Assembly (NCBI GenBank): GCA_016719755.1
Contig: JADJYM010000004.1
Coordinates: 288,686-352,685, forward strand
Direction: 5' to 3'
Length of the DNA stretch: 64,000 nt
From: Novosphingobium sp.
Lineage (GTDB): Bacteria > Pseudomonadota > Alphaproteobacteria > Sphingomonadales > Sphingomonadaceae
In this document: one piece after another, positions 1 through 64,000 of the stretch
Numbering within the stretch: position 1 is the first letter of the stretch
How the letters are laid out: the number at the start of each line of letters is the position of its first letter
Notes under the pieces: model-generated
What the model saw: only the letters and a program-made list of their open reading frames with translations
What the model was told of the DNA's origin: nothing
Databases searched by the model: none
Made by a program: the position numbers and the translations under genes

Positions 1-252
1 CGAACTGGCCAGAATCACCACCATGGCCTGCACCAGTTCGATCGAGCCAAGCAGGTGAAGCCCGGTGTGACGCCCCGCGACCGCCAGCGTATCCGCCGCC
101 GTCGCGCCCAGCAGCCCGAAACCGCCCAGCAGATAGGCGATGCGCGCCAGCGGCCCATGCGCCTGCGCAGGGACATCGCTTACCAGATCGGCCATCGTGT
201 CTTCGGGCGATGGATGATCCTGCCCTGAAGGGGACGCCTTGCGTTCCGTCAT
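1..252 (-). CDS. TRAP transporter small permease (DctQ-like), N-terminal part
   Basis: The first 84 codons of a leftward gene that runs off the left edge. The ATG at 252 is preceded by GGAGAGGAC on the coding strand. After a polar N-terminus of about 35 residues comes a hydrophobic segment (LARIAYLLGGFGLL) and then GRHTGLHLLGSIELVQ, which resembles the first helix and the following loop of DctQ family proteins. These are the four-helix subunits of tripartite ATP-independent periplasmic transporters for organic acids. The large permease and binding protein would lie outside the window. A perfect dyad at 270-290 lies just upstream. The family call is by pattern recognition from a partial protein. 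Confidence 0.72.
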   Translation of the reverse strand, partial: MTERKASPSGQDHPSPEDTMADLVSDVPAQAHGPLARIAYLLGGFGLLGATAADTLAVAGRHTGLHLLGSIELVQAMVVILASS

Positions 253-269
253 TGTCCTCTCCGCCTCGC

Positions 270-290
270 TGCGCAAGTTGCCCTTGCGCA
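270..290. promoter_or_regulatory. Perfect 8-bp dyad operator upstream of the TRAP gene
   Basis: TGCGCAAG and CTTGCGCA form a perfect inverted repeat with a 5-base spacer (TTGCC), 18 bases upstream of the TRAP gene ATG and within the TRAP/marR divergent region. Size and symmetry fit a dimeric regulator site. It differs from the three repeated operator types of this window. The binding protein is not known. Confidence 0.5.
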
Positions 291-340
291 CGCTGGTTGA
301 CACGGGCAGGGCAGACCCCTCTAATACCCCATGCCACTAG

Positions 341-383
341 ACTGTAGAATATTTCAACTGTTCTGCAAGTCAACCATTCTAGT
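341..383. promoter_or_regulatory. Candidate operator of the first MarR regulator (type A dyad plus second copy)
   Basis: Positions 341-361 hold a 21-base imperfect palindrome with core GTAGAATATTTCAACTGT. A diverged copy lies on the other strand at 367-383 (ACTAGAATGGTTGACTT). The same motif recurs at 10197-10217 and 33244-33264, and as a half site at 46079-46089. It sits 13-55 bases before the MarR start, where an autoregulatory site is expected. Assigning it to this MarR protein is inference from position. Confidence 0.55.
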
Positions 384-395
384 CGGAAGCCGCTG

Positions 396-902
396 ATGAA
401 CCTCAAGCCACGTGTTGCGAAGCGTCCCGCCAGCGCGGAGCCCGCCCGTTCGACCCCGGTGGTCAGCCTTGGCAGGCTTGGCAATTTCGTCGGTTTCCGG
501 TTGCGCCGGGTCCAGAACCAGCTGTCGCGCAATTTCACGGCGGTAACAACCGAACTGGGGCTGCGCCAGGGGCTGTTCTCCTCGCTGGCGATCGTTGCGG
601 CCAACCCCGGCATTTCCCAGAGCGAACTCTCGCGCGAGGTCGGGCTCGACAAGTCGGTGACCGTGACCATGGTGGACGAGATGGAGAAGTTCGGCTGGGC
701 CGAGCGCCGCCGCTCGCAGGAAGACCGCCGCCGCCACGCGCTCTACATCACCCCGGCCGGCGAGGCCAAGCTCGACCAGCTGTTCGCGCTGATGGAGCAG
801 ACCGAGGCGGAAGTGCTCCACGCCCTGACTCCGGCGGAAATGGCGCTACTCAGCGAACTGCTCGACCGGATGTACGACGCGATCGTCCGCGACGAGCCAT
901 AA
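396..902 (+). CDS. MarR family transcriptional regulator
   Basis: A 168-residue winged-helix regulator. After a basic N-terminal extension of about 25 residues comes the MarR fold: dimerisation helices, the HTH around residues 75-105 (ISQSELSREVGLDKSVTVTMVDEM), the wing with the signature DRRR near 117, and a C-terminal dimer helix. The ATG at 396 has GGAAG six bases upstream. MarR proteins are usually small-molecule-responsive repressors, often of aromatic catabolism. Its promoter carries a dyad that recurs at two TonB-receptor promoters and near ligM, so a local regulon is plausible. The effector cannot be read from the sequence. Confidence 0.88.
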   Translation: MNLKPRVAKRPASAEPARSTPVVSLGRLGNFVGFRLRRVQNQLSRNFTAVTTELGLRQGLFSSLAIVAANPGISQSELSREVGLDKSVTVTMVDEMEKFGWAERRRSQEDRRRHALYITPAGEAKLDQLFALMEQTEAEVLHALTPAEMALLSELLDRMYDAIVRDEP

Positions 903-909
903 GCGCGGC

Positions 910-953
910 ATTGCTATTTCCGCCGCGCGCGATATTGCTCTTCCGAATAGCAA
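910..953. promoter_or_regulatory. Candidate operator of the second MarR regulator (type B dyad)
   Basis: Positions 935-953 read TTGCTCTTCCGAATAGCAA, a palindrome of form TTGCTnTTCnGAAnAGCAA. A half site ATTGCTATTT lies at 910-919. It ends 19 bases before the TTG start of the second MarR gene. Related sites occur at 18176-18195, 24650-24670, 39778-39796 and 46043-46057, all in promoter regions. Autoregulation by the adjacent MarR protein is the simplest reading. Confidence 0.6.
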
Positions 954-972
954 AATTTCGGAGCCTGGAGCG

Positions 973-1395
973 TTGCCACAGCCGCCTGACGACCCGCTTG
1001 GCCAGCTTCCGGGCTATGCGCTGCGCCGTGCCGCCCAGGCGATGATGGCGGAACTGAGCCAGCGCCTTGCTCCGCTCGACCTACGTATCTCCGACGCCTC
1101 GGTCCTGATGCTGGTCGCCGCTCGCCGCGACATGACCTCAAGCGAAATCGGCAAGGCGCTGGACATCCAGCGCGCCAACATGGTCCCGCTGCTCAACCGG
1201 CTGGAAGGGGCCGGTCTGATCCGCCGTGAGCCGATCGACCGCAAGTCACAGGCCATCGTACTCAGCGATGCCGGACTTGCCCGGCTTGAGCAGGTCCGCG
1301 CAATCACGACGCGTTTCGAGGACGATCTGCTCGCCCGGATTCCGGCCCAGCACCGGCCGCACTTCGTTCCGGCCCTGCAAGCGCTGCTGGACTGA
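973..1395 (+). CDS. MarR family transcriptional regulator
   Basis: A 140-residue MarR protein with N-terminal dimer helix (LGYALRRAAQAMMAELSQRL, offset by one residue), an HTH around residues 55-80 (MTSSEIGKALDIQRANMVPLLNRL) and a wing carrying DRKSQAI. No ATG or GTG lies upstream in frame, so TTG at 973 is taken as the start. GGAG lies only two bases before it, so the start is uncertain. It is a different subgroup from the MarR at 396 (low similarity by eye). Its 3' end overlaps the convergent AraC gene by 92 bases. A strong TTGCT/AGCAA dyad just upstream recurs before several catabolic operons. Confidence 0.85.
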   Translation: MPQPPDDPLGQLPGYALRRAAQAMMAELSQRLAPLDLRISDASVLMLVAARRDMTSSEIGKALDIQRANMVPLLNRLEGAGLIRREPIDRKSQAIVLSDAGLARLEQVRAITTRFEDDLLARIPAQHRPHFVPALQALLD

Positions 1396-2287
1396 GCCAG
1401 GCCCGCTCGCGGCGAAAGGCGCTTGCCGTCATCCCGGCGCGAGCCTTGAAGAACCGCGCGAAATAGGCGGGATCGGCAAAGCCCAGGTCATCCGCGATCT
1501 GGCTGACGCTGGCGCGGGTATAGGTCAGTGCGCGCATCGCCTCCAGCAGCACCCGATCCAGCACCAGTTCGCCGGGCGCCTTTCCGGAGATCGCGCGGCA
1601 ATGCCGCGTCAGGGTCGGCACCGTGGCTCCCAGCGCGGCGGCATAGCGCGCCACGCTCCAGCCCTCGCGAAAGTGCTGCTCGGCGAGCTGACGGAAGCGG
1701 CGAACCAGATCGGCGCGATGCGCCGCCGTGTGAACCTCCTCCTGGTCTTCGGCGAGAAGCGCACCCGCAATCGACAGCACCAGCGCCAGCTGCGCGGCGA
1801 CCGGATTGGGCAGCGAGCCGGAGCGATCTCCGGCCAGCGCTTCGGCGAGATCGGCCAGCAACCAGCCAAGCCGCCGTGCCTGCCGGTCGCCGACCGGCAA
1901 TTGCAGCCAGCGCGGCGCGCCTCCCGCAAGGTCGCCCGCGTCGAACAGAGCCGCGATGCGCGCATCGCCCAGCAAGTCCGCAGCGATGGACAGAACCCAG
2001 CCCTCCGTGCCGGAATCGAAGCGGAAGGCATGAACGCAGCCGCTGGGCAGCGCGACCAGGGCCGCCGGGCGCAGTGCCGCCTCGGCCCCCTCACTGGCCA
2101 GAATGCCGCTGCCCGACTGGAGCAGAAGCAGCTGGAAAATGCCAGGATGGCTATGAGGGGAGATGGTCCATTCGAACCGGCTGGAGCGATCGGAAATCGC
2201 CTCGATATGCAGGAATTCGGGCGCAATAGCTGCGTTTCCCTCGCCATATAGCGAGTAACGGCTTACTTCTGAACGCTGAGCGGACAC
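1304..2287 (-). CDS. AraC family regulator, PobR-like
   Basis: A 327-residue protein with an N-terminal cupin-type sensor domain and a C-terminal double-HTH AraC domain. The start region (SRYSLYGEG, then FLHIEAISDRS and HSHPGIFQLLLL) follows the pattern of PobR/HpaA-type activators, which respond to hydroxylated aromatic acids. The DNA-binding region is near residues 205-300 (VARYAAALGATVPTLTRHCR; VSQIADDLGFADPAYFARFF). GTG at 2287 is chosen because it places LYGE near the N-terminus as in the family; no clear ribosome site supports it, and the frame stays open upstream to 2368. Its C-terminal tail of about 30 residues overlaps the MarR gene at 973-1395. Confidence 0.8.
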   Translation of the reverse strand: MSAQRSEVSRYSLYGEGNAAIAPEFLHIEAISDRSSRFEWTISPHSHPGIFQLLLLQSGSGILASEGAEAALRPAALVALPSGCVHAFRFDSGTEGWVLSIAADLLGDARIAALFDAGDLAGGAPRWLQLPVGDRQARRLGWLLADLAEALAGDRSGSLPNPVAAQLALVLSIAGALLAEDQEEVHTAAHRADLVRRFRQLAEQHFREGWSVARYAAALGATVPTLTRHCRAISGKAPGELVLDRVLLEAMRALTYTRASVSQIADDLGFADPAYFARFFKARAGMTASAFRRERAWLSPAALAGPERSAAGAGPESGRADRPRNAS

Positions 2288-2317
2288 CGGCCATGGATAA
2301 GCCAGTTGATCGAAAAG

Positions 2318-2331
2318 TGCAATTCTTTGCA
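2318..2331. promoter_or_regulatory. LacI-type box, divergent AraC/P450 promoter (weak)
   Basis: TGCAATTCTTTGCA keeps the outer arms of the LacI-type consensus TGnAAnCGnTTnCA but has TC at the centre instead of CG. It lies 31 bases upstream of the AraC GTG and 75 bases upstream of the P450 ATG. It is the weakest member of the set listed at 5363, 7650, 10173, 24684, 24824 and 33203. Confidence 0.35.
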
Positions 2332-2405
2332 GAAATGCTGAGTAGCCAGGACCGCGCCTTGCGGGCATTCCCGTGTCAACCGCACAAACACGAGAGGATC
2401 CGGAC

Positions 2406-3572
2406 ATGGCGTTCCGTTTCGACCCCTATGACCCCAAGATCGATGCCGATCCGTTCCCGGCCTACAAGGTGCTGCGCGACGATCATCCCTGCTTCTGGAG
2501 CGAGGAAGCCGGAATGTGGGTGCTCTCCCGCTATGACGACGTGCTCGCCGCGCTGACCAACTGGCGGACCTATTCCTCGTCGAAGGGCAACCTGATCGAC
2601 GAGTTTCCGGGCCGGGCCGGATCGACGCTGGGCAGCAGCGACCCGCCGCGCCATGACCGGCTGCGCGCGCTGATCCAGTCCGCCATGACCAAGCGCGCGC
2701 TTGATCACATCCTTGAACCCGCGCGCGCATCGTGCGCCGCGCATCTGGCGGAAATCGCGGACCGGGACGTGTTCGATTTCGTGAACGACTTCGGTTCGAA
2801 GGTCACGGTCGATCTGCTGTTCTACCTCTTCGCGCTGCCCCGCGACCAGGCCGAGCAGGTCCGTGATAACGCCGTGCTGATGGTCCAGACCGACGCGAAG
2901 ACCCGCCAGAAAAGCGCGGAGCACCTCGCCGCCTTCCACTGGATGGCCGACTATGCCGAGAAGCTGGTGCAGGAGCGCAAACGGAACCCCGGCGAGGACT
3001 TGCTCTCGGGCTTCATCACGGCCGAGATCGACGGCGAGAAGCTGCTCGACAAGGAAGTGCAGCTGACTGTCACCACGCTGATCATGGCGGGGATCGAATC
3101 GCTGTCGGGCTTCATGGGCATGTTCGCGCTGAATCTGGCCGACCATCCCGAAGCGCGCCGGGCGCTGGTGGCCGATCCCGCGCTGATCCCCGACGCGATG
3201 GAGGAATCGCTGCGCTTCAACACCTCGGCCCAGCGCTTCAAGCGCACGGTGATGGTGGATACCGAGTTGCACGGCCAGACGATGAAGGCGGGCGACGCGG
3301 TGATGCTGGCCTATGGCAGCGCCAACCGCGACGAGCGGATGTTCCCGAACCCCGACCTTTACGACATCGCCCGCCGTCCCAAGCGGCATGTCGGCTTTGG
3401 CGGCGGGGTCCATTCGTGCCTCGGCGCGATGCTCGCGCGGGTCGCCTGCCAGATTGTATTTCAGGAATTCCTCAAAGCCGTGCCGGAGTTCACCCGGGTG
3501 GACGAAAAGCTGGCTTGGGTGCCCTCGTCCAACTTCCGCAGCCCGCAGGTATTGCGGCTCAGGCGCGGCTGA
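2406..3572 (+). CDS. Cytochrome P450
   Basis: A soluble bacterial class I P450 of 388 residues. The haem loop FGGGVHSCLG has the thiolate Cys at about residue 338, the K-helix pair is in EESLRF, and the PERF-equivalent region precedes the haem loop. The I-helix reads LIMAGIESLSG, so the usual acid-Thr pair is Glu-Ser. The ATG at 2406 is preceded by AGAGG at good spacing. Ferredoxin and reductase genes are not in the window, so electron partners must be elsewhere. It abuts the convergent DUF3237 gene without any gap. The substrate is unknown; context suggests an aromatic or terpenoid-like compound. Confidence 0.92.
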   Translation: MAFRFDPYDPKIDADPFPAYKVLRDDHPCFWSEEAGMWVLSRYDDVLAALTNWRTYSSSKGNLIDEFPGRAGSTLGSSDPPRHDRLRALIQSAMTKRALDHILEPARASCAAHLAEIADRDVFDFVNDFGSKVTVDLLFYLFALPRDQAEQVRDNAVLMVQTDAKTRQKSAEHLAAFHWMADYAEKLVQERKRNPGEDLLSGFITAEIDGEKLLDKEVQLTVTTLIMAGIESLSGFMGMFALNLADHPEARRALVADPALIPDAMEESLRFNTSAQRFKRTVMVDTELHGQTMKAGDAVMLAYGSANRDERMFPNPDLYDIARRPKRHVGFGGGVHSCLGAMLARVACQIVFQEFLKAVPEFTRVDEKLAWVPSSNFRSPQVLRLRRG

Positions 3573-3986
3573 TCAGCTCTCTGGCAGGGCGAAGGCATCG
3601 ATGGCGACATGGCCGTCGAGCTTTCGCCCCAGTCCGATGAATTGCGCGCCGTTGACCCAGGCATGAGCCGGGTCGGCGCTGCGCAACCAGATGCTCGACC
3701 AGAAGGCACCCGTGCCGCCCGCGCGGCGGCCGCGCGATTGCAGTTCGATCCGCGCGCCATCCGCCAGTTCCAGCAGGTAGCGGGCCTCTATCCCGACAGA
3801 GCCATCCGGCTCCACCGTCTGCCAGTCGGTTCCGCCGGGCAGGATTCTGCCCTCCAGCGCGCCGCTGACACGCCCGCCAGTGATGCTAACCACCCGCACC
3901 GGGCCCATGCTGGCGGGATCGAGCGCCTGAGGGGCAAGCACTTCCACTTCGAGGCGAAACGCGGGCGGCTGGCCGAACGGGGTCAT
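3573..3986 (-). CDS. DUF3237 family protein (cytoplasmic)
   Basis: A 137-residue protein of the DUF3237 family. The family pattern is visible: VRVVSITGGRVSGALEGRILPGGTDWQ, then ARYLLELADGARIELQSRGRR and a C-terminal block with FIGLGRKLDGHVAIDAF. No signal peptide is present. It starts four bases inside the FAD monooxygenase gene (ATGA overlap), so the two are translationally coupled. DUF3237 proteins are small beta-barrel proteins often found beside aromatic-degradation genes; no activity is firmly assigned. A second, exported DUF3237 protein lies at 16189-16752. Confidence 0.82.
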   Translation of the reverse strand: MTPFGQPPAFRLEVEVLAPQALDPASMGPVRVVSITGGRVSGALEGRILPGGTDWQTVEPDGSVGIEARYLLELADGARIELQSRGRRAGGTGAFWSSIWLRSADPAHAWVNGAQFIGLGRKLDGHVAIDAFALPES

Positions 3987-5275
3987 GCCACTTCCCGGGC
4001 GAGCCTTGCCCCGGCCGGAATGATGCCCGGCCGCGCGTTCAGTTCATCGCGCGCAAATCCCGCCGCCTGCTGATAGGCGAGCATGAACTGCGCGCGTTCA
4101 TTCGCCGGGATAACATCGTCGATATTGTCGAACTGGCCGCCGCAGCGATCGTCGACCATGCGCAGCAGGCCAAACGGGCCGGCCCCGCGATTGCGCAGCG
4201 CCAGCTGGCCGACCGGGCCGCACAGCTCATCGTCATAGGCCTTGAGGGCGGCCGGGGTCACGCCCTTGTCCAGCATGATCCGGCCGATGATGCGGCCATC
4301 GATGATCGCCTGCGTCGCACCGTTGGAACCAGTGGGGTACATGGCATGCGCGGCATCGCCGATCAGTGCCACCGGGCCATCCACCCAGGTCGGCAATGGC
4401 TCGCGGTCGATCATCGGGTTCTCGTAGGCGCAGTCCGATTTGGCGAGGAGCGCAGGCAGGTCCAGCCAATCGTAGACAAAACTGTCGAATTCGTGCGCAA
4501 ACTCGCTCAGTTCCACAGGCCGGAACCAGCCCGACTTCTGCCAGTCATGATCGGTGTCAAAGGTCTGCTCGGCGATCCAGTTGATGTCGGCAAGGCCATC
4601 GGCATCGGGGGTGGAAATCGGATAGAGCACCACGCGGTGGCGGTCGGTGCCGAGGCCGATGAACGATGAGCCGGTGCGGATCGGCACGCCCTTGGCCGTT
4701 CCGCGCCACATGACCGTGCCGCCCCAGTGAATCGGCGGCTGGTCCGGGTGCATCTGCGCCCGCACCGCCGAATGGATGCCATCCGCACCGATCAGCAGTC
4801 TGCCTCGCACTTCGTGGACCGTTCCATCTTCGGCGGTCACAATGGCGGTAACGCCGCCATCTGCCTCTTTGCGATAACCCGTGACCTTGTGGCCCAGCAC
4901 CAGCGCGTCCGCCCCCAGCCGCTCAACCACCTTGCGCGCCAGCAGCAGGTGGAACTTGCCGCGATGGACCGCATACTGGTGCCACTTGTAGCCCGCGAAC
5001 TTGCCGCGCGGCTCGGCATAGATCTCCTTGCCATTCAGCCCGACCAGCGCCCATTCGCGGGCGGGCAGGCCGGTTTCGTCAAGGTCGCTCTCGCCGATCC
5101 CCAGGTCTTCCAACTCGCGCACGGCGTTGGGTTGCAGATTGATGCCGACGCCCAGCGGCGCCAGTTCGCTGACGCCTTCGTAAACGATGCAGGGCACGCC
5201 GATCTGATGCAGCGTGAGGGCAAGCGACAAGCCCGCAATGCCGCCGCCAGCAATGATCACCTTGTCGCCCACCAT
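3983..5275 (-). CDS. FAD-dependent aromatic-ring monooxygenase (group A, salicylate hydroxylase-like)
   Basis: A 430-residue flavoprotein hydroxylase. The Rossmann motif is VIIAGGGIAGLSLALTL at residues 5-21, the DG motif is in LIGADGIHSAVRA, and the second FAD motif is VALIGDAAHAMYPTGSNGA. Group A monooxygenases use NAD(P)H and O2 to hydroxylate phenolic or N-heteroaromatic acids, sometimes with loss of CO2. ATG at 5275 is chosen because it places the dinucleotide motif at the N-terminus and has AGAGGA upstream. It is coupled to the DUF3237 gene. A LacI-type box at 5363-5376 lies 88 bases upstream, next to the lacI-family gene. Confidence 0.88.
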   Translation of the reverse strand: MVGDKVIIAGGGIAGLSLALTLHQIGVPCIVYEGVSELAPLGVGINLQPNAVRELEDLGIGESDLDETGLPAREWALVGLNGKEIYAEPRGKFAGYKWHQYAVHRGKFHLLLARKVVERLGADALVLGHKVTGYRKEADGGVTAIVTAEDGTVHEVRGRLLIGADGIHSAVRAQMHPDQPPIHWGGTVMWRGTAKGVPIRTGSSFIGLGTDRHRVVLYPISTPDADGLADINWIAEQTFDTDHDWQKSGWFRPVELSEFAHEFDSFVYDWLDLPALLAKSDCAYENPMIDREPLPTWVDGPVALIGDAAHAMYPTGSNGATQAIIDGRIIGRIMLDKGVTPAALKAYDDELCGPVGQLALRNRGAGPFGLLRMVDDRCGGQFDNIDDVIPANERAQFMLAYQQAAGFARDELNARPGIIPAGARLAREVA

Positions 5276-5362
5276 CCGCACGTTCCTCTGCCTAGCGTCT
5301 TTTCCCCGCCGACAGGTCACGGCGTGAATCAGGCAGGAGCGCTAGGCATCGCCGCCCCCCAG

Positions 5363-5376
5363 CGCAAGCGGTTCCA
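5363..5376. promoter_or_regulatory. LacI-type operator before the FAD monooxygenase
   Basis: CGCAAGCGGTTCCA (reverse TGGAACCGCTTGCG) matches the LacI/GalR-family pattern TGnAAnCGnTTnCA at nine of ten fixed positions. It lies in the 133-base gap between the LacI-family gene and the monooxygenase gene, and is the copy closest to the regulator gene. Confidence 0.6.
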
Positions 5377-5408
5377 CCACCCGCTAGCCCGAACGCCCGG
5401 CCAATGGG

Positions 5409-6410
5409 TCAGGCGCTTTCGCGGGCGATCAACCGGAACCCGACATCGACCGAGCGCTGCGGCAGTTCCTCCCCCGCCGAATGCGCCCGGATCGCGGCAA
5501 GCACTTCGCGCGCGATGCGGGCGCCATCGATCTCGACCGTGGTGATCGTCGGGCGCATTTCGCCCGCCACCGAACTGTTGCCGAAGCCGATCACCGCGAT
5601 ATCGTCGGGAACGCGTAGCCCCGCCGCCTGAGCCTCGACGATCAGGCCCTGGGCCAGGTAATCGGAACCGCACACTACCACATCGGGCAGCAGCTCCATC
5701 CGGCGAATATCGGCAAACACGCGCCGACCGTGGCCGAAGCGGCTGGGGATGTCGACCTGCGCCTCTGTCACCGCGCCGCCGCCCTGGGCCTGCCATTCGG
5801 CCTTGAAGGCATCGCGCCGCATTGCCGCGCGCGTGCCGTTGGCCGTGACCAGGTGCGGCCGGCGATAGCCGCGCGACAGCACGAACCGCGCCACGTCGCG
5901 CCCGGCTGCATTGTGCGAAAAGCCGATGGCAAGGCCCGGCGGGTCTTCCGGCAGTTCCCATATCTGGATGAACAGCGCCGGACCGCGTCGCACCAGATCG
6001 GCCAGTTCCGCATCGAGCGGACCGGTGGAAATGATTGCGTCGACCCGGCGGCTGAGCGCGGCTCGCACCACGTCCTCGGTCCGGCCGATCCCGGTGCCGG
6101 TCAGGCCAAGCATGACGTTGAAACCCGCTGCCGCCAGTTCCCCGGTCATCGATTCGATCGTGTCATTGAAGATCGAATCGGTCAGATGCGGGATTAGCAC
6201 AGCAACCATCTTCGATTTGCTGGAGGCAAGCCCCCCGGCGAGCAGGTTCGGAATATAGCCGGTTGCCGCAATCGCCGCGCGGATACGCTCACCCGTGGCA
6301 GCGGCAACGACCTTGGGATTGTTGATGTAGCGGCTGACCGTCGCCGCCGACACGCCCGCGTGGAGCGCCACGTCGTCCAGCGTGGGATTCCTGCCGTTGT
6401 TCTCGCTCAT
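5409..6410 (-). CDS. LacI family transcriptional regulator
   Basis: A 333-residue regulator: N-terminal HTH at residues 10-35 (LDDVALHAGVSAATVSRYIN), hinge region with LLAGGLASSKS at about 57-67, then the periplasmic-binding-protein-like effector domain (VAVLIPHLTDSIFNDTIESM; VVVCGSDYLAQGL; VIGFGNSSVAGEMRPTITTV). It is closest in style to the GntR (gluconate) branch. LacI proteins normally sense sugars, so its place between P450 and monooxygenase genes is notable. It lies 26 bases downstream of the P450 gene, probably in one transcript. LacI-type 14-base sites occur before this cluster and before the TonB-receptor operons. Confidence 0.92.
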   Translation of the reverse strand: MSENNGRNPTLDDVALHAGVSAATVSRYINNPKVVAAATGERIRAAIAATGYIPNLLAGGLASSKSKMVAVLIPHLTDSIFNDTIESMTGELAAAGFNVMLGLTGTGIGRTEDVVRAALSRRVDAIISTGPLDAELADLVRRGPALFIQIWELPEDPPGLAIGFSHNAAGRDVARFVLSRGYRRPHLVTANGTRAAMRRDAFKAEWQAQGGGAVTEAQVDIPSRFGHGRRVFADIRRMELLPDVVVCGSDYLAQGLIVEAQAAGLRVPDDIAVIGFGNSSVAGEMRPTITTVEIDGARIAREVLAAIRAHSAGEELPQRSVDVGFRLIARESA

Positions 6411-6436
6411 CGCGCCTGCCTAGCGCGCAATCGCCG

Positions 6437-7630
6437 CTACAGGAAGCGCAGCGGCACCACCAGCGGGCCGATTTCGGGCCAGCGGCTCATGGTGATATCG
6501 CCCGCCAGCTCGAAGCCGTTCGGACTGGCGGCCAGCAGTTCTTCCAGCGCCACGCGCAGCTGCATCCGCCCCAGGTGCAGCCCGGGGCAATTGTGCGGTC
6601 CGCGCCCGAAAGCCAGGTGTTCGCCGATGTTTGGGCGGTTCATGATGAACTGGTCCCCTTGCGGGAAGACGTCCTCGTCGCGGTTGGCGGAGCAATAGAG
6701 CAGCGCGATCGCCTCGCCTGCGGGGATCGTCCGTCCGCTCATCTCGACATCGTGCACGGCGGTGCGGGCAAATCCGCGATAGGGGGTGTAAAGCCGCAGG
6801 AATTCCTCGATCGCATCGGGCAGCAGCGCAGGGTTCGCGCGCAATTGCGCCTGAAGATCGGGATGGCGCGCCAGGTGAACGCAGATCGAGCCGATCATCA
6901 CCATCGGCGCGACCAGACCGACCAGCAGCACCTGCCGCACCGTGCCGACCAGCAGCTCGTCGGGCAGCGGTTCGCCCTCGTGCCGGGCCTCCAGCAAGGC
7001 GCTGGTGGGATCGAGCGCCGGATCCTGCGGGTGCTCCTTGCGGATCGCGATCAGCGCGCGCGCCATGTCGTAGAGGCGCAGGCTGGTTTCCTTCATCCGC
7101 TCGGGATGGTTCATGTGGACCGCCAGCACGAAGGCGCGGCCTGCATCGTGCAGCGTGTCGAGCCACTCCTCGGGCATCCGCATCCAGTCGCCGAAAACGT
7201 GGACCGGGAAGTGGCTGGAAAATTCCACGCAGATGTCGCCGCCGCCCCTGGCCGCCATCGGCGCAAGCAGACTGCGCGCCAGTTCCCGGGTGCGCGGAGC
7301 AAAGCCTTCCGAGCGCGCCGGGGAAAGCAGCGGGTTGAGCGCCTTGCGGTAGGGGGTGTGCTCGGGCGGATCGAGATGGAGCGGAGGGCGCCGCCCGGTG
7401 AAGGCCACCTTGGGCACCACGTTCTGCTTCGAAGTGATGAAGGTTGCCGAATCGCTGGCCGCGCGCTTGACGTCCTCATAGCGGGTGAGCGCCCAGAAGC
7501 CGCCGAGCCCGTCGGTGTGGGCAACCGGGCACTGGCTGCGCAGGCGGGCATATTCGCGGTGCGCGCTGTCGAAGTCTTCGGGCAGTTCGGGGTCGAAATC
7601 CTGGGGAACTTGCGTCATGGGCGGTTTCAT
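6437..7630 (-). CDS. Cytochrome P450 with non-canonical I-helix
   Basis: A 397-residue P450. The haem loop is FGRGPHNCPG with Cys near residue 348, the K-helix is EEFLRLY, and the haem-propionate region DPPEHTPYRKALNP is present. The I-helix reads VLLVGLVAPMVMIGS and lacks the (A/G)Gx(D/E)T motif that delivers protons for O2 activation. This occurs in P450s with unusual substrates or chemistry. The start at 7630 is preferred over 7618 by length; neither has a good ribosome site. The gene is divergent from an MFS transporter with a LacI-type box between them, and is followed by lacI. Confidence 0.9.
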   Translation of the reverse strand: MKPPMTQVPQDFDPELPEDFDSAHREYARLRSQCPVAHTDGLGGFWALTRYEDVKRAASDSATFITSKQNVVPKVAFTGRRPPLHLDPPEHTPYRKALNPLLSPARSEGFAPRTRELARSLLAPMAARGGGDICVEFSSHFPVHVFGDWMRMPEEWLDTLHDAGRAFVLAVHMNHPERMKETSLRLYDMARALIAIRKEHPQDPALDPTSALLEARHEGEPLPDELLVGTVRQVLLVGLVAPMVMIGSICVHLARHPDLQAQLRANPALLPDAIEEFLRLYTPYRGFARTAVHDVEMSGRTIPAGEAIALLYCSANRDEDVFPQGDQFIMNRPNIGEHLAFGRGPHNCPGLHLGRMQLRVALEELLAASPNGFELAGDITMSRWPEIGPLVVPLRFL

Positions 7631-7649
7631 AGGTATCGACCACGGCCTG

Positions 7650-7663
7650 TGCAAGCGCTATCA
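7650..7663. promoter_or_regulatory. LacI-type operator, divergent P450/MFS promoter
   Basis: TGCAAGCGCTATCA matches TGnAAnCGnTTnCA at nine of ten fixed positions. The divergent gap is only 58 bases, so a repressor here would cover both promoters or leaders: the site is 19 bases from the P450 start and 25 from the MFS start. Confidence 0.6.
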
Positions 7664-7688
7664 TCGGGCAAAACGGGGAGACGAACGA

Positions 7689-8996
7689 GTGACCGGACCA
7701 GCGCCCGCGGGACACGACATCGAGGCGCGGATCGGATCGAAAGTCATCCTGCGCCTGGTGATCCCGTGCGCCTTGTACATCCTGATCGGCGCGATCGACC
7801 GCACCAATGTCGGCTTTGCCGCGCTCGACATGAACCGCGCGCTGGGCCTGTCCAGCACCCAGTACGGGTTCGGCGCGGGCGTGTTGTTCATCGGCTACAT
7901 GCTGGCAAAATACCCCAGCGTCCTGCTGTACGAAGCGCTGGGAATGCGCCGCTGGCTGGCCGCGATCACCCTGGCCTGGGGGATCGCTTCGGGCGCGATG
8001 GCCCTGATCGCCAACGAATGGCAGCTTTATGCCCTGCGCGTGGCGATCGGATTTGCCGAGGGCGGGCTGTCTTCGGGGCTGATGCTTTACCTCAGCCACT
8101 GGGCGCCGGAACGCTACCGCGCCTCGATCCTGGCGATCCCGATCGTGTCGATTTCGGTCGCGCAGGTGATCGGCGCCCCGGTTTCCGGGCTGCTGCTGGA
8201 TTGGGACAACCCCTTCGGGATCGAGCCGTGGCGGCTGATGTTCGCGGTGGAGGCCCTGCCCGCGCTGGCGCTCGCGCTGTTCGCCGCGCTCTATTTCCCC
8301 GAAAGCCCGGCCCGGGCGCCCTGGCTGACCGGGCCGGAGCGGGACTGGCTGGGCGCCAATGTCAAAGGCGCGCGCAAGGCGCCTGAAAACGCCGAGGACG
8401 GTGCGCGCTGGGCGGCGCTGACCAGTCCGCTGGGGTGGACCTGCGCGGCGATCTGGTACTGCATCCTTGCCAGCAATTACGGGATCATGTTCTGGCTGCC
8501 GCAGGTGGTGAAAGGAATGGCGGACCTCACCTCCACCCAGACCGGAGTGATCGTTGCCCTGCCCTGGGCGGCAAGCGGGATCGGCCTGCTGCTCAACGCG
8601 CGCCACTCCGACCGCACGGGAGAGCGCTATCTCCACGTTGCCCTGCCCGCGCTGGCCGGGGGAACGCTTCTGCTCTGCGCCTACCTGCTGGGGCCGGGCC
8701 TGCCCGGGCTGGCCGCGCTGGTGCTTGGCGGGGCCTGCACGGGCTGCACGGTGGCCGCGTTCTGGGCCATCCCGACCCGGCTGCTGAAACCCGGCTCGCT
8801 GGCCATGGGGATCGTGATGATCAACATGATCGGCAGCCTGGCCGGGGCCAGCGTGCCGCCCCTGATGGGGCTGCTGAGACAGCAGACCGGATCGTTCCTC
8901 CCGCCCACCCTGCTGCTGTTCGGCATTGCGGTGACCTGCGCCGCGCTGTGCCTGATCGCGCGGCGGATGGACCCGCACGAACGGACCAATCGATGA
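7689..8996 (+). CDS. MFS transporter, anion:cation symporter type
   Basis: A 435-residue, 12-helix major facilitator protein of the ACS group (tartrate, 4-hydroxyphenylacetate and phthalate permease type). The family signature at the start of helix 1 is visible (RLVIPCALYILIGAIDRTNVGFAAL), as is FAEGGLSSGLMLYLSHWAPERYRA in helices 4-5. GTG at 7689 is chosen because GGGGAG lies nine bases upstream and it gives a normal short N-terminus. Members usually import organic acids with protons. It is the first gene of a two-transporter operon, overlapping the next by ATGA, under a LacI-type box. Confidence 0.88.
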   Translation: MTGPAPAGHDIEARIGSKVILRLVIPCALYILIGAIDRTNVGFAALDMNRALGLSSTQYGFGAGVLFIGYMLAKYPSVLLYEALGMRRWLAAITLAWGIASGAMALIANEWQLYALRVAIGFAEGGLSSGLMLYLSHWAPERYRASILAIPIVSISVAQVIGAPVSGLLLDWDNPFGIEPWRLMFAVEALPALALALFAALYFPESPARAPWLTGPERDWLGANVKGARKAPENAEDGARWAALTSPLGWTCAAIWYCILASNYGIMFWLPQVVKGMADLTSTQTGVIVALPWAASGIGLLLNARHSDRTGERYLHVALPALAGGTLLLCAYLLGPGLPGLAALVLGGACTGCTVAAFWAIPTRLLKPGSLAMGIVMINMIGSLAGASVPPLMGLLRQQTGSFLPPTLLLFGIAVTCAALCLIARRMDPHERTNR

Positions 8997-10162
8997 CAGC
9001 GCAGACTGAGCCAGCGCGGTCCGGCAACGCGGTGATCCTGGCCCTTGCCGCGATTGCGGCGCTGGGCTCGATGGCGATCCATATGCTGGTGCCCGCCCTG
9101 CCCCAGCTGGCCCGCGACCTGCGGCTCGAGGCGGGCGATGCCCAGCTGGCGGTCAGCGTCTACCTTGCGGGGCTTGGAGCGGGCCAACTGCTGGCGGGAC
9201 CGGCGGTCGACCGGATCGGGCGCCGCCCGGTGCTGCTGGCGGGAATCGCCGCCTATGTGCTGGGCGCGCTCGGCTCGGCGCTTGCCCCCGCGCTGCCCTG
9301 GCTTCTGGCCGCGCGCCTGCTCCAGGCACTGGGCGGCGCGGCCGGAGTGGTGACCGCGCGGGTGATGGTCGGCGATCTGTTCGGGCGCGAGGAGCAGGCG
9401 CGGCGCCAGGCGACGCTGATGATGGTGGTCCTGATCTCGCCCTCGGTCGCCCCGGTTGTCGGTGGGCTGCTGGCCGACCTTGGCGGCTGGCGACTGATCC
9501 CGGGGATGCTTGGCGTGAGCGCCCTTGCCGCGCTGGCCATCGCCTTGCCGATGCTTCCGGCGACGCGGGCCGCACCTCCCGCCTCGGCCCGCCCGTTCAT
9601 GCCCGATCTCTTGCGCCTGCTGCGCAACCGTCAGTTTCTTGCCGTCACGCTCACTCTCGCGGGTGGAAGCAGCACACTTTACCTGTTCCTCTCCAGTGCG
9701 GCATTCCTGCTGCATGATTTCGGCCTCAGCGAGAGCCAGTCGGGGCTGTGCTTTCTGGTCGTCGCGGCAACCAGCATCGCCGGAACCCGGCTGGTCGGCC
9801 CGCTCGGGCGGCGCACCGACGCGGTGCTGGCGGGGGTGGGCCTGATCCTGTCCGGCGCGACGATCGAACTGGCGCTGGCACTGGTCGGCGTGACCGGGCC
9901 GGCCGCACTGATTGCCCCGATGATGCTGGTGGGGCTTGGCGCGGGCGTGGTCGGGCCATCGGCCATCTCGATCCTGCTCTATGTCGAGGAAGGGCTGGCT
10001 GGCACCGCCACCAGCATCGCCGGGGCCACGCAGATGCTGGCCAGCGGCGTGGCAACAGTGGCATTCGCGCAGTTCGCGCCGGTCAGTCCGTTGCGCCTGG
10101 CCATCGCTCTGGCTATCGCCGCCAGCGGGGCCTTTGCGGGCGCGATTGCCCGGCGCAGCTGA
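8993..10162 (+). CDS. MFS transporter, Bcr/CflA-type DHA1 family
   Basis: A 389-residue MFS protein with about 12 hydrophobic segments. Motif A is DRIGRRPVLLAG at about residues 64-75, and the antiporter-type motif C region is VVLISPSVAPVVGGLLADLGGW near 145-166. This is the layout of DHA1 (Bcr/CflA) proton-driven drug exporters. The start overlaps the upstream transporter stop by four bases, so they are coupled. One importer and one exporter-type protein in the same operon suggests uptake of a substrate with removal of a toxic intermediate. The direction of transport is inference. Confidence 0.85.
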   Translation: MTAQTEPARSGNAVILALAAIAALGSMAIHMLVPALPQLARDLRLEAGDAQLAVSVYLAGLGAGQLLAGPAVDRIGRRPVLLAGIAAYVLGALGSALAPALPWLLAARLLQALGGAAGVVTARVMVGDLFGREEQARRQATLMMVVLISPSVAPVVGGLLADLGGWRLIPGMLGVSALAALAIALPMLPATRAAPPASARPFMPDLLRLLRNRQFLAVTLTLAGGSSTLYLFLSSAAFLLHDFGLSESQSGLCFLVVAATSIAGTRLVGPLGRRTDAVLAGVGLILSGATIELALALVGVTGPAALIAPMMLVGLGAGVVGPSAISILLYVEEGLAGTATSIAGATQMLASGVATVAFAQFAPVSPLRLAIALAIAASGAFAGAIARRS

Positions 10163-10172
10163 TTTTTGCCTT

Positions 10173-10186
10173 TGCAAGGGCTTTCA
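10173..10186. promoter_or_regulatory. LacI-type operator before TonB receptor operon 1
   Basis: TGCAAGGGCTTTCA matches TGnAAnCGnTTnCA at nine of ten fixed positions. It is followed 10 bases later by a type A MarR dyad, so this receptor promoter may integrate two regulators. Confidence 0.58.
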
Positions 10187-10196
10187 GTTCCGGGTA

Positions 10197-10217
10197 ATGG
10201 TGGAATAATTCAACTAT
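10197..10217. promoter_or_regulatory. Type A MarR dyad before TonB receptor operon 1
   Basis: A 21-base palindrome containing GTGGAATAATTCAACTAT, with 17 of 21 positions self-complementary. It lies 17 bases upstream of the receptor start and just before its ribosome site GAGGGAGGA, where a bound repressor would block transcription. It is the best copy of the motif also found before the MarR gene at 396. Confidence 0.6.
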
Positions 10218-10234
10218 CCTTGAGGGAGGATCAC

Positions 10235-12430
10235 ATGACCAGTTTCAACCGCGGCGCTCTGGCGCTGCTGCTTTCCGGCACGGCGCTTGCCCTGCCCGGT
10301 ATCGCCCAGGCCCAGGAAGCCGCGCAAGGCGGTCTGGACGAGATCCTGGTCACCGCCGAACGTCGCGAACAGAGCCTGCAGGACGTGCCGATCTCGGCCA
10401 CGGTGCTGACCGGCGCCGACCTTGAAAAGCGCGGCGTCACCAACATCAACGATATCCAGCAGGTCGCTCCGTCGATCGCGATCAACACCTTCAACCGTTC
10501 GACCTTCATCAACATCCGCGGCGTCGGCATTGCCCAGTCCGCGCCGACTTCCAACCCCGGGGTCGCCTATTACATCGACGGCCAGCTGATCCCGCACGAG
10601 CAGTTCATCGGCCACAGCTTTTACGATATCGCCAGCATGGAAGTGCTGCGCGGGCCGCAGGGCACGCTGACCGGGCAGAATTCCACCGGCGGCGCGATCT
10701 ACGTTCGAACGCCCGCCCCGGAAATGGATGCGACTTTCGCGATCGGCGACCTGACTGTGGGCAACTACGACCGCTTGCGCGGTGTGCTGGCGGCCAACCT
10801 TGGCGGGCAGGATGCCGCCGTGCGCATTGCCTATATCCACGAACAGCGCGACAGCTACACGAAGAACATCTCGGCCAGGGCGCAGAGCCAGCCCGGCAAC
10901 CTCAACATGGACGCGGTGCGCGCCAGCTTCCGCTTCATCGGCGCCGACGGCAAGCTGACGGTTGACCTGCGCGGCGAATATTTCAACGTCCAGACCGACA
11001 ACAACGCGGTCAAGCGGCGCGGCGACACGGTCAGCACCAATCCGTTCGAAATCCAGGAAGACGGCCGCTCCTACCAGAACCAGGTCGGCTACCGCATCGG
11101 TGCCGAGGCGAAGTACGAACTGTCCGACGCGGTCGCGGTGCGCGGCATGGTTTCGTGGCAGGACGGCTATACCCACGATCAGACCGATGGCGACCGCACC
11201 GATACGGCGCTGGCCGTGCCCGCCAACCTTTCGACCGGCAGCGCCAACACCGCGACCTATCCGGGCCGGGTCAGCCGGGGCACCACCGATTTCCGCACCA
11301 CGCTGGCTGAAATCAACCTGCTGTCGAACGGCAAGGGCCCGTTCCAGTGGGTGATCGGCGGCTTCCTGATGGACGAGGATGTGCCCGTCACCCTGCTGCG
11401 CGACAACCGCAGCACACTGGATTTCGTGGCATCGAACAGCAACATCATCACCAACGCCAAGAACACCTCGCACTCGCTGTTCGGGCAGGTGAACTGGTTC
11501 GCGACCGAACAGCTGGAACTGATCGCGGGCGGACGTTACAGCTGGGACAAACAGGTCTACACCCGTCTCGACGTGCCGCGCGGCCCGGGGCAGACCTTCG
11601 TTCTGCCCTATGTCAGCCAGATCGCGACCAGCCAGCTGACCGGCAAGCTGGGGGTCAACTATCACCTTGGTGACGATACGCTGCTCTATGTCAGCGCCTC
11701 GAAGGGCTACAAGGCCGGCGGCGTCAACCTGACCCCCGACACCCCCAACTTCCTGCCGGAACGCAACTTCGTCTACGAAGCCGGGTTCAAGACCGAACTG
11801 CTCGACCGCCACCTGCGCGTCAACGGATCGGTGTTCTATTCGGACTACAAGGACATCCAGCTGTCCAGCCTGGTCGGCGGGTTGCCCGTCACCCAGAACG
11901 CTCTGGCCGGTAACGCCAAGGGCGCGGAACTGGAAGTGACCGGCAAGTTCGGCGGGCTGGGCTTCAACTTCGGGCTTGGCTACCTTGATGCCAAGTTCGC
12001 CAATTCGGCCTGCATTTCCGATACCAATTCGCCCGGCACCGATACCGGCTGCGCCACCAACCTGCGCTTCGTGCCGGAAGGCCGCGTCCTGCCGTTCTCG
12101 CCCGAATGGACGATCAACGCCGGGATCCAGTACACCATCCCGGCCGGTAGCTTCGAAGTGACCCCGCGCCTGCAGTGGTCGCACCTGGCCGAGCAGTACG
12201 CCACGCCGTTCCCCAGCCTGAACACGCTGGTCCCGGGGCGCGACCTGTTCGATGCGCGGCTGACCTTCGATTTCGGCAAGAACTACACGGTCGAAGCCTA
12301 CGTCAACAACCTGACCAACAAGACCTACATCGCGACGCAGATCCAGAACAGCTCCAGCGCGAACGGCGGCATCATCTATGGCGCCCCGCGCACGTTTGGC
12401 CTGCGGCTCAAGGTTCAGGTCGGCAAGTAA
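10235..12430 (+). CDS. TonB-dependent outer-membrane receptor 1
   Basis: 731 residues. A signal peptide (cleavage after about residue 24, AQAQEA) is followed by the TonB box region ILVTAERREQS, the plug domain (VPISATVLTGADLEKRGV; IRGVGIAQSAPTSNPGVAYYIDG; MEVLRGPQGTLTGQNSTGGA) and a beta-barrel ending in the typical FGLRLKVQVGK. It imports a scarce or bulky compound across the outer membrane using TonB energy; the fecA/pupB-type signalling extension is absent. GAGGGAGGA precedes the ATG. It heads an operon with a di-haem protein and an OmpA-like protein, and its promoter carries LacI-type and MarR-type boxes. Confidence 0.93.
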   Translation: MTSFNRGALALLLSGTALALPGIAQAQEAAQGGLDEILVTAERREQSLQDVPISATVLTGADLEKRGVTNINDIQQVAPSIAINTFNRSTFINIRGVGIAQSAPTSNPGVAYYIDGQLIPHEQFIGHSFYDIASMEVLRGPQGTLTGQNSTGGAIYVRTPAPEMDATFAIGDLTVGNYDRLRGVLAANLGGQDAAVRIAYIHEQRDSYTKNISARAQSQPGNLNMDAVRASFRFIGADGKLTVDLRGEYFNVQTDNNAVKRRGDTVSTNPFEIQEDGRSYQNQVGYRIGAEAKYELSDAVAVRGMVSWQDGYTHDQTDGDRTDTALAVPANLSTGSANTATYPGRVSRGTTDFRTTLAEINLLSNGKGPFQWVIGGFLMDEDVPVTLLRDNRSTLDFVASNSNIITNAKNTSHSLFGQVNWFATEQLELIAGGRYSWDKQVYTRLDVPRGPGQTFVLPYVSQIATSQLTGKLGVNYHLGDDTLLYVSASKGYKAGGVNLTPDTPNFLPERNFVYEAGFKTELLDRHLRVNGSVFYSDYKDIQLSSLVGGLPVTQNALAGNAKGAELEVTGKFGGLGFNFGLGYLDAKFANSACISDTNSPGTDTGCATNLRFVPEGRVLPFSPEWTINAGIQYTIPAGSFEVTPRLQWSHLAEQYATPFPSLNTLVPGRDLFDARLTFDFGKNYTVEAYVNNLTNKTYIATQIQNSSSANGGIIYGAPRTFGLRLKVQVGK

Positions 12431-12434
12431 GGCG

Positions 12435-13943
12435 ATGCGGGTGACGAACCGGATCAAGCGTTCGTTGCCCCTTGCCGGGGCGGCCCTGGCCCTTGTCCTG
12501 GCGGTCGGTGCGCGTGGCGATGCGCCCGACCGCTGGTGGTCACCGGGCGAGGGACGGGTGCTGCCCGCCTCGCTCGACTATACCAACGAGCACGGCGCGC
12601 TACGCACGCTGGTGGTCGGCGGCCCGCTGAAGACCAGAGGACACCCCTTTTTCGAGCCGCTGGGCGCCAATGGCCGCGCCTGCGTAACCTGCCACCAGCC
12701 CGCCGACGCGATGAGCCTCTCCGCCCGCACCGCGCAGGAACGCTGGGAAGCGACCGGCGGCAAGGACCCGCTGTTCGCCGCGATCGATGGCTCCAACTGC
12801 CCGATCCTGCCGCAGGGAGAAAAGGCCTCGCACTCACTGCTGCTGGAGCGCGGCCTCTTCCGCGTCCAGCGCCCCTGGCCGGTGCGCGCATTCAATGGCC
12901 AGCCGGTGACGCCCGACTTCACGATCGAGGTGGTGCGCGATCCCAATGGCTGCAACAGCGCGCCCGGCTATGGCCCCGGGGCGGGGAACGTGTCGGTCTA
13001 TCGCCGGGTCCGTCCGGTCGCCAACATGAAGTACCTGCTGGCGGTGGGCTTCCCGTTCGATCCCAAGCAGGGCTATGCGCTGCCGCTCGATCCCGATGAC
13101 GGCAAGCCGCAGTCGGGCAACCTGATGGCCGACAACCGCGCGGGCAACCTGCGCCTGCAGATGGAAGATGCCTCTTCCGTCCACCTTGAATTCGCGCGGG
13201 CCCTGACCCCGGCGCAGATCAAACGCATCCGGGATTTCGAACTCAGCATCTACACCGCCCAGCAATCCAGCCCTGCGGCGGGCGGCGGGCTCGACACGAT
13301 GGGCGCCACCGGCGGCCCGGCCAAGCTGCGTGACAGCCAGCCCGGCGCCCTTGGCTCGATCGGTACCCCGGTGTGGAGCGAATTTGCCGCATGGGACAGG
13401 ATTTCGGCCGAGGACGCCGCGAAGCTGACCCCGCAGCAACTGGCCTTCCGCCAGTCGGTCGCGCGCGGGGCGCGGGTCTTCCGCGACCGGACCTTCCTGA
13501 TCACCGACAGCGCGGGGATCAATTCCCGCATGGGCTTCGGCAATCCGGTGCGCAATTCCTGCGTGTTCTGCCACAACATGACGCAGATGGGGAACGACGT
13601 GGCCCCCGGACAGGTCGATCTTGGCACCACCACCCAGCCTTTCGCCGACCCGTGGGACGATCTGCCGTTGTTCCGCATCACCTGCCTGAACCAGCCGCAC
13701 CCGCATTATGGCAAGATCATCCTGACCTATGACCCGGGCTTCGCGCTCACCTCTGGCAAGTGCGCGGACGTCGGCAAGATCACGCTGCAATCGATGCGGG
13801 GCCTCAGCGCGCGCGCGCCCTATTTCTCCAATGGCCTGGCTAAGGACCTGCGCGGCGTGGTCGACTATTACGAGCGCCGCTACAAAATCGGCTATACCGA
13901 GCAGGAAAAGCAGGACCTGGTCAACCTGATGAGCGTGCTGTGA
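12435..13943 (+). CDS. Exported di-haem cytochrome c (peroxidase/MauG-like architecture)
   Basis: 502 residues with a basic N-terminus and hydrophobic signal segment (residues 10-28). Two c-type haem sites are visible: CVTCH (Cys83, Cys86, His87) and CVFCH (Cys376, Cys379, His380), about 290 residues apart. Di-haem spacing, periplasmic location and the C-terminal LSARAPYFSNGLAKDLRGVVDYY motif (a pattern common to cytochrome c peroxidase relatives) point to the CCP/MauG superfamily. It is larger than typical CCPs, with an insertion between the haems. It starts four bases after the receptor stop and overlaps the next gene, so periplasmic oxidation of the imported compound is possible. Its activity is not known. 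Confidence 0.8.
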   Translation: MRVTNRIKRSLPLAGAALALVLAVGARGDAPDRWWSPGEGRVLPASLDYTNEHGALRTLVVGGPLKTRGHPFFEPLGANGRACVTCHQPADAMSLSARTAQERWEATGGKDPLFAAIDGSNCPILPQGEKASHSLLLERGLFRVQRPWPVRAFNGQPVTPDFTIEVVRDPNGCNSAPGYGPGAGNVSVYRRVRPVANMKYLLAVGFPFDPKQGYALPLDPDDGKPQSGNLMADNRAGNLRLQMEDASSVHLEFARALTPAQIKRIRDFELSIYTAQQSSPAAGGGLDTMGATGGPAKLRDSQPGALGSIGTPVWSEFAAWDRISAEDAAKLTPQQLAFRQSVARGARVFRDRTFLITDSAGINSRMGFGNPVRNSCVFCHNMTQMGNDVAPGQVDLGTTTQPFADPWDDLPLFRITCLNQPHPHYGKIILTYDPGFALTSGKCADVGKITLQSMRGLSARAPYFSNGLAKDLRGVVDYYERRYKIGYTEQEKQDLVNLMSVL

Positions 13944-14710
13944 GAAGCCTGATCACCCTTGCCGCGCTGGCCCTGCCGCTCTCCGCCCAGGCCGCCGAAA
14001 CGGGCGATCTGGTGCGCTTCGTTTCCTGTCCGGTCTACCGCGATGCGGATTCCGGCAAGAAATCGGGCTGCTGGCTGGCGACCGATCCGGCCACGGGCAG
14101 GCGCTGGGACGTCAGCCAATCGCCCTACAAACCCAACTGGGACTTTGCCGTGCTGGTGGAAGGACGCGTTTCCGCGGCCAGCGCCGATCCGTGCGGAGCG
14201 CCGGTGCTCGATCCGGTGCGGACCTCGATCCTGCCCGATCCCTGCACCCGCCATATGCTGCCTGCGGAAGGATACAAGGGCCGCAAGTTCGTGCTGCCGC
14301 CGCGCAACATCCAGCCGCTGTCGGTGGCTCGTCCGGTGCCGCCCGGACCATATGCCGAACGGGTGTTCACCACCTATTTCGAATTCGACCGCGATTTCCT
14401 GGTCTACCAGTACGACGATTTCATCATCGACAATGCGGCAACCTGGATCAGGGCCGCCAAGCCGAAAAAGCTGGTCGTGACCGGTTTCGCGGCAACCGAA
14501 CCGGAAACGGTTTCCGGCCGGACACTGGCAGAGCGTCCTGAAATCGCAAGGGACCGCGCCGAGGCCATTGCCGAGACGCTGCGGCGGCTGCTGCCCGGTC
14601 TGCCGGTCGAAACGAAGTGGGAAGTCGGCGCAAAGCCGACCGGCGATCCCGATGCGGACACCATCCCCGGCCAGTCGCAGCGCCGTGCGGAAATCAGGGC
14701 CGTGTTCTGA
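13940..14710 (+). CDS. Exported protein with OmpA-like C-terminal domain
   Basis: 256 residues with a signal peptide (residues 1-18, ending SAQAAE). The middle is Cys-containing (four or more Cys between residues 30 and 120) and matches no family I recognise. The last 110 residues resemble an OmpA-type domain: TTYFEFDRDFLVY, KPKKLVVTGFA, and the C-terminal QSQRRAEIRAVF in place of the usual peptidoglycan-binding NRRVEI. The GTG start overlaps the di-haem gene stop, so it is translated with it. It may anchor or partner the di-haem protein in the periplasm; this is inference. Confidence 0.62.
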   Translation: MRSLITLAALALPLSAQAAETGDLVRFVSCPVYRDADSGKKSGCWLATDPATGRRWDVSQSPYKPNWDFAVLVEGRVSAASADPCGAPVLDPVRTSILPDPCTRHMLPAEGYKGRKFVLPPRNIQPLSVARPVPPGPYAERVFTTYFEFDRDFLVYQYDDFIIDNAATWIRAAKPKKLVVTGFAATEPETVSGRTLAERPEIARDRAEAIAETLRRLLPGLPVETKWEVGAKPTGDPDADTIPGQSQRRAEIRAVF

Positions 14711-14723
14711 ACCAGGCACACCT

Positions 14724-14783
14724 TTCGTGTCGAGCTTGTCGAGACACGTTGGCGCAAGCGTGTCTCGACAAGCTCGACACGAA
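14724..14783. repeat. Palindromic REP-like element, copy 1
   Basis: Two perfect 25-base arms (14724-14748 and 14759-14783) separated by 10 bases. The arm core is GTGTCGAGCTTGTCGAGACA. It lies between the convergent OmpA-like and MmgE/PrpD genes, where it can act as a bidirectional hairpin. A related palindrome with a changed centre (GCGCAG) is at 37559-37618. Such dispersed GTGTCGAG...CTCGACAC palindromes are REP-like elements. Confidence 0.8.
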
Positions 14784-14804
14784 CGGGCTAGGGGATGCGA
14801 CTTG

Positions 14805-16178
14805 TCAGTCGAACAGGGCGCCCACATCCTCGCAGCTTTCCAGGGTCAGGATCGCCTCGGCCAGTTCCCGCACCTCCACTTCTGAAATACCCCGCGCCGC
14901 GCGGGTCGCGCAGGCGACGAATTTCTCCACCAGCGCCCCGGTCGCAAGCGGCCGGGCCGGACACCCCAGCGCGTTGTCGACCTCGGCGGAATGCACCGTG
15001 CCGTCCGCCAGCACGATCCGCATCAATCCGCCCGACCCCGCCTGCCAGCCCTCGCCCGGGCGCTGGAGCGGAACGACTTTCGCCGCCAGCGCGAGCACTG
15101 CCGGATCAGCAAGCGCCGCCGCGTCAAAATCATCCAGCCCGACCCGACCGCGTGCCAGCGCCAGCGCGGCGGTGAAGGGGATCGAGAACTTGGCGTCGAT
15201 CGCTACCTGCGGCGCGGCCTTGCGAGCGAGTGGTTCCAGCAGCATGGACTGGATCGCGTCGTGCTCCACCTCGATCCGTCCGATCCGCGCGGGATCGATG
15301 GCGTGGCGCGCGCGCAGGTCCAGCGCCAGTTCGATGAACGGGTGGGTGCCCCGGCAGCTTGGCCAGGGCTTGAAGGTCAAGTGTTCGATCCAGAAGTGCT
15401 CGCCCAGCCGGTCGGTAAGGTCGGCAGGTTCGAACTCGCCCCCGGCATACAGCGCGTAGAAACCCGCGCGGCCTTCCAGCGGCGTCTCGAAGCCCGCCAC
15501 CCCTTCGCGGGCCAGCAGGGCGCACTGCACCGCCGCCTGGGCTGGAAACGCCTCGCGCACGGCGCGTAGCACGGTGCCGGCGCTATACTTGATCTCGCCC
15601 GGCATGGTCACCTGGCACAGTGTCATCGACAGCGCATCGCGGACCTGCGCGGCGTTCAGCCCCAGCAGGCTCGCCGCCCCGGCGGCCGCGCCATAGGCGG
15701 CAAGGATCGGCGGCGGATACCAGTTCCCGGCCTCCATCGGACGGCGCAGCGCCAGCCCCATCCGGCACGAAATGTCCCCGCCAACGGCCAGCGCGGTCAG
15801 GAACCGCCGCCCGTCCACCGGGCCAGCGCCCTGCGCCAGCGCGATCAGCGCGGGAACCAGGCTGGCATTCGGATGGCCCGGAGCCTTGTCGAACGCGTCC
15901 TCGTAATCGAGCGCATGGGCCAGCGCGCCATTGGCCAGCGCCGCCATGGGCAGGCTCACGCGCTGGTCCGTCCCCGCAATGGTGCACGGCCCTGCGCCCA
16001 TTGCGGCGGCCATGCGAATGAAGGGGCGGACCTCTTCGGCAAGGCCGCTTGCCCCAAGCATCACCCCCGCTGCGTCAAGCAGCACGACCTTGGCCGCCTG
16101 CGCCGCCGAGGCCGAAAGCGCCGCCCAGTCCAGCGCGGCAACGTGAGCCGCGATCCGGTCGCTGGGGCCATCGCTCAC
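14805..16178 (-). CDS. MmgE/PrpD family protein
   Basis: 457 residues of the MmgE/PrpD fold (2-methylcitrate dehydratase, cis-aconitate decarboxylase and iminodisuccinate epimerase family). Family blocks are visible: LALANGALAHALDYEDAFD-like (ALANGALAHALDYED near 85-100), HPNASLVPALIAL, and FKPWPSCRGTHPFIE near 270. Members act on tricarboxylic or similar acids by dehydration or C-C lyase chemistry. The GTG start at 16178 lies 10 bases after the DUF3237 stop. It is last in the aldehyde dehydrogenase, DUF3237, MmgE/PrpD set. Its reaction here is unknown; a hydratase or lyase step late in ring-fission product metabolism would fit. Confidence 0.85.
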   Translation of the reverse strand: MSDGPSDRIAAHVAALDWAALSASAAQAAKVVLLDAAGVMLGASGLAEEVRPFIRMAAAMGAGPCTIAGTDQRVSLPMAALANGALAHALDYEDAFDKAPGHPNASLVPALIALAQGAGPVDGRRFLTALAVGGDISCRMGLALRRPMEAGNWYPPPILAAYGAAAGAASLLGLNAAQVRDALSMTLCQVTMPGEIKYSAGTVLRAVREAFPAQAAVQCALLAREGVAGFETPLEGRAGFYALYAGGEFEPADLTDRLGEHFWIEHLTFKPWPSCRGTHPFIELALDLRARHAIDPARIGRIEVEHDAIQSMLLEPLARKAAPQVAIDAKFSIPFTAALALARGRVGLDDFDAAALADPAVLALAAKVVPLQRPGEGWQAGSGGLMRIVLADGTVHSAEVDNALGCPARPLATGALVEKFVACATRAARGISEVEVRELAEAILTLESCEDVGALFD

Positions 16179-16188
16179 CCGTCCGGCC

Positions 16189-16752
16189 CTATTCAACTAC
16201 GTAGTAGTCGATTGCCACGTGATCGGGCCGCCGGATGCCGCGCGCCACGAAGGCCGAACGCTGCATCCAGCCGTGCGCCCCGTCGCGCACCCGGAAGCTG
16301 GGAGTTGTTCGGAAATAGTAGAGCGAAGGGTCGACGTCCTCGCCGCGCGCCAGCCGCTCGACAACTTCTGCCGAGGCCGTGCGCACGCCGGGATTGGTGA
16401 CCTCGATCACCGTACCATCCGCAGCCTTCAGGAAATAGCGCGCCTCCACCTTGGTCAGCCCGCCCGGCATGATCGATTGCCAATCGCCTCCGCCTGCCAA
16501 GACTTCGCCCTGCAGGGCCGGGCCATAGACCTTGCCCCCCCGGATCGCGATGAAACGCCGACGACCGCCATCGACTTCACCCATCTCGATCGGCGGATCG
16601 AGGTCGGCCCGCAGCGAGAACACCCAGCGTAGCTGGGGCGCGGGCGCGGCTGGGCCAGCGGGGGCAGCGGGGGCAGCGGGAGTTTCCGGCGCCGCCTGCA
16701 GCGGCAGCGGAGCCAGGGCGAGAGCGCCGAGCGCGAGGAGCTTGTTCAGCAT
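16189..16752 (-). CDS. DUF3237 family protein, exported
   Basis: 187 residues. A signal peptide (residues 1-20, LPLQAAPE) and an Ala/Pro linker (to about residue 38) precede a DUF3237 domain: LRWVFSLRADLDPP, RFIAIRGGKVYGPALQGEVL, VEARYFLKAADGTVIEVTNPG, and a C-terminal GIRRPDHVAIDYYVVE. It therefore acts in the periplasm, unlike the paralogue at 3573-3986. It lies five bases downstream of the aldehyde dehydrogenase gene in the same operon. The function of the family is not established. Confidence 0.82.
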   Translation of the reverse strand: MLNKLLALGALALAPLPLQAAPETPAAPAAPAGPAAPAPQLRWVFSLRADLDPPIEMGEVDGGRRRFIAIRGGKVYGPALQGEVLAGGGDWQSIMPGGLTKVEARYFLKAADGTVIEVTNPGVRTASAEVVERLARGEDVDPSLYYFRTTPSFRVRDGAHGWMQRSAFVARGIRRPDHVAIDYYVVE

Positions 16753-16757
16753 GGGGA

Positions 16758-18155
16758 TCAGATCGGGAAATGGCCAGGCAGGGTTTCAACCGTGATCCAC
16801 CGGGTTTCGGTGAAACTGTCGATCCCCTGCTTGCCGCCGAAGCGGCCATAGCCCGAAGCGCCGACCCCGCCGAACGGCATCTGCGCCTCGTCATGCACGG
16901 TCGGTCCGTTGACGTGGCAGATGCCGGACTGGATGCGCCGCGCGATGGTCAGCCCCTTGGCGATGTCGCGGGTGAAGACGGCGGCGGACAGGCCGTACTG
17001 GGTGTCGTTGGCCAGCTCTACCGCGTGTTCGGCATCGCGCGCGCGGATCATCGCGACCACCGGGCCAAAGCTTTCGTCGCGGTAGAGGTTCATCTGCGCC
17101 GTCACGCCATCGACGACGGTCGCGGGCATGACGACGCTTTCGCCCTTGCCGCCCGCGATCACCTGTGCGCCCTTGGCAAGCGCGTCATCGATCAGGCTGT
17201 TGACGTGGGAAACGGTCTTCTGGTCGACCACCGCGCCGAGCGGGGTGTTGCCATCGCGGGGATCGCCGGCTGCGAGCGAGCCGGCCTTGGCGGCGAAGCG
17301 CCGCGCGAATTCGTCGGCCACGGCATCGACCACGATAATCCGTTCGGTCGACATGCAGATCTGGCCCTGGTTCATGAAGGCGCCGAACGCGGCGGCCTTG
17401 ACCGCCTCGTCAAGGTCGGCGTCCTCCAGCACGATCAGCGGAGCCTTGCCGCCCAGTTCGAGCAGGCAGGGCTTGAGCTGCTGCGCGGCGCGGGTGGCGA
17501 TGATCCGGCCCACATTGGTCGAACCGGTGAAGTTGATCCGCTTTACCTCCGGCGCGTCGATCAGCGCGCCGACCACCTCGGCGGCATCTTCCGGTGCGTT
17601 GGTGACGACATTGACCACCCCTTCGGGGAAGCCCGCCTCGGCAAAAGCCTCGATGATCAGGGCGTGAGTGCGCGGGCAGGTTTCACTGGCCTTGAGGATC
17701 ACGGCGTTGCCGCAGGCAAGCGGCACGGCAATGGCGCGCACGCCCAGGATGATCGGCGCATTCCACGGGGCGATCCCGACGAGGACGCCGACGGGTTCCT
17801 TCAGCGCCAGGGCAAGGCAGCCGGGCTTGTCGCTGGGGATCACTTCACCGGCGATCTGGGTGGTAAGCGCAGCCGCTTCACGCACCATCGAAGCGGCGAG
17901 ACCCAGGTTGAACATCGCCCAGCCAGCGGTCGAACCGGTCTCCGCCATCATCGCGGCGACGAAATCGTCCTTCTTCGCTTCCAGCGCGGCAGCGGCCTTC
18001 ATCAGCACGGCGCGGCGGGCGTTCGGCCCCTGCGCGGCCCAGGCGGGGAAAGCGGCGGCGGCGCGGGCAGTGATCGCCGGAATGTCGCCGGCCTTCATCG
18101 CCGTGGCTGAGGAAGCAACCTCGCCGGTGATCGGGTTGATGCGGGTGAATTCCAT
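16758..18155 (-). CDS. NAD(P)-dependent aldehyde dehydrogenase, vanillin/salicylaldehyde dehydrogenase-like
   Basis: 465 residues. The ALDH core is complete: LELGGKAPLIVLEDAD with the general-base Glu, the nucleophile in NQGQICMS, and the C-terminal block GPTVHDEAQMPFGGVGASGYG. That C-terminal block and the length (shorter than betaine-type ALDHs) are typical of vanillin, benzaldehyde and salicylaldehyde dehydrogenases. ATG at 18155 has GGAGAG eight bases upstream. It heads a three-gene operon. A type B dyad lies 20-40 bases upstream of the start. Oxidation of an aromatic aldehyde to the acid is the likely role. Confidence 0.9.
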   Translation of the reverse strand: MEFTRINPITGEVASSATAMKAGDIPAITARAAAAFPAWAAQGPNARRAVLMKAAAALEAKKDDFVAAMMAETGSTAGWAMFNLGLAASMVREAAALTTQIAGEVIPSDKPGCLALALKEPVGVLVGIAPWNAPIILGVRAIAVPLACGNAVILKASETCPRTHALIIEAFAEAGFPEGVVNVVTNAPEDAAEVVGALIDAPEVKRINFTGSTNVGRIIATRAAQQLKPCLLELGGKAPLIVLEDADLDEAVKAAAFGAFMNQGQICMSTERIIVVDAVADEFARRFAAKAGSLAAGDPRDGNTPLGAVVDQKTVSHVNSLIDDALAKGAQVIAGGKGESVVMPATVVDGVTAQMNLYRDESFGPVVAMIRARDAEHAVELANDTQYGLSAAVFTRDIAKGLTIARRIQSGICHVNGPTVHDEAQMPFGGVGASGYGRFGGKQGIDSFTETRWITVETLPGHFPI

Positions 18156-18175
18156 AGCGAGTCTCTCCGGCAAAT

Positions 18176-18195
18176 TTGGCTATCGACTATAGCAA
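18176..18195. promoter_or_regulatory. Type B MarR dyad before the aldehyde dehydrogenase operon
   Basis: TTGGCTATCGACTATAGCAA is a dyad with arms TTGgCTAT and ATAGCAA. On the minus strand this stretch aligns well with the site at 931-959 before the second MarR gene (ATATTGCT, variable centre, ATAGC, AAATTT). It has one extra base in one arm. Confidence 0.55.
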
Positions 18196-18223
18196 TATGC
18201 CGGAGCGATCCGGCTGGCAAGCA

Positions 18224-19765
18224 TCATTGCCGCTTCAGCATGGCGCGCAGCAGCGGATCCTCCTGGCAGGTGTATGAAGCAGCGCTGGCCGGATCGCCCG
18301 CGCCATCGAAGCGGGCGCTTTGCGGAAAGGGGCAAAGCCGCCGGGTGAAGCGCGGCGCATTGCCCTCCAGCCGGGACGCCACCAGCGAATCCGGGGCCTG
18401 CCCCTGCTCCACCCAGCGGACCAGCGCCCACAGCACGTCGTTTTCAGGCTTCGGCTCCAGCGGGACATGGCCGGAACCGCCAAACAGGTCCGCGCCCGGC
18501 CCGCCCCGGCAGTGGTACATCCCCGGCACCATGAACAGGCGCACCGCTTCGCCCAGCTGCGCCGCCCCGGCATTGGCGCGGGCAAGCGCGCCGTAATAGC
18601 GAATTGTCGGCCCGGCGTTGGTCGATGGGTCCTGCCAGCCCTGATAGAGGATCGCCTTTCCCCCTTGCGCAATGAACGGCTGGATTGCGGGGCTGTCGGC
18701 GCGCAGTTCGGGCATGATCCGGTTGGCGGCGGCCAGATCGGCGGTGCGGCGAAAGGTCAGCGCATCCCAGTCCGGATTGTCATAGACCGCATCGGCCCAC
18801 ATCGCGCGCAGCAGCGGCGATGGCGGCCCCGGCCGGGTGCGAACGCCGGGGAACAGTCCCCAGTCCATGGCCCGGCCGCGCTCGTCCTTGAGCGGGGCGA
18901 TGATGGCATCGAGCATGGCAAGGCGCGGCGCGGTCAGGCAATCGCCGCTCTGACCCGGCTTGCACAGCAGGGCAGAGGTCGGGAAGCGGCAGCGGGCGGG
19001 ATTTTCGACCACACCGTCGCGCACCCCGTCAAGGCCGTCGCAGGCGGTTGTGACGCGCGCCTCGTAAAGCGCCCAGTCCTGATCCGACAGCGCGCCCAGC
19101 GGTTTCCTTTGCGCTTCCAGCGAGAACCACATCATCCGCACCGATTGCAGCGGCATGTAGGGTCCCGGCGCACCGGCAACGACGCCATCGTAATCGCCGG
19201 GGTAGTTCTGCATTTCCTTCAGCGCCTGCCGCCCCCCGCCCGAACAGCCAAGGTAGTAGGAGCGGCTGGGCGCCTGGCCATAGAACCGCGCGACCAGCGC
19301 CTTGGCCGCCTGCGCGGTGAGGTGGACGGCGCGGTGTTCGTAATCGACCCGCGCCTTGGCGCCGCGCATCCAGCGCGCATCGGCGATCTTGTGGCCGCTG
19401 TCGGTTGTTACAGTGGCGAAACCCTGATCGATGCGGATCGCCATGTCGCGGTAGTTGAAGACCCCGGCATCGCCGCCGACGCCCGCGCCCAGCAGGCGGC
19501 CGTTCCAGGCTTGCGGCAGCCACAGTTCAAAGCCGATCGTGCCTTCGATCCGCCCCTCGACCCGGCAGAACGGGGCCTTGACCGGGAGCGGAGCATAGGG
19601 ATTGCGCCCCTCGCGTCCCGCTACCGGTTGCAAGTCCTGCCCTGAGGCCACGGCGCTTGCCCGGTCAACCGTGATTTCTCCGGTCGTGCCCTGCAGGGCG
19701 GCGCAGGCGCCGCCCTGCGGAGCGGCTGCCGCCGCGAGGAGAGGGAGCAGCGGCAGCAGGGACAT
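18224..19765 (-). CDS. Exported tannase/feruloyl esterase family hydrolase
   Basis: 513 residues. A short signal segment (residues 1-18) precedes the tannase fold. The nucleophile elbow is GCSGGGRQ (Ser175), the calcium-loop region CDGLDGVRDGVVENPARC is present, and the C-terminal His lies in VPGMYHCRGGPG. Family members hydrolyse galloyl, feruloyl or mono(hydroxyethyl)terephthalate esters. It overlaps the receptor gene stop by ATGA, so it is co-translated with TonB receptor 2. Cleavage of an aromatic ester in the periplasm after uptake is the natural reading. Confidence 0.88.
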   Translation of the reverse strand: MSLLPLLPLLAAAAAPQGGACAALQGTTGEITVDRASAVASGQDLQPVAGREGRNPYAPLPVKAPFCRVEGRIEGTIGFELWLPQAWNGRLLGAGVGGDAGVFNYRDMAIRIDQGFATVTTDSGHKIADARWMRGAKARVDYEHRAVHLTAQAAKALVARFYGQAPSRSYYLGCSGGGRQALKEMQNYPGDYDGVVAGAPGPYMPLQSVRMMWFSLEAQRKPLGALSDQDWALYEARVTTACDGLDGVRDGVVENPARCRFPTSALLCKPGQSGDCLTAPRLAMLDAIIAPLKDERGRAMDWGLFPGVRTRPGPPSPLLRAMWADAVYDNPDWDALTFRRTADLAAANRIMPELRADSPAIQPFIAQGGKAILYQGWQDPSTNAGPTIRYYGALARANAGAAQLGEAVRLFMVPGMYHCRGGPGADLFGGSGHVPLEPKPENDVLWALVRWVEQGQAPDSLVASRLEGNAPRFTRRLCPFPQSARFDGAGDPASAASYTCQEDPLLRAMLKRQ

Positions 19766-22398
19766 CAGAACTTCACTTGCGCGGACAGCGATATCATCCG
19801 CGGGATCGGATTGGCCGACTGCGGATCGTAGCCGCGGGTGGTATCGACGAACGGAGGATCCTCGTTGAAGAGGTTGCGCGCATCCACGCCAATGCGGATC
19901 CGCTCGTTCACCTCTACCCCCAGCGACAGGTCGAAGGTGTCATAATTGCTGACCTTCTGCGCCGGGGCCAGGGTGTTGTTGGTGTAACCGGCCAGGTGGT
20001 TCCAGGTCAGCCGACCACTGAAGATCCCCAGCTTGGCGCCCAGGTCCGCCTGGCTGCGGAACTTCTGCGGGAAGTTGATCAGGCCAAGGACCGCGCTGAG
20101 CCCCGAACCGGGCACGGCCTCGAACTGGTATTTGGTGTAGTAGGTGCCCTGGAAACCGGCATCCAGCTTCACCGCGCCCATTTCCCAGTTGTAGTAGACC
20201 CCGAAATCGATCCCCTTGACGATCGACCGGCCCAGATTCTGGCGGCGCCCGTCAACGATGAAGGTAACGTTGGACGTGTTGATCTGATTGTTGATCGGCA
20301 GACCCGAATTGACCAGCGCGGTCACTTCCGCCGCAGTCGGATTGAGCTTCACGAACGAGGCGTAAAGCGGATTGGTCAGGATGCCGGGCGTGCCGCGCAG
20401 TGCCTGGATCTGGTTCTTGTAGTCGATATCGAAATAGGTGACCGTGGCCCGCAGGCCCGGGAGCGGATCAAGCTCCGCCCCCAGCGACCAGGTGCGGGCG
20501 GTTTCGGGCTTCAGGCCGGGGTTGCCGCCCGCGAGGCCGATGCCGCTCTGGTTGCCATTGGCACCGGGCAGGGTGTCGTAATAGAGCCCCGCGCCGCCCG
20601 CGATGGTCGAAACCTCGGTAAAGGTCGGCGCGCGGAACGACTTGCCATAGCTGCCACGCAGGGTCAGCATGTCGACCGGCTTCCAGGTCAGGCCAAGCTT
20701 GGGGTTCGAAGTGCTGCCGAAATCGCTGTACTTCTCATAGCGCCCGGCAAGCGAGAGCGAGAGCTGCTGGAATCCCGGCACGGCATTGTCCGCGCCGAAG
20801 ATCGGGACAAACAGTTCGCCGAACAGCGCCTTGACCGTGCGGCTGCCCGCATCCTTGACGCTGACCGCATTGGTGCTCTGTCCGGAGAGCAGGTCGGTAA
20901 ATGTGTATTCCTTGCGGTATTCGCCGCCCACCGCCAGCTTCGCCGCCCCCCCCGGCAGCTGGACGATTGAACCGTCAAGCTGGAGGTTGGCGACGTCAAG
21001 CCGGGTGCGGCCGGTGATAACGAACAGGCGGTCGCGGATTCTGGCGATGGTCGCCGGGTTGTTCGGCCCGCCGAAGACATTCAGCGCGGTCAGCGGGTTG
21101 GTGTCCGCCAGCGCGGCGTTGAGCGCCCCGGTGTCGACACCGATGCGCCGGTCGGCCACGTCCTCACTCTCGCCGTGGGCGTAATAGGCGGTGGCCTTCC
21201 AGTCGCCGATCAGCTGCGCCTCGATCCCGCCCGACAGGTTCCAGCTCGACCCCCGGTAGGGGTTGACGTCGAGGCCATTGTTGGTCGGCACCAGCGACCA
21301 TGCGACATTCACCGAGGTCAGGCCGGCCACCGGGGTGACGAAGAACGGATTGGTGTTGCGCACTGTGGCGTTGATGTTGGTCAGCCCGCCGATCCGGCCC
21401 TTGCGGTAGGAATAGAAGCCATCGGCGAAGACCCGGACGCCGGGGGCCAGTTCCTGGCTGACGCTGCCGATCACGTTGTAGCGGGTCTGTTCCGGAATGA
21501 CCGTGTCATAGGCATTGTAGAAGCACTTGTTCGACGTGCCCGCGACCAGGGTGGAAACGTTTGCCGCGGTCACGCCGCCAGCCGGGATCGCATAGGTCTT
21601 GCCGCCCGCCGTGATGGTGCCCGTGTCGCAATTTGTGACGCGCAGGTCGCGCCCGCCGCGATAACGGTTGTCGTCCTGGTAGAAATCAAGGTCCTGGCCC
21701 AGCAGCGCGCTGTTGTGGGTAAGCTCCGCCGCCAGCATGACCGATCCGGTGTCCCAGCGCTTGCCGACGATGGCCGACAGCTGGTGTTCCTCGAATCCGC
21801 CCGCCGCGATCCCGCCGCGCGCGCGCATTTCGACGCCATCGAAGTTGCGGCGCAGGATGAAGTTGACCACCCCGGCGATCGCGTCCGAACCATAAACAGC
21901 CGAAGCACCGTCAGCGACCACCTCGACCCGCTCCAGCGCGATCGGCGGGATCACCGAGGGGTCGGTATACTGGCCCTGGGTCCCCTGGGGAGGAAGACGC
22001 TTGCCATCGTAGAGGATCAGCGTGGCATTGGTGGAAATGCCGCGCAGGTTGATGCCCGCCCCACGCGTGGCATTGGCCGCACCGTTCTGGGCCGAACCGC
22101 CGTTGCGGTTGGCCCCCAGCGACACGACCTGCGGCACCCGGCGCAGCAGGTCGTTCGTCGATGTCACCGGCTCCTGCGCCAGTTTCTCGGCCGTAATGGA
22201 AATCACGTTGGAGCCGACCGGGGCAATGCCGCGGATGCGGCTGCCGGTAACGACAATCGCCTCTCCGCCGTCTTCATTGTCTGCGGCTGACTGGTCTGCC
22301 GCCGCATCCTGCGCCAAGGCAGGAGCCGCGCAAGCAAGCGCCAGCGCGGCGGTTGAAATGGCAGTGCACAGCCGCGCACCCTTGCTGAACTTGGTCAT
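19765..22398 (-). CDS. TonB-dependent outer-membrane receptor 2
   Basis: 877 residues. Signal peptide (residues 1-29, ending APALAQD), then an acidic linker and TonB box EAIVVTGSRIRG, the plug (NDLLRRVPQVVSLG; GAGINLRGISTNATLILYDGKRLPP; IPPIALERVEVVADGASAVYGSDAIAGVVNFILRR is the family core), and a long barrel ending in MISLSAQVKF. This is the large receptor class abundant in sphingomonads and Xanthomonas. The ATG at 22398 follows GAGGGAG/GGGGAT. The gene lies between a DMT transporter and a tannase gene in one leftward operon. It is similar in layout to receptor 3 at 30401-33073. Confidence 0.93.
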   Translation of the reverse strand: MTKFSKGARLCTAISTAALALACAAPALAQDAAADQSAADNEDGGEAIVVTGSRIRGIAPVGSNVISITAEKLAQEPVTSTNDLLRRVPQVVSLGANRNGGSAQNGAANATRGAGINLRGISTNATLILYDGKRLPPQGTQGQYTDPSVIPPIALERVEVVADGASAVYGSDAIAGVVNFILRRNFDGVEMRARGGIAAGGFEEHQLSAIVGKRWDTGSVMLAAELTHNSALLGQDLDFYQDDNRYRGGRDLRVTNCDTGTITAGGKTYAIPAGGVTAANVSTLVAGTSNKCFYNAYDTVIPEQTRYNVIGSVSQELAPGVRVFADGFYSYRKGRIGGLTNINATVRNTNPFFVTPVAGLTSVNVAWSLVPTNNGLDVNPYRGSSWNLSGGIEAQLIGDWKATAYYAHGESEDVADRRIGVDTGALNAALADTNPLTALNVFGGPNNPATIARIRDRLFVITGRTRLDVANLQLDGSIVQLPGGAAKLAVGGEYRKEYTFTDLLSGQSTNAVSVKDAGSRTVKALFGELFVPIFGADNAVPGFQQLSLSLAGRYEKYSDFGSTSNPKLGLTWKPVDMLTLRGSYGKSFRAPTFTEVSTIAGGAGLYYDTLPGANGNQSGIGLAGGNPGLKPETARTWSLGAELDPLPGLRATVTYFDIDYKNQIQALRGTPGILTNPLYASFVKLNPTAAEVTALVNSGLPINNQINTSNVTFIVDGRRQNLGRSIVKGIDFGVYYNWEMGAVKLDAGFQGTYYTKYQFEAVPGSGLSAVLGLINFPQKFRSQADLGAKLGIFSGRLTWNHLAGYTNNTLAPAQKVSNYDTFDLSLGVEVNERIRIGVDARNLFNEDPPFVDTTRGYDPQSANPIPRMISLSAQVKF

Positions 22399-22453
22399 AT
22401 CCCCACACTCCCTCATGCGAAACGATGCCCCGCCCGGCGCGGGAGAACATTGG

Positions 22454-23488
22454 TCATGGCGTTTCGACCACCGCACGCTGTGCCGCGCGCCGCGCGGCAT
22501 GGCGCGGGGCCAGCGAAAGCAGGACGATCGCGGCGATCAGGATCGCGGCTCCGGCCAGTTCGGCGGGGCGCGGCATCGGCTGGCTGAACATCCAGGCCAG
22601 CAGGACCGATCCGCCGATCCCGGCAACCAGGCTCGCCGCGCGTTCCAGCGCCACGCAATAGGCGTTCTCGTTGGCATCGAGCAGGATCACGATCGCCACC
22701 ACCCCGATCATCGCAAGGGTCAGGCCGATCAGGAACAAGGGCAGGATCACGCCGTCGCTCCACACGCCGACGAAGCCGAAAGTCAGCTGCCCGGCCTGAC
22801 CGCCGATGCCGGAAGCCGAAACCGCCGCCAGCGCCGCCACCGACAGCGGCAGCGCGATCATCTTTTCCTCGACAAAGTAGCGCCGCACGCTCGCCGGATC
22901 GCCGTCCTTCGAAATCCGGTTCATCACCGCGAGACGGATGAAATAGCCCAGGGTGTAAAGCACCACCGTCAGGATCGCGATGGGCGGCAGGTAAAGCCCG
23001 CCCCGATCGTAGAGAGTGATGATCAGCGCCGCCATGACCATCGCCAGCGCCACCCATGACCACCAGCGCACCTTGCGGCCGAACATCAGATCGACGATCG
23101 GCGCGATGATCAGCACGTCGCCGCGCATGATCAGCTGGATGAACGGGATCGAGACGCCTTCAAAGGTGAAGGACAGCGGCACGGTGAACAGCACCAGCGC
23201 CGTGCCGATGCCCGACAGGAAAGTCATCCAGGTCGGGCACGGCACCCTGAACCCGCCGATCTTCACGGCATTGGCATCGCGGTGCCAGCCCGACAGCCAG
23301 ATGAACAGGTAGGTCAGCAGCCAGTTGAAGATCAGCGTTGCGGGCAGCGTTTCCAGACCGGTCAGCGGCCGCCCCAGCACCGCGTGCGGCACCTGCGTCA
23401 CGTAGCGCGTCAGCATCACGTTGGGCAGGTAGAGCACCAGATACAGCCCGACCCAGGCCTCCAGCGACAAGGCGCGGCGCGCACTCAT
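22454..23488 (-). CDS. Multi-helix membrane transporter, DMT/EamA-like
   Basis: 344 residues with about ten predicted membrane segments, two repeated halves of five (for example FLSGIGTALVLFTVPLSF, VALAMVMAALIITLY, AILTVVLYTLGYFIRLAV, LIGLTLAMIGVVAIVILL). This is the layout of drug/metabolite superfamily exporters, but I see no strong signature, so the family is likely rather than certain. It overlaps the CapA gene by four bases and precedes receptor 2 by 55 bases. In this operon it may move a product or substrate across the inner membrane. Confidence 0.6.
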   Translation of the reverse strand: MSARRALSLEAWVGLYLVLYLPNVMLTRYVTQVPHAVLGRPLTGLETLPATLIFNWLLTYLFIWLSGWHRDANAVKIGGFRVPCPTWMTFLSGIGTALVLFTVPLSFTFEGVSIPFIQLIMRGDVLIIAPIVDLMFGRKVRWWSWVALAMVMAALIITLYDRGGLYLPPIAILTVVLYTLGYFIRLAVMNRISKDGDPASVRRYFVEEKMIALPLSVAALAAVSASGIGGQAGQLTFGFVGVWSDGVILPLFLIGLTLAMIGVVAIVILLDANENAYCVALERAASLVAGIGGSVLLAWMFSQPMPRPAELAGAAILIAAIVLLSLAPRHAARRAAQRAVVETP

Positions 23489-24621
23489 GCCGCGACCAGT
23501 TCGACCATGTCGGGTCCGGTGCGGTAGCGCGCGTTAAGCCCGGCCTCGCGGGTCACGGCGTCGAGGTAATCCACCACCCGAGCGTGTTCCGCACTGCCCG
23601 GCTGCACGATGTGCGGCACGGCATCCCGGCCGATATGGAGCGGCAGGAACCCGGCGCGCAGCAGCTTGCCGCCGCCGATCTCAAGCCGGGCAATCATGGA
23701 CAGGCGCGCCGCCTCGGGAAAGTTGTAAAGCCCCTCTAAATCGGGCTCCCACTCCTCGGCGAGGACGCGGATTTCGTTCCAGCTCTTCGACTTGGCGTGG
23801 GTCTCGTCCATCCTGAGGTCGGTGGCGAAGTTGCACAGCGAGTGGAATACCGGCTTGCCGTCGATCAGTTCGCAGCCCTTCAGGATATGGGCATGGCCGC
23901 CCAGGATCGCGTCGGCCCCGGCGGCAATCGCGGCGCGCGCGACATCGCGCTGGTAATCGGCGATTTCCGCGCGGACGAAGTGGATGCCCCAGTGCTGCGA
24001 GACCACGACCACATCAGCCTGCTGTTTCGCCGCGCGGATGTCCGCTTCCATCGCCGCCAGGTCCTCGCGGTGCGGGAAGGTGTGGATCCGCGCCGGAGTG
24101 CCGGGCTGGTCATGCTCGATCTGCTCGTAGACGGTGTGGGCGCGCATCGGCGCGCAGCCGGGCCGGCGTTCATCCGCCCAGTAGGAGTGCGGCAGGATCG
24201 AGGAATAGGCCAGCACCGCAAGGCGTGTGCCATCCCCCAGGGTGCGGATCACCGGGCGGCGCGCCTCGGCAATGTCGGCGCCGGCGCCAACCACGGCAAT
24301 GCCCGCGGCCTCCAGATGGGCGCGGGTCTCGAAGAAGGCCTCGCGCCCCCAGTCCATGCAGTGGTTGCCGGCCATCGAGATCACATTGAACCCGGCCCGG
24401 CCCAGCGCGGCGGCGCCGTCCGGCCGGGCGAGCACGGCATGGCGTGCCTGCGGCAACCGGGTGCCGCTGCTGGCAAAGCTGGTTTCGAGCTGGCCGAAAG
24501 TGACGTCCGCGCCGCGCAGCACATCGCGGGTGGCAACGAAGCTTTCGTCGTAATCCTCGCGGTCCATCGCAAGGTCGCCGGTGGCGAGCATGATATGCGG
24601 CACGAACCTCTCCCCAGCCAT
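23485..24621 (-). CDS. CapA family metallophosphatase-like protein
   Basis: 378 residues of the CapA/PgsA fold, a calcineurin-like metallophosphatase. Metal-ligand motifs are in order: ATGDLAMDRE at the N-terminus, SMAGNHCMDWGRE, DVVVVSQHWGIHF, and GGHAHILKG. No signal peptide is visible. ATG at 24621 is taken; an overlapping GTG at 24624 is possible, and neither has a clear ribosome site. The family is named after capsule and polyglutamate synthesis proteins, but many members lie in catabolic clusters and their reaction is unproven. It is first in the CapA, transporter, receptor 2, tannase operon under type B and LacI-type boxes. Confidence 0.82.
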   Translation of the reverse strand: MAGERFVPHIMLATGDLAMDREDYDESFVATRDVLRGADVTFGQLETSFASSGTRLPQARHAVLARPDGAAALGRAGFNVISMAGNHCMDWGREAFFETRAHLEAAGIAVVGAGADIAEARRPVIRTLGDGTRLAVLAYSSILPHSYWADERRPGCAPMRAHTVYEQIEHDQPGTPARIHTFPHREDLAAMEADIRAAKQQADVVVVSQHWGIHFVRAEIADYQRDVARAAIAAGADAILGGHAHILKGCELIDGKPVFHSLCNFATDLRMDETHAKSKSWNEIRVLAEEWEPDLEGLYNFPEAARLSMIARLEIGGGKLLRAGFLPLHIGRDAVPHIVQPGSAEHARVVDYLDAVTREAGLNARYRTGPDMVELVAA

Positions 24622-24649
24622 CACCGCGTCCCGTTCACGGGGTCCGATT

Positions 24650-24670
24650 TAGCAATACTTCATAGCAATA
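24650..24670. promoter_or_regulatory. Type B MarR sites before the capA-receptor 2 operon
   Basis: TAGCAATACTTCATAGCAATA holds two AGCAAT half sites as direct repeats 12 bases apart. On the minus strand the stretch ATATTGCTAT followed by TTGCTAAAT aligns with the sites at 935 and 18176. A further TATTGCA half lies at 24703-24709. Only 28 bases separate it from the CapA start. Confidence 0.45.
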
Positions 24671-24683
24671 TGCCGCTCGGTAC

Positions 24684-24697
24684 TGCAAGCCCTTTCA
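24684..24697. promoter_or_regulatory. LacI-type operator before the capA-receptor 2 operon
   Basis: TGCAAGCCCTTTCA matches TGnAAnCGnTTnCA at nine of ten fixed positions. It is almost identical to the site before receptor operon 1 (TGCAAGGGCTTTCA). It lies 63 bases upstream of the CapA start, just outside the type B sites. Confidence 0.57.
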
Positions 24698-24803
24698 GCA
24701 TCAGTATTGCATCTTTGGAACCAAGTGGTAACAATTCCATATATTATTATATTTCAGATATTTCATATCATATATCCCCGCCTCTTGAGATCCGCTGAGG
24801 CGG
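24698..24803. promoter_or_regulatory. AT-rich divergent promoter region with inverted repeat
   Basis: A strongly AT-rich stretch (about 24712-24776) stands out from the GC-rich surroundings and lies between the leftward CapA operon and the rightward hydrolase gene. GTGGTAACAATTCCAT at 24725-24740 is a degenerate relative of the type A dyad. It ends in an inverted repeat CCGCCTC/GAGGCGG (24778-24784, 24797-24803) without a T-run. It probably holds the promoters of one or both operons; no -35/-10 pair can be assigned with confidence. Confidence 0.4.
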
Positions 24804-24823
24804 AAATCACTTCAACCTGATCA

Positions 24824-24837
24824 TGCAAGGGCTTGCG
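24824..24837. promoter_or_regulatory. LacI-type operator before the exported hydrolase gene
   Basis: TGCAAGGGCTTGCG matches TGnAAnCGnTTnCA at eight of ten fixed positions and is close to the sites at 10173 and 24684. It lies 53 bases upstream of the hydrolase ATG. Confidence 0.48.
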
Positions 24838-24890
24838 CGTACCTCCTGCCCGGCTAGATTCGGGCGAGCGGACAAACCCGGGAGCGGACA

Positions 24891-25862
24891 ATGCTGAAGC
24901 GATGGAACACACTGACAAGCCTGGTTGCGGCCCCTTTGATGGCGCAGCCGGCACCGGCACCGGCCCCCGCCGCAGCACCCCCGGTCGATGCGGCGCGCGC
25001 AGCCTATGAAGCGATGCCCAACGGCCCGGGCAGCGGCCCCTTTGCGGCGGTGATGGAGGTCGATTCCGGCCTGGCCAACCATGTCGTCTACCGCCCGGCG
25101 GACCTGTCCCGCCTGGGCGGGCGCAAGCTTGGTGTGCTGGTCTGGGGCAATGGCGGCTGCCGCGACGATGGAGCAAGCGCCCGCCAGCACCTGCTGGAGA
25201 TCGCGTCCCACGGCTATCTCGTGATCGCCCCCGGGCGGGTGCTGAGCGGCCCGACCGCAACGGAACGGCGTGCCGAACGTGTGCCTGATGCCAGCGGCAA
25301 GCTTCCTCCCGTCGCCACCACGACCAGGGCCGTGCTGGCCGGGCTTGACTGGGCGCTGGCCGAAAACGGCCGCAAGGGCAGTCGCTTCAAGGGCAGGATC
25401 GACCCCGCGCAGGTCGCGGTGGCCGGCCATTCCTGCGGCGGGCTTCAGGCGCTGCAGGCTGCGGGCGACAAGCGCATCCGGGCCGTGCTGATCCACAACA
25501 GCGGGGTCTTTGCCGATGGTTCAAACCCGATCCAGGGGATCACGGTCGACAAGTCGCTGCTGAACACGCTGCACACCCCGGTGGTCTACTTCCTGGGCGG
25601 CCCGGGCGACGTCGCCTTTCCCAACGGCAGCGACGATTACCGCAAGATCGGTCATGTCCCCGCCGTGCTGGTCAATTTCCCCGTGGGCCACGGCGGCACT
25701 TTCCTGAAACCCAATGGCGGGGCAGTCGCGGCGGCGGCGGTCGACTGGCTTGAATGGCAATTGCGCGCAGACAAGGCCGCCGCGCGCACTTTCACCGGCG
25801 CGAACTGCCGCCTGTGCAACGGCCCCGAGGGCTACACCATCGAACGCAAGGGGTTGCGCTAG
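24891..25862 (+). CDS. Exported alpha/beta hydrolase
   Basis: 323 residues. The N-terminal hydrophobic segment followed by a Pro/Ala-rich stretch (residues 8-32) suggests export. The nucleophile elbow is VAVAGHSCGGLQAL near residue 183, and the C-terminal His is in FPVGHGGTF near 267. The oxyanion region LGVLVWGNGGC is well placed. The overall pattern resembles dienelactone-hydrolase/PET-hydrolase-like exported esterases. CGGGAG lies before the ATG. The gene stands alone, rightward, with a LacI-type box upstream, and converges on the double-hydrolase gene at 25907. Substrate unknown; an ester of the island's target compound is a fair guess. Confidence 0.75.
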   Translation: MLKRWNTLTSLVAAPLMAQPAPAPAPAAAPPVDAARAAYEAMPNGPGSGPFAAVMEVDSGLANHVVYRPADLSRLGGRKLGVLVWGNGGCRDDGASARQHLLEIASHGYLVIAPGRVLSGPTATERRAERVPDASGKLPPVATTTRAVLAGLDWALAENGRKGSRFKGRIDPAQVAVAGHSCGGLQALQAAGDKRIRAVLIHNSGVFADGSNPIQGITVDKSLLNTLHTPVVYFLGGPGDVAFPNGSDDYRKIGHVPAVLVNFPVGHGGTFLKPNGGAVAAAAVDWLEWQLRADKAAARTFTGANCRLCNGPEGYTIERKGLR

Positions 25863-25906
25863 GCGGCAAGGACGTCAGCACCCGTCACCGTTCGGGTCGA
25901 GCCCGG

Positions 25907-28615
25907 TTATTCGCACTTCCCGCCGCGCAGGCAGGGCCGCAGCATTGGCGCGGGCTGGTGGTGAATCGTCCCGGCGGGCGGGTTCGGCCAGCGGCCCTCG
26001 TCGATCCGGCGTTCCAGCTGCCGCAGCGCGGTGATCGCCGCTTCCTTGCTTATCCCGCAATGCCCGGCGGCATCGAGCCACAACCCCTGGGCCATGCGCG
26101 GCGGGGCGGCATCGAGATAGGCCTGCTGAAGCGAGGGTGAAGTCGCCCCGTCGCCGATGGTCTGGAGCGAGATCACCGGCACCAGCGGGTGGCCATTGGG
26201 CGTGTAATGGCGGCGCATATAGTCCACCGCCGCAGGCCTGGCGGCAATGCGCGGCGCGGCGGCGAGCCGGGCCAGATCGGCATCGAGGCTAAGCCCGGCC
26301 CTGCGATACAGGGCTTCCACCATCGCGCGGCGGCCCGAGCGCTGGAGCTGTGCGGCATAGTCCACCCCGGTGTTCCACGAGAACACACCGCCCGCGCGGC
26401 GTTCCTGATCCTGCCGGGGCAGGAACACACCCATAACGAAGGCCGCGGCGATCTCTTCCAGCTGCGCCTCGTAGTCGGTGTCGGCAGGGCGGGCCATCTC
26501 GCGCCGGGTCCAGCCGGGAATACCGCCCAGCACGCCCGCCAGCGCCAGCCGGGCGCGACCTTCCGGGGTTTTCAGCGCTTCGCCCACGGCAGCCTGCGCC
26601 TTGCGGCCATTGGCCATGTCATCGGCGATCCCGACCAGTTCCAACCCGGCATCCGGCGCGGCAAGGGTGCGGAAGGCAAAGGCCCCGTCCAGCGCCATGT
26701 TCATCATGCCCAATGCACCGCCGATCGAGGGGCACATGGCGATGGCCCCGGCAATCTTCGGCTTCGGATGCTCGGCCAGCGCGGTACTGACCAGGCCGCC
26801 CATCGATTGCCCCCAGGCGATCGTCCGGCGCGGCTGGCCATAGACTTTCGCGAAAGCGTCGATGGTCGCGCGCTGGGCGGGCACGGCTTCGGCCAGCGCC
26901 CAGCCCTCGGCACCATAGTTCGATCCCGCCAGCGCATAGCCCTGCTCCAGCAGCGCCTGCTTCCATACCGACGGCGCGGCATCGGGCGCGGCCCGTTTCG
27001 GCGAATAGCCCCGGCCCCACAGCAGCAGGGTGCCGTTCCACCTGGCCGGAACTTCGGCGGCCCAGTCGGCCCCGGCGGGTGTCTTGCCGGTTGCGGTCGC
27101 GGGCTTGCTGCCGCGTCCCTGCGGGAAGGCGCGCGCGGCATTGCGCGCCGCCAGCCGGGTCTGGGCATCGGCGTCTGCCTGACGGAGCCAGCCCTGCCGC
27201 ACCAACTGTGCCTGTCGCGCGCGGAACTTTGTCATGTAGTCCGCCGCTCCGCCCGGATAGGCCCTGGCCAGCAAGGCCGGTTCGACCGGCAGGCGGCGCA
27301 GGTTGCGGCGCGGCACCTTGCCGCCGCACAGTTCCGGCGCGGGTTCGCCATAGCGGACCAGCGGCAGGTCTAGCTGCGCCACTCGCACCCCGCCAAGCGG
27401 ATTGCCGAAGGCGTCGCGGACAAAATCCTTGCCATCAGCGGCAACCTGCAGGCGCAGCGCGCGCGGCGGGGCCTGGCCTGTTTCGACCCACCGGTCGAGG
27501 TTCGCCAGCGCAGCCTGCGCCACATCGCGCATCGGCACGTCGGTATCTTCCACCGTGCAGGCGACCAGCGGCTCGACCGCCGGATGACGCCGCGCCTGCA
27601 ACTGGACCGAAGCGGCGCGGACCTGGCCGGACAGGCCGGAATCGCCATGGCTGGTGCCGCCAAGTTCGTAGATCCGGTGCCCGCCGCTGACCGCATCGCT
27701 TTCCGGCCGCTGCGGGTGGACGTTGGTGATGGCTTCCATCTCGCTGGTCAGTTCGATCACCGGACGGTCGATCGTGCGGAGCAAATCGCGGGTGCGGTCT
27801 TTGACCGGATCGGTCGAATTGAGCGGCGTATGTCCCGCCGGCACCGACCCTGCCGAAATCCCGATCAGGTAGCCATCGACCACCGGACTGCCATCGGCGC
27901 GGCGGTAGCGATCGTGGAAGCCGAAGTTGATCCAGCTGCGGATCGTGCTGCCCAGAAACGACCAGCCCGAGAAATAGACCCGGCGGACCTTCAGTCCGGC
28001 CAGCGGCCCGGTCTTGCCCGGATCGCGCAGGAGGCTGGCGGCCTGACCCATCACGTCCCAGCGGATGCCGTCATCCTCGCCCCAGCGGAAAGCGGCGTAG
28101 CGTTGCGGATCGTACCACGGGAAAAGCCTGGGCGTGGTCACTGGCCACTGCGCGCTCGAGCGTTCGCGTGTGCCCGCGTCCCCACCGATCGCCAGCAGCG
28201 CATAGGCGCTGCCGCTCGAAAGAATCAGGTTGTCGATCCGCCCCCATTGCACCGAAGCGAGACTGGGATGGTTGAAGCCCATCTGGACGATCCCGTTGAA
28301 TTTCCGCGGATCGCGGGGACGGACGATGACCAGCCGGGTGGTATAGGCATTGCGCGAACTGCGCACGGACAGACTGCCGTCTGGATTCTCGCCATAGATG
28401 TTCGCCTCGCCCGAGAGGAGATACTCTTCCTGGACGTAACCGGCGGCCTTGAGCGCCGCGTCTTCGGCCGTCCCGGCAAGAACCACGGGCGAGAAGATCC
28501 TCGACTGCGCGCTTTCCGGGATCGGACCGGTCCAGCGCTGCTCCGCCGCTCCGGCAGGTGCGGCAAGCGCGGTGGCTAGGACAACGGACAGCAACAGCGC
28601 GGGCAGCTTTGGCAT
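25907..28615 (-). CDS. Exported tandem alpha/beta-hydrolase fusion
   Basis: 902 residues with a signal peptide (residues 1-24). Residues about 30-430 match the large alpha/beta-hydrolase-domain family typified by GYVQEEYLLSGEANIYG, a GWS nucleophile elbow (FSGWSFLGS, Ser219) and a C-terminal His (ELGGTSHGDSG). Residues about 500-870 form a second hydrolase with elbow GQSMGG (Ser604) and His in DAAGHCGIS. A linker of low complexity joins them. Single-domain relatives are usually 400-500 residues, so this is a true fusion in one open frame. ATG at 28615 is preferred over an upstream TTG. It is third in the receptor 3, CocE-type, fusion operon. Confidence 0.78.
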   Translation of the reverse strand: MPKLPALLLSVVLATALAAPAGAAEQRWTGPIPESAQSRIFSPVVLAGTAEDAALKAAGYVQEEYLLSGEANIYGENPDGSLSVRSSRNAYTTRLVIVRPRDPRKFNGIVQMGFNHPSLASVQWGRIDNLILSSGSAYALLAIGGDAGTRERSSAQWPVTTPRLFPWYDPQRYAAFRWGEDDGIRWDVMGQAASLLRDPGKTGPLAGLKVRRVYFSGWSFLGSTIRSWINFGFHDRYRRADGSPVVDGYLIGISAGSVPAGHTPLNSTDPVKDRTRDLLRTIDRPVIELTSEMEAITNVHPQRPESDAVSGGHRIYELGGTSHGDSGLSGQVRAASVQLQARRHPAVEPLVACTVEDTDVPMRDVAQAALANLDRWVETGQAPPRALRLQVAADGKDFVRDAFGNPLGGVRVAQLDLPLVRYGEPAPELCGGKVPRRNLRRLPVEPALLARAYPGGAADYMTKFRARQAQLVRQGWLRQADADAQTRLAARNAARAFPQGRGSKPATATGKTPAGADWAAEVPARWNGTLLLWGRGYSPKRAAPDAAPSVWKQALLEQGYALAGSNYGAEGWALAEAVPAQRATIDAFAKVYGQPRRTIAWGQSMGGLVSTALAEHPKPKIAGAIAMCPSIGGALGMMNMALDGAFAFRTLAAPDAGLELVGIADDMANGRKAQAAVGEALKTPEGRARLALAGVLGGIPGWTRREMARPADTDYEAQLEEIAAAFVMGVFLPRQDQERRAGGVFSWNTGVDYAAQLQRSGRRAMVEALYRRAGLSLDADLARLAAAPRIAARPAAVDYMRRHYTPNGHPLVPVISLQTIGDGATSPSLQQAYLDAAPPRMAQGLWLDAAGHCGISKEAAITALRQLERRIDEGRWPNPPAGTIHHQPAPMLRPCLRGGKCE

Positions 28616-28649
28616 CGGGGTCAAGGCCTGACAGAAGTGTTGGAGAAAG

Positions 28650-30404
28650 TCAGCGTGCGGGAACCACCGGCAGGCTGATGCTGGAAGGGCGGGCCTTGTC
28701 GCTGATCAGCACGATCTGGCTGGGCTGGGCCTGCGCGTCGCGGGCGCGCTCGCGGTGATCGCTGCCAGTGAAGGTGAACTGGATGCGGTGGCCCTTGGCG
28801 AACACGTAGGAGGTGGGCATCAGGTCGAACTGCAAGCGCACCGGCTCGCCCGGGCGCAGCCACTCGGCATCCTCGGCCCAGGCGCGGTGCCAGGGCAGGC
28901 CGGGCAGCGCCCAGGGTGCCGGGTGAAGCTTGCGCAGCGCGGCCTTGAGCCGCCCTTCGGTGACGACCCGGACGGTCCCGTCCGGGGCAACGTCCTCAAG
29001 ATAGACGAACAGATTGGCGTCCGGCGTATCGGCAGCGATCCAGACGTCGGCCAGCCCGTGGCCGGTCACCTCGACCGGGGCCCGCAGCACCTTGCCCGCC
29101 AGCGACAGCCCCTTGCCCGGCAGGTGGCACGGCTGGACGGTCGCTCCCGAACCCCCTTCGGGGCAGGTGACGGTGTAATCCACCGCGAAGGCCCGGTGCA
29201 GCGCCGGGCCGGTCGCGGCGCCCTCGGAAATCCCCTTGCCCGTCAGGGTGAAAGGCACCTGCTGCGCCTGTGGCAGCGGCCACTGGCTGGCGGAACGCCA
29301 CTCCCCCGCCCTGGTGACGAAATAGTGGATTGGCGGATCGCGGTCGATCCCGGTGTCAATGCCCTTCAGGTGGCGGTCGAAGAAGCGGTGCGCCTCTTCA
29401 ACCAGCGCAAAGCCATCGTTCTGGCAGTGCAGCCAGTCACCGATCAGGATGCGGGTGCCGGGGATGTTCATCCGGGCGATCAGGCCCTGGTCGCGCAGTT
29501 CGTCGCGCCAGCCGCCGACGATATAGAGCGGCACCTTTCCGCGCAGAATCTGCGGCAGATAGCTTGATCCGCTGCCCTCGGCCCAGAACCGGCTCTGCAC
29601 CGAAGGGGCAAAACTGTCACGGTAGGGCAGCGACTTCCACAGCTCGAACAGCGGGACCATCGCCTGGTGCTGCCCGGCCGCCTTGCGCAGTTCCTGCCGG
29701 TCCGGGTCGGTATCGACCGGGGGGATCGCCATGTCCTGCTCGATCGTGCGCGTCGGCCCGGTGCCCCACTGGGCAAAGATCCCGCCGCGCCGCATGGCAT
29801 CGTACTTGTTCCACGAAAAGCAGCCCGCGAAGACCGCTTTCAGGTGCGGCGAATTGACCGTCATCGCGTGGAGCGCGGCGTCTCCGGTGTTGGAGCAGCC
29901 GTACATCCCGATGCTGCCGCTGGACCACGGCTGGGCGGCCAGCCAGTCCATCACCTCATAGGCGTCGTGCGCCTCGTTGCGGTCATGATAGCCGCGCATC
30001 GTGCCGAAGGACTGGCCATTGCCGCGCCGCGCGACCTGGACCACGACATAGCCATGATCGGTTAGCGAGGGGATCGCCGCGAACCCGCCCGCGCGCGGCC
30101 CGGTGCCATCGGCGAGCTGCTGGGTGGCGCTGAGGGTGTGGTGCCAGATGACCGGAAAGCGGCCTTCTACCGGCTTTCCGCCCATCGCCGGGCGGGCAAC
30201 GGTAACCGCCAGCTTCACCCCGTCGCGCAGGGTCAGGTAGAAGCTGGACTTGGCCTGCTCGGAGTAGAGCCGCGCCGGGCGGTAGTGCCCGAACGAGGAC
30301 GGCGCCGCCGCCGGAGCCGGTGGCACCAGCGAGGCGGCATCCTGCGCCGCCGCCCCTGCGGCGAGCAAGCTCAGCGCAAGGGCGGCCAGCGCGGGACGGA
30401 TCAC
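28650..30404 (-). CDS. Exported CocE/NonD family hydrolase
   Basis: 584 residues with a signal peptide (residues 1-20, GAAAQD). The N-terminal two thirds is an alpha/beta hydrolase of the X-Pro dipeptidyl-peptidase/CocE type: FYLTLRDGVKLAVTVARP, WSSGSIGMYGCSNTG (nucleophile Ser), IVGGWRDELRDQG and LIGDWLHCQNDG. The C-terminal jelly-roll domain carries ADVWIAADTPDANLFVYLEDV. Such enzymes hydrolyse acyl esters or amides (cocaine esterase, glutaryl-7-ACA acylase). The GTG start overlaps the receptor 3 stop, so it is co-translated with it. An ester bond in the imported compound is the likely target. Confidence 0.88.
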   Translation of the reverse strand: MIRPALAALALSLLAAGAAAQDAASLVPPAPAAAPSSFGHYRPARLYSEQAKSSFYLTLRDGVKLAVTVARPAMGGKPVEGRFPVIWHHTLSATQQLADGTGPRAGGFAAIPSLTDHGYVVVQVARRGNGQSFGTMRGYHDRNEAHDAYEVMDWLAAQPWSSGSIGMYGCSNTGDAALHAMTVNSPHLKAVFAGCFSWNKYDAMRRGGIFAQWGTGPTRTIEQDMAIPPVDTDPDRQELRKAAGQHQAMVPLFELWKSLPYRDSFAPSVQSRFWAEGSGSSYLPQILRGKVPLYIVGGWRDELRDQGLIARMNIPGTRILIGDWLHCQNDGFALVEEAHRFFDRHLKGIDTGIDRDPPIHYFVTRAGEWRSASQWPLPQAQQVPFTLTGKGISEGAATGPALHRAFAVDYTVTCPEGGSGATVQPCHLPGKGLSLAGKVLRAPVEVTGHGLADVWIAADTPDANLFVYLEDVAPDGTVRVVTEGRLKAALRKLHPAPWALPGLPWHRAWAEDAEWLRPGEPVRLQFDLMPTSYVFAKGHRIQFTFTGSDHRERARDAQAQPSQIVLISDKARPSSISLPVVPAR

Positions 30405-33073
30405 AGCTTGACGCGTACGCTGGCCGCGATCACCCGGCCGATCGGATCGGCGGCGGTGGCGTCATAGCCGCCGCTGCCGTTGCCGTTGGGCGCGATGTTC
30501 ACATAGGGCGGCTTCTGGTCGAACAGGTTGCGCACCTCGATCCCGAAGGTCAGTCCGCGTTCGATCGCCCCCGAACTGTCAAGATCGCCGACCTTCCAGG
30601 TCAGTCCCAGATCGACGGGGTTGAAGCTGGAAACCTGCTGCACCGGATTGGCGAAGGTGTTGTTGTAACCGCCCACGTGCGTCAGGGTCATGCGGGCGCT
30701 GAACGGACCGTGATCCCAGGTCAGGCTGGCGCGTGCCTTGAACTTCAGTGGGTTGAAGATGTTGTTGAGCTGGTTCGTCAGCGGAGCGGTGGGCGTGATG
30801 GCAACCTTGTAGGTCGTCAGGTAAGTGCCAGCCGCGCTGAACGACAGCGTGTCCTTGTCCGAGAGGTCGGTGCGGTAGTTCAGCGTGAAATCAATACCGC
30901 GCGTCTTGGAGACGCCCAGGTTCTGGCTCCGCCCATCGACGAACACGGTGATCGAGGGGATCCCGCCCGAAGGCAGCGAACCCACAAATGCGATCCCGGC
31001 ATTGTTGTAGTTCTGGATCTGCGTGGCCGCCGCCGTGCCGGTGTAGAGAATGTTGGTACCGGTGTAGAGCGAAGCCGAACCCAGGATCGAAAGGTTCGAC
31101 AGGTTGGCCAGAACCTGGTTCTCGTAATTCACGTCCCAATAGGTGATCCCCAGACGCAGACCCGGCAGCGGATCGAAATCGGCGCCGATCGACCAGGTGC
31201 TCGCGGTTTCGGGTTTGAGGTTCAGGTTCTGGCCCGAAAGCGCCACGCCGGTGATCTGGCCGCCGCCCGGATTGGCATAGTTCTGGATGAACAGGTTGTT
31301 CGAGTTGCCATAGATTTCAGGGATCGTTGGTGCGCGGAACGAAGTGCCATAGCTGCCGCGCAGCTTGACGCCCTGGACCGGAACCCAGTTGATCCCGAAC
31401 TTGGGATTGGTGGTGTTGCCGACGTCACTGTACTTGTCGTGACGGACCGCCGCGTTCAGTTCAAGGCGTTCGAAGCCAGGGATGGCGTTGCCCGAGCCGA
31501 ACACCGGCACGAACAGTTCCGCGTACATCGAATCGACATTGCGCCCGAAGTAGCGCCAGGTCAGCGGAGTGGTCGGCCCGCCGCGCGCGGAACCCAGCGC
31601 AACGCTGAATTCCTGTCGCTCGTAACCCGTCGCCAGCTTGACCGAGCCGCCCGGCAGATCGAACAGCGAACCGTTGAGCCGCGCTTCGTAGGTCTTGAGC
31701 TTGCCGTTGGTCGGCGCCAGGAAGATCTGGTTGGCGAGCGTTGCGTAAAGCGCGGTGTTGGTGCGGCCCAGCCCATAGACGTCGAGCGCCGTGGCCGGAT
31801 CGCTGCTGATCAGCGCCGCGTTCACCGCCGCGTTGTTGAGCCCGGTATACGAGGCCGAATAGTCGTTGGTCTTGCCATAACCGGCCAGCGCTTCGAACTC
31901 GAAGTCGTGCGGCAGCTTGATCGTGATCTTCGGCGTCACCTGCCAGCTTTCCGCATAGCCCGACGAATCGTTCGCGGGCAGTTCGCGGAACATGTAGTCG
32001 ACCGTGTAGCTGGTGCCGGTGAACCCGGCAGGGCGCACGAAGAACGCGTTCGACTGCGGCACGGTCACCGTGTTGCTGGAATAGGCCGAGCGGCGGAAGA
32101 ATTCGCGCTTGGAATAGAAGGCGTCGAGCGAGAAGCTGAGCCAATCGGTCAGCTCGAACCGGCCAGTCCCATTGACCGAATTGTACGACTGACGCGGGGA
32201 AAGGTCCTGCCCGGCCTGAAGGTCGCACTTGTTCAGGGTTCCCGCCACCAGCGATCCGGCGGTGGCTTGGGTCACCCCGGCAGAGGGGATCGCATAGGTC
32301 TGTCCGCCAGCCCGGATCGCGCCCGGATAGCAGCGCGTGGTGCGCCCGTCCGGCCCGCCGAACGCGGTCTGGTTGCTGGTGAAGAACACCCGGTCATCGC
32401 CCGACAGGTTGGAACGCTCGACGTGCTCGAAGGCGAGCATGATCTGGCCGCGATCGAACACCTTGCCCACAGCGGCGCCGATCGAATATTCGTGAAACGC
32501 GCCGTCGTCCGACACACCGCCGCGGGCAAAGGCCTCAACACCGTTGAGGCTGCGGCGCGGGATCAGGTTGACCACGCCCGCGACCGCATCCGAACCATAG
32601 ATCGCCGATGCGCCGTCTGCCACGACCTCGACGCGCTCGACGCCCAGCGAAGGCAGGACCGAGGGATCGATCGAGCGGCTGTTGTTGGTCACCCGGTGGC
32701 CGTCGATCAGCACAAGGGTGGCATAGGGGCCGATCCCGCGCAGGTTGACCGTGTTGCCATAGACGATGTTGCCCGAGCCGCCGGACTGCCCCCGCGAATT
32801 TTCGCTGACACCCAGGTCAAAGTTCTGGGGAATTTCCTTGATCATGCGATCAACGGTGACGGCGCTGGAGGTTTCAATCTCTGCGCGGCCCAGCGTGGTG
32901 ACGGCCGATCCCACCGGCGCCTCGCCGCGCACGCGGCTGCCGGTTACGACGATGGCATCGTCTTCGCCGTCGGCCTCCGGCTGGGCCTGCGCCTGGGCGT
33001 GGGTGGGAACGAGCAGCGCCGCGGCCAGAGCCAGCATGGAACCGCGCGATGTGATAGTGGTGAACCTGGACAT
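30401..33073 (-). CDS. TonB-dependent outer-membrane receptor 3
   Basis: 890 residues. Signal peptide (residues 1-28, ending AQAQAQ), TonB box DAIVVTGSRVRGEAPVGS, plug with VDRMIKEIPQNFDLG, VNLRGIGPYATLVLIDGHRV and VEVVADGASAIYGSDAVAGV, and a barrel ending IAASVRVKL. ATG at 33073 has GGGAGGGA at good spacing; translation could in principle begin further upstream, but that would bury the signal peptide. It heads the operon with two exported hydrolases. It shares plug motifs with receptor 2, so the two probably arose from one ancestor or handle related ligands. Confidence 0.93.
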   Translation of the reverse strand: MSRFTTITSRGSMLALAAALLVPTHAQAQAQPEADGEDDAIVVTGSRVRGEAPVGSAVTTLGRAEIETSSAVTVDRMIKEIPQNFDLGVSENSRGQSGGSGNIVYGNTVNLRGIGPYATLVLIDGHRVTNNSRSIDPSVLPSLGVERVEVVADGASAIYGSDAVAGVVNLIPRRSLNGVEAFARGGVSDDGAFHEYSIGAAVGKVFDRGQIMLAFEHVERSNLSGDDRVFFTSNQTAFGGPDGRTTRCYPGAIRAGGQTYAIPSAGVTQATAGSLVAGTLNKCDLQAGQDLSPRQSYNSVNGTGRFELTDWLSFSLDAFYSKREFFRRSAYSSNTVTVPQSNAFFVRPAGFTGTSYTVDYMFRELPANDSSGYAESWQVTPKITIKLPHDFEFEALAGYGKTNDYSASYTGLNNAAVNAALISSDPATALDVYGLGRTNTALYATLANQIFLAPTNGKLKTYEARLNGSLFDLPGGSVKLATGYERQEFSVALGSARGGPTTPLTWRYFGRNVDSMYAELFVPVFGSGNAIPGFERLELNAAVRHDKYSDVGNTTNPKFGINWVPVQGVKLRGSYGTSFRAPTIPEIYGNSNNLFIQNYANPGGGQITGVALSGQNLNLKPETASTWSIGADFDPLPGLRLGITYWDVNYENQVLANLSNLSILGSASLYTGTNILYTGTAAATQIQNYNNAGIAFVGSLPSGGIPSITVFVDGRSQNLGVSKTRGIDFTLNYRTDLSDKDTLSFSAAGTYLTTYKVAITPTAPLTNQLNNIFNPLKFKARASLTWDHGPFSARMTLTHVGGYNNTFANPVQQVSSFNPVDLGLTWKVGDLDSSGAIERGLTFGIEVRNLFDQKPPYVNIAPNGNGSGGYDATAADPIGRVIAASVRVKL

Positions 33074-33380
33074 GTCTTTCCCTCCCGCTCGAAAGCGCTT
33101 CCTGAACCCTCCATCCGGGCGGGAGTATCGTGCTGCGGCGGGTCCTGGACCACCCGCCGTATCGTCCTCTCCACTGCCCCCGGCCGCCGCCTGACGTACC
33201 GGTGAAGGCGCTTGCACCTTCAGGCGAGGCGAACTTCTCCCAATTAGTGGAAAAAGTCAACTATACTCGATCGGGACTTTTTTCGGCTGGAAACTGCCGA
33301 TTGCCGTGGTTTTGCGGCTAGCGATTGCCAAATTTAATCGTTCGGTTAAGGCTGCGTCGAAACAAGGAGGATTCGCGATC
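33074..33380. promoter_or_regulatory. Divergent receptor 3 / acyl-CoA dehydrogenase promoter region with LacI- and MarR-type boxes
   Basis: A 307-base divergent region without a gene. TGAAGGCGCTTGCA (33203-33216) fits the LacI-type consensus at nine of ten positions, and a second possible site, GAAAGCGCTTCC (33091-33102), overlaps the receptor leader just before its ribosome site. A type A MarR dyad lies at 33244-33264 (core GTGGAAAAAGTCAACTAT). An AT-rich stretch TGCCAAATTTAATCG lies near 33330, and the AAGGAGG ribosome site of the acyl-CoA dehydrogenase at 33364. Both operons could be controlled together from here. Confidence 0.55.
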
Positions 33381-34471
33381 ATGTCGATGTTGTACGACGA
33401 AGGACAACAGGCGATCGCAACCGAATCGCGCCGGGTGCTGGATGCACGCGTCGGCAAGGACCGGTTGCTCGCCCTGCTGGAAAAGACCGGAGAGTTCGAT
33501 CAGGCGTTCTGGGACACCGCGGTCGAACAGGGCTGGACCGCGCTGGCCATTCCGGAAGAGCATGGCGGGCTTGGCCTCAGCCTGGTCGAACTGGGCCTCG
33601 TCGCCCAGGCGAGCGGCGCGGCAACGGCTGGCGCCCCGTTCCTGACCTTCGGCTATGGCGCGGCGCGCGCCCTGATCGACGGATCGGACAGCGCGGCGGC
33701 AGCCGAGTGGCTGCCGAAGCTCGCCAGCGGCGAGGCGCTGGGCACCGTGGCCTTCGCCGAAGGCACCACTCCCCTGCCTCCGGTGGCCTCGGTCACTTTC
33801 GAAGGCGGCAAGCTGACCGGCACCAAGCCGGCGGTTCCGGCAGGCCTCAAGGCCGACTTCGCGGTGGTCTGGGCAAGCGCGGGCGGCAAGCCGGTGCTGG
33901 TGCTGGCGCAGCTCGCCGGTGCGGATCGCAAGGTGGTTTCCAGCTATGACAACAGCCGCCTCTACGCCGACCTGACCTTTGCGGGCACTCCCGCGAGCGT
34001 GCTGGCCGAGGGCGACGCCGCGCGCGCGCTGGCGCTGGACGTGCTGGCCCGGATGGCGGTGGTCACCGCGCACGAGCAGACCGGCGGGGCCGAAGCCCTG
34101 CTCCACACCGCGCGTGAATATGCCGTCACCCGCAAGGCCTTTGGCCAGCCGATCGGCGCGTTCCAGTCGATCAAGCACCGCATCGCCGAAATGTACGGCC
34201 TGGTCGAAATCGCCCGCGCCACCTGCATCCATGCCGCCGCCAGCGAAGGGAAAGACAATTTCCTGATCGCCGCCGCCGACGCGCGGATCGCCGCGACCGA
34301 CGGTTATGACACCGCATCGCGCGACTGTGTCCAGATCCACGGCGGCATCGGCGTCACCTGGGAACTGGGCCTCCACCTGCATATGCGCCGTGCGCGCAGC
34401 CTGGCGGTAGAGCTGGGCAACTTGTATTTCTGGGAAGACCTGCTGGTCGAACAGCTGACGGGAGAAGCAGC

Positions 34472-34475
<4 letters not shown>
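33381..34475 (+). CDS. Acyl-CoA dehydrogenase, small-subunit type
   Basis: 364 residues of the acyl-CoA dehydrogenase fold: N-terminal helical domain, a short and diverged beta domain, and the C-terminal FAD/tetramer domain with REYAVTRKAFGQPIGAFQSIKHRIA and VQIHGGIGVTWELGLHLHMRRA. AAGGAGG precedes the ATG. The beta domain lacks the usual clear FAD/substrate signature, as in one partner of the heterotetrameric enzymes (FadE26-27 and FadE28-29 type) that oxidise short CoA side chains on ring systems. It overlaps the second dehydrogenase gene by ATGA, supporting an alpha2-beta2 complex. Confidence 0.87.
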
Positions 34476-36685
<2,210 letters not shown>

Positions 36686-36700
36686 CAGGAAGGCGCTGAC

Positions 36701-37486
36701 ATGAAGATCGATTCCACCACCCCCGCCGTGGTGACCGGCGGGGCCTCCGGGCTGGGCCGCGCCACGGCGGAGGCGCTTGCCGCCGCCGGGGCCAAGGTCG
36801 CCATTTTCGATGTCAATGCCGAAGCGGGCGAAGCGGTCGCGAAGGAAATCGGCGGGATGTTCTGCAACGTCGACATCACCTCCGAGGAATCCGTCCTCGC
36901 GGGCTTTGAAAAGGCGCGTGCCGCCCACGGGCAGGAACGCGTGCTGGTGCACTGCGCGATGACCTCGCGCCGGGGCAAGACGCTGGCCTTCGACAAGGAA
37001 GCCGGCAAGCTGAAGCGCCTGCCGACCGAGGATTACATCTACGGCGTCAACGGCATCCTCGTCGCCTCGTTCCGTCTCGCCTCGATCGCGGCGGAAGGCA
37101 TGGCGGCAGCCGATCCGGTGAACGATGACGGCGAACGCGGCGCGATCGTGCTCACCGCCTCGGTCGCGGCGCAGGACGGACAGATCGGCCAGGTGATCTA
37201 TGGTTCGGCCAAGGCCGGGGTCAACGGCCTGGTCCTGCCGCTGGCGCGTGACCTGATGGACCTGGGCATCCGCGTGAACTCGATCATGCCGGGCATCTTC
37301 GCCACCCCGCTGATGCTGGGCGCGAAGCAGAACGTGCTGGACAGCCTGTCGGCCTCGGTCCCCTTCCCCAAGCGCCTCGGCAAGCCGGAAGAGTTCGCCT
37401 CGCTGGCCCTGGAACTGGCGCGCAACACCTACTTCAACGGCCAGTGCCTGCGCCTCGACGGCGGTATCCGCATGGCACCGCGGTAA
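36701..37486 (+). CDS. Short-chain dehydrogenase, 3-hydroxyacyl-CoA dehydrogenase type
   Basis: 261 residues of the classical SDR family. Cofactor motif VVTGGASGLGRATAEALA at residues 10-27, Asp at the end of beta-2 (AIFDVNAE) indicating NAD preference, catalytic Ser in LTASVAAQDG and Tyr-Lys in YGSAKAG. The sequence style (long insert between beta-4 and alpha-5, IMPGIFATPLM) is that of 3-hydroxyacyl-CoA dehydrogenase type 2 (HSD17B10-like). Last gene of the acyl-CoA dehydrogenase operon; it would oxidise the beta-hydroxyacyl-CoA. A strong terminator follows. Confidence 0.88.
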   Translation: MKIDSTTPAVVTGGASGLGRATAEALAAAGAKVAIFDVNAEAGEAVAKEIGGMFCNVDITSEESVLAGFEKARAAHGQERVLVHCAMTSRRGKTLAFDKEAGKLKRLPTEDYIYGVNGILVASFRLASIAAEGMAAADPVNDDGERGAIVLTASVAAQDGQIGQVIYGSAKAGVNGLVLPLARDLMDLGIRVNSIMPGIFATPLMLGAKQNVLDSLSASVPFPKRLGKPEEFASLALELARNTYFNGQCLRLDGGIRMAPR

Positions 37487-37510
37487 GTAGATCTGGACGC
37501 AAAGACAAAA

Positions 37511-37545
37511 GGGCGCGCCGGCACTGTCGGCGCGCCCTTCTTCGT
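37511..37545 (+). terminator. Rho-independent terminator after the SDR gene
   Basis: GGGCGCGCCG and CGGCGCGCCC form a perfect 10-base stem with a 7-base loop, preceded by AAAAGG and followed by a T-rich tract (TTCTTCGTTT). It lies 24 bases after the SDR stop and closes the acyl-CoA dehydrogenase operon. The A-run on the left side could make it work for leftward transcripts too. Confidence 0.85.
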
Positions 37546-37558
37546 TTCACCGCCTTTG

Positions 37559-37618
37559 TTCGTGTCGAGCGCAGTCGAGACACGTCAGCACCCATGCGTC
37601 TCGACTGCGCTCGACACG
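37559..37618. repeat. Palindromic REP-like element, copy 2
   Basis: Arms CGTGTCGAGCGCAGTCGAGA (from 37561) and its complement (37598-37618) pair perfectly over 21 bases with a 16-base loop. The outer parts match the element at 14724-14783 (TTCGTGTCGAGC, GTCGAGACACG), while the centre differs (GCAG for TT). It lies between the convergent SDR and YqgE genes, directly after a terminator. Confidence 0.8.
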
Positions 37619-37641
37619 GACGGGAAGTTTGGAGTGAGGGT

Positions 37642-38202
37642 TCAGGCTCTGCCAGTCTCACTTGCCAGCAGCGCCGGGTCGATCCCTTCGGCTTTCCACG
37701 CCGCGCGCCAGCGTTCCTCGGCCGGGGTCTTGAACAGCACCTCATGATGCCCCCCGGCGGCGAACCAGCCGTGGCGGCGCATTTCCCCATCGAGCTGGCC
37801 CGCGCCCCATCCGGCATAGCCCAGCGCCACCAGCCAGCGGCTTGGACCAGTCCCGGCGGCAATCGCCCGCAGCACTTCGATCGAGGCAGAGAGCGCGCCG
37901 AGCGGCGGAGCGAGGATCGTGCCCGGCCCCTGCCAGTCGGCGCTGTGAAGCACAAAGCCGCGCTGCGGCTCCACCGGCCCCCCGTCCAGCACCGGACAGT
38001 CGGGCGCTACGCCCGGATCGATCCCGACATCGCCCAGCAACTCGTGGAAGCCGAGGCGGGAATTGACCCGCCCGGTGCAGATCCCCAACGCCCCGTGCTG
38101 ATCGTGTACATAGAGCGCGACCACCGCATGATCGAAGCGGGGATCGCCCATGCCCGGCATGGCCAGCAGCAGACGACCGGATAGGTAGGCAGACTCGGTC
38201 AC
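37642..38202 (-). CDS. YqgE/AlgH family protein
   Basis: 186 residues of the YqgE/AlgH family (formerly DUF179): YLSGRLLLAMPGMGDPRFDHAVVALYVHDQHGA is characteristic of the N-terminus (residues 6-38), and VDGGPVEPQRGFVLHS-like LDGGPVEPQRGFVLHS follows at about 75-90. The GTG start gives a family-normal N-terminus. It is a conserved cytosolic protein of unclear biochemical role, usually chromosomal. Its presence inside the catabolic region suggests an insertion of island genes around older chromosomal genes. It lies 31 bases downstream of the acyl-CoA synthetase. Confidence 0.88.
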   Translation of the reverse strand: MTESAYLSGRLLLAMPGMGDPRFDHAVVALYVHDQHGALGICTGRVNSRLGFHELLGDVGIDPGVAPDCPVLDGGPVEPQRGFVLHSADWQGPGTILAPPLGALSASIEVLRAIAAGTGPSRWLVALGYAGWGAGQLDGEMRRHGWFAAGGHHEVLFKTPAEERWRAAWKAEGIDPALLASETGRA

Positions 38203-38233
38203 CGCCCAAGGCTACCCTGTCCGCGCGTCCAGC

Positions 38234-39718
38234 TCAATCGCGCGGCAGCAGGTGTTTCTGCACCTTGCCGCTGGCGGTGCGCGGAATGGCCTGGGTGATG
38301 ATCGCCCGCACCGGCACCTTGAACCTGGCCAGCCGCGCGCGGCAGTGGCCCAGCACCTGTTCCTCGCTGAGGCTTGCCCCCGCGCGCGGGATGACGAAAG
38401 CGCGGCCAACCTCGCCCCAGCGCTCGTCCGGCACGCCGATCACCGCAACCTCGGCCACTTCGGGCAGCTCGGCCAGGACCCGTTCGACCTCGGCAGGATA
38501 GACGTTTTCGCCGCCCGAAATGTACATGTCCTTCTTGCGATCGACGAGGTAGTAGAATCCGTCATCGTCCTGCAACGCGGCATCACCGGTCTTGAACCAG
38601 CCGTCGTGGAAGGCCTTGGCGGTCAGGTCCGGCTGGTTCCAGTAGCCCTGCGTCACGCTTGGCCCCTTGATCCACAGCTCGCCCGTCTCACCGCGCGGGA
38701 CATCGCCGCCCTCGTCATCGACGATCCGCGCCTGGACGGCGAACAGCGGCAGGCCGCAGGACCCCGCCTTCTCGATCAGGCGTTCCACATCGAGCACCGG
38801 CATGGCGAAGTTGGAGCAGGTCTCGCTCATCCCGAAGCCATCGGAAAAACGGATTCCGGCGCGGGCGAAGCGTTCGACCTGCGCCTTGGGGTTGGGTGCA
38901 CCGCCAGTGACGTACATCTTCAGGCCGTGAAACTTCTCGGGCGCGAAGTCCGGGTGCTGCCACAGCGTGGTCGCCATCTGCGGGACCGAGAAATAGTGGG
39001 TGATGCCCAGGTCCGGATCGGCGATCCGGGCGATGGTCCGGGCCGGATCGAACCCCGCGCTGATCCACACCGTGCCCCCCGCCAGGATCGGCACACGCAC
39101 CGCCGCGAACAGTCCGGCGGTGTGGAACATCGGCATGTCGCACAGGAACACGCTTTCATGGCTGACCAGGCTGCCGTTGGCGAAGTTCGCCGGTCCCCAA
39201 TAGGCGTTCTCCTCGCTGATCATCACCCCCTTGGGGCGGCCGCTGGTGCCCGAGGTGTAGAGCAGCGTCGTCGGTTCCTGCCACCCGCGCCGCGCATCGG
39301 CGGGCGCGCTGGTGCCGGGCTGGCCCAGCGCCTCAAGCTCGCTCATCGGCACGCGCCGCGCCGGATGGTCCGGCGGCGTGAATTCCGCATCGTGGAACAT
39401 CAGGCTGGGGGCTGCATCCTCCATCAGCGCGGCGATCTCCGCACTGGCAAGGCGCCAGTTGTACGGCACGAAAATCGCGCCCGCCCGCACGCAGGCCAGC
39501 TGGAGCACGAGCATGTTCGGGTGATTGCGCGCCAGGGTCGCCACCCGCGCGCCCGAGGCCGGGCCGAGCGTTTCGACCAGCCAGGCGGCCAGCCGGTCAA
39601 TCGCCGCGTCAAGCTCTGCCCACGACCAGCGGCGGCCGGTTTCCGCGCAGCCAACCGCCAGCCGCTTGGGATTGGCGGTCGCATGGGTGCGCACGGTGTC
39701 GATCAGGCAAGCGGTCAT
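38234..39718 (-). CDS. Acyl-CoA synthetase (AMP-forming)
   Basis: 494 residues of the ANL superfamily. P-loop LLYTSGTSGRPKGVM near residues 150-165, substrate/AMP motif DGFGMSETC, FKTGDAALQDDDGFYYLVDRKKDM with the hinge Asp/Arg, and the C-terminal lysine in RTASGKVQKHLL. Such enzymes convert a carboxylic acid (aromatic, cinnamic or medium-chain) to its CoA thioester with ATP. It is divergent from an aldehyde dehydrogenase with a type B dyad between them. An aldehyde-to-acid-to-CoA sequence would feed the acyl-CoA dehydrogenase pair at 33381-35692. The acid substrate is not identifiable. Confidence 0.9.
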   Translation of the reverse strand: MTACLIDTVRTHATANPKRLAVGCAETGRRWSWAELDAAIDRLAAWLVETLGPASGARVATLARNHPNMLVLQLACVRAGAIFVPYNWRLASAEIAALMEDAAPSLMFHDAEFTPPDHPARRVPMSELEALGQPGTSAPADARRGWQEPTTLLYTSGTSGRPKGVMISEENAYWGPANFANGSLVSHESVFLCDMPMFHTAGLFAAVRVPILAGGTVWISAGFDPARTIARIADPDLGITHYFSVPQMATTLWQHPDFAPEKFHGLKMYVTGGAPNPKAQVERFARAGIRFSDGFGMSETCSNFAMPVLDVERLIEKAGSCGLPLFAVQARIVDDEGGDVPRGETGELWIKGPSVTQGYWNQPDLTAKAFHDGWFKTGDAALQDDDGFYYLVDRKKDMYISGGENVYPAEVERVLAELPEVAEVAVIGVPDERWGEVGRAFVIPRAGASLSEEQVLGHCRARLARFKVPVRAIITQAIPRTASGKVQKHLLPRD

Positions 39719-39777
39719 GGCGTCCTCGTTTCCCGGTCAGCCCCTGGGGCAATTCAGGCATTTCCTTAGCAGCAATA

Positions 39778-39796
39778 ATGCTATATTCAATAACAA
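39778..39796. promoter_or_regulatory. Type B MarR dyad, divergent acyl-CoA synthetase/ALDH promoter
   Basis: ATGCTATATTCAATAACAA matches the TTGCTnTTCnGAAnAGCAA pattern at 11 of 16 fixed positions with the right spacing. A half site AGCAA is at 39771-39775. The 175-base divergent region is otherwise AT-rich near the site and holds no LacI-type box that I could find. Confidence 0.45.
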
Positions 39797-39893
39797 TACT
39801 ACCGCAATCAGCCGACCGGATTTTTTGTATGCCTTGCTTACTGACGTGGCTAGCATGGCCGCAACAAGAATCACTTCGCGGAGAGCCAGCCCC

Positions 39894-41408
39894 ATGAACG
39901 ACGTGACCTCGATCGACCGGACCCAGCGCCCCTATTCGGCAGCGGCGCAGGCCTTCCTTGCACGCAAGCCCGCGCTGTTCATCAACAACGAATGGGTCGC
40001 ATCCAGCCACGACCAGTTGCTGGAAGTGGAAGACCCTTCCTCGGGCAAAGTGATCGGCCACGTCGTCGATGCCTCGGACCGGGACGTCGACCGCGCCGTC
40101 GCCGCCGCGCGCATCGCCTTTGACGACGGGCGCTGGTCCGGCCTGCCGCCGATGACACGCGAACGCACGATGATCCGCCTCGCCGACCTGATCGAGGCCA
40201 ATGCCGACGAATTCGCCGAACTGGAAGCAATCGACAACGGCAAGCCCAAGGGCATGGCCGGCGCGGTGGACGTGCCGGGCGCGGTCAGCCACATCCGTTT
40301 CATGGCCGGCTGGGCCAGCAAGATCAGCGGCGAGGTGATCCCGCCCTATACCATGCCTGCCGGGCAGGTGTTCGGCTATACTGTCAGGGAACCGGTCGGC
40401 GTCTGCGCGCAGATCGTGCCGTGGAACTTCCCGTTGCTGATGGCCTGCCTCAAGATCGCCCCGGCGCTGGCGGCGGGCTGCACGGTGGTGCTCAAGCCCG
40501 CCGAGCAGACCAGCCTTACCGCGCTTCGCCTCGCTGATCTGATTGCCGAAGCAGGGTTCCCGGCAGGCGTGGTCAACGTCATCACCGGCAACGGGCACAC
40601 CGCGGGCGACCGCATGGTCAAGCATCCGGACGTCGACAAGATCGCCTTCACCGGATCGACCGAGATCGGCAAGCTGATCAACCGCAATGCTACCGACACG
40701 CTCAAGCACGTAACGCTGGAACTGGGCGGCAAGAGCCCGGTGGTGATCCTGCCCGATGTCGATGTGGCCCAGGCCGCTCCGGGCGCGGCGGGCGCGATCT
40801 TCTTCAATTCCGGGCAGGTCTGCGTCGCGGGATCGCGGCTCTATGCCCACCGCTCGATCTTTGATCAGGTGATCGAGGGCGTGGCCGCCACCGCGCCGTT
40901 CTGGGCGCCGCGCGCCTCGCTCGATCCCGATGCGCACATGGGGCCGCTGGTGTCGAAGGAGCAGTTCGACCGGGTGATGGGCTATATCGAGGCCGGCAAG
41001 CGCGACGGCGCCAGCGTGGCGGTGGGCGGCGATGCGGCTCCGGCGGCAGGCGGCTACTACGTCAACCCGACCGTGCTGGTCGACGTCAACCCGCAGATGA
41101 GCGTGGTGCGCGAGGAAATCTTCGGCCCCGTAGTGGTGGCCCAGCGCTTCGACGATCTGGACGAGGTCGCGCGCGAGGCGAACAACACCTGCTATGGCCT
41201 TGGGGCTGGCGTGTGGACCCGGGACGTCGCGGCGATGCACCGGCTGGCCGGCAAGATCAAGGCGGGCACCGTATGGGGCAATTGCCACGCGGTGATCGAC
41301 ACCGCGCTACCCTTCGGCGGCTACAAGGAATCCGGCGTGGGCCGCGAACAGGGCCGGCAGGGGATCGAGGCCTATCTCGAAACCAAGACCGTCATCATCC
41401 AGATGTGA
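39894..41408 (+). CDS. Aldehyde dehydrogenase, phenylacetaldehyde/betaine-type
   Basis: 504 residues. The ALDH core is complete: PWNFPLLMACLKIAPALAAG, VTLELGGKSPVVILPDVD with the catalytic Glu, the nucleophile in FFNSGQVCVAGSR, and LPFGGYKESGVGREQG. Length and sequence fit the class of phenylacetaldehyde, betaine and retinal-type dehydrogenases and differ from the ALDH at 16758. ATG at 39894 has GGAGAG nine bases upstream. It heads a rightward set with amidohydrolase, alpha/beta hydrolase and TauD genes (gap 49 bases to the next gene). Confidence 0.9.
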   Translation: MNDVTSIDRTQRPYSAAAQAFLARKPALFINNEWVASSHDQLLEVEDPSSGKVIGHVVDASDRDVDRAVAAARIAFDDGRWSGLPPMTRERTMIRLADLIEANADEFAELEAIDNGKPKGMAGAVDVPGAVSHIRFMAGWASKISGEVIPPYTMPAGQVFGYTVREPVGVCAQIVPWNFPLLMACLKIAPALAAGCTVVLKPAEQTSLTALRLADLIAEAGFPAGVVNVITGNGHTAGDRMVKHPDVDKIAFTGSTEIGKLINRNATDTLKHVTLELGGKSPVVILPDVDVAQAAPGAAGAIFFNSGQVCVAGSRLYAHRSIFDQVIEGVAATAPFWAPRASLDPDAHMGPLVSKEQFDRVMGYIEAGKRDGASVAVGGDAAPAAGGYYVNPTVLVDVNPQMSVVREEIFGPVVVAQRFDDLDEVAREANNTCYGLGAGVWTRDVAAMHRLAGKIKAGTVWGNCHAVIDTALPFGGYKESGVGREQGRQGIEAYLETKTVIIQM

Positions 41409-41457
41409 TCGCTTGCCCTTCACCCGCTCGATCGGGGAAGGATGAAAGGAAACTCCA

Positions 41458-42330
41458 GTGCCGATCGACCTTGCCAAGATCAAAGCCATCGATGTCCACG
41501 TCCACGCCGAGGTTTCGTGCCACGATCCCGAAGACCCGGTGATGGGCCGGTTCTTCGATGCGGCCAGTGCCTATTTCAAGGCCCCGCGCGAACGGCCCAA
41601 GATGCCGGAGATCGCCGCGATCTACCGCGAGCAGCAGATCGCCTTCTGCCTGTTCACCGTCGATTGCGAGGCGGGCCTTGGCGCCAAGCGCGTATCGAAC
41701 TACGAAGTTGCCGAATTCGCCGCTAAGCACGACGACATCTGCATCCCCTTCGCCTCGATCGATCCGCACAAGGGCAAGCTGGGCGCCCGCGAGGCGCGCG
41801 ATCTGGTGGAGAATTACGGGGTGCGCGGTTTCAAGTTCCACCACATCATGCAGAATATCGAGCCCGCCGCGCAGGTCGGCTACCCGATCTACGAGGTGAT
41901 CAACGAATACAAACTGCCCGCGATCTTCCACACCGGCCATTCCGGCATGGGCACGGGGATGCGCGGCGGCGGCGGGGTGCGGCTGAAGTATGGCCAGCCG
42001 ATGCTGGTCGACGATGTCGCGGTCGACTTTCCCGACATGAAGATCATCCTGGCCCATCCCAGCTGGCCGTGGGTCGATGAAAGCCTGTCGATGGCGCTGC
42101 ACAAGGACAACGTGTTCATTGACCTGTCGGGCTGGAGCCCCAAGTACTTCCAGCCGCAAATCATCCAGTATGCCAACACCCAGTTACGCAAGAAGATGCT
42201 GTTCGGCAGCGATTTCCCGCTGATCCACCCGCAGAAGTGGATCGAGGCGGCGCTGCAGGTCGGCTTCAAGGAAGATGTCCTGCCCTGCATCATGAAGGAC
42301 AACGCCGCGCGCGTGCTGGGACTGGCCTGA
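41458..42330 (+). CDS. Amidohydrolase-2 family metal-dependent hydrolase/decarboxylase
   Basis: 290 residues of the amidohydrolase-related (COG2159) family. Metal ligands are visible in order: DVHVH (His14, His16), IFHTGHSG, LAHPSWPW and the Asp in FGSDFPLIHP. Family members include gamma-resorcylate and aminocarboxymuconate-semialdehyde decarboxylases, oxalomesaconate hydratase, and the CouO-type enzyme that releases a phenolic acid from a beta-ketoacyl-CoA in Rhodococcus hydroxycinnamate catabolism. The nearby acyl-CoA synthetase makes a CouO-like C-C hydrolase attractive, but that is inference. GTG start with GGAAACTCCA upstream. Confidence 0.85.
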   Translation: MPIDLAKIKAIDVHVHAEVSCHDPEDPVMGRFFDAASAYFKAPRERPKMPEIAAIYREQQIAFCLFTVDCEAGLGAKRVSNYEVAEFAAKHDDICIPFASIDPHKGKLGAREARDLVENYGVRGFKFHHIMQNIEPAAQVGYPIYEVINEYKLPAIFHTGHSGMGTGMRGGGGVRLKYGQPMLVDDVAVDFPDMKIILAHPSWPWVDESLSMALHKDNVFIDLSGWSPKYFQPQIIQYANTQLRKKMLFGSDFPLIHPQKWIEAALQVGFKEDVLPCIMKDNAARVLGLA

Positions 42331-42343
42331 GGGGCCGCGCGGC

Positions 42344-43087
42344 ATGGCCGGGTTTGTCCTGATCCACGGTTCCTGGCACGGCGGCTGGTGCTTTGATGTG
42401 GTCGCGGCGCGGCTGCGTGCGGCAGGCCATGTGGTCCGTGCGCCGACACTCCCAGGGATGGGCGGAAGCGAGGCAGAGCTGCGCGCCGTTACGCTGCAGG
42501 GATGGGCGGACTATGCTGCGCAGCAAAGCGCTGAACTGAAAGCGGAACTTTGCGGTGCGCCGGTCGTTCTCGCAGGCCATTCGCGCGGCGGACTGGTGGT
42601 GAGCCAGGCGGCCGAAGCGGACCCGGCGGCGATGGATGCGCTGGTCTATATCTGCGCGATGATGCTGCCCGATGGCATGAGCCGGGCAGATTTCAAGGCG
42701 CTGGAGGAACCGACCCCGGATTTCGACGGCCTGATCTCGCCCGTCCACGGCGGCGCGGGCACCGTGGTCGATCCGGCGCGGGCCGGGCCGGTCTTCGCCC
42801 AGCTTTCGCCGCCCGATCTGGTCGCCGCCGCCCTGCCCCGGCTGATGGCGGAACCGCACGGCCCGCGTTCAACCCCCTTGCATCTGACCGCAGAGCGCTG
42901 GGGCAGCCTGCCGCGTACCTATGTCGAAACGCTGCACGACCGCACCATTCCGATTGCCAGCCAGCGCTTGATGCAGGCGATGTCGCCGGGCGCGCGGGTG
43001 GTGACGCTGGATGCCGATCACTCGCCCTACCTCAGCGCGCCGGACGAACTCACCGCCGCGCTGCTGGCGGCCATTCCGGAGGGGTAA
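42344..43087 (+). CDS. Alpha/beta hydrolase, MhpC/esterase-like
   Basis: 247 residues, cytosolic. FVLIHGSWHGGWCFD at residues 4-18 holds the oxyanion region, GHSRGGLVVS near 79-88 the nucleophile Ser, VETLHDRTIPIASQ the acid, and TLDADHSPYLSAP the catalytic His. This pattern (HGSWHGGW, D-H near the end) is shared with plant-type hydroxynitrile lyase and salicylate esterase relatives and many bacterial catabolic hydrolases. It lies 13 bases after the amidohydrolase and 3 bases before the TauD gene, so it belongs to the same operon. The substrate is unknown. Confidence 0.83.
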   Translation: MAGFVLIHGSWHGGWCFDVVAARLRAAGHVVRAPTLPGMGGSEAELRAVTLQGWADYAAQQSAELKAELCGAPVVLAGHSRGGLVVSQAAEADPAAMDALVYICAMMLPDGMSRADFKALEEPTPDFDGLISPVHGGAGTVVDPARAGPVFAQLSPPDLVAAALPRLMAEPHGPRSTPLHLTAERWGSLPRTYVETLHDRTIPIASQRLMQAMSPGARVVTLDADHSPYLSAPDELTAALLAAIPEG

Positions 43088-43090
43088 ACG

Positions 43091-43987
43091 ATGCGCGAAG
43101 TCCGGCTCAGTCCATCCGGCGGGTTCGACAATGCCGCGCTTCCCGCGTCCCATATCGAGGTCCGCCCGGTGGCCGCGGCGATGGGCGCAGAGGTGATGGG
43201 CGATCTGCGCGACCTGTCGGGCGATGCCTTTGCCGAACTGCGGCAAGCGCTGTGGCGCCACAAGATGCTGTTTGCGCGGGGCCAGCACTGGACCCACGCC
43301 GAGCATGAAGCCTTCGCGCTGCGCTGGGGGCCGTTCGCGCCCGATGCCTATACCCACGGCGTTGCCGGCCACCCCGGAGTGCAGCCGCTGATCAAGGAAG
43401 CGGACCACCGCAGCAAGGGCCTGTTCGGATCGGGCTGGCACACCGATTCACCCTTCCTGCCCGAACCGCCGGGAATGACGATCCTGCGCAGCGTAGAGGT
43501 TCCGCCCTATGGCGGCGATACGGTCTGGGCCAATTGCGCGCTGGCTTACCGCACGCTCAGCCCGGCGATGCAGACGATGCTGCGCCCGCTGAAGGTGCGG
43601 ATGAGCGCGGTGAACAACGCCCACACCCAGAAGCTGGCCGATGGCAAGGAACTGAACTTTGCCAGCGACGAGGCCCGCGAGGCGGCCTTTGCGGGCAACG
43701 CCCACCCGCTGGTGCGCACCCACCCGATGACCGGTGAACTCGCGCTGTTCGTGGACGAGGTCTATGCCGTGGGGATCGAGGGGATGACCCAGGCGGAGAG
43801 CCTGCCGCTGCTCGACTTCCTCTGCCGTCACATCACCCAGCACCACTATACCGTGCGGCTGAAGTGGGAGCCGGGCATGGTCGCGATGTGGGACAACCGC
43901 GGCGCGCTGCACCTTGCCGCCAACGACTATGACGGCTTCCGGCGCGAGATGTACCGCACGACGATGGCGGGCGAGCGACCGGAATAG
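43091..43987 (+). CDS. TauD/TfdA family Fe(II)/2-oxoglutarate dioxygenase
   Basis: 298 residues. The facial triad is HTD (His117, Asp119 in SGWHTDSPFLP) and the distal His274 in WDNRGALHLAAND, with a 2-oxoglutarate-binding Arg near 285-289 (REMYRTTMAGERP). TfdA/TauD enzymes hydroxylate next to a heteroatom and so break C-O or C-S bonds, for example aryl ethers or sulfonates. The protein ends at a family-normal position; its stop codon abuts the anomalous homopolymer block, so the last codon or two could be affected. It is last of the ALDH-amidohydrolase-hydrolase-TauD set. Ether cleavage of an aromatic is a plausible role. Confidence 0.88.
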   Translation: MREVRLSPSGGFDNAALPASHIEVRPVAAAMGAEVMGDLRDLSGDAFAELRQALWRHKMLFARGQHWTHAEHEAFALRWGPFAPDAYTHGVAGHPGVQPLIKEADHRSKGLFGSGWHTDSPFLPEPPGMTILRSVEVPPYGGDTVWANCALAYRTLSPAMQTMLRPLKVRMSAVNNAHTQKLADGKELNFASDEAREAAFAGNAHPLVRTHPMTGELALFVDEVYAVGIEGMTQAESLPLLDFLCRHITQHHYTVRLKWEPGMVAMWDNRGALHLAANDYDGFRREMYRTTMAGERPE

Positions 43988-44713
43988 CAAAAAAAAAAAA
44001 AAGAAAGAAGGAAAAAAAGGAAAAAAAAAAAAAGAAAAAGAAAGAAGGAAAAAAGGAACCATTCTCCCAAAACAAAAAAATTTCACAAAAAAAAAAAAAA
44101 AAAAGCAAGAAAGCACCCCAACATCTGCAGCCGCACCACCCCCCCCCTCCACGGGCCCAAACACAAAAAAACAAAAAACCCAGAGCCCGGGGCGTTTCAA
44201 TTTTTTTCCCCTTCTGTGGGTAAAAAAAATTTTTTTTTGTTGTGGTGTGGGGGCCGGCCGCCCCCTCCCGGGTCGGGCGGGCTTGAGGGGCGCGGGGAGG
44301 CCCCCCCACCCCCCCGGGCCGCGATTATTGGGGGGCCGGGGGGGGGCGGCCGCAAAAAAAAAGGGGGGGAAAAATTTTTTTTGTGCGGGCCGGGGCGTGT
44401 TTTTTTTGACCCCTGAGGATTGACAAAGGAGGGAAAAAATTTGGTGGGGGGGGGGAAACAACCCCGCAAGCCAACCCCGCGCGCGCGCGCAAGGGCCGCA
44501 ACCCGCGCCCACCCCCCTCCCCGGCCCTGGTGCCCCCCCCCCGGGGCGGGGCGGGGGGGGGGGGGGGGCCGCCGCCCCCCCCCCGGCCCCAGGGCCCCCC
44601 CCCCAAAAGGGGCCGGGCCACCTTTTGCCCGCCTCCCGGGTCCCGCGACGTCTTGCCCCCGGGGCTCTTTCCGGACCTGATGGCCAAAACATTATAATAA
44701 AAAAAACTTGGGA
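43988..44713. other. Homopolymer-rich low-quality block, probable assembly artefact
   Basis: About 726 bases unlike anything else here. It begins with A-rich sequence (runs of A broken by single G, to about 44205), passes through mixed T and G runs, and becomes almost pure G and C runs (about 44490-44640) before another A-rich end. It starts right after the TauD stop and ends right before the stop of the VOC gene, so both flanking genes are intact. No reading frame in it resembles a protein, and none is annotated. A read-quality collapse at a hairpin between the convergent genes is the most likely cause. Confidence 0.85.
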
Positions 44714-45115
44714 TCAATCCCCGAAGAAGTTGAGTTCCAGCAGCACGTTGTCGGGATCGGCAACGAACACTTGCCGAAGGCCGATGCTGACGACGAAGTT
44801 GGCCTGATAGGGCAGGCCCAGCGCCTCGATCCGCGCGATCAGTTCGTCATGGCCGCTGCATGACAGGGCAACGTGATGGACCGCGCCGGTCAGCGCGCCG
44901 GGTTCGACCGTGCGGTCGAAGGTGCGCGGGCAGTCCTCGGTATTGATGTGGACGATCGCGCGGCCCGCGTGGTCGTACATCCACTGGGCGTTCTGCGGGG
45001 TCAGCGGCGGCGGGCCATCGCGGCGCTCCAGCCCGAGCAGGCCGGTGTAGAACGCGCAGCTCCTTTCAAGATCACTGGTGATGACGTTGACGTGATCGAG
45101 CGCGTTGACCTGCAT
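44714..45115 (-). CDS. VOC (glyoxalase/dioxygenase) superfamily protein
   Basis: 133 residues with two beta-alpha-beta-beta-beta modules of the vicinal-oxygen-chelate fold. Metal-ligand positions are visible: the N-terminal His in ALDHVNVITSD, the second-module His in GAVHHVALSC, and Glu in VLLELNFFGD at the C-terminus. Such single-domain proteins act as lyases, isomerases, epimerases or extradiol-type dioxygenases on catabolic intermediates. ATG at 45115 has GGAGAGG upstream. It is 13 bases downstream of purU, in the same direction. The stop codon directly borders the anomalous block. Confidence 0.83.
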   Translation of the reverse strand: MQVNALDHVNVITSDLERSCAFYTGLLGLERRDGPPPLTPQNAQWMYDHAGRAIVHINTEDCPRTFDRTVEPGALTGAVHHVALSCSGHDELIARIEALGLPYQANFVVSIGLRQVFVADPDNVLLELNFFGD

Positions 45116-45128
45116 CGGGCCTCTCCTG

Positions 45129-45983
45129 TCAGCTCCTGAACACCACGGTCTTGTCATGGTTCAGCAGCACGCGGTCGGCAAGGTGCAACCGCACGGCTTC
45201 GGCCAGGACGCGGCGTTCGATGTCGCGGCCCTTGCGGACCATGTCCTCGGGGCTGTCGGCATGGGTTACCGATTCGACATCCTGATGGATGATCGGGCCT
45301 TCATCGAGGTCCGCCGTGACGTAGTGCGCGGTCGCGCCAATCATCTTCACGCCCCGCGCATGGGCCTGGTGATAGGGCTTGGCCCCCTTGAAGCCGGGCA
45401 GGAACGAATGGTGGATGTTGATGCAGCGGCCCGAAAGGAAGGAAGCCAGGTCGTCCGAAAGGATCTGCATATAGCGCGCCAGCACCACCAGTTCGGCCCC
45501 GCTTTCGGTCACCACCTGCTTGATCTGCGCTTCCTGCCGGGACTTGGTATCCTTTGTGATCGGGAAATGATGATAGGGAATCCCGTCGAGCAGCGAGATA
45601 GACAGCGCCTCCTTGGGATGGTTGCCGATGATCCCGACCACTTCCATGTTCAGCTCGCCGATGCGGTGGCGATAGAGCAGGTCGCCCAGGCAATGGTCGA
45701 ACTTGGAAACCAGCAGCAGCACCTTGCGTGGCGATTCCCGGCCGCGCAGACGCCAGGTCATCCGGTATTGCTCCGCGATCGGCACGAATCCGGCCTGGAA
45801 CGCCGCCGGGTCGGTCGCACCGGGATCAAACTCCACGCGCATGAAAAACAGCCCGCCGGCTTCGTCGTTGAACTGCTGGGCTTCGAGGATATTTCCTCCG
45901 TTCTCATACAGATAGCCGGTCACCCGGGCGGTGATTCCCGGCTGGTCGGTGCACGAAAGCGTGAGGATCTGGGCCTCGGACAT
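45129..45983 (-). CDS. purU: Formyltetrahydrofolate deformylase
   Basis: 284 residues. An N-terminal ACT domain (residues about 5-85: [19 protein letters not shown]) precedes a formyltransferase-type catalytic domain with the Asn-His-Asp set in [20 protein letters not shown] and [15 protein letters not shown]. PurU hydrolyses 10-formyl-THF to THF and formate. Beside an O-demethylase that loads methyl groups on THF, it would recycle the carrier and release C1 as formate. It is divergent from the demethylase across 127 bases that contain both MarR-type motifs. Confidence 0.93.
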
Positions 45984-46042
45984 CAGACAGTCTCCCTTGC
46001 GTCACGGCATTTGGCGGCTTGCGGCCCTTTGCCGCTTTTCGT

Positions 46043-47511
<1,469 letters not shown>

Positions 47512-47521
47512 GCGAAGGACC

Positions 47522-47545
47522 GGCGCCGGGCAGCCGCCCGGCGCC
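47522..47545. other. Strong intergenic hairpin between O-demethylase and metF
   Basis: GGCGCCGGGC and GCCCGGCGCC form a perfect 10-base stem with a 4-base loop (AGCC) in the 54-base gap. There is no T-run, so it is not a classical terminator. It may stabilise the upstream mRNA or lower read-through into metF. Confidence 0.6.
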
Positions 47546-47565
47546 GCCTCCCCGGGAGCACCGCT

Positions 47566-48441
47566 ATGGCCAAGCCGCTGATCCATCCCAACTGGGACAA
47601 GCCCCGCGCCGGCATCACCGACGGTTTCAGCCTGGAAATGACCGCGAAGGACGAGGCTTCGCTGCGCGATGCCGCGCCGCTGATCCCCGCCGAAACCCCG
47701 GTCGCGATCACCTATCTGCCCGGCGAGGAAGTCGCCGCGCGGGTCGCCGCGACGGTCGCGGTGCGCGAACTGGGGTTTGAGCCGATGCCGCACTTCTCGG
47801 CGCGCCGGATCACCTCGGAGGACGACTTCGAAGGCTATCTGAAGGCGGTGGTCGAACAGGCGGGGGTACGGCGCTGTTTCATCGTCGCGGGCGATCCGCC
47901 AGAGCCGCAAGGGCCCTATTTCGACACCATGGCCCTGATCGAGACCGGCGCGTTCGAGCGCGCCGGGATTACAGCCATCGGCATCGGCGGTCATCCCGAA
48001 GGCCATCCGAACATGAGCGTGGACCAGTGCTGGCAAGTGCTGGAAACCAAGGTCCGCGCGATCGAGGCGCGCGGCATGGCGCCGCTGGTGGTCACCCAGT
48101 TCGGCTTCGATCCCGATGCCTTCCTGGCCTGGCTCAAGGAACTGCGCGCGCGCGGGATCGATTGTCCCGTGCGGATCGGTGTGCCGGGTCCGGCCGGGAT
48201 CAAGCGCCTGCTGGCCTTCGCCGCGCGCTGCGGGGTTGGCGCTTCGGCCAGCGTGATGAAGAAGTACGGGGTGTCGATCGGCAACCTGCTGGGCACCGCC
48301 GGGCCGGACAGGCTGGTCGATGCCTTCGCTGCGGGCCTGGGCGACGAACACGGCCGGGTGCGGCTGCACTTTTACCCCTTCGGCGGAATGGTGAAGACCG
48401 TCGAGTGGATCCGGGATTACAACGCGAAGCACGGGATCTAG
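47566..48441 (+). CDS. metF: Methylenetetrahydrofolate reductase family protein
   Basis: 291 residues of the MTHFR TIM-barrel family. Visible blocks are FSLEMTAKD near the N-terminus, RCFIVAGDPPEPQGPY (the FAD/folate region usually reading GD.P), IGIGGHPEGHP, TQFGFDPDAFLAW and VPGPAGIKRLLAFAARCGVG. It is short and diverged from the E. coli enzyme. In sphingomonad lignin clusters metF lies next to ligM and oxidises 5-methyl-THF to methylene-THF, the reverse of its usual direction, to dispose of the demethylated C1 unit. Position after the O-demethylase gene supports that role. Confidence 0.88.
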   Translation: MAKPLIHPNWDKPRAGITDGFSLEMTAKDEASLRDAAPLIPAETPVAITYLPGEEVAARVAATVAVRELGFEPMPHFSARRITSEDDFEGYLKAVVEQAGVRRCFIVAGDPPEPQGPYFDTMALIETGAFERAGITAIGIGGHPEGHPNMSVDQCWQVLETKVRAIEARGMAPLVVTQFGFDPDAFLAWLKELRARGIDCPVRIGVPGPAGIKRLLAFAARCGVGASASVMKKYGVSIGNLLGTAGPDRLVDAFAAGLGDEHGRVRLHFYPFGGMVKTVEWIRDYNAKHGI

Positions 48442-48481
48442 CGGCACGGCAAGCCCGCTCGCAGGACAGGTTGAGGCGGCA

Positions 48482-48916
48482 ATGCGGTTCTTCTTCTACG
48501 GGACCCTGCTCGACGGCAGCGACAATCCGGTGGCGCGGGATGTCCACGCCCTGCTGTCACCGCTGGGACCAGCCGGGGTGCGCGGCGCGCTCCATGCGGT
48601 TCCGGACACCAACGGCTGGTTCCCCGCGCTGCTGCCCGGTGACGGGCTGGCGCAGGGCAGGCTTTACGAAACCCGGCCCCATTTCTCCCCCGCCGATCTC
48701 GGCCGGATGGACGCGTACGAGGACTTCAATCCGGCCCGGCCCGATGCTTCGCTCTATCTCCGGCGCGAGGTGGAATTGTCGGATGGCGGGACCGCGCAGG
48801 CCTATCTGTTCAACCAGCCGCTGCCGCCCGGTTCGATGCCAATTGCCCATGGCGACTTCCGCCGCTGGCTCGACGAATCCGGCGAAGCCGCTTTCTCCGG
48901 CTTGCGTGAGGCCTGA
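48482..48916 (+). CDS. Gamma-glutamylcyclotransferase-like (AIG2-like) protein
   Basis: 144 residues of the GGCT fold. The family signature FFFYGTLLDG lies at residues 3-12; ALLPGDGLAQGRLYE and the Glu-containing MDAYEDFNP (catalytic Glu position) follow. Members form 5-oxoproline from gamma-glutamyl amines or have unknown small-molecule roles. It stands between metF and rpmI, 40 bases after metF, and marks the boundary of the catabolic island. Whether it is part of the metF transcript cannot be told. Confidence 0.82.
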   Translation: MRFFFYGTLLDGSDNPVARDVHALLSPLGPAGVRGALHAVPDTNGWFPALLPGDGLAQGRLYETRPHFSPADLGRMDAYEDFNPARPDASLYLRREVELSDGGTAQAYLFNQPLPPGSMPIAHGDFRRWLDESGEAAFSGLREA

Positions 48917-49040
48917 ATCGCTTGCCTTTGACCCGATTCGCCGTTAGGGGCGCCCCCTTCATTGACACGGATTCAATGGCCCGCCTGGCTATCTAGGGCT
49001 GCCAGGGCTGGTCGGACGTGTCTCGGACAAGGAGACGAAA

Positions 49041-49244
49041 ATGCCCAAGCTCAAGACGAAGAGCGGCGTCAAGAAGCGCTTCAAGCTCACCGCAACCGGC
49101 AAGATCAAGCACGGCGCGGTTGGCAAGCGTCACCGGCTGATCAGCCACAACGCCAAGTACATCCGCCAGCACCGTCGCACCGACACGATCTCCGACGCTG
49201 ATGCGAAGACGATCAAGAAGTGGGCGCCCTACGGGCTGAACTGA
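49041..49244 (+). CDS. rpmI: 50S ribosomal protein L35
   Basis: 67 residues, highly basic, with the L35 signature [15 protein letters not shown] at the N-terminus and HRLISHNAK in the middle. The ATG follows AAGGAGACGAAA, a strong ribosome site. The usual infC neighbour is not upstream. TTGACA at 48962-48967 could be a -35 element, but no -10 at normal spacing is evident. It is followed at 13 bases by rplT. Confidence 0.98.
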
Positions 49245-49257
49245 GGAGTACTGAAGT

Positions 49258-49617
49258 ATGGCACGTGTCAAAAGGGGTGTTACCACCCGCGCCAAGCACA
49301 AGAACATTCTGGAACAGGCCAAGGGTTACCGCGGTCGCCGGAAGAACACGATCCGCGTTGCGCGCCAGGCCGTCGAAAAGGCCGGCCAGTACGCCTATCG
49401 CGACCGCAAGGTTAAGAAGCGGACCTTCCGCGCCCTGTGGATCCAGCGCATCAACGCCGCGGTCCGCGCCGAAGGCCTGACCTATTCGCAGTTCATCCAC
49501 GGCGCCAAGCTGGCGGGCATCGAGCTCGACCGCAAGGCGATGGCCGATCTGGCGATGAACGAAGGCGGCGTGTTCACTGCGGTGATCGCGCAGGCGAAGG
49601 CCGCGCTGCCGGCCTGA
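49258..49617 (+). CDS. rplT: 50S ribosomal protein L20
   Basis: 119 residues with the L20 signature: [56 protein letters not shown] and [15 protein letters not shown]. It binds 23S rRNA early in 50S assembly. It is cotranscribed with rpmI and followed by a strong terminator, so the ribosomal pair is a closed unit. Confidence 0.98.
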
Positions 49618-49643
49618 TCCGCCGTACAGTTCAGCCACAAAAA

Positions 49644-49678
49644 GGGCGCGGATGGCACTGCTATCCGCGCCCTTTTTT
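49644..49678 (+). terminator. Rho-independent terminator after rplT
   Basis: GGGCGCGGAT and ATCCGCGCCC form a perfect stem around GGCACTGCT, followed by TTTTTT and preceded by an A-run. It lies 26 bases after the rplT stop. Confidence 0.95.
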
Positions 49679-49781
49679 CTGCAAAGCCTTCGCAATAACC
49701 GCTTGCCCCGCCTGCCCTTAATGGGCCATTTGCTAAGGCCTTAGCGACAGTCCGCGCCGGGCTGGATCAGGGGTCGGCCAG

Positions 49782-50672
49782 GTGATCAAGCAAGCCATCG
49801 TCGATGCGGTCAGCGTACGGTTTTTCATGCCGTCGCCCGCGCTCGCCCCCTACATCACCACGTACTACCTGGTCGAGGTAAGCCTGCCCGATGACCTGGC
49901 CGTGGTGGAGGACTGGCTCCATCCCGAATGGGGCAACCTGCGCATAACAAAAGGCGGTAACTGGCAGGCGGCGATTGGCGCCGGTGATCTGGTCGATGGA
50001 CCGCGCGTGGTCGCCTCCGGTCCAACCAGCTATTGCGCGCACTTCACCATGCGGCGGGGCCGGTTCTGGGGCATCGGCCTGCTGCCCGCCGGGTGGGCGC
50101 GGTTCGTCAATGCCCCGGCCGATGCCCATTCCGACAGTTTCTGCGATGCAACGGCCGATCCGGCTTTTTCCGCCCTGACCGGCCTGGCCGATTGCGTGAA
50201 CGATCACACGCCGGACCCCGCTGCCGAGGCCGCGCGATTTGACGCATATTTGTGCGATCTGCTGGAACGGCGCCCGCAATCGGCGGCGGAACAGCGGATC
50301 CAGCAGGCCCATGCCCTGCTGGTCAACCACGCGGTTACCTCGGTCGGGGAGATGGCCGAACAGCTGGCTATGTCGCCGCGCTCGCTCGAACGGCTCAGCC
50401 TGCGCGCCTTCGGCTTTGCCCCCAAGCTGCTGCTGCGCCGCCAGCGCTTTCTGCGCAGCCTGGCGCAGTTCATGCTCGACCCATCACTGTCATGGATCAG
50501 GACGCTGGACTGGCACTATGTCGACCAGGCCCACTTCGTGCGCGACTTCAAGCGGTTCATGACGATGAGCCCGTCGGCCTATGCCGCGCTTGACCATCCC
50601 GTGCTGCGCGCGGCGGCCCAGGCCCGCGCAGCGGCCGCGGGCGAGGCAATGCAGGTTCTGCACCGCCCCTGA
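49782..50672 (+). CDS. AraC family regulator, tandem paralogue 1
   Basis: 296 residues. The N-terminal domain shares HPEWGNLR, ASGPTSYCAHF and FWGIGLLPAGWARFV with its neighbour. The C-terminal AraC domain (residues about 180-275) has the HTH SVGEMAEQLAMSPRSLERL and FGFAPKLLLRRQRFLRSL. GTG at 49782 is the start; the ribosome site is weak. The N-terminal sensor type is common in proteobacterial AraC regulators of unknown ligand. It sits between rplT and pheS, where these genes are often adjacent, so it and the next gene look like an insertion. Confidence 0.87.
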   Translation: MIKQAIVDAVSVRFFMPSPALAPYITTYYLVEVSLPDDLAVVEDWLHPEWGNLRITKGGNWQAAIGAGDLVDGPRVVASGPTSYCAHFTMRRGRFWGIGLLPAGWARFVNAPADAHSDSFCDATADPAFSALTGLADCVNDHTPDPAAEAARFDAYLCDLLERRPQSAAEQRIQQAHALLVNHAVTSVGEMAEQLAMSPRSLERLSLRAFGFAPKLLLRRQRFLRSLAQFMLDPSLSWIRTLDWHYVDQAHFVRDFKRFMTMSPSAYAALDHPVLRAAAQARAAAAGEAMQVLHRP

Positions 50673-50742
50673 TCGCGCTTGCCAAGCTGGCCGCGCGGCG
50701 GCAGAGTTCAGGGCTACAACATAAGATTCAGGGATACCTTCG

Positions 50743-51624
50743 GTGGCGCACGATGTTGCAGTAAGAGTGCGGTTCTGCCAGCCGCCGGAAGACCTGCAGC
50801 GGTACTTCACGACTTTCTATGCGGCCGAGATCGACCTGGCCGGGGATGCCCGGATCAGTGACGCGCTGCACCCGGAATGGGCCAACCTGCGCTTTTTCAG
50901 CGGCGATGCTCCCGATGCCGCGATCGAGGGGCACGGGACGCTGTCTGGCGCGCATTTCGTCGCTACCGGTCCCAGTTCGCGCTGCACCCATTTCACCATC
51001 GGCAAGACCCGGTTCTGGGGGATCGGTCTGCTTCCACTCGGCTGGGCGCGGTTCGTTGGTGCCCCGGCATCGGCCCATGCCAACCTGCTCGCCGATGGCA
51101 GGCACCACGGCACTTTCGCGCACTTCCTGCCCCTGGCCGGGCAATTGTTCAGCGGCCAGGTCGACGAGGAAAGCGAATTCGCGCGGATCGTCAGCTATTT
51201 CCGCACGCTGCCCGCACCGGCGGGCATGAGCGAAGAGCGGATCGTCGCGATCCATCAGGCGGTGATCGATCCGGCCATTTCCACGGTCACCCAGCTGGTC
51301 GAAAGGGTTGGCGCGAGCCAGCGGACGATCGAGCGCACCTGCCAGCAGGCCTTCGGGTTTTCACCCAAGCTGCTGCTGCGGCGCCAGCGTTTCATGCGCA
51401 GCCTGACCCAGTTCATGCTCGATCCCTCGCTCAAGTGGATCGGCGCGCTGGATGGCAGCTATCACGACCAGGCCCAGTTCGTGCGCGATTTCCACGAATT
51501 CATGGGCATGACCCCGCGCGACTATGCGGCCCGGCCCCACCCGATCCTGGAAACCTTCATGCACGAGCGTGACCGCGTGCGCGGCGCCGCCGTGCAGACG
51601 CTCGACCGGCCGGCCGCGCGCTAA
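50743..51624 (+). CDS. AraC family regulator, tandem paralogue 2
   Basis: 293 residues, clearly a duplicate of the preceding gene: HPEWANLRFF, ATGPSSRCTHF, FWGIGLLPLGWARFVGAP and FGFSPKLLLRRQRFMRSLTQFMLDPS line up one to one. The HTH is TVTQLVERVGASQRTIERT. The 5' flank holds GATTCAGGGATACC before the GTG start, with no strong ribosome site. The two regulators differ most in the middle, between about residues 130 and 180. No target can be inferred from the neighbourhood. Confidence 0.87.
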   Translation: MAHDVAVRVRFCQPPEDLQRYFTTFYAAEIDLAGDARISDALHPEWANLRFFSGDAPDAAIEGHGTLSGAHFVATGPSSRCTHFTIGKTRFWGIGLLPLGWARFVGAPASAHANLLADGRHHGTFAHFLPLAGQLFSGQVDEESEFARIVSYFRTLPAPAGMSEERIVAIHQAVIDPAISTVTQLVERVGASQRTIERTCQQAFGFSPKLLLRRQRFMRSLTQFMLDPSLKWIGALDGSYHDQAQFVRDFHEFMGMTPRDYAARPHPILETFMHERDRVRGAAVQTLDRPAAR

Positions 51625-51697
51625 ACCCCTTTGACCGCGCGCGCGGCGCGGCTAAAGGCGCTGCTTCAACCCCGGGCAGCAGGCGGAACGACAGGCA

Positions 51698-52795
51698 GTG
51701 GACTACGCAGCAACAGGTGAACAGGCATTGGCGCGGATCGCCGCGGCCACCGACCTTGACTCGCTGGAGAAGCTGCGGGTCGAATTCCTGGGCAAGCAGG
51801 GCTCGATTTCCGGCCTGCTCAAGACCCTGGGCGCCATGTCGCCCGATGAACGCCAGACCACCGGACCGAAGATCCACGCCCTGCGCGAAAGCGTGACCGA
51901 GGCGCTGACCGCGCGCAAGGCCGGGCTGGAACAGGCCGCGCTCGATGCGCGCCTGGCGGCCGAGAACATCGATCTGTCCCTGCCCGCGCCCGAAGCCCCG
52001 CGCGGCTCGATCCACCCGGTCAGCCAGGTGCTGGACGAACTGGCGGAAATCTTCGCCGACATGGGCTTTGCCGTGGCCACCGGGCCGGAGATCGAGGACG
52101 ACTGGCACAATTTCACTGCGCTCAACATCCCCGAAAGCCACCCGGCGCGGGCAATGCATGACACCTTCTACTTCCCGGACAAGGATGCCGAAGGCCGCGC
52201 CATGCTGCTGCGCACCCACACCAGCCCGGTGCAGATCCGCTCGATGCTGCGCGATGGCGCGCCGATCCGGATCATCGCGCCGGGCCGCGTCTACCGCTCT
52301 GACAGCGACGCCACCCACACGCCCATGTTCCATCAGGTCGAAGGGTTGGTGATCGACAAGGGCATTCATCTGGGCCACCTCAAGTGGACGCTGGAAACCT
52401 TCCTCAAGGCCTTCTTCGAGCGTGACGACATCGTCCTGCGCCTGCGCCCCAGCTATTTCCCCTTCACCGAGCCTTCGGTCGAAGTGGATGTCGGCTTCGC
52501 AATTCAGAACGGCAAGCGGGTGCTGGGCGGCAGCGGCGATGCCCCGGGGCACGGCTGGATGGAACTGCTCGGCTCCGGCATGGTCAACCGCAAGGTGATC
52601 GCGGCGGGCGGGCTTGATCCCGATGAATGGCAGGGCTTCGCCTTCGGCATCGGGGTCGACCGGATCGCCATGCTCAAATACGGGATGGACGATCTGCGCG
52701 CCTTCTTCGATGGCGACGTGCGCTGGCTGCAGCACTATGGCTTCTCGCCGCTTGACGTTCCGACCCTCTCGGCTGGCGTGGGAGCAGCGGCATGA
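51698..52795 (+). CDS. pheS: Phenylalanine-tRNA ligase alpha subunit
   Basis: 365 residues. N-terminal coiled-coil region (residues 1-95), then the class II core: motif 1 region [21 protein letters not shown], motif 2 [26 protein letters not shown], and motif 3 [20 protein letters not shown]. Charges tRNA-Phe as alpha2-beta2 with PheT. GTG start at 51698 gives the normal N-terminus. The stop overlaps pheT by ATGA. Confidence 0.98.
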
Positions 52796-55185
52796 AGTTC
52801 TCGCTTTCCTGGCTGAAGGACCACCTCGACACCACCGCCAGCGCGGAAGAGATCGCGGCCACGCTCAACGCCATCGGGCTTGAGGTCGAAGGGGTGGAGA
52901 ACCCCGCCGAGAAGCTTGCGGGCTTCCGGATCGCCAAGGTGCTTACGGCCGAGCGGCATCCCAATGCCGACAAGCTGCAGGTGTTGAGCGTCGATACTGG
53001 CGATGGCCAGCCGCTGCAGGTCGTCTGCGGCGCGCCCAATGCCCGCGCGGGGCTGATGGGCGTGCTCGGCCTGCCCGGCGCGGTGGTGCCCGCGGGCGGG
53101 TTCGAACTCAAGAAGAGCGCGATCCGCGGCGTTGAATCCAACGGCATGATGTGTTCCAGCCGCGAACTGGACCTGGGCGACGATCACGCCGGGATCATCG
53201 AGCTGCCCGCCGATGCGCCGGTCGGCATGGCCTTCGCCGATTACCAGGGCGCCGACCCGGTGTTCGACGTGGCGATCACGCCGAACCGGCCTGACTGCAT
53301 GGGCGTCTACGGAATCGCCCGCGATCTTGCGGCTGCCGGACTTGGCACGCTGAAGCCGATTGCCGTGCAAAGCGTCAACGGCAGCTTTGACTGCCCGACC
53401 GAAATCCGCACCGACGATCCCGAGGGCTGTCCGGCATTCTATGGCCGCGTCATTCGCGGCGTAAGCAACGGCGCCTCGCCCGAATGGATGCAGGCGCGGC
53501 TGAAGAGCGCGGGCCAGCGTCCGATCTCCGCGCTGGTCGACATCACCAACTACGTGATGCTCAGCTTTGGCCGCCCGGCCCATGCCTATGACCTTGCACA
53601 GCTGACCGGCGCGATCTTCGCGCGGCGGGCGCAGGACGGTGAACACGTGCTGGCACTCAACGGCAAGGAATATGCGCTCGACGCGGGCATGACCGTGATC
53701 GCCGACGAGGCCGGGGTGCACGATATCGCCGGGATCATGGGCGGCGAGCATTCGGGCTGCTCCGAAACCACCACCGACGTGCTGCTGGAGGTCGCCTATT
53801 TCGATCCAGTGCGGATCGGGGATACGGGCCGCAAGCTCAATCTGACTTCCGATGCCCGCCAACGGTTCGAGCGCGGGGTTGATCCGGCTTTCCTGGACAA
53901 GGGACTGGACCTCCTGACCCAGCTGATCCTCGAGATCTGCGGCGGTGAAGTATCGCGCGTGGTGCGCGCCGGGACCCCGCCAAGCGGGGCCAAGGTCGTG
54001 CCTTATCACCCCAGCCTTGCGCTCCAGCTGGGCGGGGTGGCGATTGCTGACGAGGCGCAGAAGGCGACCCTTGCCGCACTTGGCTTTGGCATGGATGCGC
54101 GCTGGAACGTGATCGTGCCGAGCTGGCGCCCGGACGTCGACGGCGCTGCCGACATCGTCGAGGAAGTGGTCCGCATCCACGGGATCGACAATGTCGAAAG
54201 CGTTCCCCTGCCCCGCACCGATGGCGTCGCGCGGCCGACCGCCACACCGTCGCAGAAGCTGGAGCGCCGCCTGCGCCGCGCCGCTGCCGCGCGCGGCCTG
54301 AATGAGGCGGTGACCTGGTCGTTCCTGCCCGAGGCCGAGGCTGAAGCCTTTGCCGAGGGCAACGGCGGGCTGTGGGTGCTCGCCAACCCGATCAGCGAGG
54401 ACATGAAGGCGATGCGTCCCTCGCTGCTGCCTGGCCTGTTGGCTGCCTCGCGCCGCAATCTCGATCGCGGCGCTTCCGGCCTGCGGCTGTTCGAGCTTGG
54501 CCGCCGCTATCTGCGCGGGGACAAGGGCCACAGCGACGAACGCCTGACGCTGGGCGCGGTGCTGGCGGGCGAAAAGACCCCGCGCGGCTGGGCGAGTGGC
54601 AAGGCGCAGGTCTTCGACGCTTATGACGCCAAGGCCGAGGCACTGGCCTTGCTGGCCGAAGCCGGCGCTCCGGTCGACAACCTGCAGGTGATGGCCGAGG
54701 CTGGTGCGCAGTTCCACCCCGGCCAGTCGGCCACGCTGCGGCTTGGCCCCAAGACCGTGCTGGCGCGCTTCGGGATGCTTCACCCCGCGATCCTGAAGGC
54801 ATTCGACATCGATGTGCCGGTCGCTGCGGTCGAGCTGTTCCTCGATGCGATTCCGGCCAAGCGCGGCGCGCCCACTTTCGCCCGCGCCGCCTATGCCACG
54901 CCGCCGCTCCAGGCGGTGACGCGCGACTTCGCCTTCCTGGTGGACGCGGCGCTGCCGGCGGGCGATCTGGTCCGCACGGTCCGGGGCGCGGACAAGGCCA
55001 ACGTGGTCGCCGCGCGGCTGTTCGACGATTTCCGGGGCCAGGGCGTGCCGGACGGGCAGAAGAGCCTCGCCATCGAGGTGACGCTGCAACCCGGCGAGAA
55101 GAGCTATGACGAGGCCGAGCTCAAGGCGATCGCCGAGAAGATCACGGCGGCGGCGGCCAAGCTGGGTGCGGTGCTGCGGGGCTGA
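52792..55185 (+). CDS. pheT: Phenylalanine-tRNA ligase beta subunit
   Basis: 797 residues, normal length. The N-terminal EMAP-like tRNA-binding domain (residues about 40-150, [15 protein letters not shown]), the B3/B4 editing domain ([25 protein letters not shown]), the B5 domain, the catalytic-like core, and the C-terminal anticodon-binding FDX-ACB domain ([20 protein letters not shown] to the end) are all recognisable. It is coupled to pheS. Confidence 0.98.
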
Positions 55186-55261
55186 TCCCCACAGCGCGGC
55201 GCCGCGCGCACCGGAAGCGCAGAAGGCTGCCGTTCGCAGCCCGGCATGGGGCAAATAGCGG

Positions 55262-56335
55262 CTAGGAGGCCCCGCACTGCCCCCGGTGCAGCAGCTTGTG
55301 ATCCGCCAGCACCAGCGCCATCATCGCTTCCACCACCGGCACGCCGCGAATGCCGACGCAGGGGTCGTGGCGGCCCTTGGTGAACATCTCCGCTGCCTCA
55401 CCGTCACGCGTGATCGTTTGCTGCGGAGTGAGGATCGAGCTGGTCGGCTTGAAGGCGACGCGCACCACCACCGGCTGGCCGGTTGAAATCCCGCCCGCGA
55501 TCCCGCCCGCGTGGTTGGCCAGAAATTCCGGACTTCCTTCGCCGGGCCGCATCGGATCGGCGTTCTGCTCGCCGGTCAGCCGCGCGGCGGCGAAGCCATC
55601 GCCGATTTCGACGCCCTTGACCGCGTTGATCCCCATCATGCCTGCCGCAAGGTCGGCATCGAGCTTGCCATAAAGCGGCGCCCCCCACCCGGCGGGAACG
55701 CCGGTGGCGACGCATTCGACCACCGCGCCGACCGAGGACCCGGCCTTTCGCGCATCATCGACGATCTTTTCCCAGCGCGCCGCCGCTGCCGCATCGGGGC
55801 AGAAGAACGGGTTGTTGCGGATTTCGCCCGCGTCGAAATTGGCCGGATCAATCGCATCGCCGCCAATTTCCGAAACGTAGCCGACAATCGCCACTTCGGG
55901 GATCACCAGCCGCGCGACAGCCCCCGCCGCGACCCGCGCCGCCGTTTCGCGCGCGCTGGAACGTCCGCCGCCACGATAGTCGCGGAACCCGTACTTGGCG
56001 TCATAGGCATAGTCGGCATGACCCGGGCGATAGGCCTTGGCGACTTCGGAATAGTCCTTCGAACGCTGGTCGACATTCTCGATCATCAGGCTGATCGGGG
56101 TGCCGGTGGAGCGCCCTTCGAACACGCCTGAAAGGATCCGCACCGCGTCGGGTTCCTGCCGCTGGGTGGTGAACTTCGACTGGCCCGGACGGCGCGCATC
56201 GAGGAACGGCTGGATCGCGGCCTCGCTGATCTCCAGCCCCGGCGGGCACCCGTCAACCACCGCGCCCAGCGCCGGACCGTGGCTTTCGCCCCAGGTGGTG
56301 AAGCGCAGCAGGCGCCCGAAGGTGTTGATCGACAT
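55262..56335 (-). CDS. aroC: Chorismate synthase
   Basis: 357 residues. Signature 1 is [13 protein letters not shown] near residues 10-22, signature 2 is [18 protein letters not shown], and [16 protein letters not shown] near 245 is family-specific. Converts EPSP to chorismate with reduced FMN as cofactor, last step of the shikimate pathway. ATG at 56335 places the normal N-terminus ([12 protein letters not shown]). It converges on pheT with a small GGCTGC/GCAGCC hairpin in the gap (55225-55241). Confidence 0.97.
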
Positions 56336-56396
56336 GGGCCACGCTTTGGCCAAAAATGGTGGACGGCGCAAGCACGCCGCCGTTAGGCTGCGGTCC

Positions 56397-56708
56397 ATGT
56401 TCCTCGTCGTCTTCCGCAACCGCAAGCGCGCCGACATCGACGCCGCTGCCTATTCCATCGACGCACAGCGCATGGAAGACCTCGCCCGCGCCCAGCCGGG
56501 CTTCCTCTCGTTCAAGAGCTACGTGGCTGATGACGGCGAAGTGATCGCGCTGTCCGAATGGGCCGATGCCGCCTCCGCCCGCGCCTGGGGCGCGCAGGCC
56601 GAACACGCCGAGGTCCAGCGGCGCGGGCGCGAGGGCTATTACGCCGAATACACACTCTACACCTGCGAAAACCCGCGCACCCACCAGTTCGATGGAAACG
56701 GCGAATGA
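56397..56708 (+). CDS. Antibiotic-biosynthesis-monooxygenase (ABM) domain protein
   Basis: 103 residues with the dimeric alpha/beta-barrel ABM fold: [10 protein letters not shown], a helix with [20 protein letters not shown], then [16 protein letters not shown] and EYTLYTC. Such proteins oxidise small aromatics or act in haem or quinone turnover, but many have no known role. It overlaps the following ArsC-like gene by four bases and is first in a five-gene rightward set ending at 58172. Confidence 0.78.
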
Positions 56709-57052
56709 CGATCACGCTCTACGGCATCCCCAACTGCGACACCGTGAAGAAGGCCCGCAAGTGGCTGGACGAGCGGGGGACCGCCTATACCTTTTACGAC
56801 TACAAGAAGGCTGGGGCAGACCCCGAAAGACTGGCCGCATGGTGCGAGGCGCTGGGCTGGGACAAGGTGCTAAACCGCGCGGGCACCACCTTCCGCAAGC
56901 TGCCCGAGGAGCAGCGCGAAGGGCTGGATCAGGCGCGGGCAATCGCGCTGATGGTGGAAAATCCCAGTTGCATCAAACGCCCCATCGTCGAATATCCCGG
57001 CGGAATCCTGCTGGGGTTCAGGGAGGGTGAATGGACGGCCTTGCAGGGATGA
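56705..57052 (+). CDS. ArsC/Spx family protein (YffB-like)
   Basis: 115 residues of thioredoxin fold, ArsC/YffB type. The active-site-like Cys is in GIPNCDTVKKARKWLDE (residues 7-23), and KRPIVEYPGG is the conserved cis-Pro region. A single N-terminal Cys without a CxxC motif fits the YffB/Spx subgroup rather than true arsenate reductase, and no ars genes are nearby. It overlaps both neighbours. Confidence 0.85.
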   Translation: MTITLYGIPNCDTVKKARKWLDERGTAYTFYDYKKAGADPERLAAWCEALGWDKVLNRAGTTFRKLPEEQREGLDQARAIALMVENPSCIKRPIVEYPGGILLGFREGEWTALQG

Positions 57053-57648
57053 CCTTTGCCGAGTGGATGTCGGCGCTCGAATGGGTGGCGGCGGGGCTTG
57101 GCCTGATCAACATCGCCCTGCTGGTGTTCCGCAGCGTGTGGAACTACGCCTTCGGCATCGCTTCGGTGGCGATCTACATCTTCGTGTTCTTCGAAACCCG
57201 GCTCTACGCCGAATCCGGCCTGCAGGTGTTCTTCGTGCTGGCCCAGGCCTGGGGCTGGTACCTGTGGCTGAAAGTGGGGGACGAGGACAGCCGCGTGCCG
57301 GTGCGCTGGCTTGACTGGCAGAGCCGCGCGGTGTGGCTGGCGGTTACCGCCGCACTTAGCCTCAACCTTGGCTGGGTGATGCACCGCTTCACCGATGCGG
57401 CCATGCCCTATGCCGACAGCGCCATTGCCGGGGCAAGCGTCGCGGCGCAGATCCTGCTCGCCTATCGCCGGATCGAGAACTGGGTACTGTGGATCGCGAT
57501 CGATATCGGCGCGGTCGCGCTTTACATCGACCGCGGGCTTTACCCCACTGCCGGGCTTTACGGCGGGATGCTGGTGATGAGCCTGTTCGGCCTGCGCGAA
57601 TGGGTGATCGCCGCGCGCGGCAAGTCTTCCCAGCCTTCCCCGGCGTGA
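57031..57648 (+). CDS. pnuC: Nicotinamide riboside transporter
   Basis: 205 residues with about seven membrane segments and the PnuC pattern: FRSVWNYAFGIASVAIYIFVFFETRLYAE, VFFVLAQAWGWYLW, and ENWVLWIAIDIGAVALYI in the second half. ATG at 57031 is chosen over 57049 because GGGAGG lies five bases upstream; this gives a 22-base overlap with the preceding gene. It imports nicotinamide riboside. The next gene encodes the kinase partner, so this is an NAD salvage pair. Confidence 0.92.
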   Translation: MDGLAGMTFAEWMSALEWVAAGLGLINIALLVFRSVWNYAFGIASVAIYIFVFFETRLYAESGLQVFFVLAQAWGWYLWLKVGDEDSRVPVRWLDWQSRAVWLAVTAALSLNLGWVMHRFTDAAMPYADSAIAGASVAAQILLAYRRIENWVLWIAIDIGAVALYIDRGLYPTAGLYGGMLVMSLFGLREWVIAARGKSSQPSPA

Positions 57649-58172
57649 TCCGCATCTGCCTGCACGGCGCGGAAAGCACCGGCAAATCAGTGCTGGCGAG
57701 CAAGCTTGAGCGCGAGCTGGGCATTCCCTGGGTGCCCGAATATGGCCGCGCCTATGCCGAGACGCAGGGCACCGACTTCACCATGGCCGACCTGCTGGCG
57801 ATCGCGGCGGGGCAGGACGCGGCGATGCGCGCGGCAAGCAGCGACAGGCCCCCGCTGCTGCTGCTTGATACCGACCCGCTGATGACCGCCGCCTGGGCTG
57901 AGATGCTGTTCGGCCACGCGCCGGCGGAACTGTTCACGTACCCCAGGGCCGATCATTACCTGCTGTTCGATCCCGACGTGCCGTGGGTGGCGGATGGCAC
58001 CCGCTTTTTCGGCACAGACGAGGCGCGTGCCCGCTTTGCCGCGCTGGCAGAGGAGATGCTGGTGCGCGCAGGCGTGCCGTTCGAGCGCGTCTCCGGCAGC
58101 TGGGCCGAGCGCGAGGCGCGGGTCCGCGCGCTGCTGGGCAAGTGGATTGTCGGAGAAAGCCCTCCCCCTTGA
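57645..58172 (+). CDS. NadR-like ribosylnicotinamide kinase (AAA ATPase domain)
   Basis: 175 residues. Walker A is GAESTGKSVLASKLE near residues 7-21, and the NadR-type segment VPEYGRAYAE follows directly; TDPLMTAAWAEMLFG is the next block. This is only the kinase domain of NadR, without the adenylyltransferase and repressor domains. It would phosphorylate riboside brought in by PnuC, trapping it in the cell. GTG start overlaps the pnuC stop. The last codons (three Pro) form the left arm of a hairpin. Confidence 0.87.
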   Translation: MIRICLHGAESTGKSVLASKLERELGIPWVPEYGRAYAETQGTDFTMADLLAIAAGQDAAMRAASSDRPPLLLLDTDPLMTAAWAEMLFGHAPAELFTYPRADHYLLFDPDVPWVADGTRFFGTDEARARFAALAEEMLVRAGVPFERVSGSWAEREARVRALLGKWIVGESPPP

Positions 58173-58181
58173 GGGGGAGGG
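58160..58181. terminator. Bidirectional terminator-like hairpin between NadR-like and ubiG genes
   Basis: CCCTCCCCCT and AGGGGGAGGG form a perfect 10-base stem with a 2-base loop. It overlaps the last codons of the kinase gene and ends just before the ubiG stop. Short A and T tracts flank it on both sides. Confidence 0.65.
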
Positions 58182-58184
58182 GTT

Positions 58185-58907
58185 TCAGCCGCGCGTGACC
58201 GTGACGATGTAGTTGAGCGCCAGATCGTCCGAAAGATGCAGGCCCTGCGCCAGACCAAAGCCGATCCCGCGCGGGGTGCCCATCACCAGGCCCGCATTCT
58301 CCAGCAGGCCGCGCAGTTCGTCCGGCGTCACGAAATCGTCCCAGTGGTGGGTACCGCGCGGCACCATGCCGATCCGCTCTGCCGCCGCGACCATCAGCAG
58401 GCGCGATTTCGCGGTGCGGTTGGGAGTGGAGAGCACCATCAGCCCGCCCGGCGCCAGCCGGTCGGCCAGCGCGGCGACGAAAGCGGCCTTGTCGGCCACG
58501 TGCTCGATCACTTCCATCGAGCAGACGAGATCGAACTGGCCGATATCGAGCGCGCCGATCTCACCGCAATGATATTCAATGGACAGGCCGCTGCCCGCCG
58601 CGTGGGCGCTGGCCGCCGCGATGTTTTCCGCTGCCGCATCGACCCCGGTTACCGCCGCGCCCAGCCGGGCGAGGGGTTCGCACAGCAGCCCCGCCCCGCA
58701 CCCGGCATCGAGCGCGCGCTTGCCGGCCAGCGGCCTGAGTCCTCGCGAATCACCCTGCCAGTGCGCGTCGATCGCCTCGCGCAGAAAACCCAGCCGCACC
58801 GGGTTGAGCCGGTGGAGCATGGCCGATGAGCCCTTCGGGTCCCACCAGTCAGCCGCCAGAGCGCCGAAATGTGCCGCTTCCTCGCCACGAATTGTTGCAT
58901 TAGCCAT
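58185..58907 (-). CDS. ubiG: 3-demethylubiquinone/polyprenyl-catechol O-methyltransferase
   Basis: 240 residues. UbiG pattern: EAAHFGALAADWWDPKG (residues 9-25), LNPVRLGFL, SAM motif I DAGCGAGLLCEPLARLGA, CSMEVIEHV, and LSTPNRTAKSRLLMV. Does both O-methylation steps of ubiquinone synthesis with SAM. Normal length and start (ATG 58907). Divergent from lysC. Confidence 0.97.
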   Translation of the reverse strand: MANATIRGEEAAHFGALAADWWDPKGSSAMLHRLNPVRLGFLREAIDAHWQGDSRGLRPLAGKRALDAGCGAGLLCEPLARLGAAVTGVDAAAENIAAASAHAAGSGLSIEYHCGEIGALDIGQFDLVCSMEVIEHVADKAAFVAALADRLAPGGLMVLSTPNRTAKSRLLMVAAAERIGMVPRGTHHWDDFVTPDELRGLLENAGLVMGTPRGIGFGLAQGLHLSDDLALNYIVTVTRG

Positions 58908-58997
58908 AGGCCCTCCCTAACAGGACGCCCGCCCGGGCGGTAGGCTTCACTGCAGGCGCGCGGGCTGGTTGGGCACTGGTAACGGGAGCGAACGGCC

Positions 58998-60275
58998 TTG
59001 GGTCGCATCGTCATGAAATTCGGCGGCACCTCGATGGCGGGGTCGGAGCGGATCCGCCGCGTCGCCAATATCGTGGGCCGCCAGCAGGCAGCGGGCCATG
59101 AAGTGGCGGTGGTCGTCTCCGCCATGGCGGGCGAGACCGACCGGCTGGTCGGCTTCTGCCGCGAAGCCAACCCGCTGTACGATCCGGCCGAATACGACGT
59201 GGTCGTCGCTGCGGGCGAGCAGATCACCTCGGGCCTGCTGGCGATGACGCTGCAGGCGCTGGGCTGCCAGGCGCGGTCATGGCTGGGCTGGCAGCTGCCG
59301 GTCCGCACCGATGATGCCCATGCCAAGGCGCGGATCGAGACGATCGATTCCGATGCCCTGCTCGCCAGCATGGCGGCAGGCGAAATTGCCGTGATCCCGG
59401 GCTTCCAGGGCCTGTCTCCCGATGGCCGCGTGACCACGCTGGGCCGGGGCGGATCGGACACGTCCGCCGTTGCCGTGGCCGCCGCGATTGGCGCTGACCG
59501 CTGCGACATCTACACCGACGTGGACGGGGTCTACACCACCGACCCCCGGATCGTCGCCAAGGCCCGCAAGCTGAAGCAGGTCACCTATGAAGAGATGCTG
59601 GAACTTGCCAGCGTCGGCTCCAAGGTGCTGCAGACCCGCTCGGTCAGCCTCGCCATGAAGGAGGGCGTGCGGGTGCAGGTGCTCTCCAGCTTCATCGACG
59701 ATGACGCCACGCCCGCTGACGAAATCCCCGGCACCATGATCGTCTCGGACGAGGAACTTGCCGCGATTCAAAAGGACCAGGAAATGGAAAGCCAGCTGAT
59801 CACCGGCATCGCCGCCGACAAGAACGAGGCCAAGATCATCCTGACCCGCGTGCCCGACCGTCCGGGCGCGGTGGCGACGATCTTCGGTCCGCTGGCCGCA
59901 GCCAATATCAACGTCGACATGATCATCCAGAACGTCGGCCGCGACAAGGGCGAGACCGACGTGACCTTTACCGTGCCGTCCGCCGACCTGCTGCGCGCCC
60001 AGACCCTGCTGGAAGCGCAGAAGGAGGCGATCGGCTTCAACCGGATCATCACCGATCCCAAGGTTGCCAAGATCAGCGTCGTTGGCGTCGGCATGCGCAG
60101 CCATGCGGGGATCGCCGCCACCATGTTCCGAGCGATGGCCGACCGGGGCATCAACATCCAGGCGATCTCCACCAGCGAAATCAAGATTTCGGTGCTGATC
60201 GACGAGGACGAGACCGAACTCGCCGTGCGCGTGCTCCACACCGCCTACGGGCTGGACGCGGTGGAAGCGGCCTGA
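58998..60275 (+). CDS. lysC: Aspartate kinase
   Basis: 425 residues. The kinase domain opens with IVMKFGGTSMAG (residues 4-15); TTLGRGGSDTSAVA and DIYTDVDGVYTTDPR are the nucleotide and aspartate sites. Two ACT domains follow (RVPDRPGAVATIFGPLAAANINVDM and VGVGMRSHAGIAATMFRAM), the site of Lys/Thr feedback. Phosphorylates aspartate as the first step to Lys, Met, Thr and diaminopimelate. TTG start at 58998 gives the family N-terminus. Confidence 0.97.
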   Translation: MGRIVMKFGGTSMAGSERIRRVANIVGRQQAAGHEVAVVVSAMAGETDRLVGFCREANPLYDPAEYDVVVAAGEQITSGLLAMTLQALGCQARSWLGWQLPVRTDDAHAKARIETIDSDALLASMAAGEIAVIPGFQGLSPDGRVTTLGRGGSDTSAVAVAAAIGADRCDIYTDVDGVYTTDPRIVAKARKLKQVTYEEMLELASVGSKVLQTRSVSLAMKEGVRVQVLSSFIDDDATPADEIPGTMIVSDEELAAIQKDQEMESQLITGIAADKNEAKIILTRVPDRPGAVATIFGPLAAANINVDMIIQNVGRDKGETDVTFTVPSADLLRAQTLLEAQKEAIGFNRIITDPKVAKISVVGVGMRSHAGIAATMFRAMADRGINIQAISTSEIKISVLIDEDETELAVRVLHTAYGLDAVEAA

Positions 60276-60287
60276 CCCCTAAACAAA

Positions 60288-60317
60288 ACCCCGCCCCGGC
60301 GCGAACCGGAGCGGGGT
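60288..60317 (-). terminator. Bidirectional terminator between lysC and katG
   Basis: ACCCCGCCCCGG and CCGGAGCGGGGT form a 12-base stem with one mismatch and a 6-base loop. On the minus strand it is followed by TTTTGTTT, so it best terminates katG. The lysC side has a weaker T tract. Confidence 0.85.
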
Positions 60318-60339
60318 CTGTGTCAGCCCGGTGCCGACC

Positions 60340-62538
<2,199 letters not shown>

Positions 62539-62688
62539 TTACACCTTTTATTCGGCAAAACCGATTGAATTGTTTTCCATGATCGGAATTGGCGATTTTA
62601 TCCCGCTACCACCCGACACCCTTTGGGCTAGGCGACCGGCCCTGCCTTGCCTATAGGCCCGGACGTTACGACAACCGGGGGGAACCAC

Positions 62689-63687
62689 GTGTACGACAAG
62701 ACCAGCGCGCTGATGCAGCGCGGCCGCGAATTCCTTGGTACCGATCACGCGATCCTGTGCGGGGCAATGAGCTGGGTGTCGGAGCGCAATCTGGTTTCCG
62801 CGATCTCCAACGCCGGGGCCTTTGGCGTGATCGCCTGCGGGGCGATGACCCCTGAACTGCTGGATGCCGAGATCGCCGCGACGAAATCGCTGACCGCGAA
62901 GCCGTTTGGCGTCAACCTGATCACCATGCACCCGATGCTGTTCGATCTGATCGCGGTCTGCGCGAAGCACGGGGTCGGCCATGTCGTGCTGGCTGGCGGC
63001 ATCCCGCCCAAGGGCAGCGTCGAGGCGATCAAGGCGTTCGGCGCCAAGGTGCTGGTCTTCGCCCCCACGCTTGCGCTGGCGAAAAAGCTGCTGCGCTCTG
63101 GCGCCGACGCGCTGGTGATCGAAGGCAGCGAGGCAGGCGGGCACATCGGCCCGGTGGCGACCAGCGTGCTCGCCCAGGAATTCCTGCCCGCCCTGGCCCA
63201 GGACCACGTGGTCTTCGTGGCCGGCGGGATCGGCCGGGGCGAGATGATCGCCGCCTATCTGGAAATGGGCGCGAGCGGCGTGCAGCTTGGCACCCGCTTT
63301 GCCTGCGCGACCGAAAGCATCGCCCACCCCAATTTCAAGAAGGCCTTCTTCCGCGCCAATGCCCGCGATGCCGTGGCCTCGGTCCAGGTCGATCCGCGCC
63401 TGCCGGTGATCCCGGTCCGCGCCCTGAAGAACAAGGGCACCGAGGAGTTCACCGCCAAGCAGCGCGAGGTTGCGCAAGCGCTGGACGAGGGCAGGATCGA
63501 AATGGGCGAGGCGCAGCTGCAGATCGAGCACTACTGGGCCGGCGCGCTGCGCCGCGCGGTGATCGACGGCGATGTCGAAAACGGTTCGCTGATGGCGGGC
63601 CAGTCGGTCGGCATGGTGAGCAGCGAACAGCCGGTGGCGGAAATCGTCGCCGAACTGCTGAGCCAGTGCGAGGATGCGCTTGCCTGA
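62689..63687 (+). CDS. Nitronate monooxygenase family protein
   Basis: 332 residues of the FMN-binding NMO/2-nitropropane dioxygenase family: MSWVSERNLVSAISNAGAFGVIACGAM, GVNLITMHP, EGSEAGGHIGPVATSVL and AGGIGRGEMIAAYLEMGASGVQLGTRF (split at about residue 200). GTG at 62689 has GGGGGGAA upstream and gives a normal start. It is intact, unlike the relative at 35709-36685, and of a different subgroup. Function may be nitronate oxidation or an unassigned flavoenzyme step. Confidence 0.88.
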   Translation: MYDKTSALMQRGREFLGTDHAILCGAMSWVSERNLVSAISNAGAFGVIACGAMTPELLDAEIAATKSLTAKPFGVNLITMHPMLFDLIAVCAKHGVGHVVLAGGIPPKGSVEAIKAFGAKVLVFAPTLALAKKLLRSGADALVIEGSEAGGHIGPVATSVLAQEFLPALAQDHVVFVAGGIGRGEMIAAYLEMGASGVQLGTRFACATESIAHPNFKKAFFRANARDAVASVQVDPRLPVIPVRALKNKGTEEFTAKQREVAQALDEGRIEMGEAQLQIEHYWAGALRRAVIDGDVENGSLMAGQSVGMVSSEQPVAEIVAELLSQCEDALA

Positions 63688-63704
63688 TTGGTGCGGCGTA
63701 CCTG

Positions 63705-63759
63705 CCGGCCTGTCCTAAGCCAAACCGACAAGAGTCATGTGTTTGCAAGGACAGGCCGG
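63705..63759. repeat. 12-base perfect inverted repeat
   Basis: CCGGCCTGTCCT (63705-63716) and AGGACAGGCCGG (63748-63759) with a 31-base loop. A third partial copy GGCCTGTCC follows at 63762-63770, so two alternative hairpins are possible. It lies 17 bases after the nitronate monooxygenase stop. It could be part of a terminator or structured RNA; there is no T-run directly after it. Confidence 0.6.
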
Positions 63760-63796
63760 ATGGCCTGTCCGCACTGCCGTCAGGCGGACAAAAAAG

Positions 63797-63821
63797 GGGC
63801 CGGAGCGGCTGGCTCCGGCCC
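63797..63821 (-). terminator. Rho-independent terminator of the amt gene
   Basis: GGGCCGGAGC and GCTCCGGCCC form a perfect 10-base stem with a 5-base loop. Read on the minus strand it is followed by CTTTTTTG, so it terminates leftward transcription from the ammonium transporter gene at the right edge. Confidence 0.9.
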
Positions 63822-63916
63822 ATTGAGTTGATGTTCGCAGGAGGAACATTGGGAGGCGGGATCGGGGAGGAGGAGAGGGAGGAGCCCCGACCCCGCCAAG
63901 CTTGAAGGAAAGCGCT

Positions 63917-64000
63917 TTAGTAGTTGTAGGCGCGCTCTCCGTGTTCGCCGAGGTCGAGGCCTTCGCGTTCGACTTCCGGGCTGACCCTGAGGCCGGTGAC
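63917..64000 (-). CDS. amt: Ammonium transporter, C-terminal end
   Basis: The last 27 codons and stop of a leftward gene entering from the right edge. The end reads GLRVSPEVEREGLDLGEHGE followed by RAYNY, the characteristic cytosolic C-terminal tail of Amt/AmtB ammonium channels. The tail interacts with the GlnK protein in known systems. No more of the gene is in the window. Confidence 0.85.
   Translation of the reverse strand, partial: VTGLRVSPEVEREGLDLGEHGERAYNY

Follow-up and report, generated by a model that had tools for sequence, protein, structure and literature searches.

A conserved palindromic operator at the promoters of a Novosphingobium catabolic island goes with the LacI-family gene of the island

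A 14-base even palindrome, TGNAAG-SS-CTTNCA, recurs at the promoters of a catabolic island in a 64-kb stretch of Novosphingobium DNA (the window), is kept upstream of orthologous genes in relatives, and goes with orthologues of a LacI-family gene that lies in the island. The motif, its location in promoters, its conservation and its link to the LacI clade are direct results of computation, while binding by the LacI-family protein P0001, repression, the extent of the operons and their induction we infer. We consider it very likely that P0001 is an autoregulated local repressor, which would act through these operators on five firm and two probable transcription units and be released by an inducer. 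The result delimits a regulon in a catabolic island that had not been characterised in Novosphingobium or its relatives; the common operator would mark the genes belonging to one pathway and the repressor would provide a handle for finding the island substrate. The sites and genes are listed by position in the window.

2318..2331, + strand, seventh site of the preliminary description, unsupported as a LacI operator (matrix 11.3)
5363..5376, + strand, weak candidate upstream of an FAD monooxygenase gene (CGCAAGCGGTTCCA; matrix 5.6)
5409..6410, - strand, LacI-family repressor P0001, 333 aa, GntR-like (Pfam LacI and Peripla_BP_3 over cut-off)
6437..7618, - strand, cytochrome P450 (P450b), first gene of the P450b-LacI unit (Pfam p450)
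7650..7663, + strand, operator between P450b-LacI and MFS1-MFS2 (TGCAAGCGCTATCA; matrix 20.6; identical in seven loci)
7689..10162, + strand, MFS1 and MFS2 transporters (Pfam, NCBIfam)
10173..10186, + strand, operator of the TonB1-haem protein-OmpA-like unit (TGCAAGGGCTTTCA; matrix 22.2; upstream of TonB1 in 10/10 relatives)
10235..14710, + strand, TonB1 receptor, CxxCH (haem c-like) protein and OmpA-like protein
14805..24624, - strand, PGA_cap, membrane protein, TonB2, tannase-like, ALDH, DUF3237 and MmgE/PrpD (Pfam)
24684..24697, + strand, operator of the PGA_cap unit (TGCAAGCCCTTTCA; matrix 22.2; upstream of PGA_cap in 6/11 relatives)
24824..24837, + strand, operator of orf24891 (TGCAAGGGCTTGCG; matrix 20.0; upstream of orf24891 in 5/5 relatives)
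24891..25862, + strand, orf24891, PETase/lipase-like hydrolase (nearest PDB entry 2fx5, a lipase, E 3.8e-17)
25907..33073, - strand, TonB3 with CocE/S15-type and Abhydrolase_10 hydrolases, probable target unit (Pfam)
33203..33216, + strand, probable operator between the TonB3 and acyl-CoA dehydrogenase units (TGAAGGCGCTTGCA; matrix 13.2; intergenic)
33381..37486, + strand, two acyl-CoA dehydrogenases, nitronate monooxygenase and SDR, probable target unit (Pfam)

The operator motif

All seven sequences of the preliminary description are present in the window where it placed them, and their intergenic position was confirmed from ORFs, Pfam matches and start codons checked by eye. The pattern it gave, TGnAAnCGnTTnCA, fits none of the six main sites exactly, five having one mismatch and 24824 two, and the palindrome TGNAAG-SS-CTTNCA is the better consensus. 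At up to one mismatch TGnAAnCGnTTnCA matches the window six times against 0.96 expected, a number reached in none of 100 shuffles; one of these matches, at 21552, falls within TonB2 and is absent from the original list.

A scoring matrix was trained on 41 sites of relatives, with the window itself, L031 and the 94% relative L029 left out; the training sites had been chosen with the window's own pattern, for which permuted palindromes provide the control. The four best matches of this matrix in the window are 10173 and 24684 (22.2 each), 7650 (20.6) and 24824 (20.0), and there are four matches of at least 14 in the 64 kb compared with 0.15 expected under a first-order Markov null. Lower scores are those of 33203 (13.2), 2318 (11.3), 63907 (10.6) and 5363 (5.6). 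Matrix and footprints alike have the even palindromic form with TGnAA...TTnCA arms that marks LacI/GalR operators, and the first assignment of the recurring site to this type is supported. At the half-site centre the 41 sites have C at a frequency of 0.82 and G at 0.16; the window sites 10173, 24684 and 24824 have GG or CC.

Not all seven sites are of equal standing. Four (10173, 24684, 7650 and 24824) are firm and 33203 is probable, while 5363 is weak and 2318 unsupported, and in place of the at least six transcription units first claimed we count five firm and two probable ones. No comparative support for 33203 was found in the relatives' loci, and the first acyl-CoA dehydrogenase (ACAD1), queried in frame, matched nothing in the other loci at E 1e-20. 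The counterpart of 5363 in L029, and in L029 only, has the better form TGGAACCGCTTGCA; no comparative support was found beyond that locus. The 2318 site lies in the AraC/P450a divergent promoter and was rejected as a LacI operator, its palindrome not being kept in L033. In the window (2300-2335), L029 and L033 the P450a promoter, which diverges from that of the AraC gene, retains a block GATCGAAAAgTgCAA, possibly an AraC site.

TGCAAGNNCTTNCA occurs exactly at two places in the 3.7-Mb genome, both in the window (10173 and 24684). TGNAAGNNCTTNCA at up to one mismatch has 37 places, seven of them in the window (binomial P 3e-6, a post hoc value as the window was chosen for these sites), and its backward control has 72 places per strand, so the pattern is not enriched genome-wide and the signal is local. 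Five of the seven window places are intergenic compared with three of the 30 outside, or seven of 30 if start-proximal places are counted (Fisher P 0.002 and 0.025, respectively), where start codons were checked by eye in the window and the outside places were classed by a rough ORF caller. The matrix was then applied to these 37 one-mismatch places, among which 10173, 24684, 7650 and 24824 were the top four, followed by C15:529918 (18.0), just before a PhaR-like gene; three further outside places reach 14.

The 37 one-mismatch places, most of them inside genes, and the still more frequent backward control are what would be seen if the sites were chance matches in a G+C-rich genome, and 2318 and 5363 do look like chance. 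As an account of the sites we judge this extremely improbable, given the relatives-only matrix, the permuted palindromes and the conservation of sites inside diverged flanks; for the four firm sites the first two of these already argue against it.

Conservation and the link to the LacI gene

We collected 19 loci (8 + 11) comprising a LacI orthologue and its surroundings, and in most of them the island is recognisable though gene sets and order vary; LacI, P450b, MFS1, TonB1, the haem protein, OmpA-like, PGA_cap, the membrane protein and TonB2 are seen across the loci, as are tannase, PrpD, ALDH and DUF3237. We searched the 300 bp before orthologues for sites with at most one mismatch, leaving out L029 and entering divergent promoters once per gene. 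In relatives with LacI the site is upstream of TonB1 in 10/10, P450b in 14/14, MFS1 in 8/8 and orf24891 in 5/5, and its presence is partial for PGA_cap (6/11), LacI (11/18, which includes half genes cut at stretch ends), PrpD (2/10) and MFS2 (2/8). No site was found upstream of the twelve other genes with an orthologue, P450a, AraC, MarR2 and TonB3 having one orthologue each. For nine target genes, picked after a first look at the relatives' data, 68 upstream regions gave 62 matches, compared with at most one for each of 29 control palindromes made of the same half-site letters; 72 non-target upstream regions gave four.

The early proposal that the operator goes with the LacI gene at 5409-6410 is upheld by its neighbourhoods. 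In 18 of the 19 loci with a LacI orthologue an island gene has a site in the 400 bp before it, and in 17 of the 19 there is one in the 120 bp before LacI, or before a P450b that directly precedes LacI (distances measured to tblastn match starts), i.e. the regulator gene stands behind its own operator, as is characteristic of the LacI/GalR family. A 76% identical LacI (6213-7193) is present in L032, a short MAG contig without the island, and no operator-like site was found there. As a control we took nine loci of genomes that have a haem-protein or P450b homologue and in which a LacI orthologue is absent at E 1e-30. These are mostly without the site, with two one-mismatch matches in about 179 kb, one of them in G032, 123 bp before the orf24891 homologue; the control is not perfectly clean, since two of the nine exceed matrix 14 (G032 18.1, G232 15.9). 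Of the 12 genomes whose LacI is at least 49% identical, 11 have P450b, compared with 3 of 286 others (Fisher 1e-16); for the haem protein the numbers are 7 of 12 and 7 of 286 (Fisher 6e-8). In some of the LacI genomes P450b identity is only 46-49%, as it is in the genomes without LacI. This comparison of sequences makes the assignment of the sites to the LacI protein well supported.

The two MarR genes and one AraC gene in the island (396-2407), and a second LacI-family gene at C11:161457, the only other one in the genome, allow the view that the sites belong to another regulator and that the LacI neighbour is a coincidence. However, in the stretches of 11-40 kb surveyed in the 19 loci a MarR1 orthologue (at least 45% identity) occurs only in L029, and those of MarR2 and AraC are confined to L029 and L033, whereas the site is present in 18 of the 19 and follows the LacI orthologue from locus to locus. 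The second LacI-family protein has a different recognition helix (GVSQSTVSRALAG vs GVSAATVSRYINN). We regard control by another regulator as very unlikely.

Promoter architecture

The situation of the operators at promoters points to repression. In the TonB1 promoters of L030, L031, L033 and L035 the operator is contained within the 17-nt spacer from TTGAC(A/T) to TAA. The operator at 7650, TGCAAGCGCTATCA, is unchanged across the window, G111, L029, L030, L031, L033 and L035, in flanks that average 38% identity over five non-redundant loci. Over the 40 bp either side, nothing is invariant in the seven loci except TCGAC and two single columns upstream, and TCGAC stands exactly 17 nt before TATCA. 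TCGAC-N17-TATCA(T/A/G) reads as a putative MFS1 promoter, over which the operator would lie. In each of the seven loci one and the same base breaks the symmetry of the operator; in G098, an eighth locus with this arrangement, the base is symmetric and TCGAC is absent at that place. Given the kept TCGAC-N17-TATCA in the seven and the symmetric base without TCGAC in G098, the deviant base is best read as a probable part of the divergent MFS1 -10 inside the operator. A general search for -35 and -10 elements around the operators gave no common geometry, only these TonB1 (four loci) and MFS1 (seven) cases. TGnTAT downstream of the operators was tried as an extended -10 and rejected; of its six matches, at offsets 31-32, several are the P450b start codon.

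In the mechanism we propose, P0001 would, when inducer is absent, bind TGNAAG-SS-CTTNCA at core promoters and block RNA polymerase. Its firm targets would be P450b-LacI (autoregulation), MFS1-MFS2, TonB1-haem protein-OmpA-like, PGA_cap-to-PrpD and orf24891, with the TonB3 and acyl-CoA dehydrogenase units as probable further targets. An inducer arriving with the island substrate, or made from it, would then release P0001, so that uptake, oxidation and ester hydrolysis would be switched on together.

Target genes and the ligand of P0001

Judging by its gene families, the target set looks suited to taking up and degrading a natural product that carries ester bonds. The tannase-like enzyme of the PGA_cap unit is tannase/feruloyl-esterase-like, MFS1 is nearest to D-galactonate and 4-hydroxyphenylacetate permease models (below their cut-offs), and the other transporter of the pair is of the Bcr/CflA efflux type. 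The haem c-like assignment in the TonB1 unit is based on weak matches and two CxxCH motifs. The PGA_cap-to-PrpD genes (14805..24624), with gaps of up to about 50 bp, probably form one operon. A glycosylated aromatic had been suggested as the ligand source, an idea left without support since no glycoside hydrolase family was reported among the 41 window proteins scanned with Pfam, which represent all but a few small genes up to about 52.8 kb.

P0001 is full-length, with an N-terminal LacI HTH and a C-terminal periplasmic-binding-like domain (PF00356 and PF13377 over cut-off), and its nearest PDB entries are 3e3m and 3h5o. LacI-type repressors are usually sugar sensors, and no sugar pathway was recognisable in the regulon. 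The nearest family model over the whole length is NCBIfam NF052440, Pseudomonas GntR, with which P0001 has LacI-type DNA-binding and ligand domains in common. P0001 falls short of the equivalog cut-offs that would identify it as the gluconate regulator GntR (214.7 bits vs 400 for NF052440; 112.9 of 433 bits for PRK14987), and unlike those of Pseudomonas GntR its targets are not gluconate genes. In the ligand domain P0001 has G277-N278 where 3h5o has N-D, and LacI and PurR have Asp at the matching position; these residues are too little to name a ligand.

With GntR and IdnR as the nearest NCBIfam models, and a D-galactonate transporter model nearest to MFS1, P0001 might sense a sugar acid such as gluconate, as its GntR-like relatives do, which would place the island under carbon-status control. 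Yet the GntR and IdnR models score far below cut-off and there is no gluconate pathway gene among the annotated targets, and this reading seems to us unlikely, though not implausible. Our own suggestion on the ligand is a tentative one, to which we give somewhat less than even weight: that this sphingomonad LacI clade has left sugars and senses a non-carbohydrate natural product or its ester or acid intermediate, and that its operators are tuned promoter by promoter, the off-consensus base doubling as the divergent transporter -10 and so coupling repression and promoter strength within 14 bases. If the inducer is not a carbohydrate, P0001 would be one of the few LacI-family regulators that serve neither sugar nor nucleoside metabolism.

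Relation to known systems

Of the 182 LacI groups to which PMC4052901 assigns a pathway, 176 regulate carbohydrate metabolism; the non-carbohydrate groups named there are those of nucleosides, purines and neotrehalosadiamine, and its main text contains neither 'sphingomonad' nor 'aromatic'. Set against this dominance of sugar pathways, the initial remark that a LacI-type operator governing a P450, TonB receptor and esterase island would be unusual holds good. The proposed P0001 regulon has in common with the local LacI-family regulons described in that text an even palindromic operator, mostly close upstream, and autoregulation; it differs in that no carbohydrate or nucleoside pathway is recognised here, and in the centre of the TonB1 operators, GG or CC in 8 of 12 loci, where the same text gives CG for 1173 of 1303 LacI-family regulators. 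The regulon is of a kind already known in the LacI family, with an unusual set of target genes. PheR of Sphingobium sp. SHPJ-2 (PMC13273656) is a sphingomonad repressor, deletion of which raises catabolic genes and TonB-dependent receptors, but it belongs to the IclR family and has another operator and another pathway. A literature search, with subscription papers mostly outside its scope, found nothing tied to this regulator or island.

Other features of the island

TCAACTRT occurs four times in the window, with 0.70 expected: before MarR1 (354-361), before TonB1 (10210-10217), between TonB3 and ACAD1 (33257-33264), and inside TonB1 (11655). One possible reading is an operator of MarR type that overlaps the LacI regulon. 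Against an expectation of 0.16, there are three copies of TAGCAATA: two in the PGA_cap promoter (24650-24670), at a distance of 13 bp, and a third ahead of the ALDH gene (18190-18197). Two DUF3237 proteins are encoded in the one island, in separate units (3573-3986 and 16189-16752). The nitronate-monooxygenase-like gene (window 35710-36685) lies in two frames, 35616-35921 and 35918-36685, which is either a real frameshift or an assembly error. Further along, window 43091-48441 carries TauD-type dioxygenase, formyltransferase, GCV_T-type and MTHFR-type genes, a set that we take to resemble the tetrahydrofolate-dependent O-demethylation genes for methoxylated aromatics in sphingomonads.
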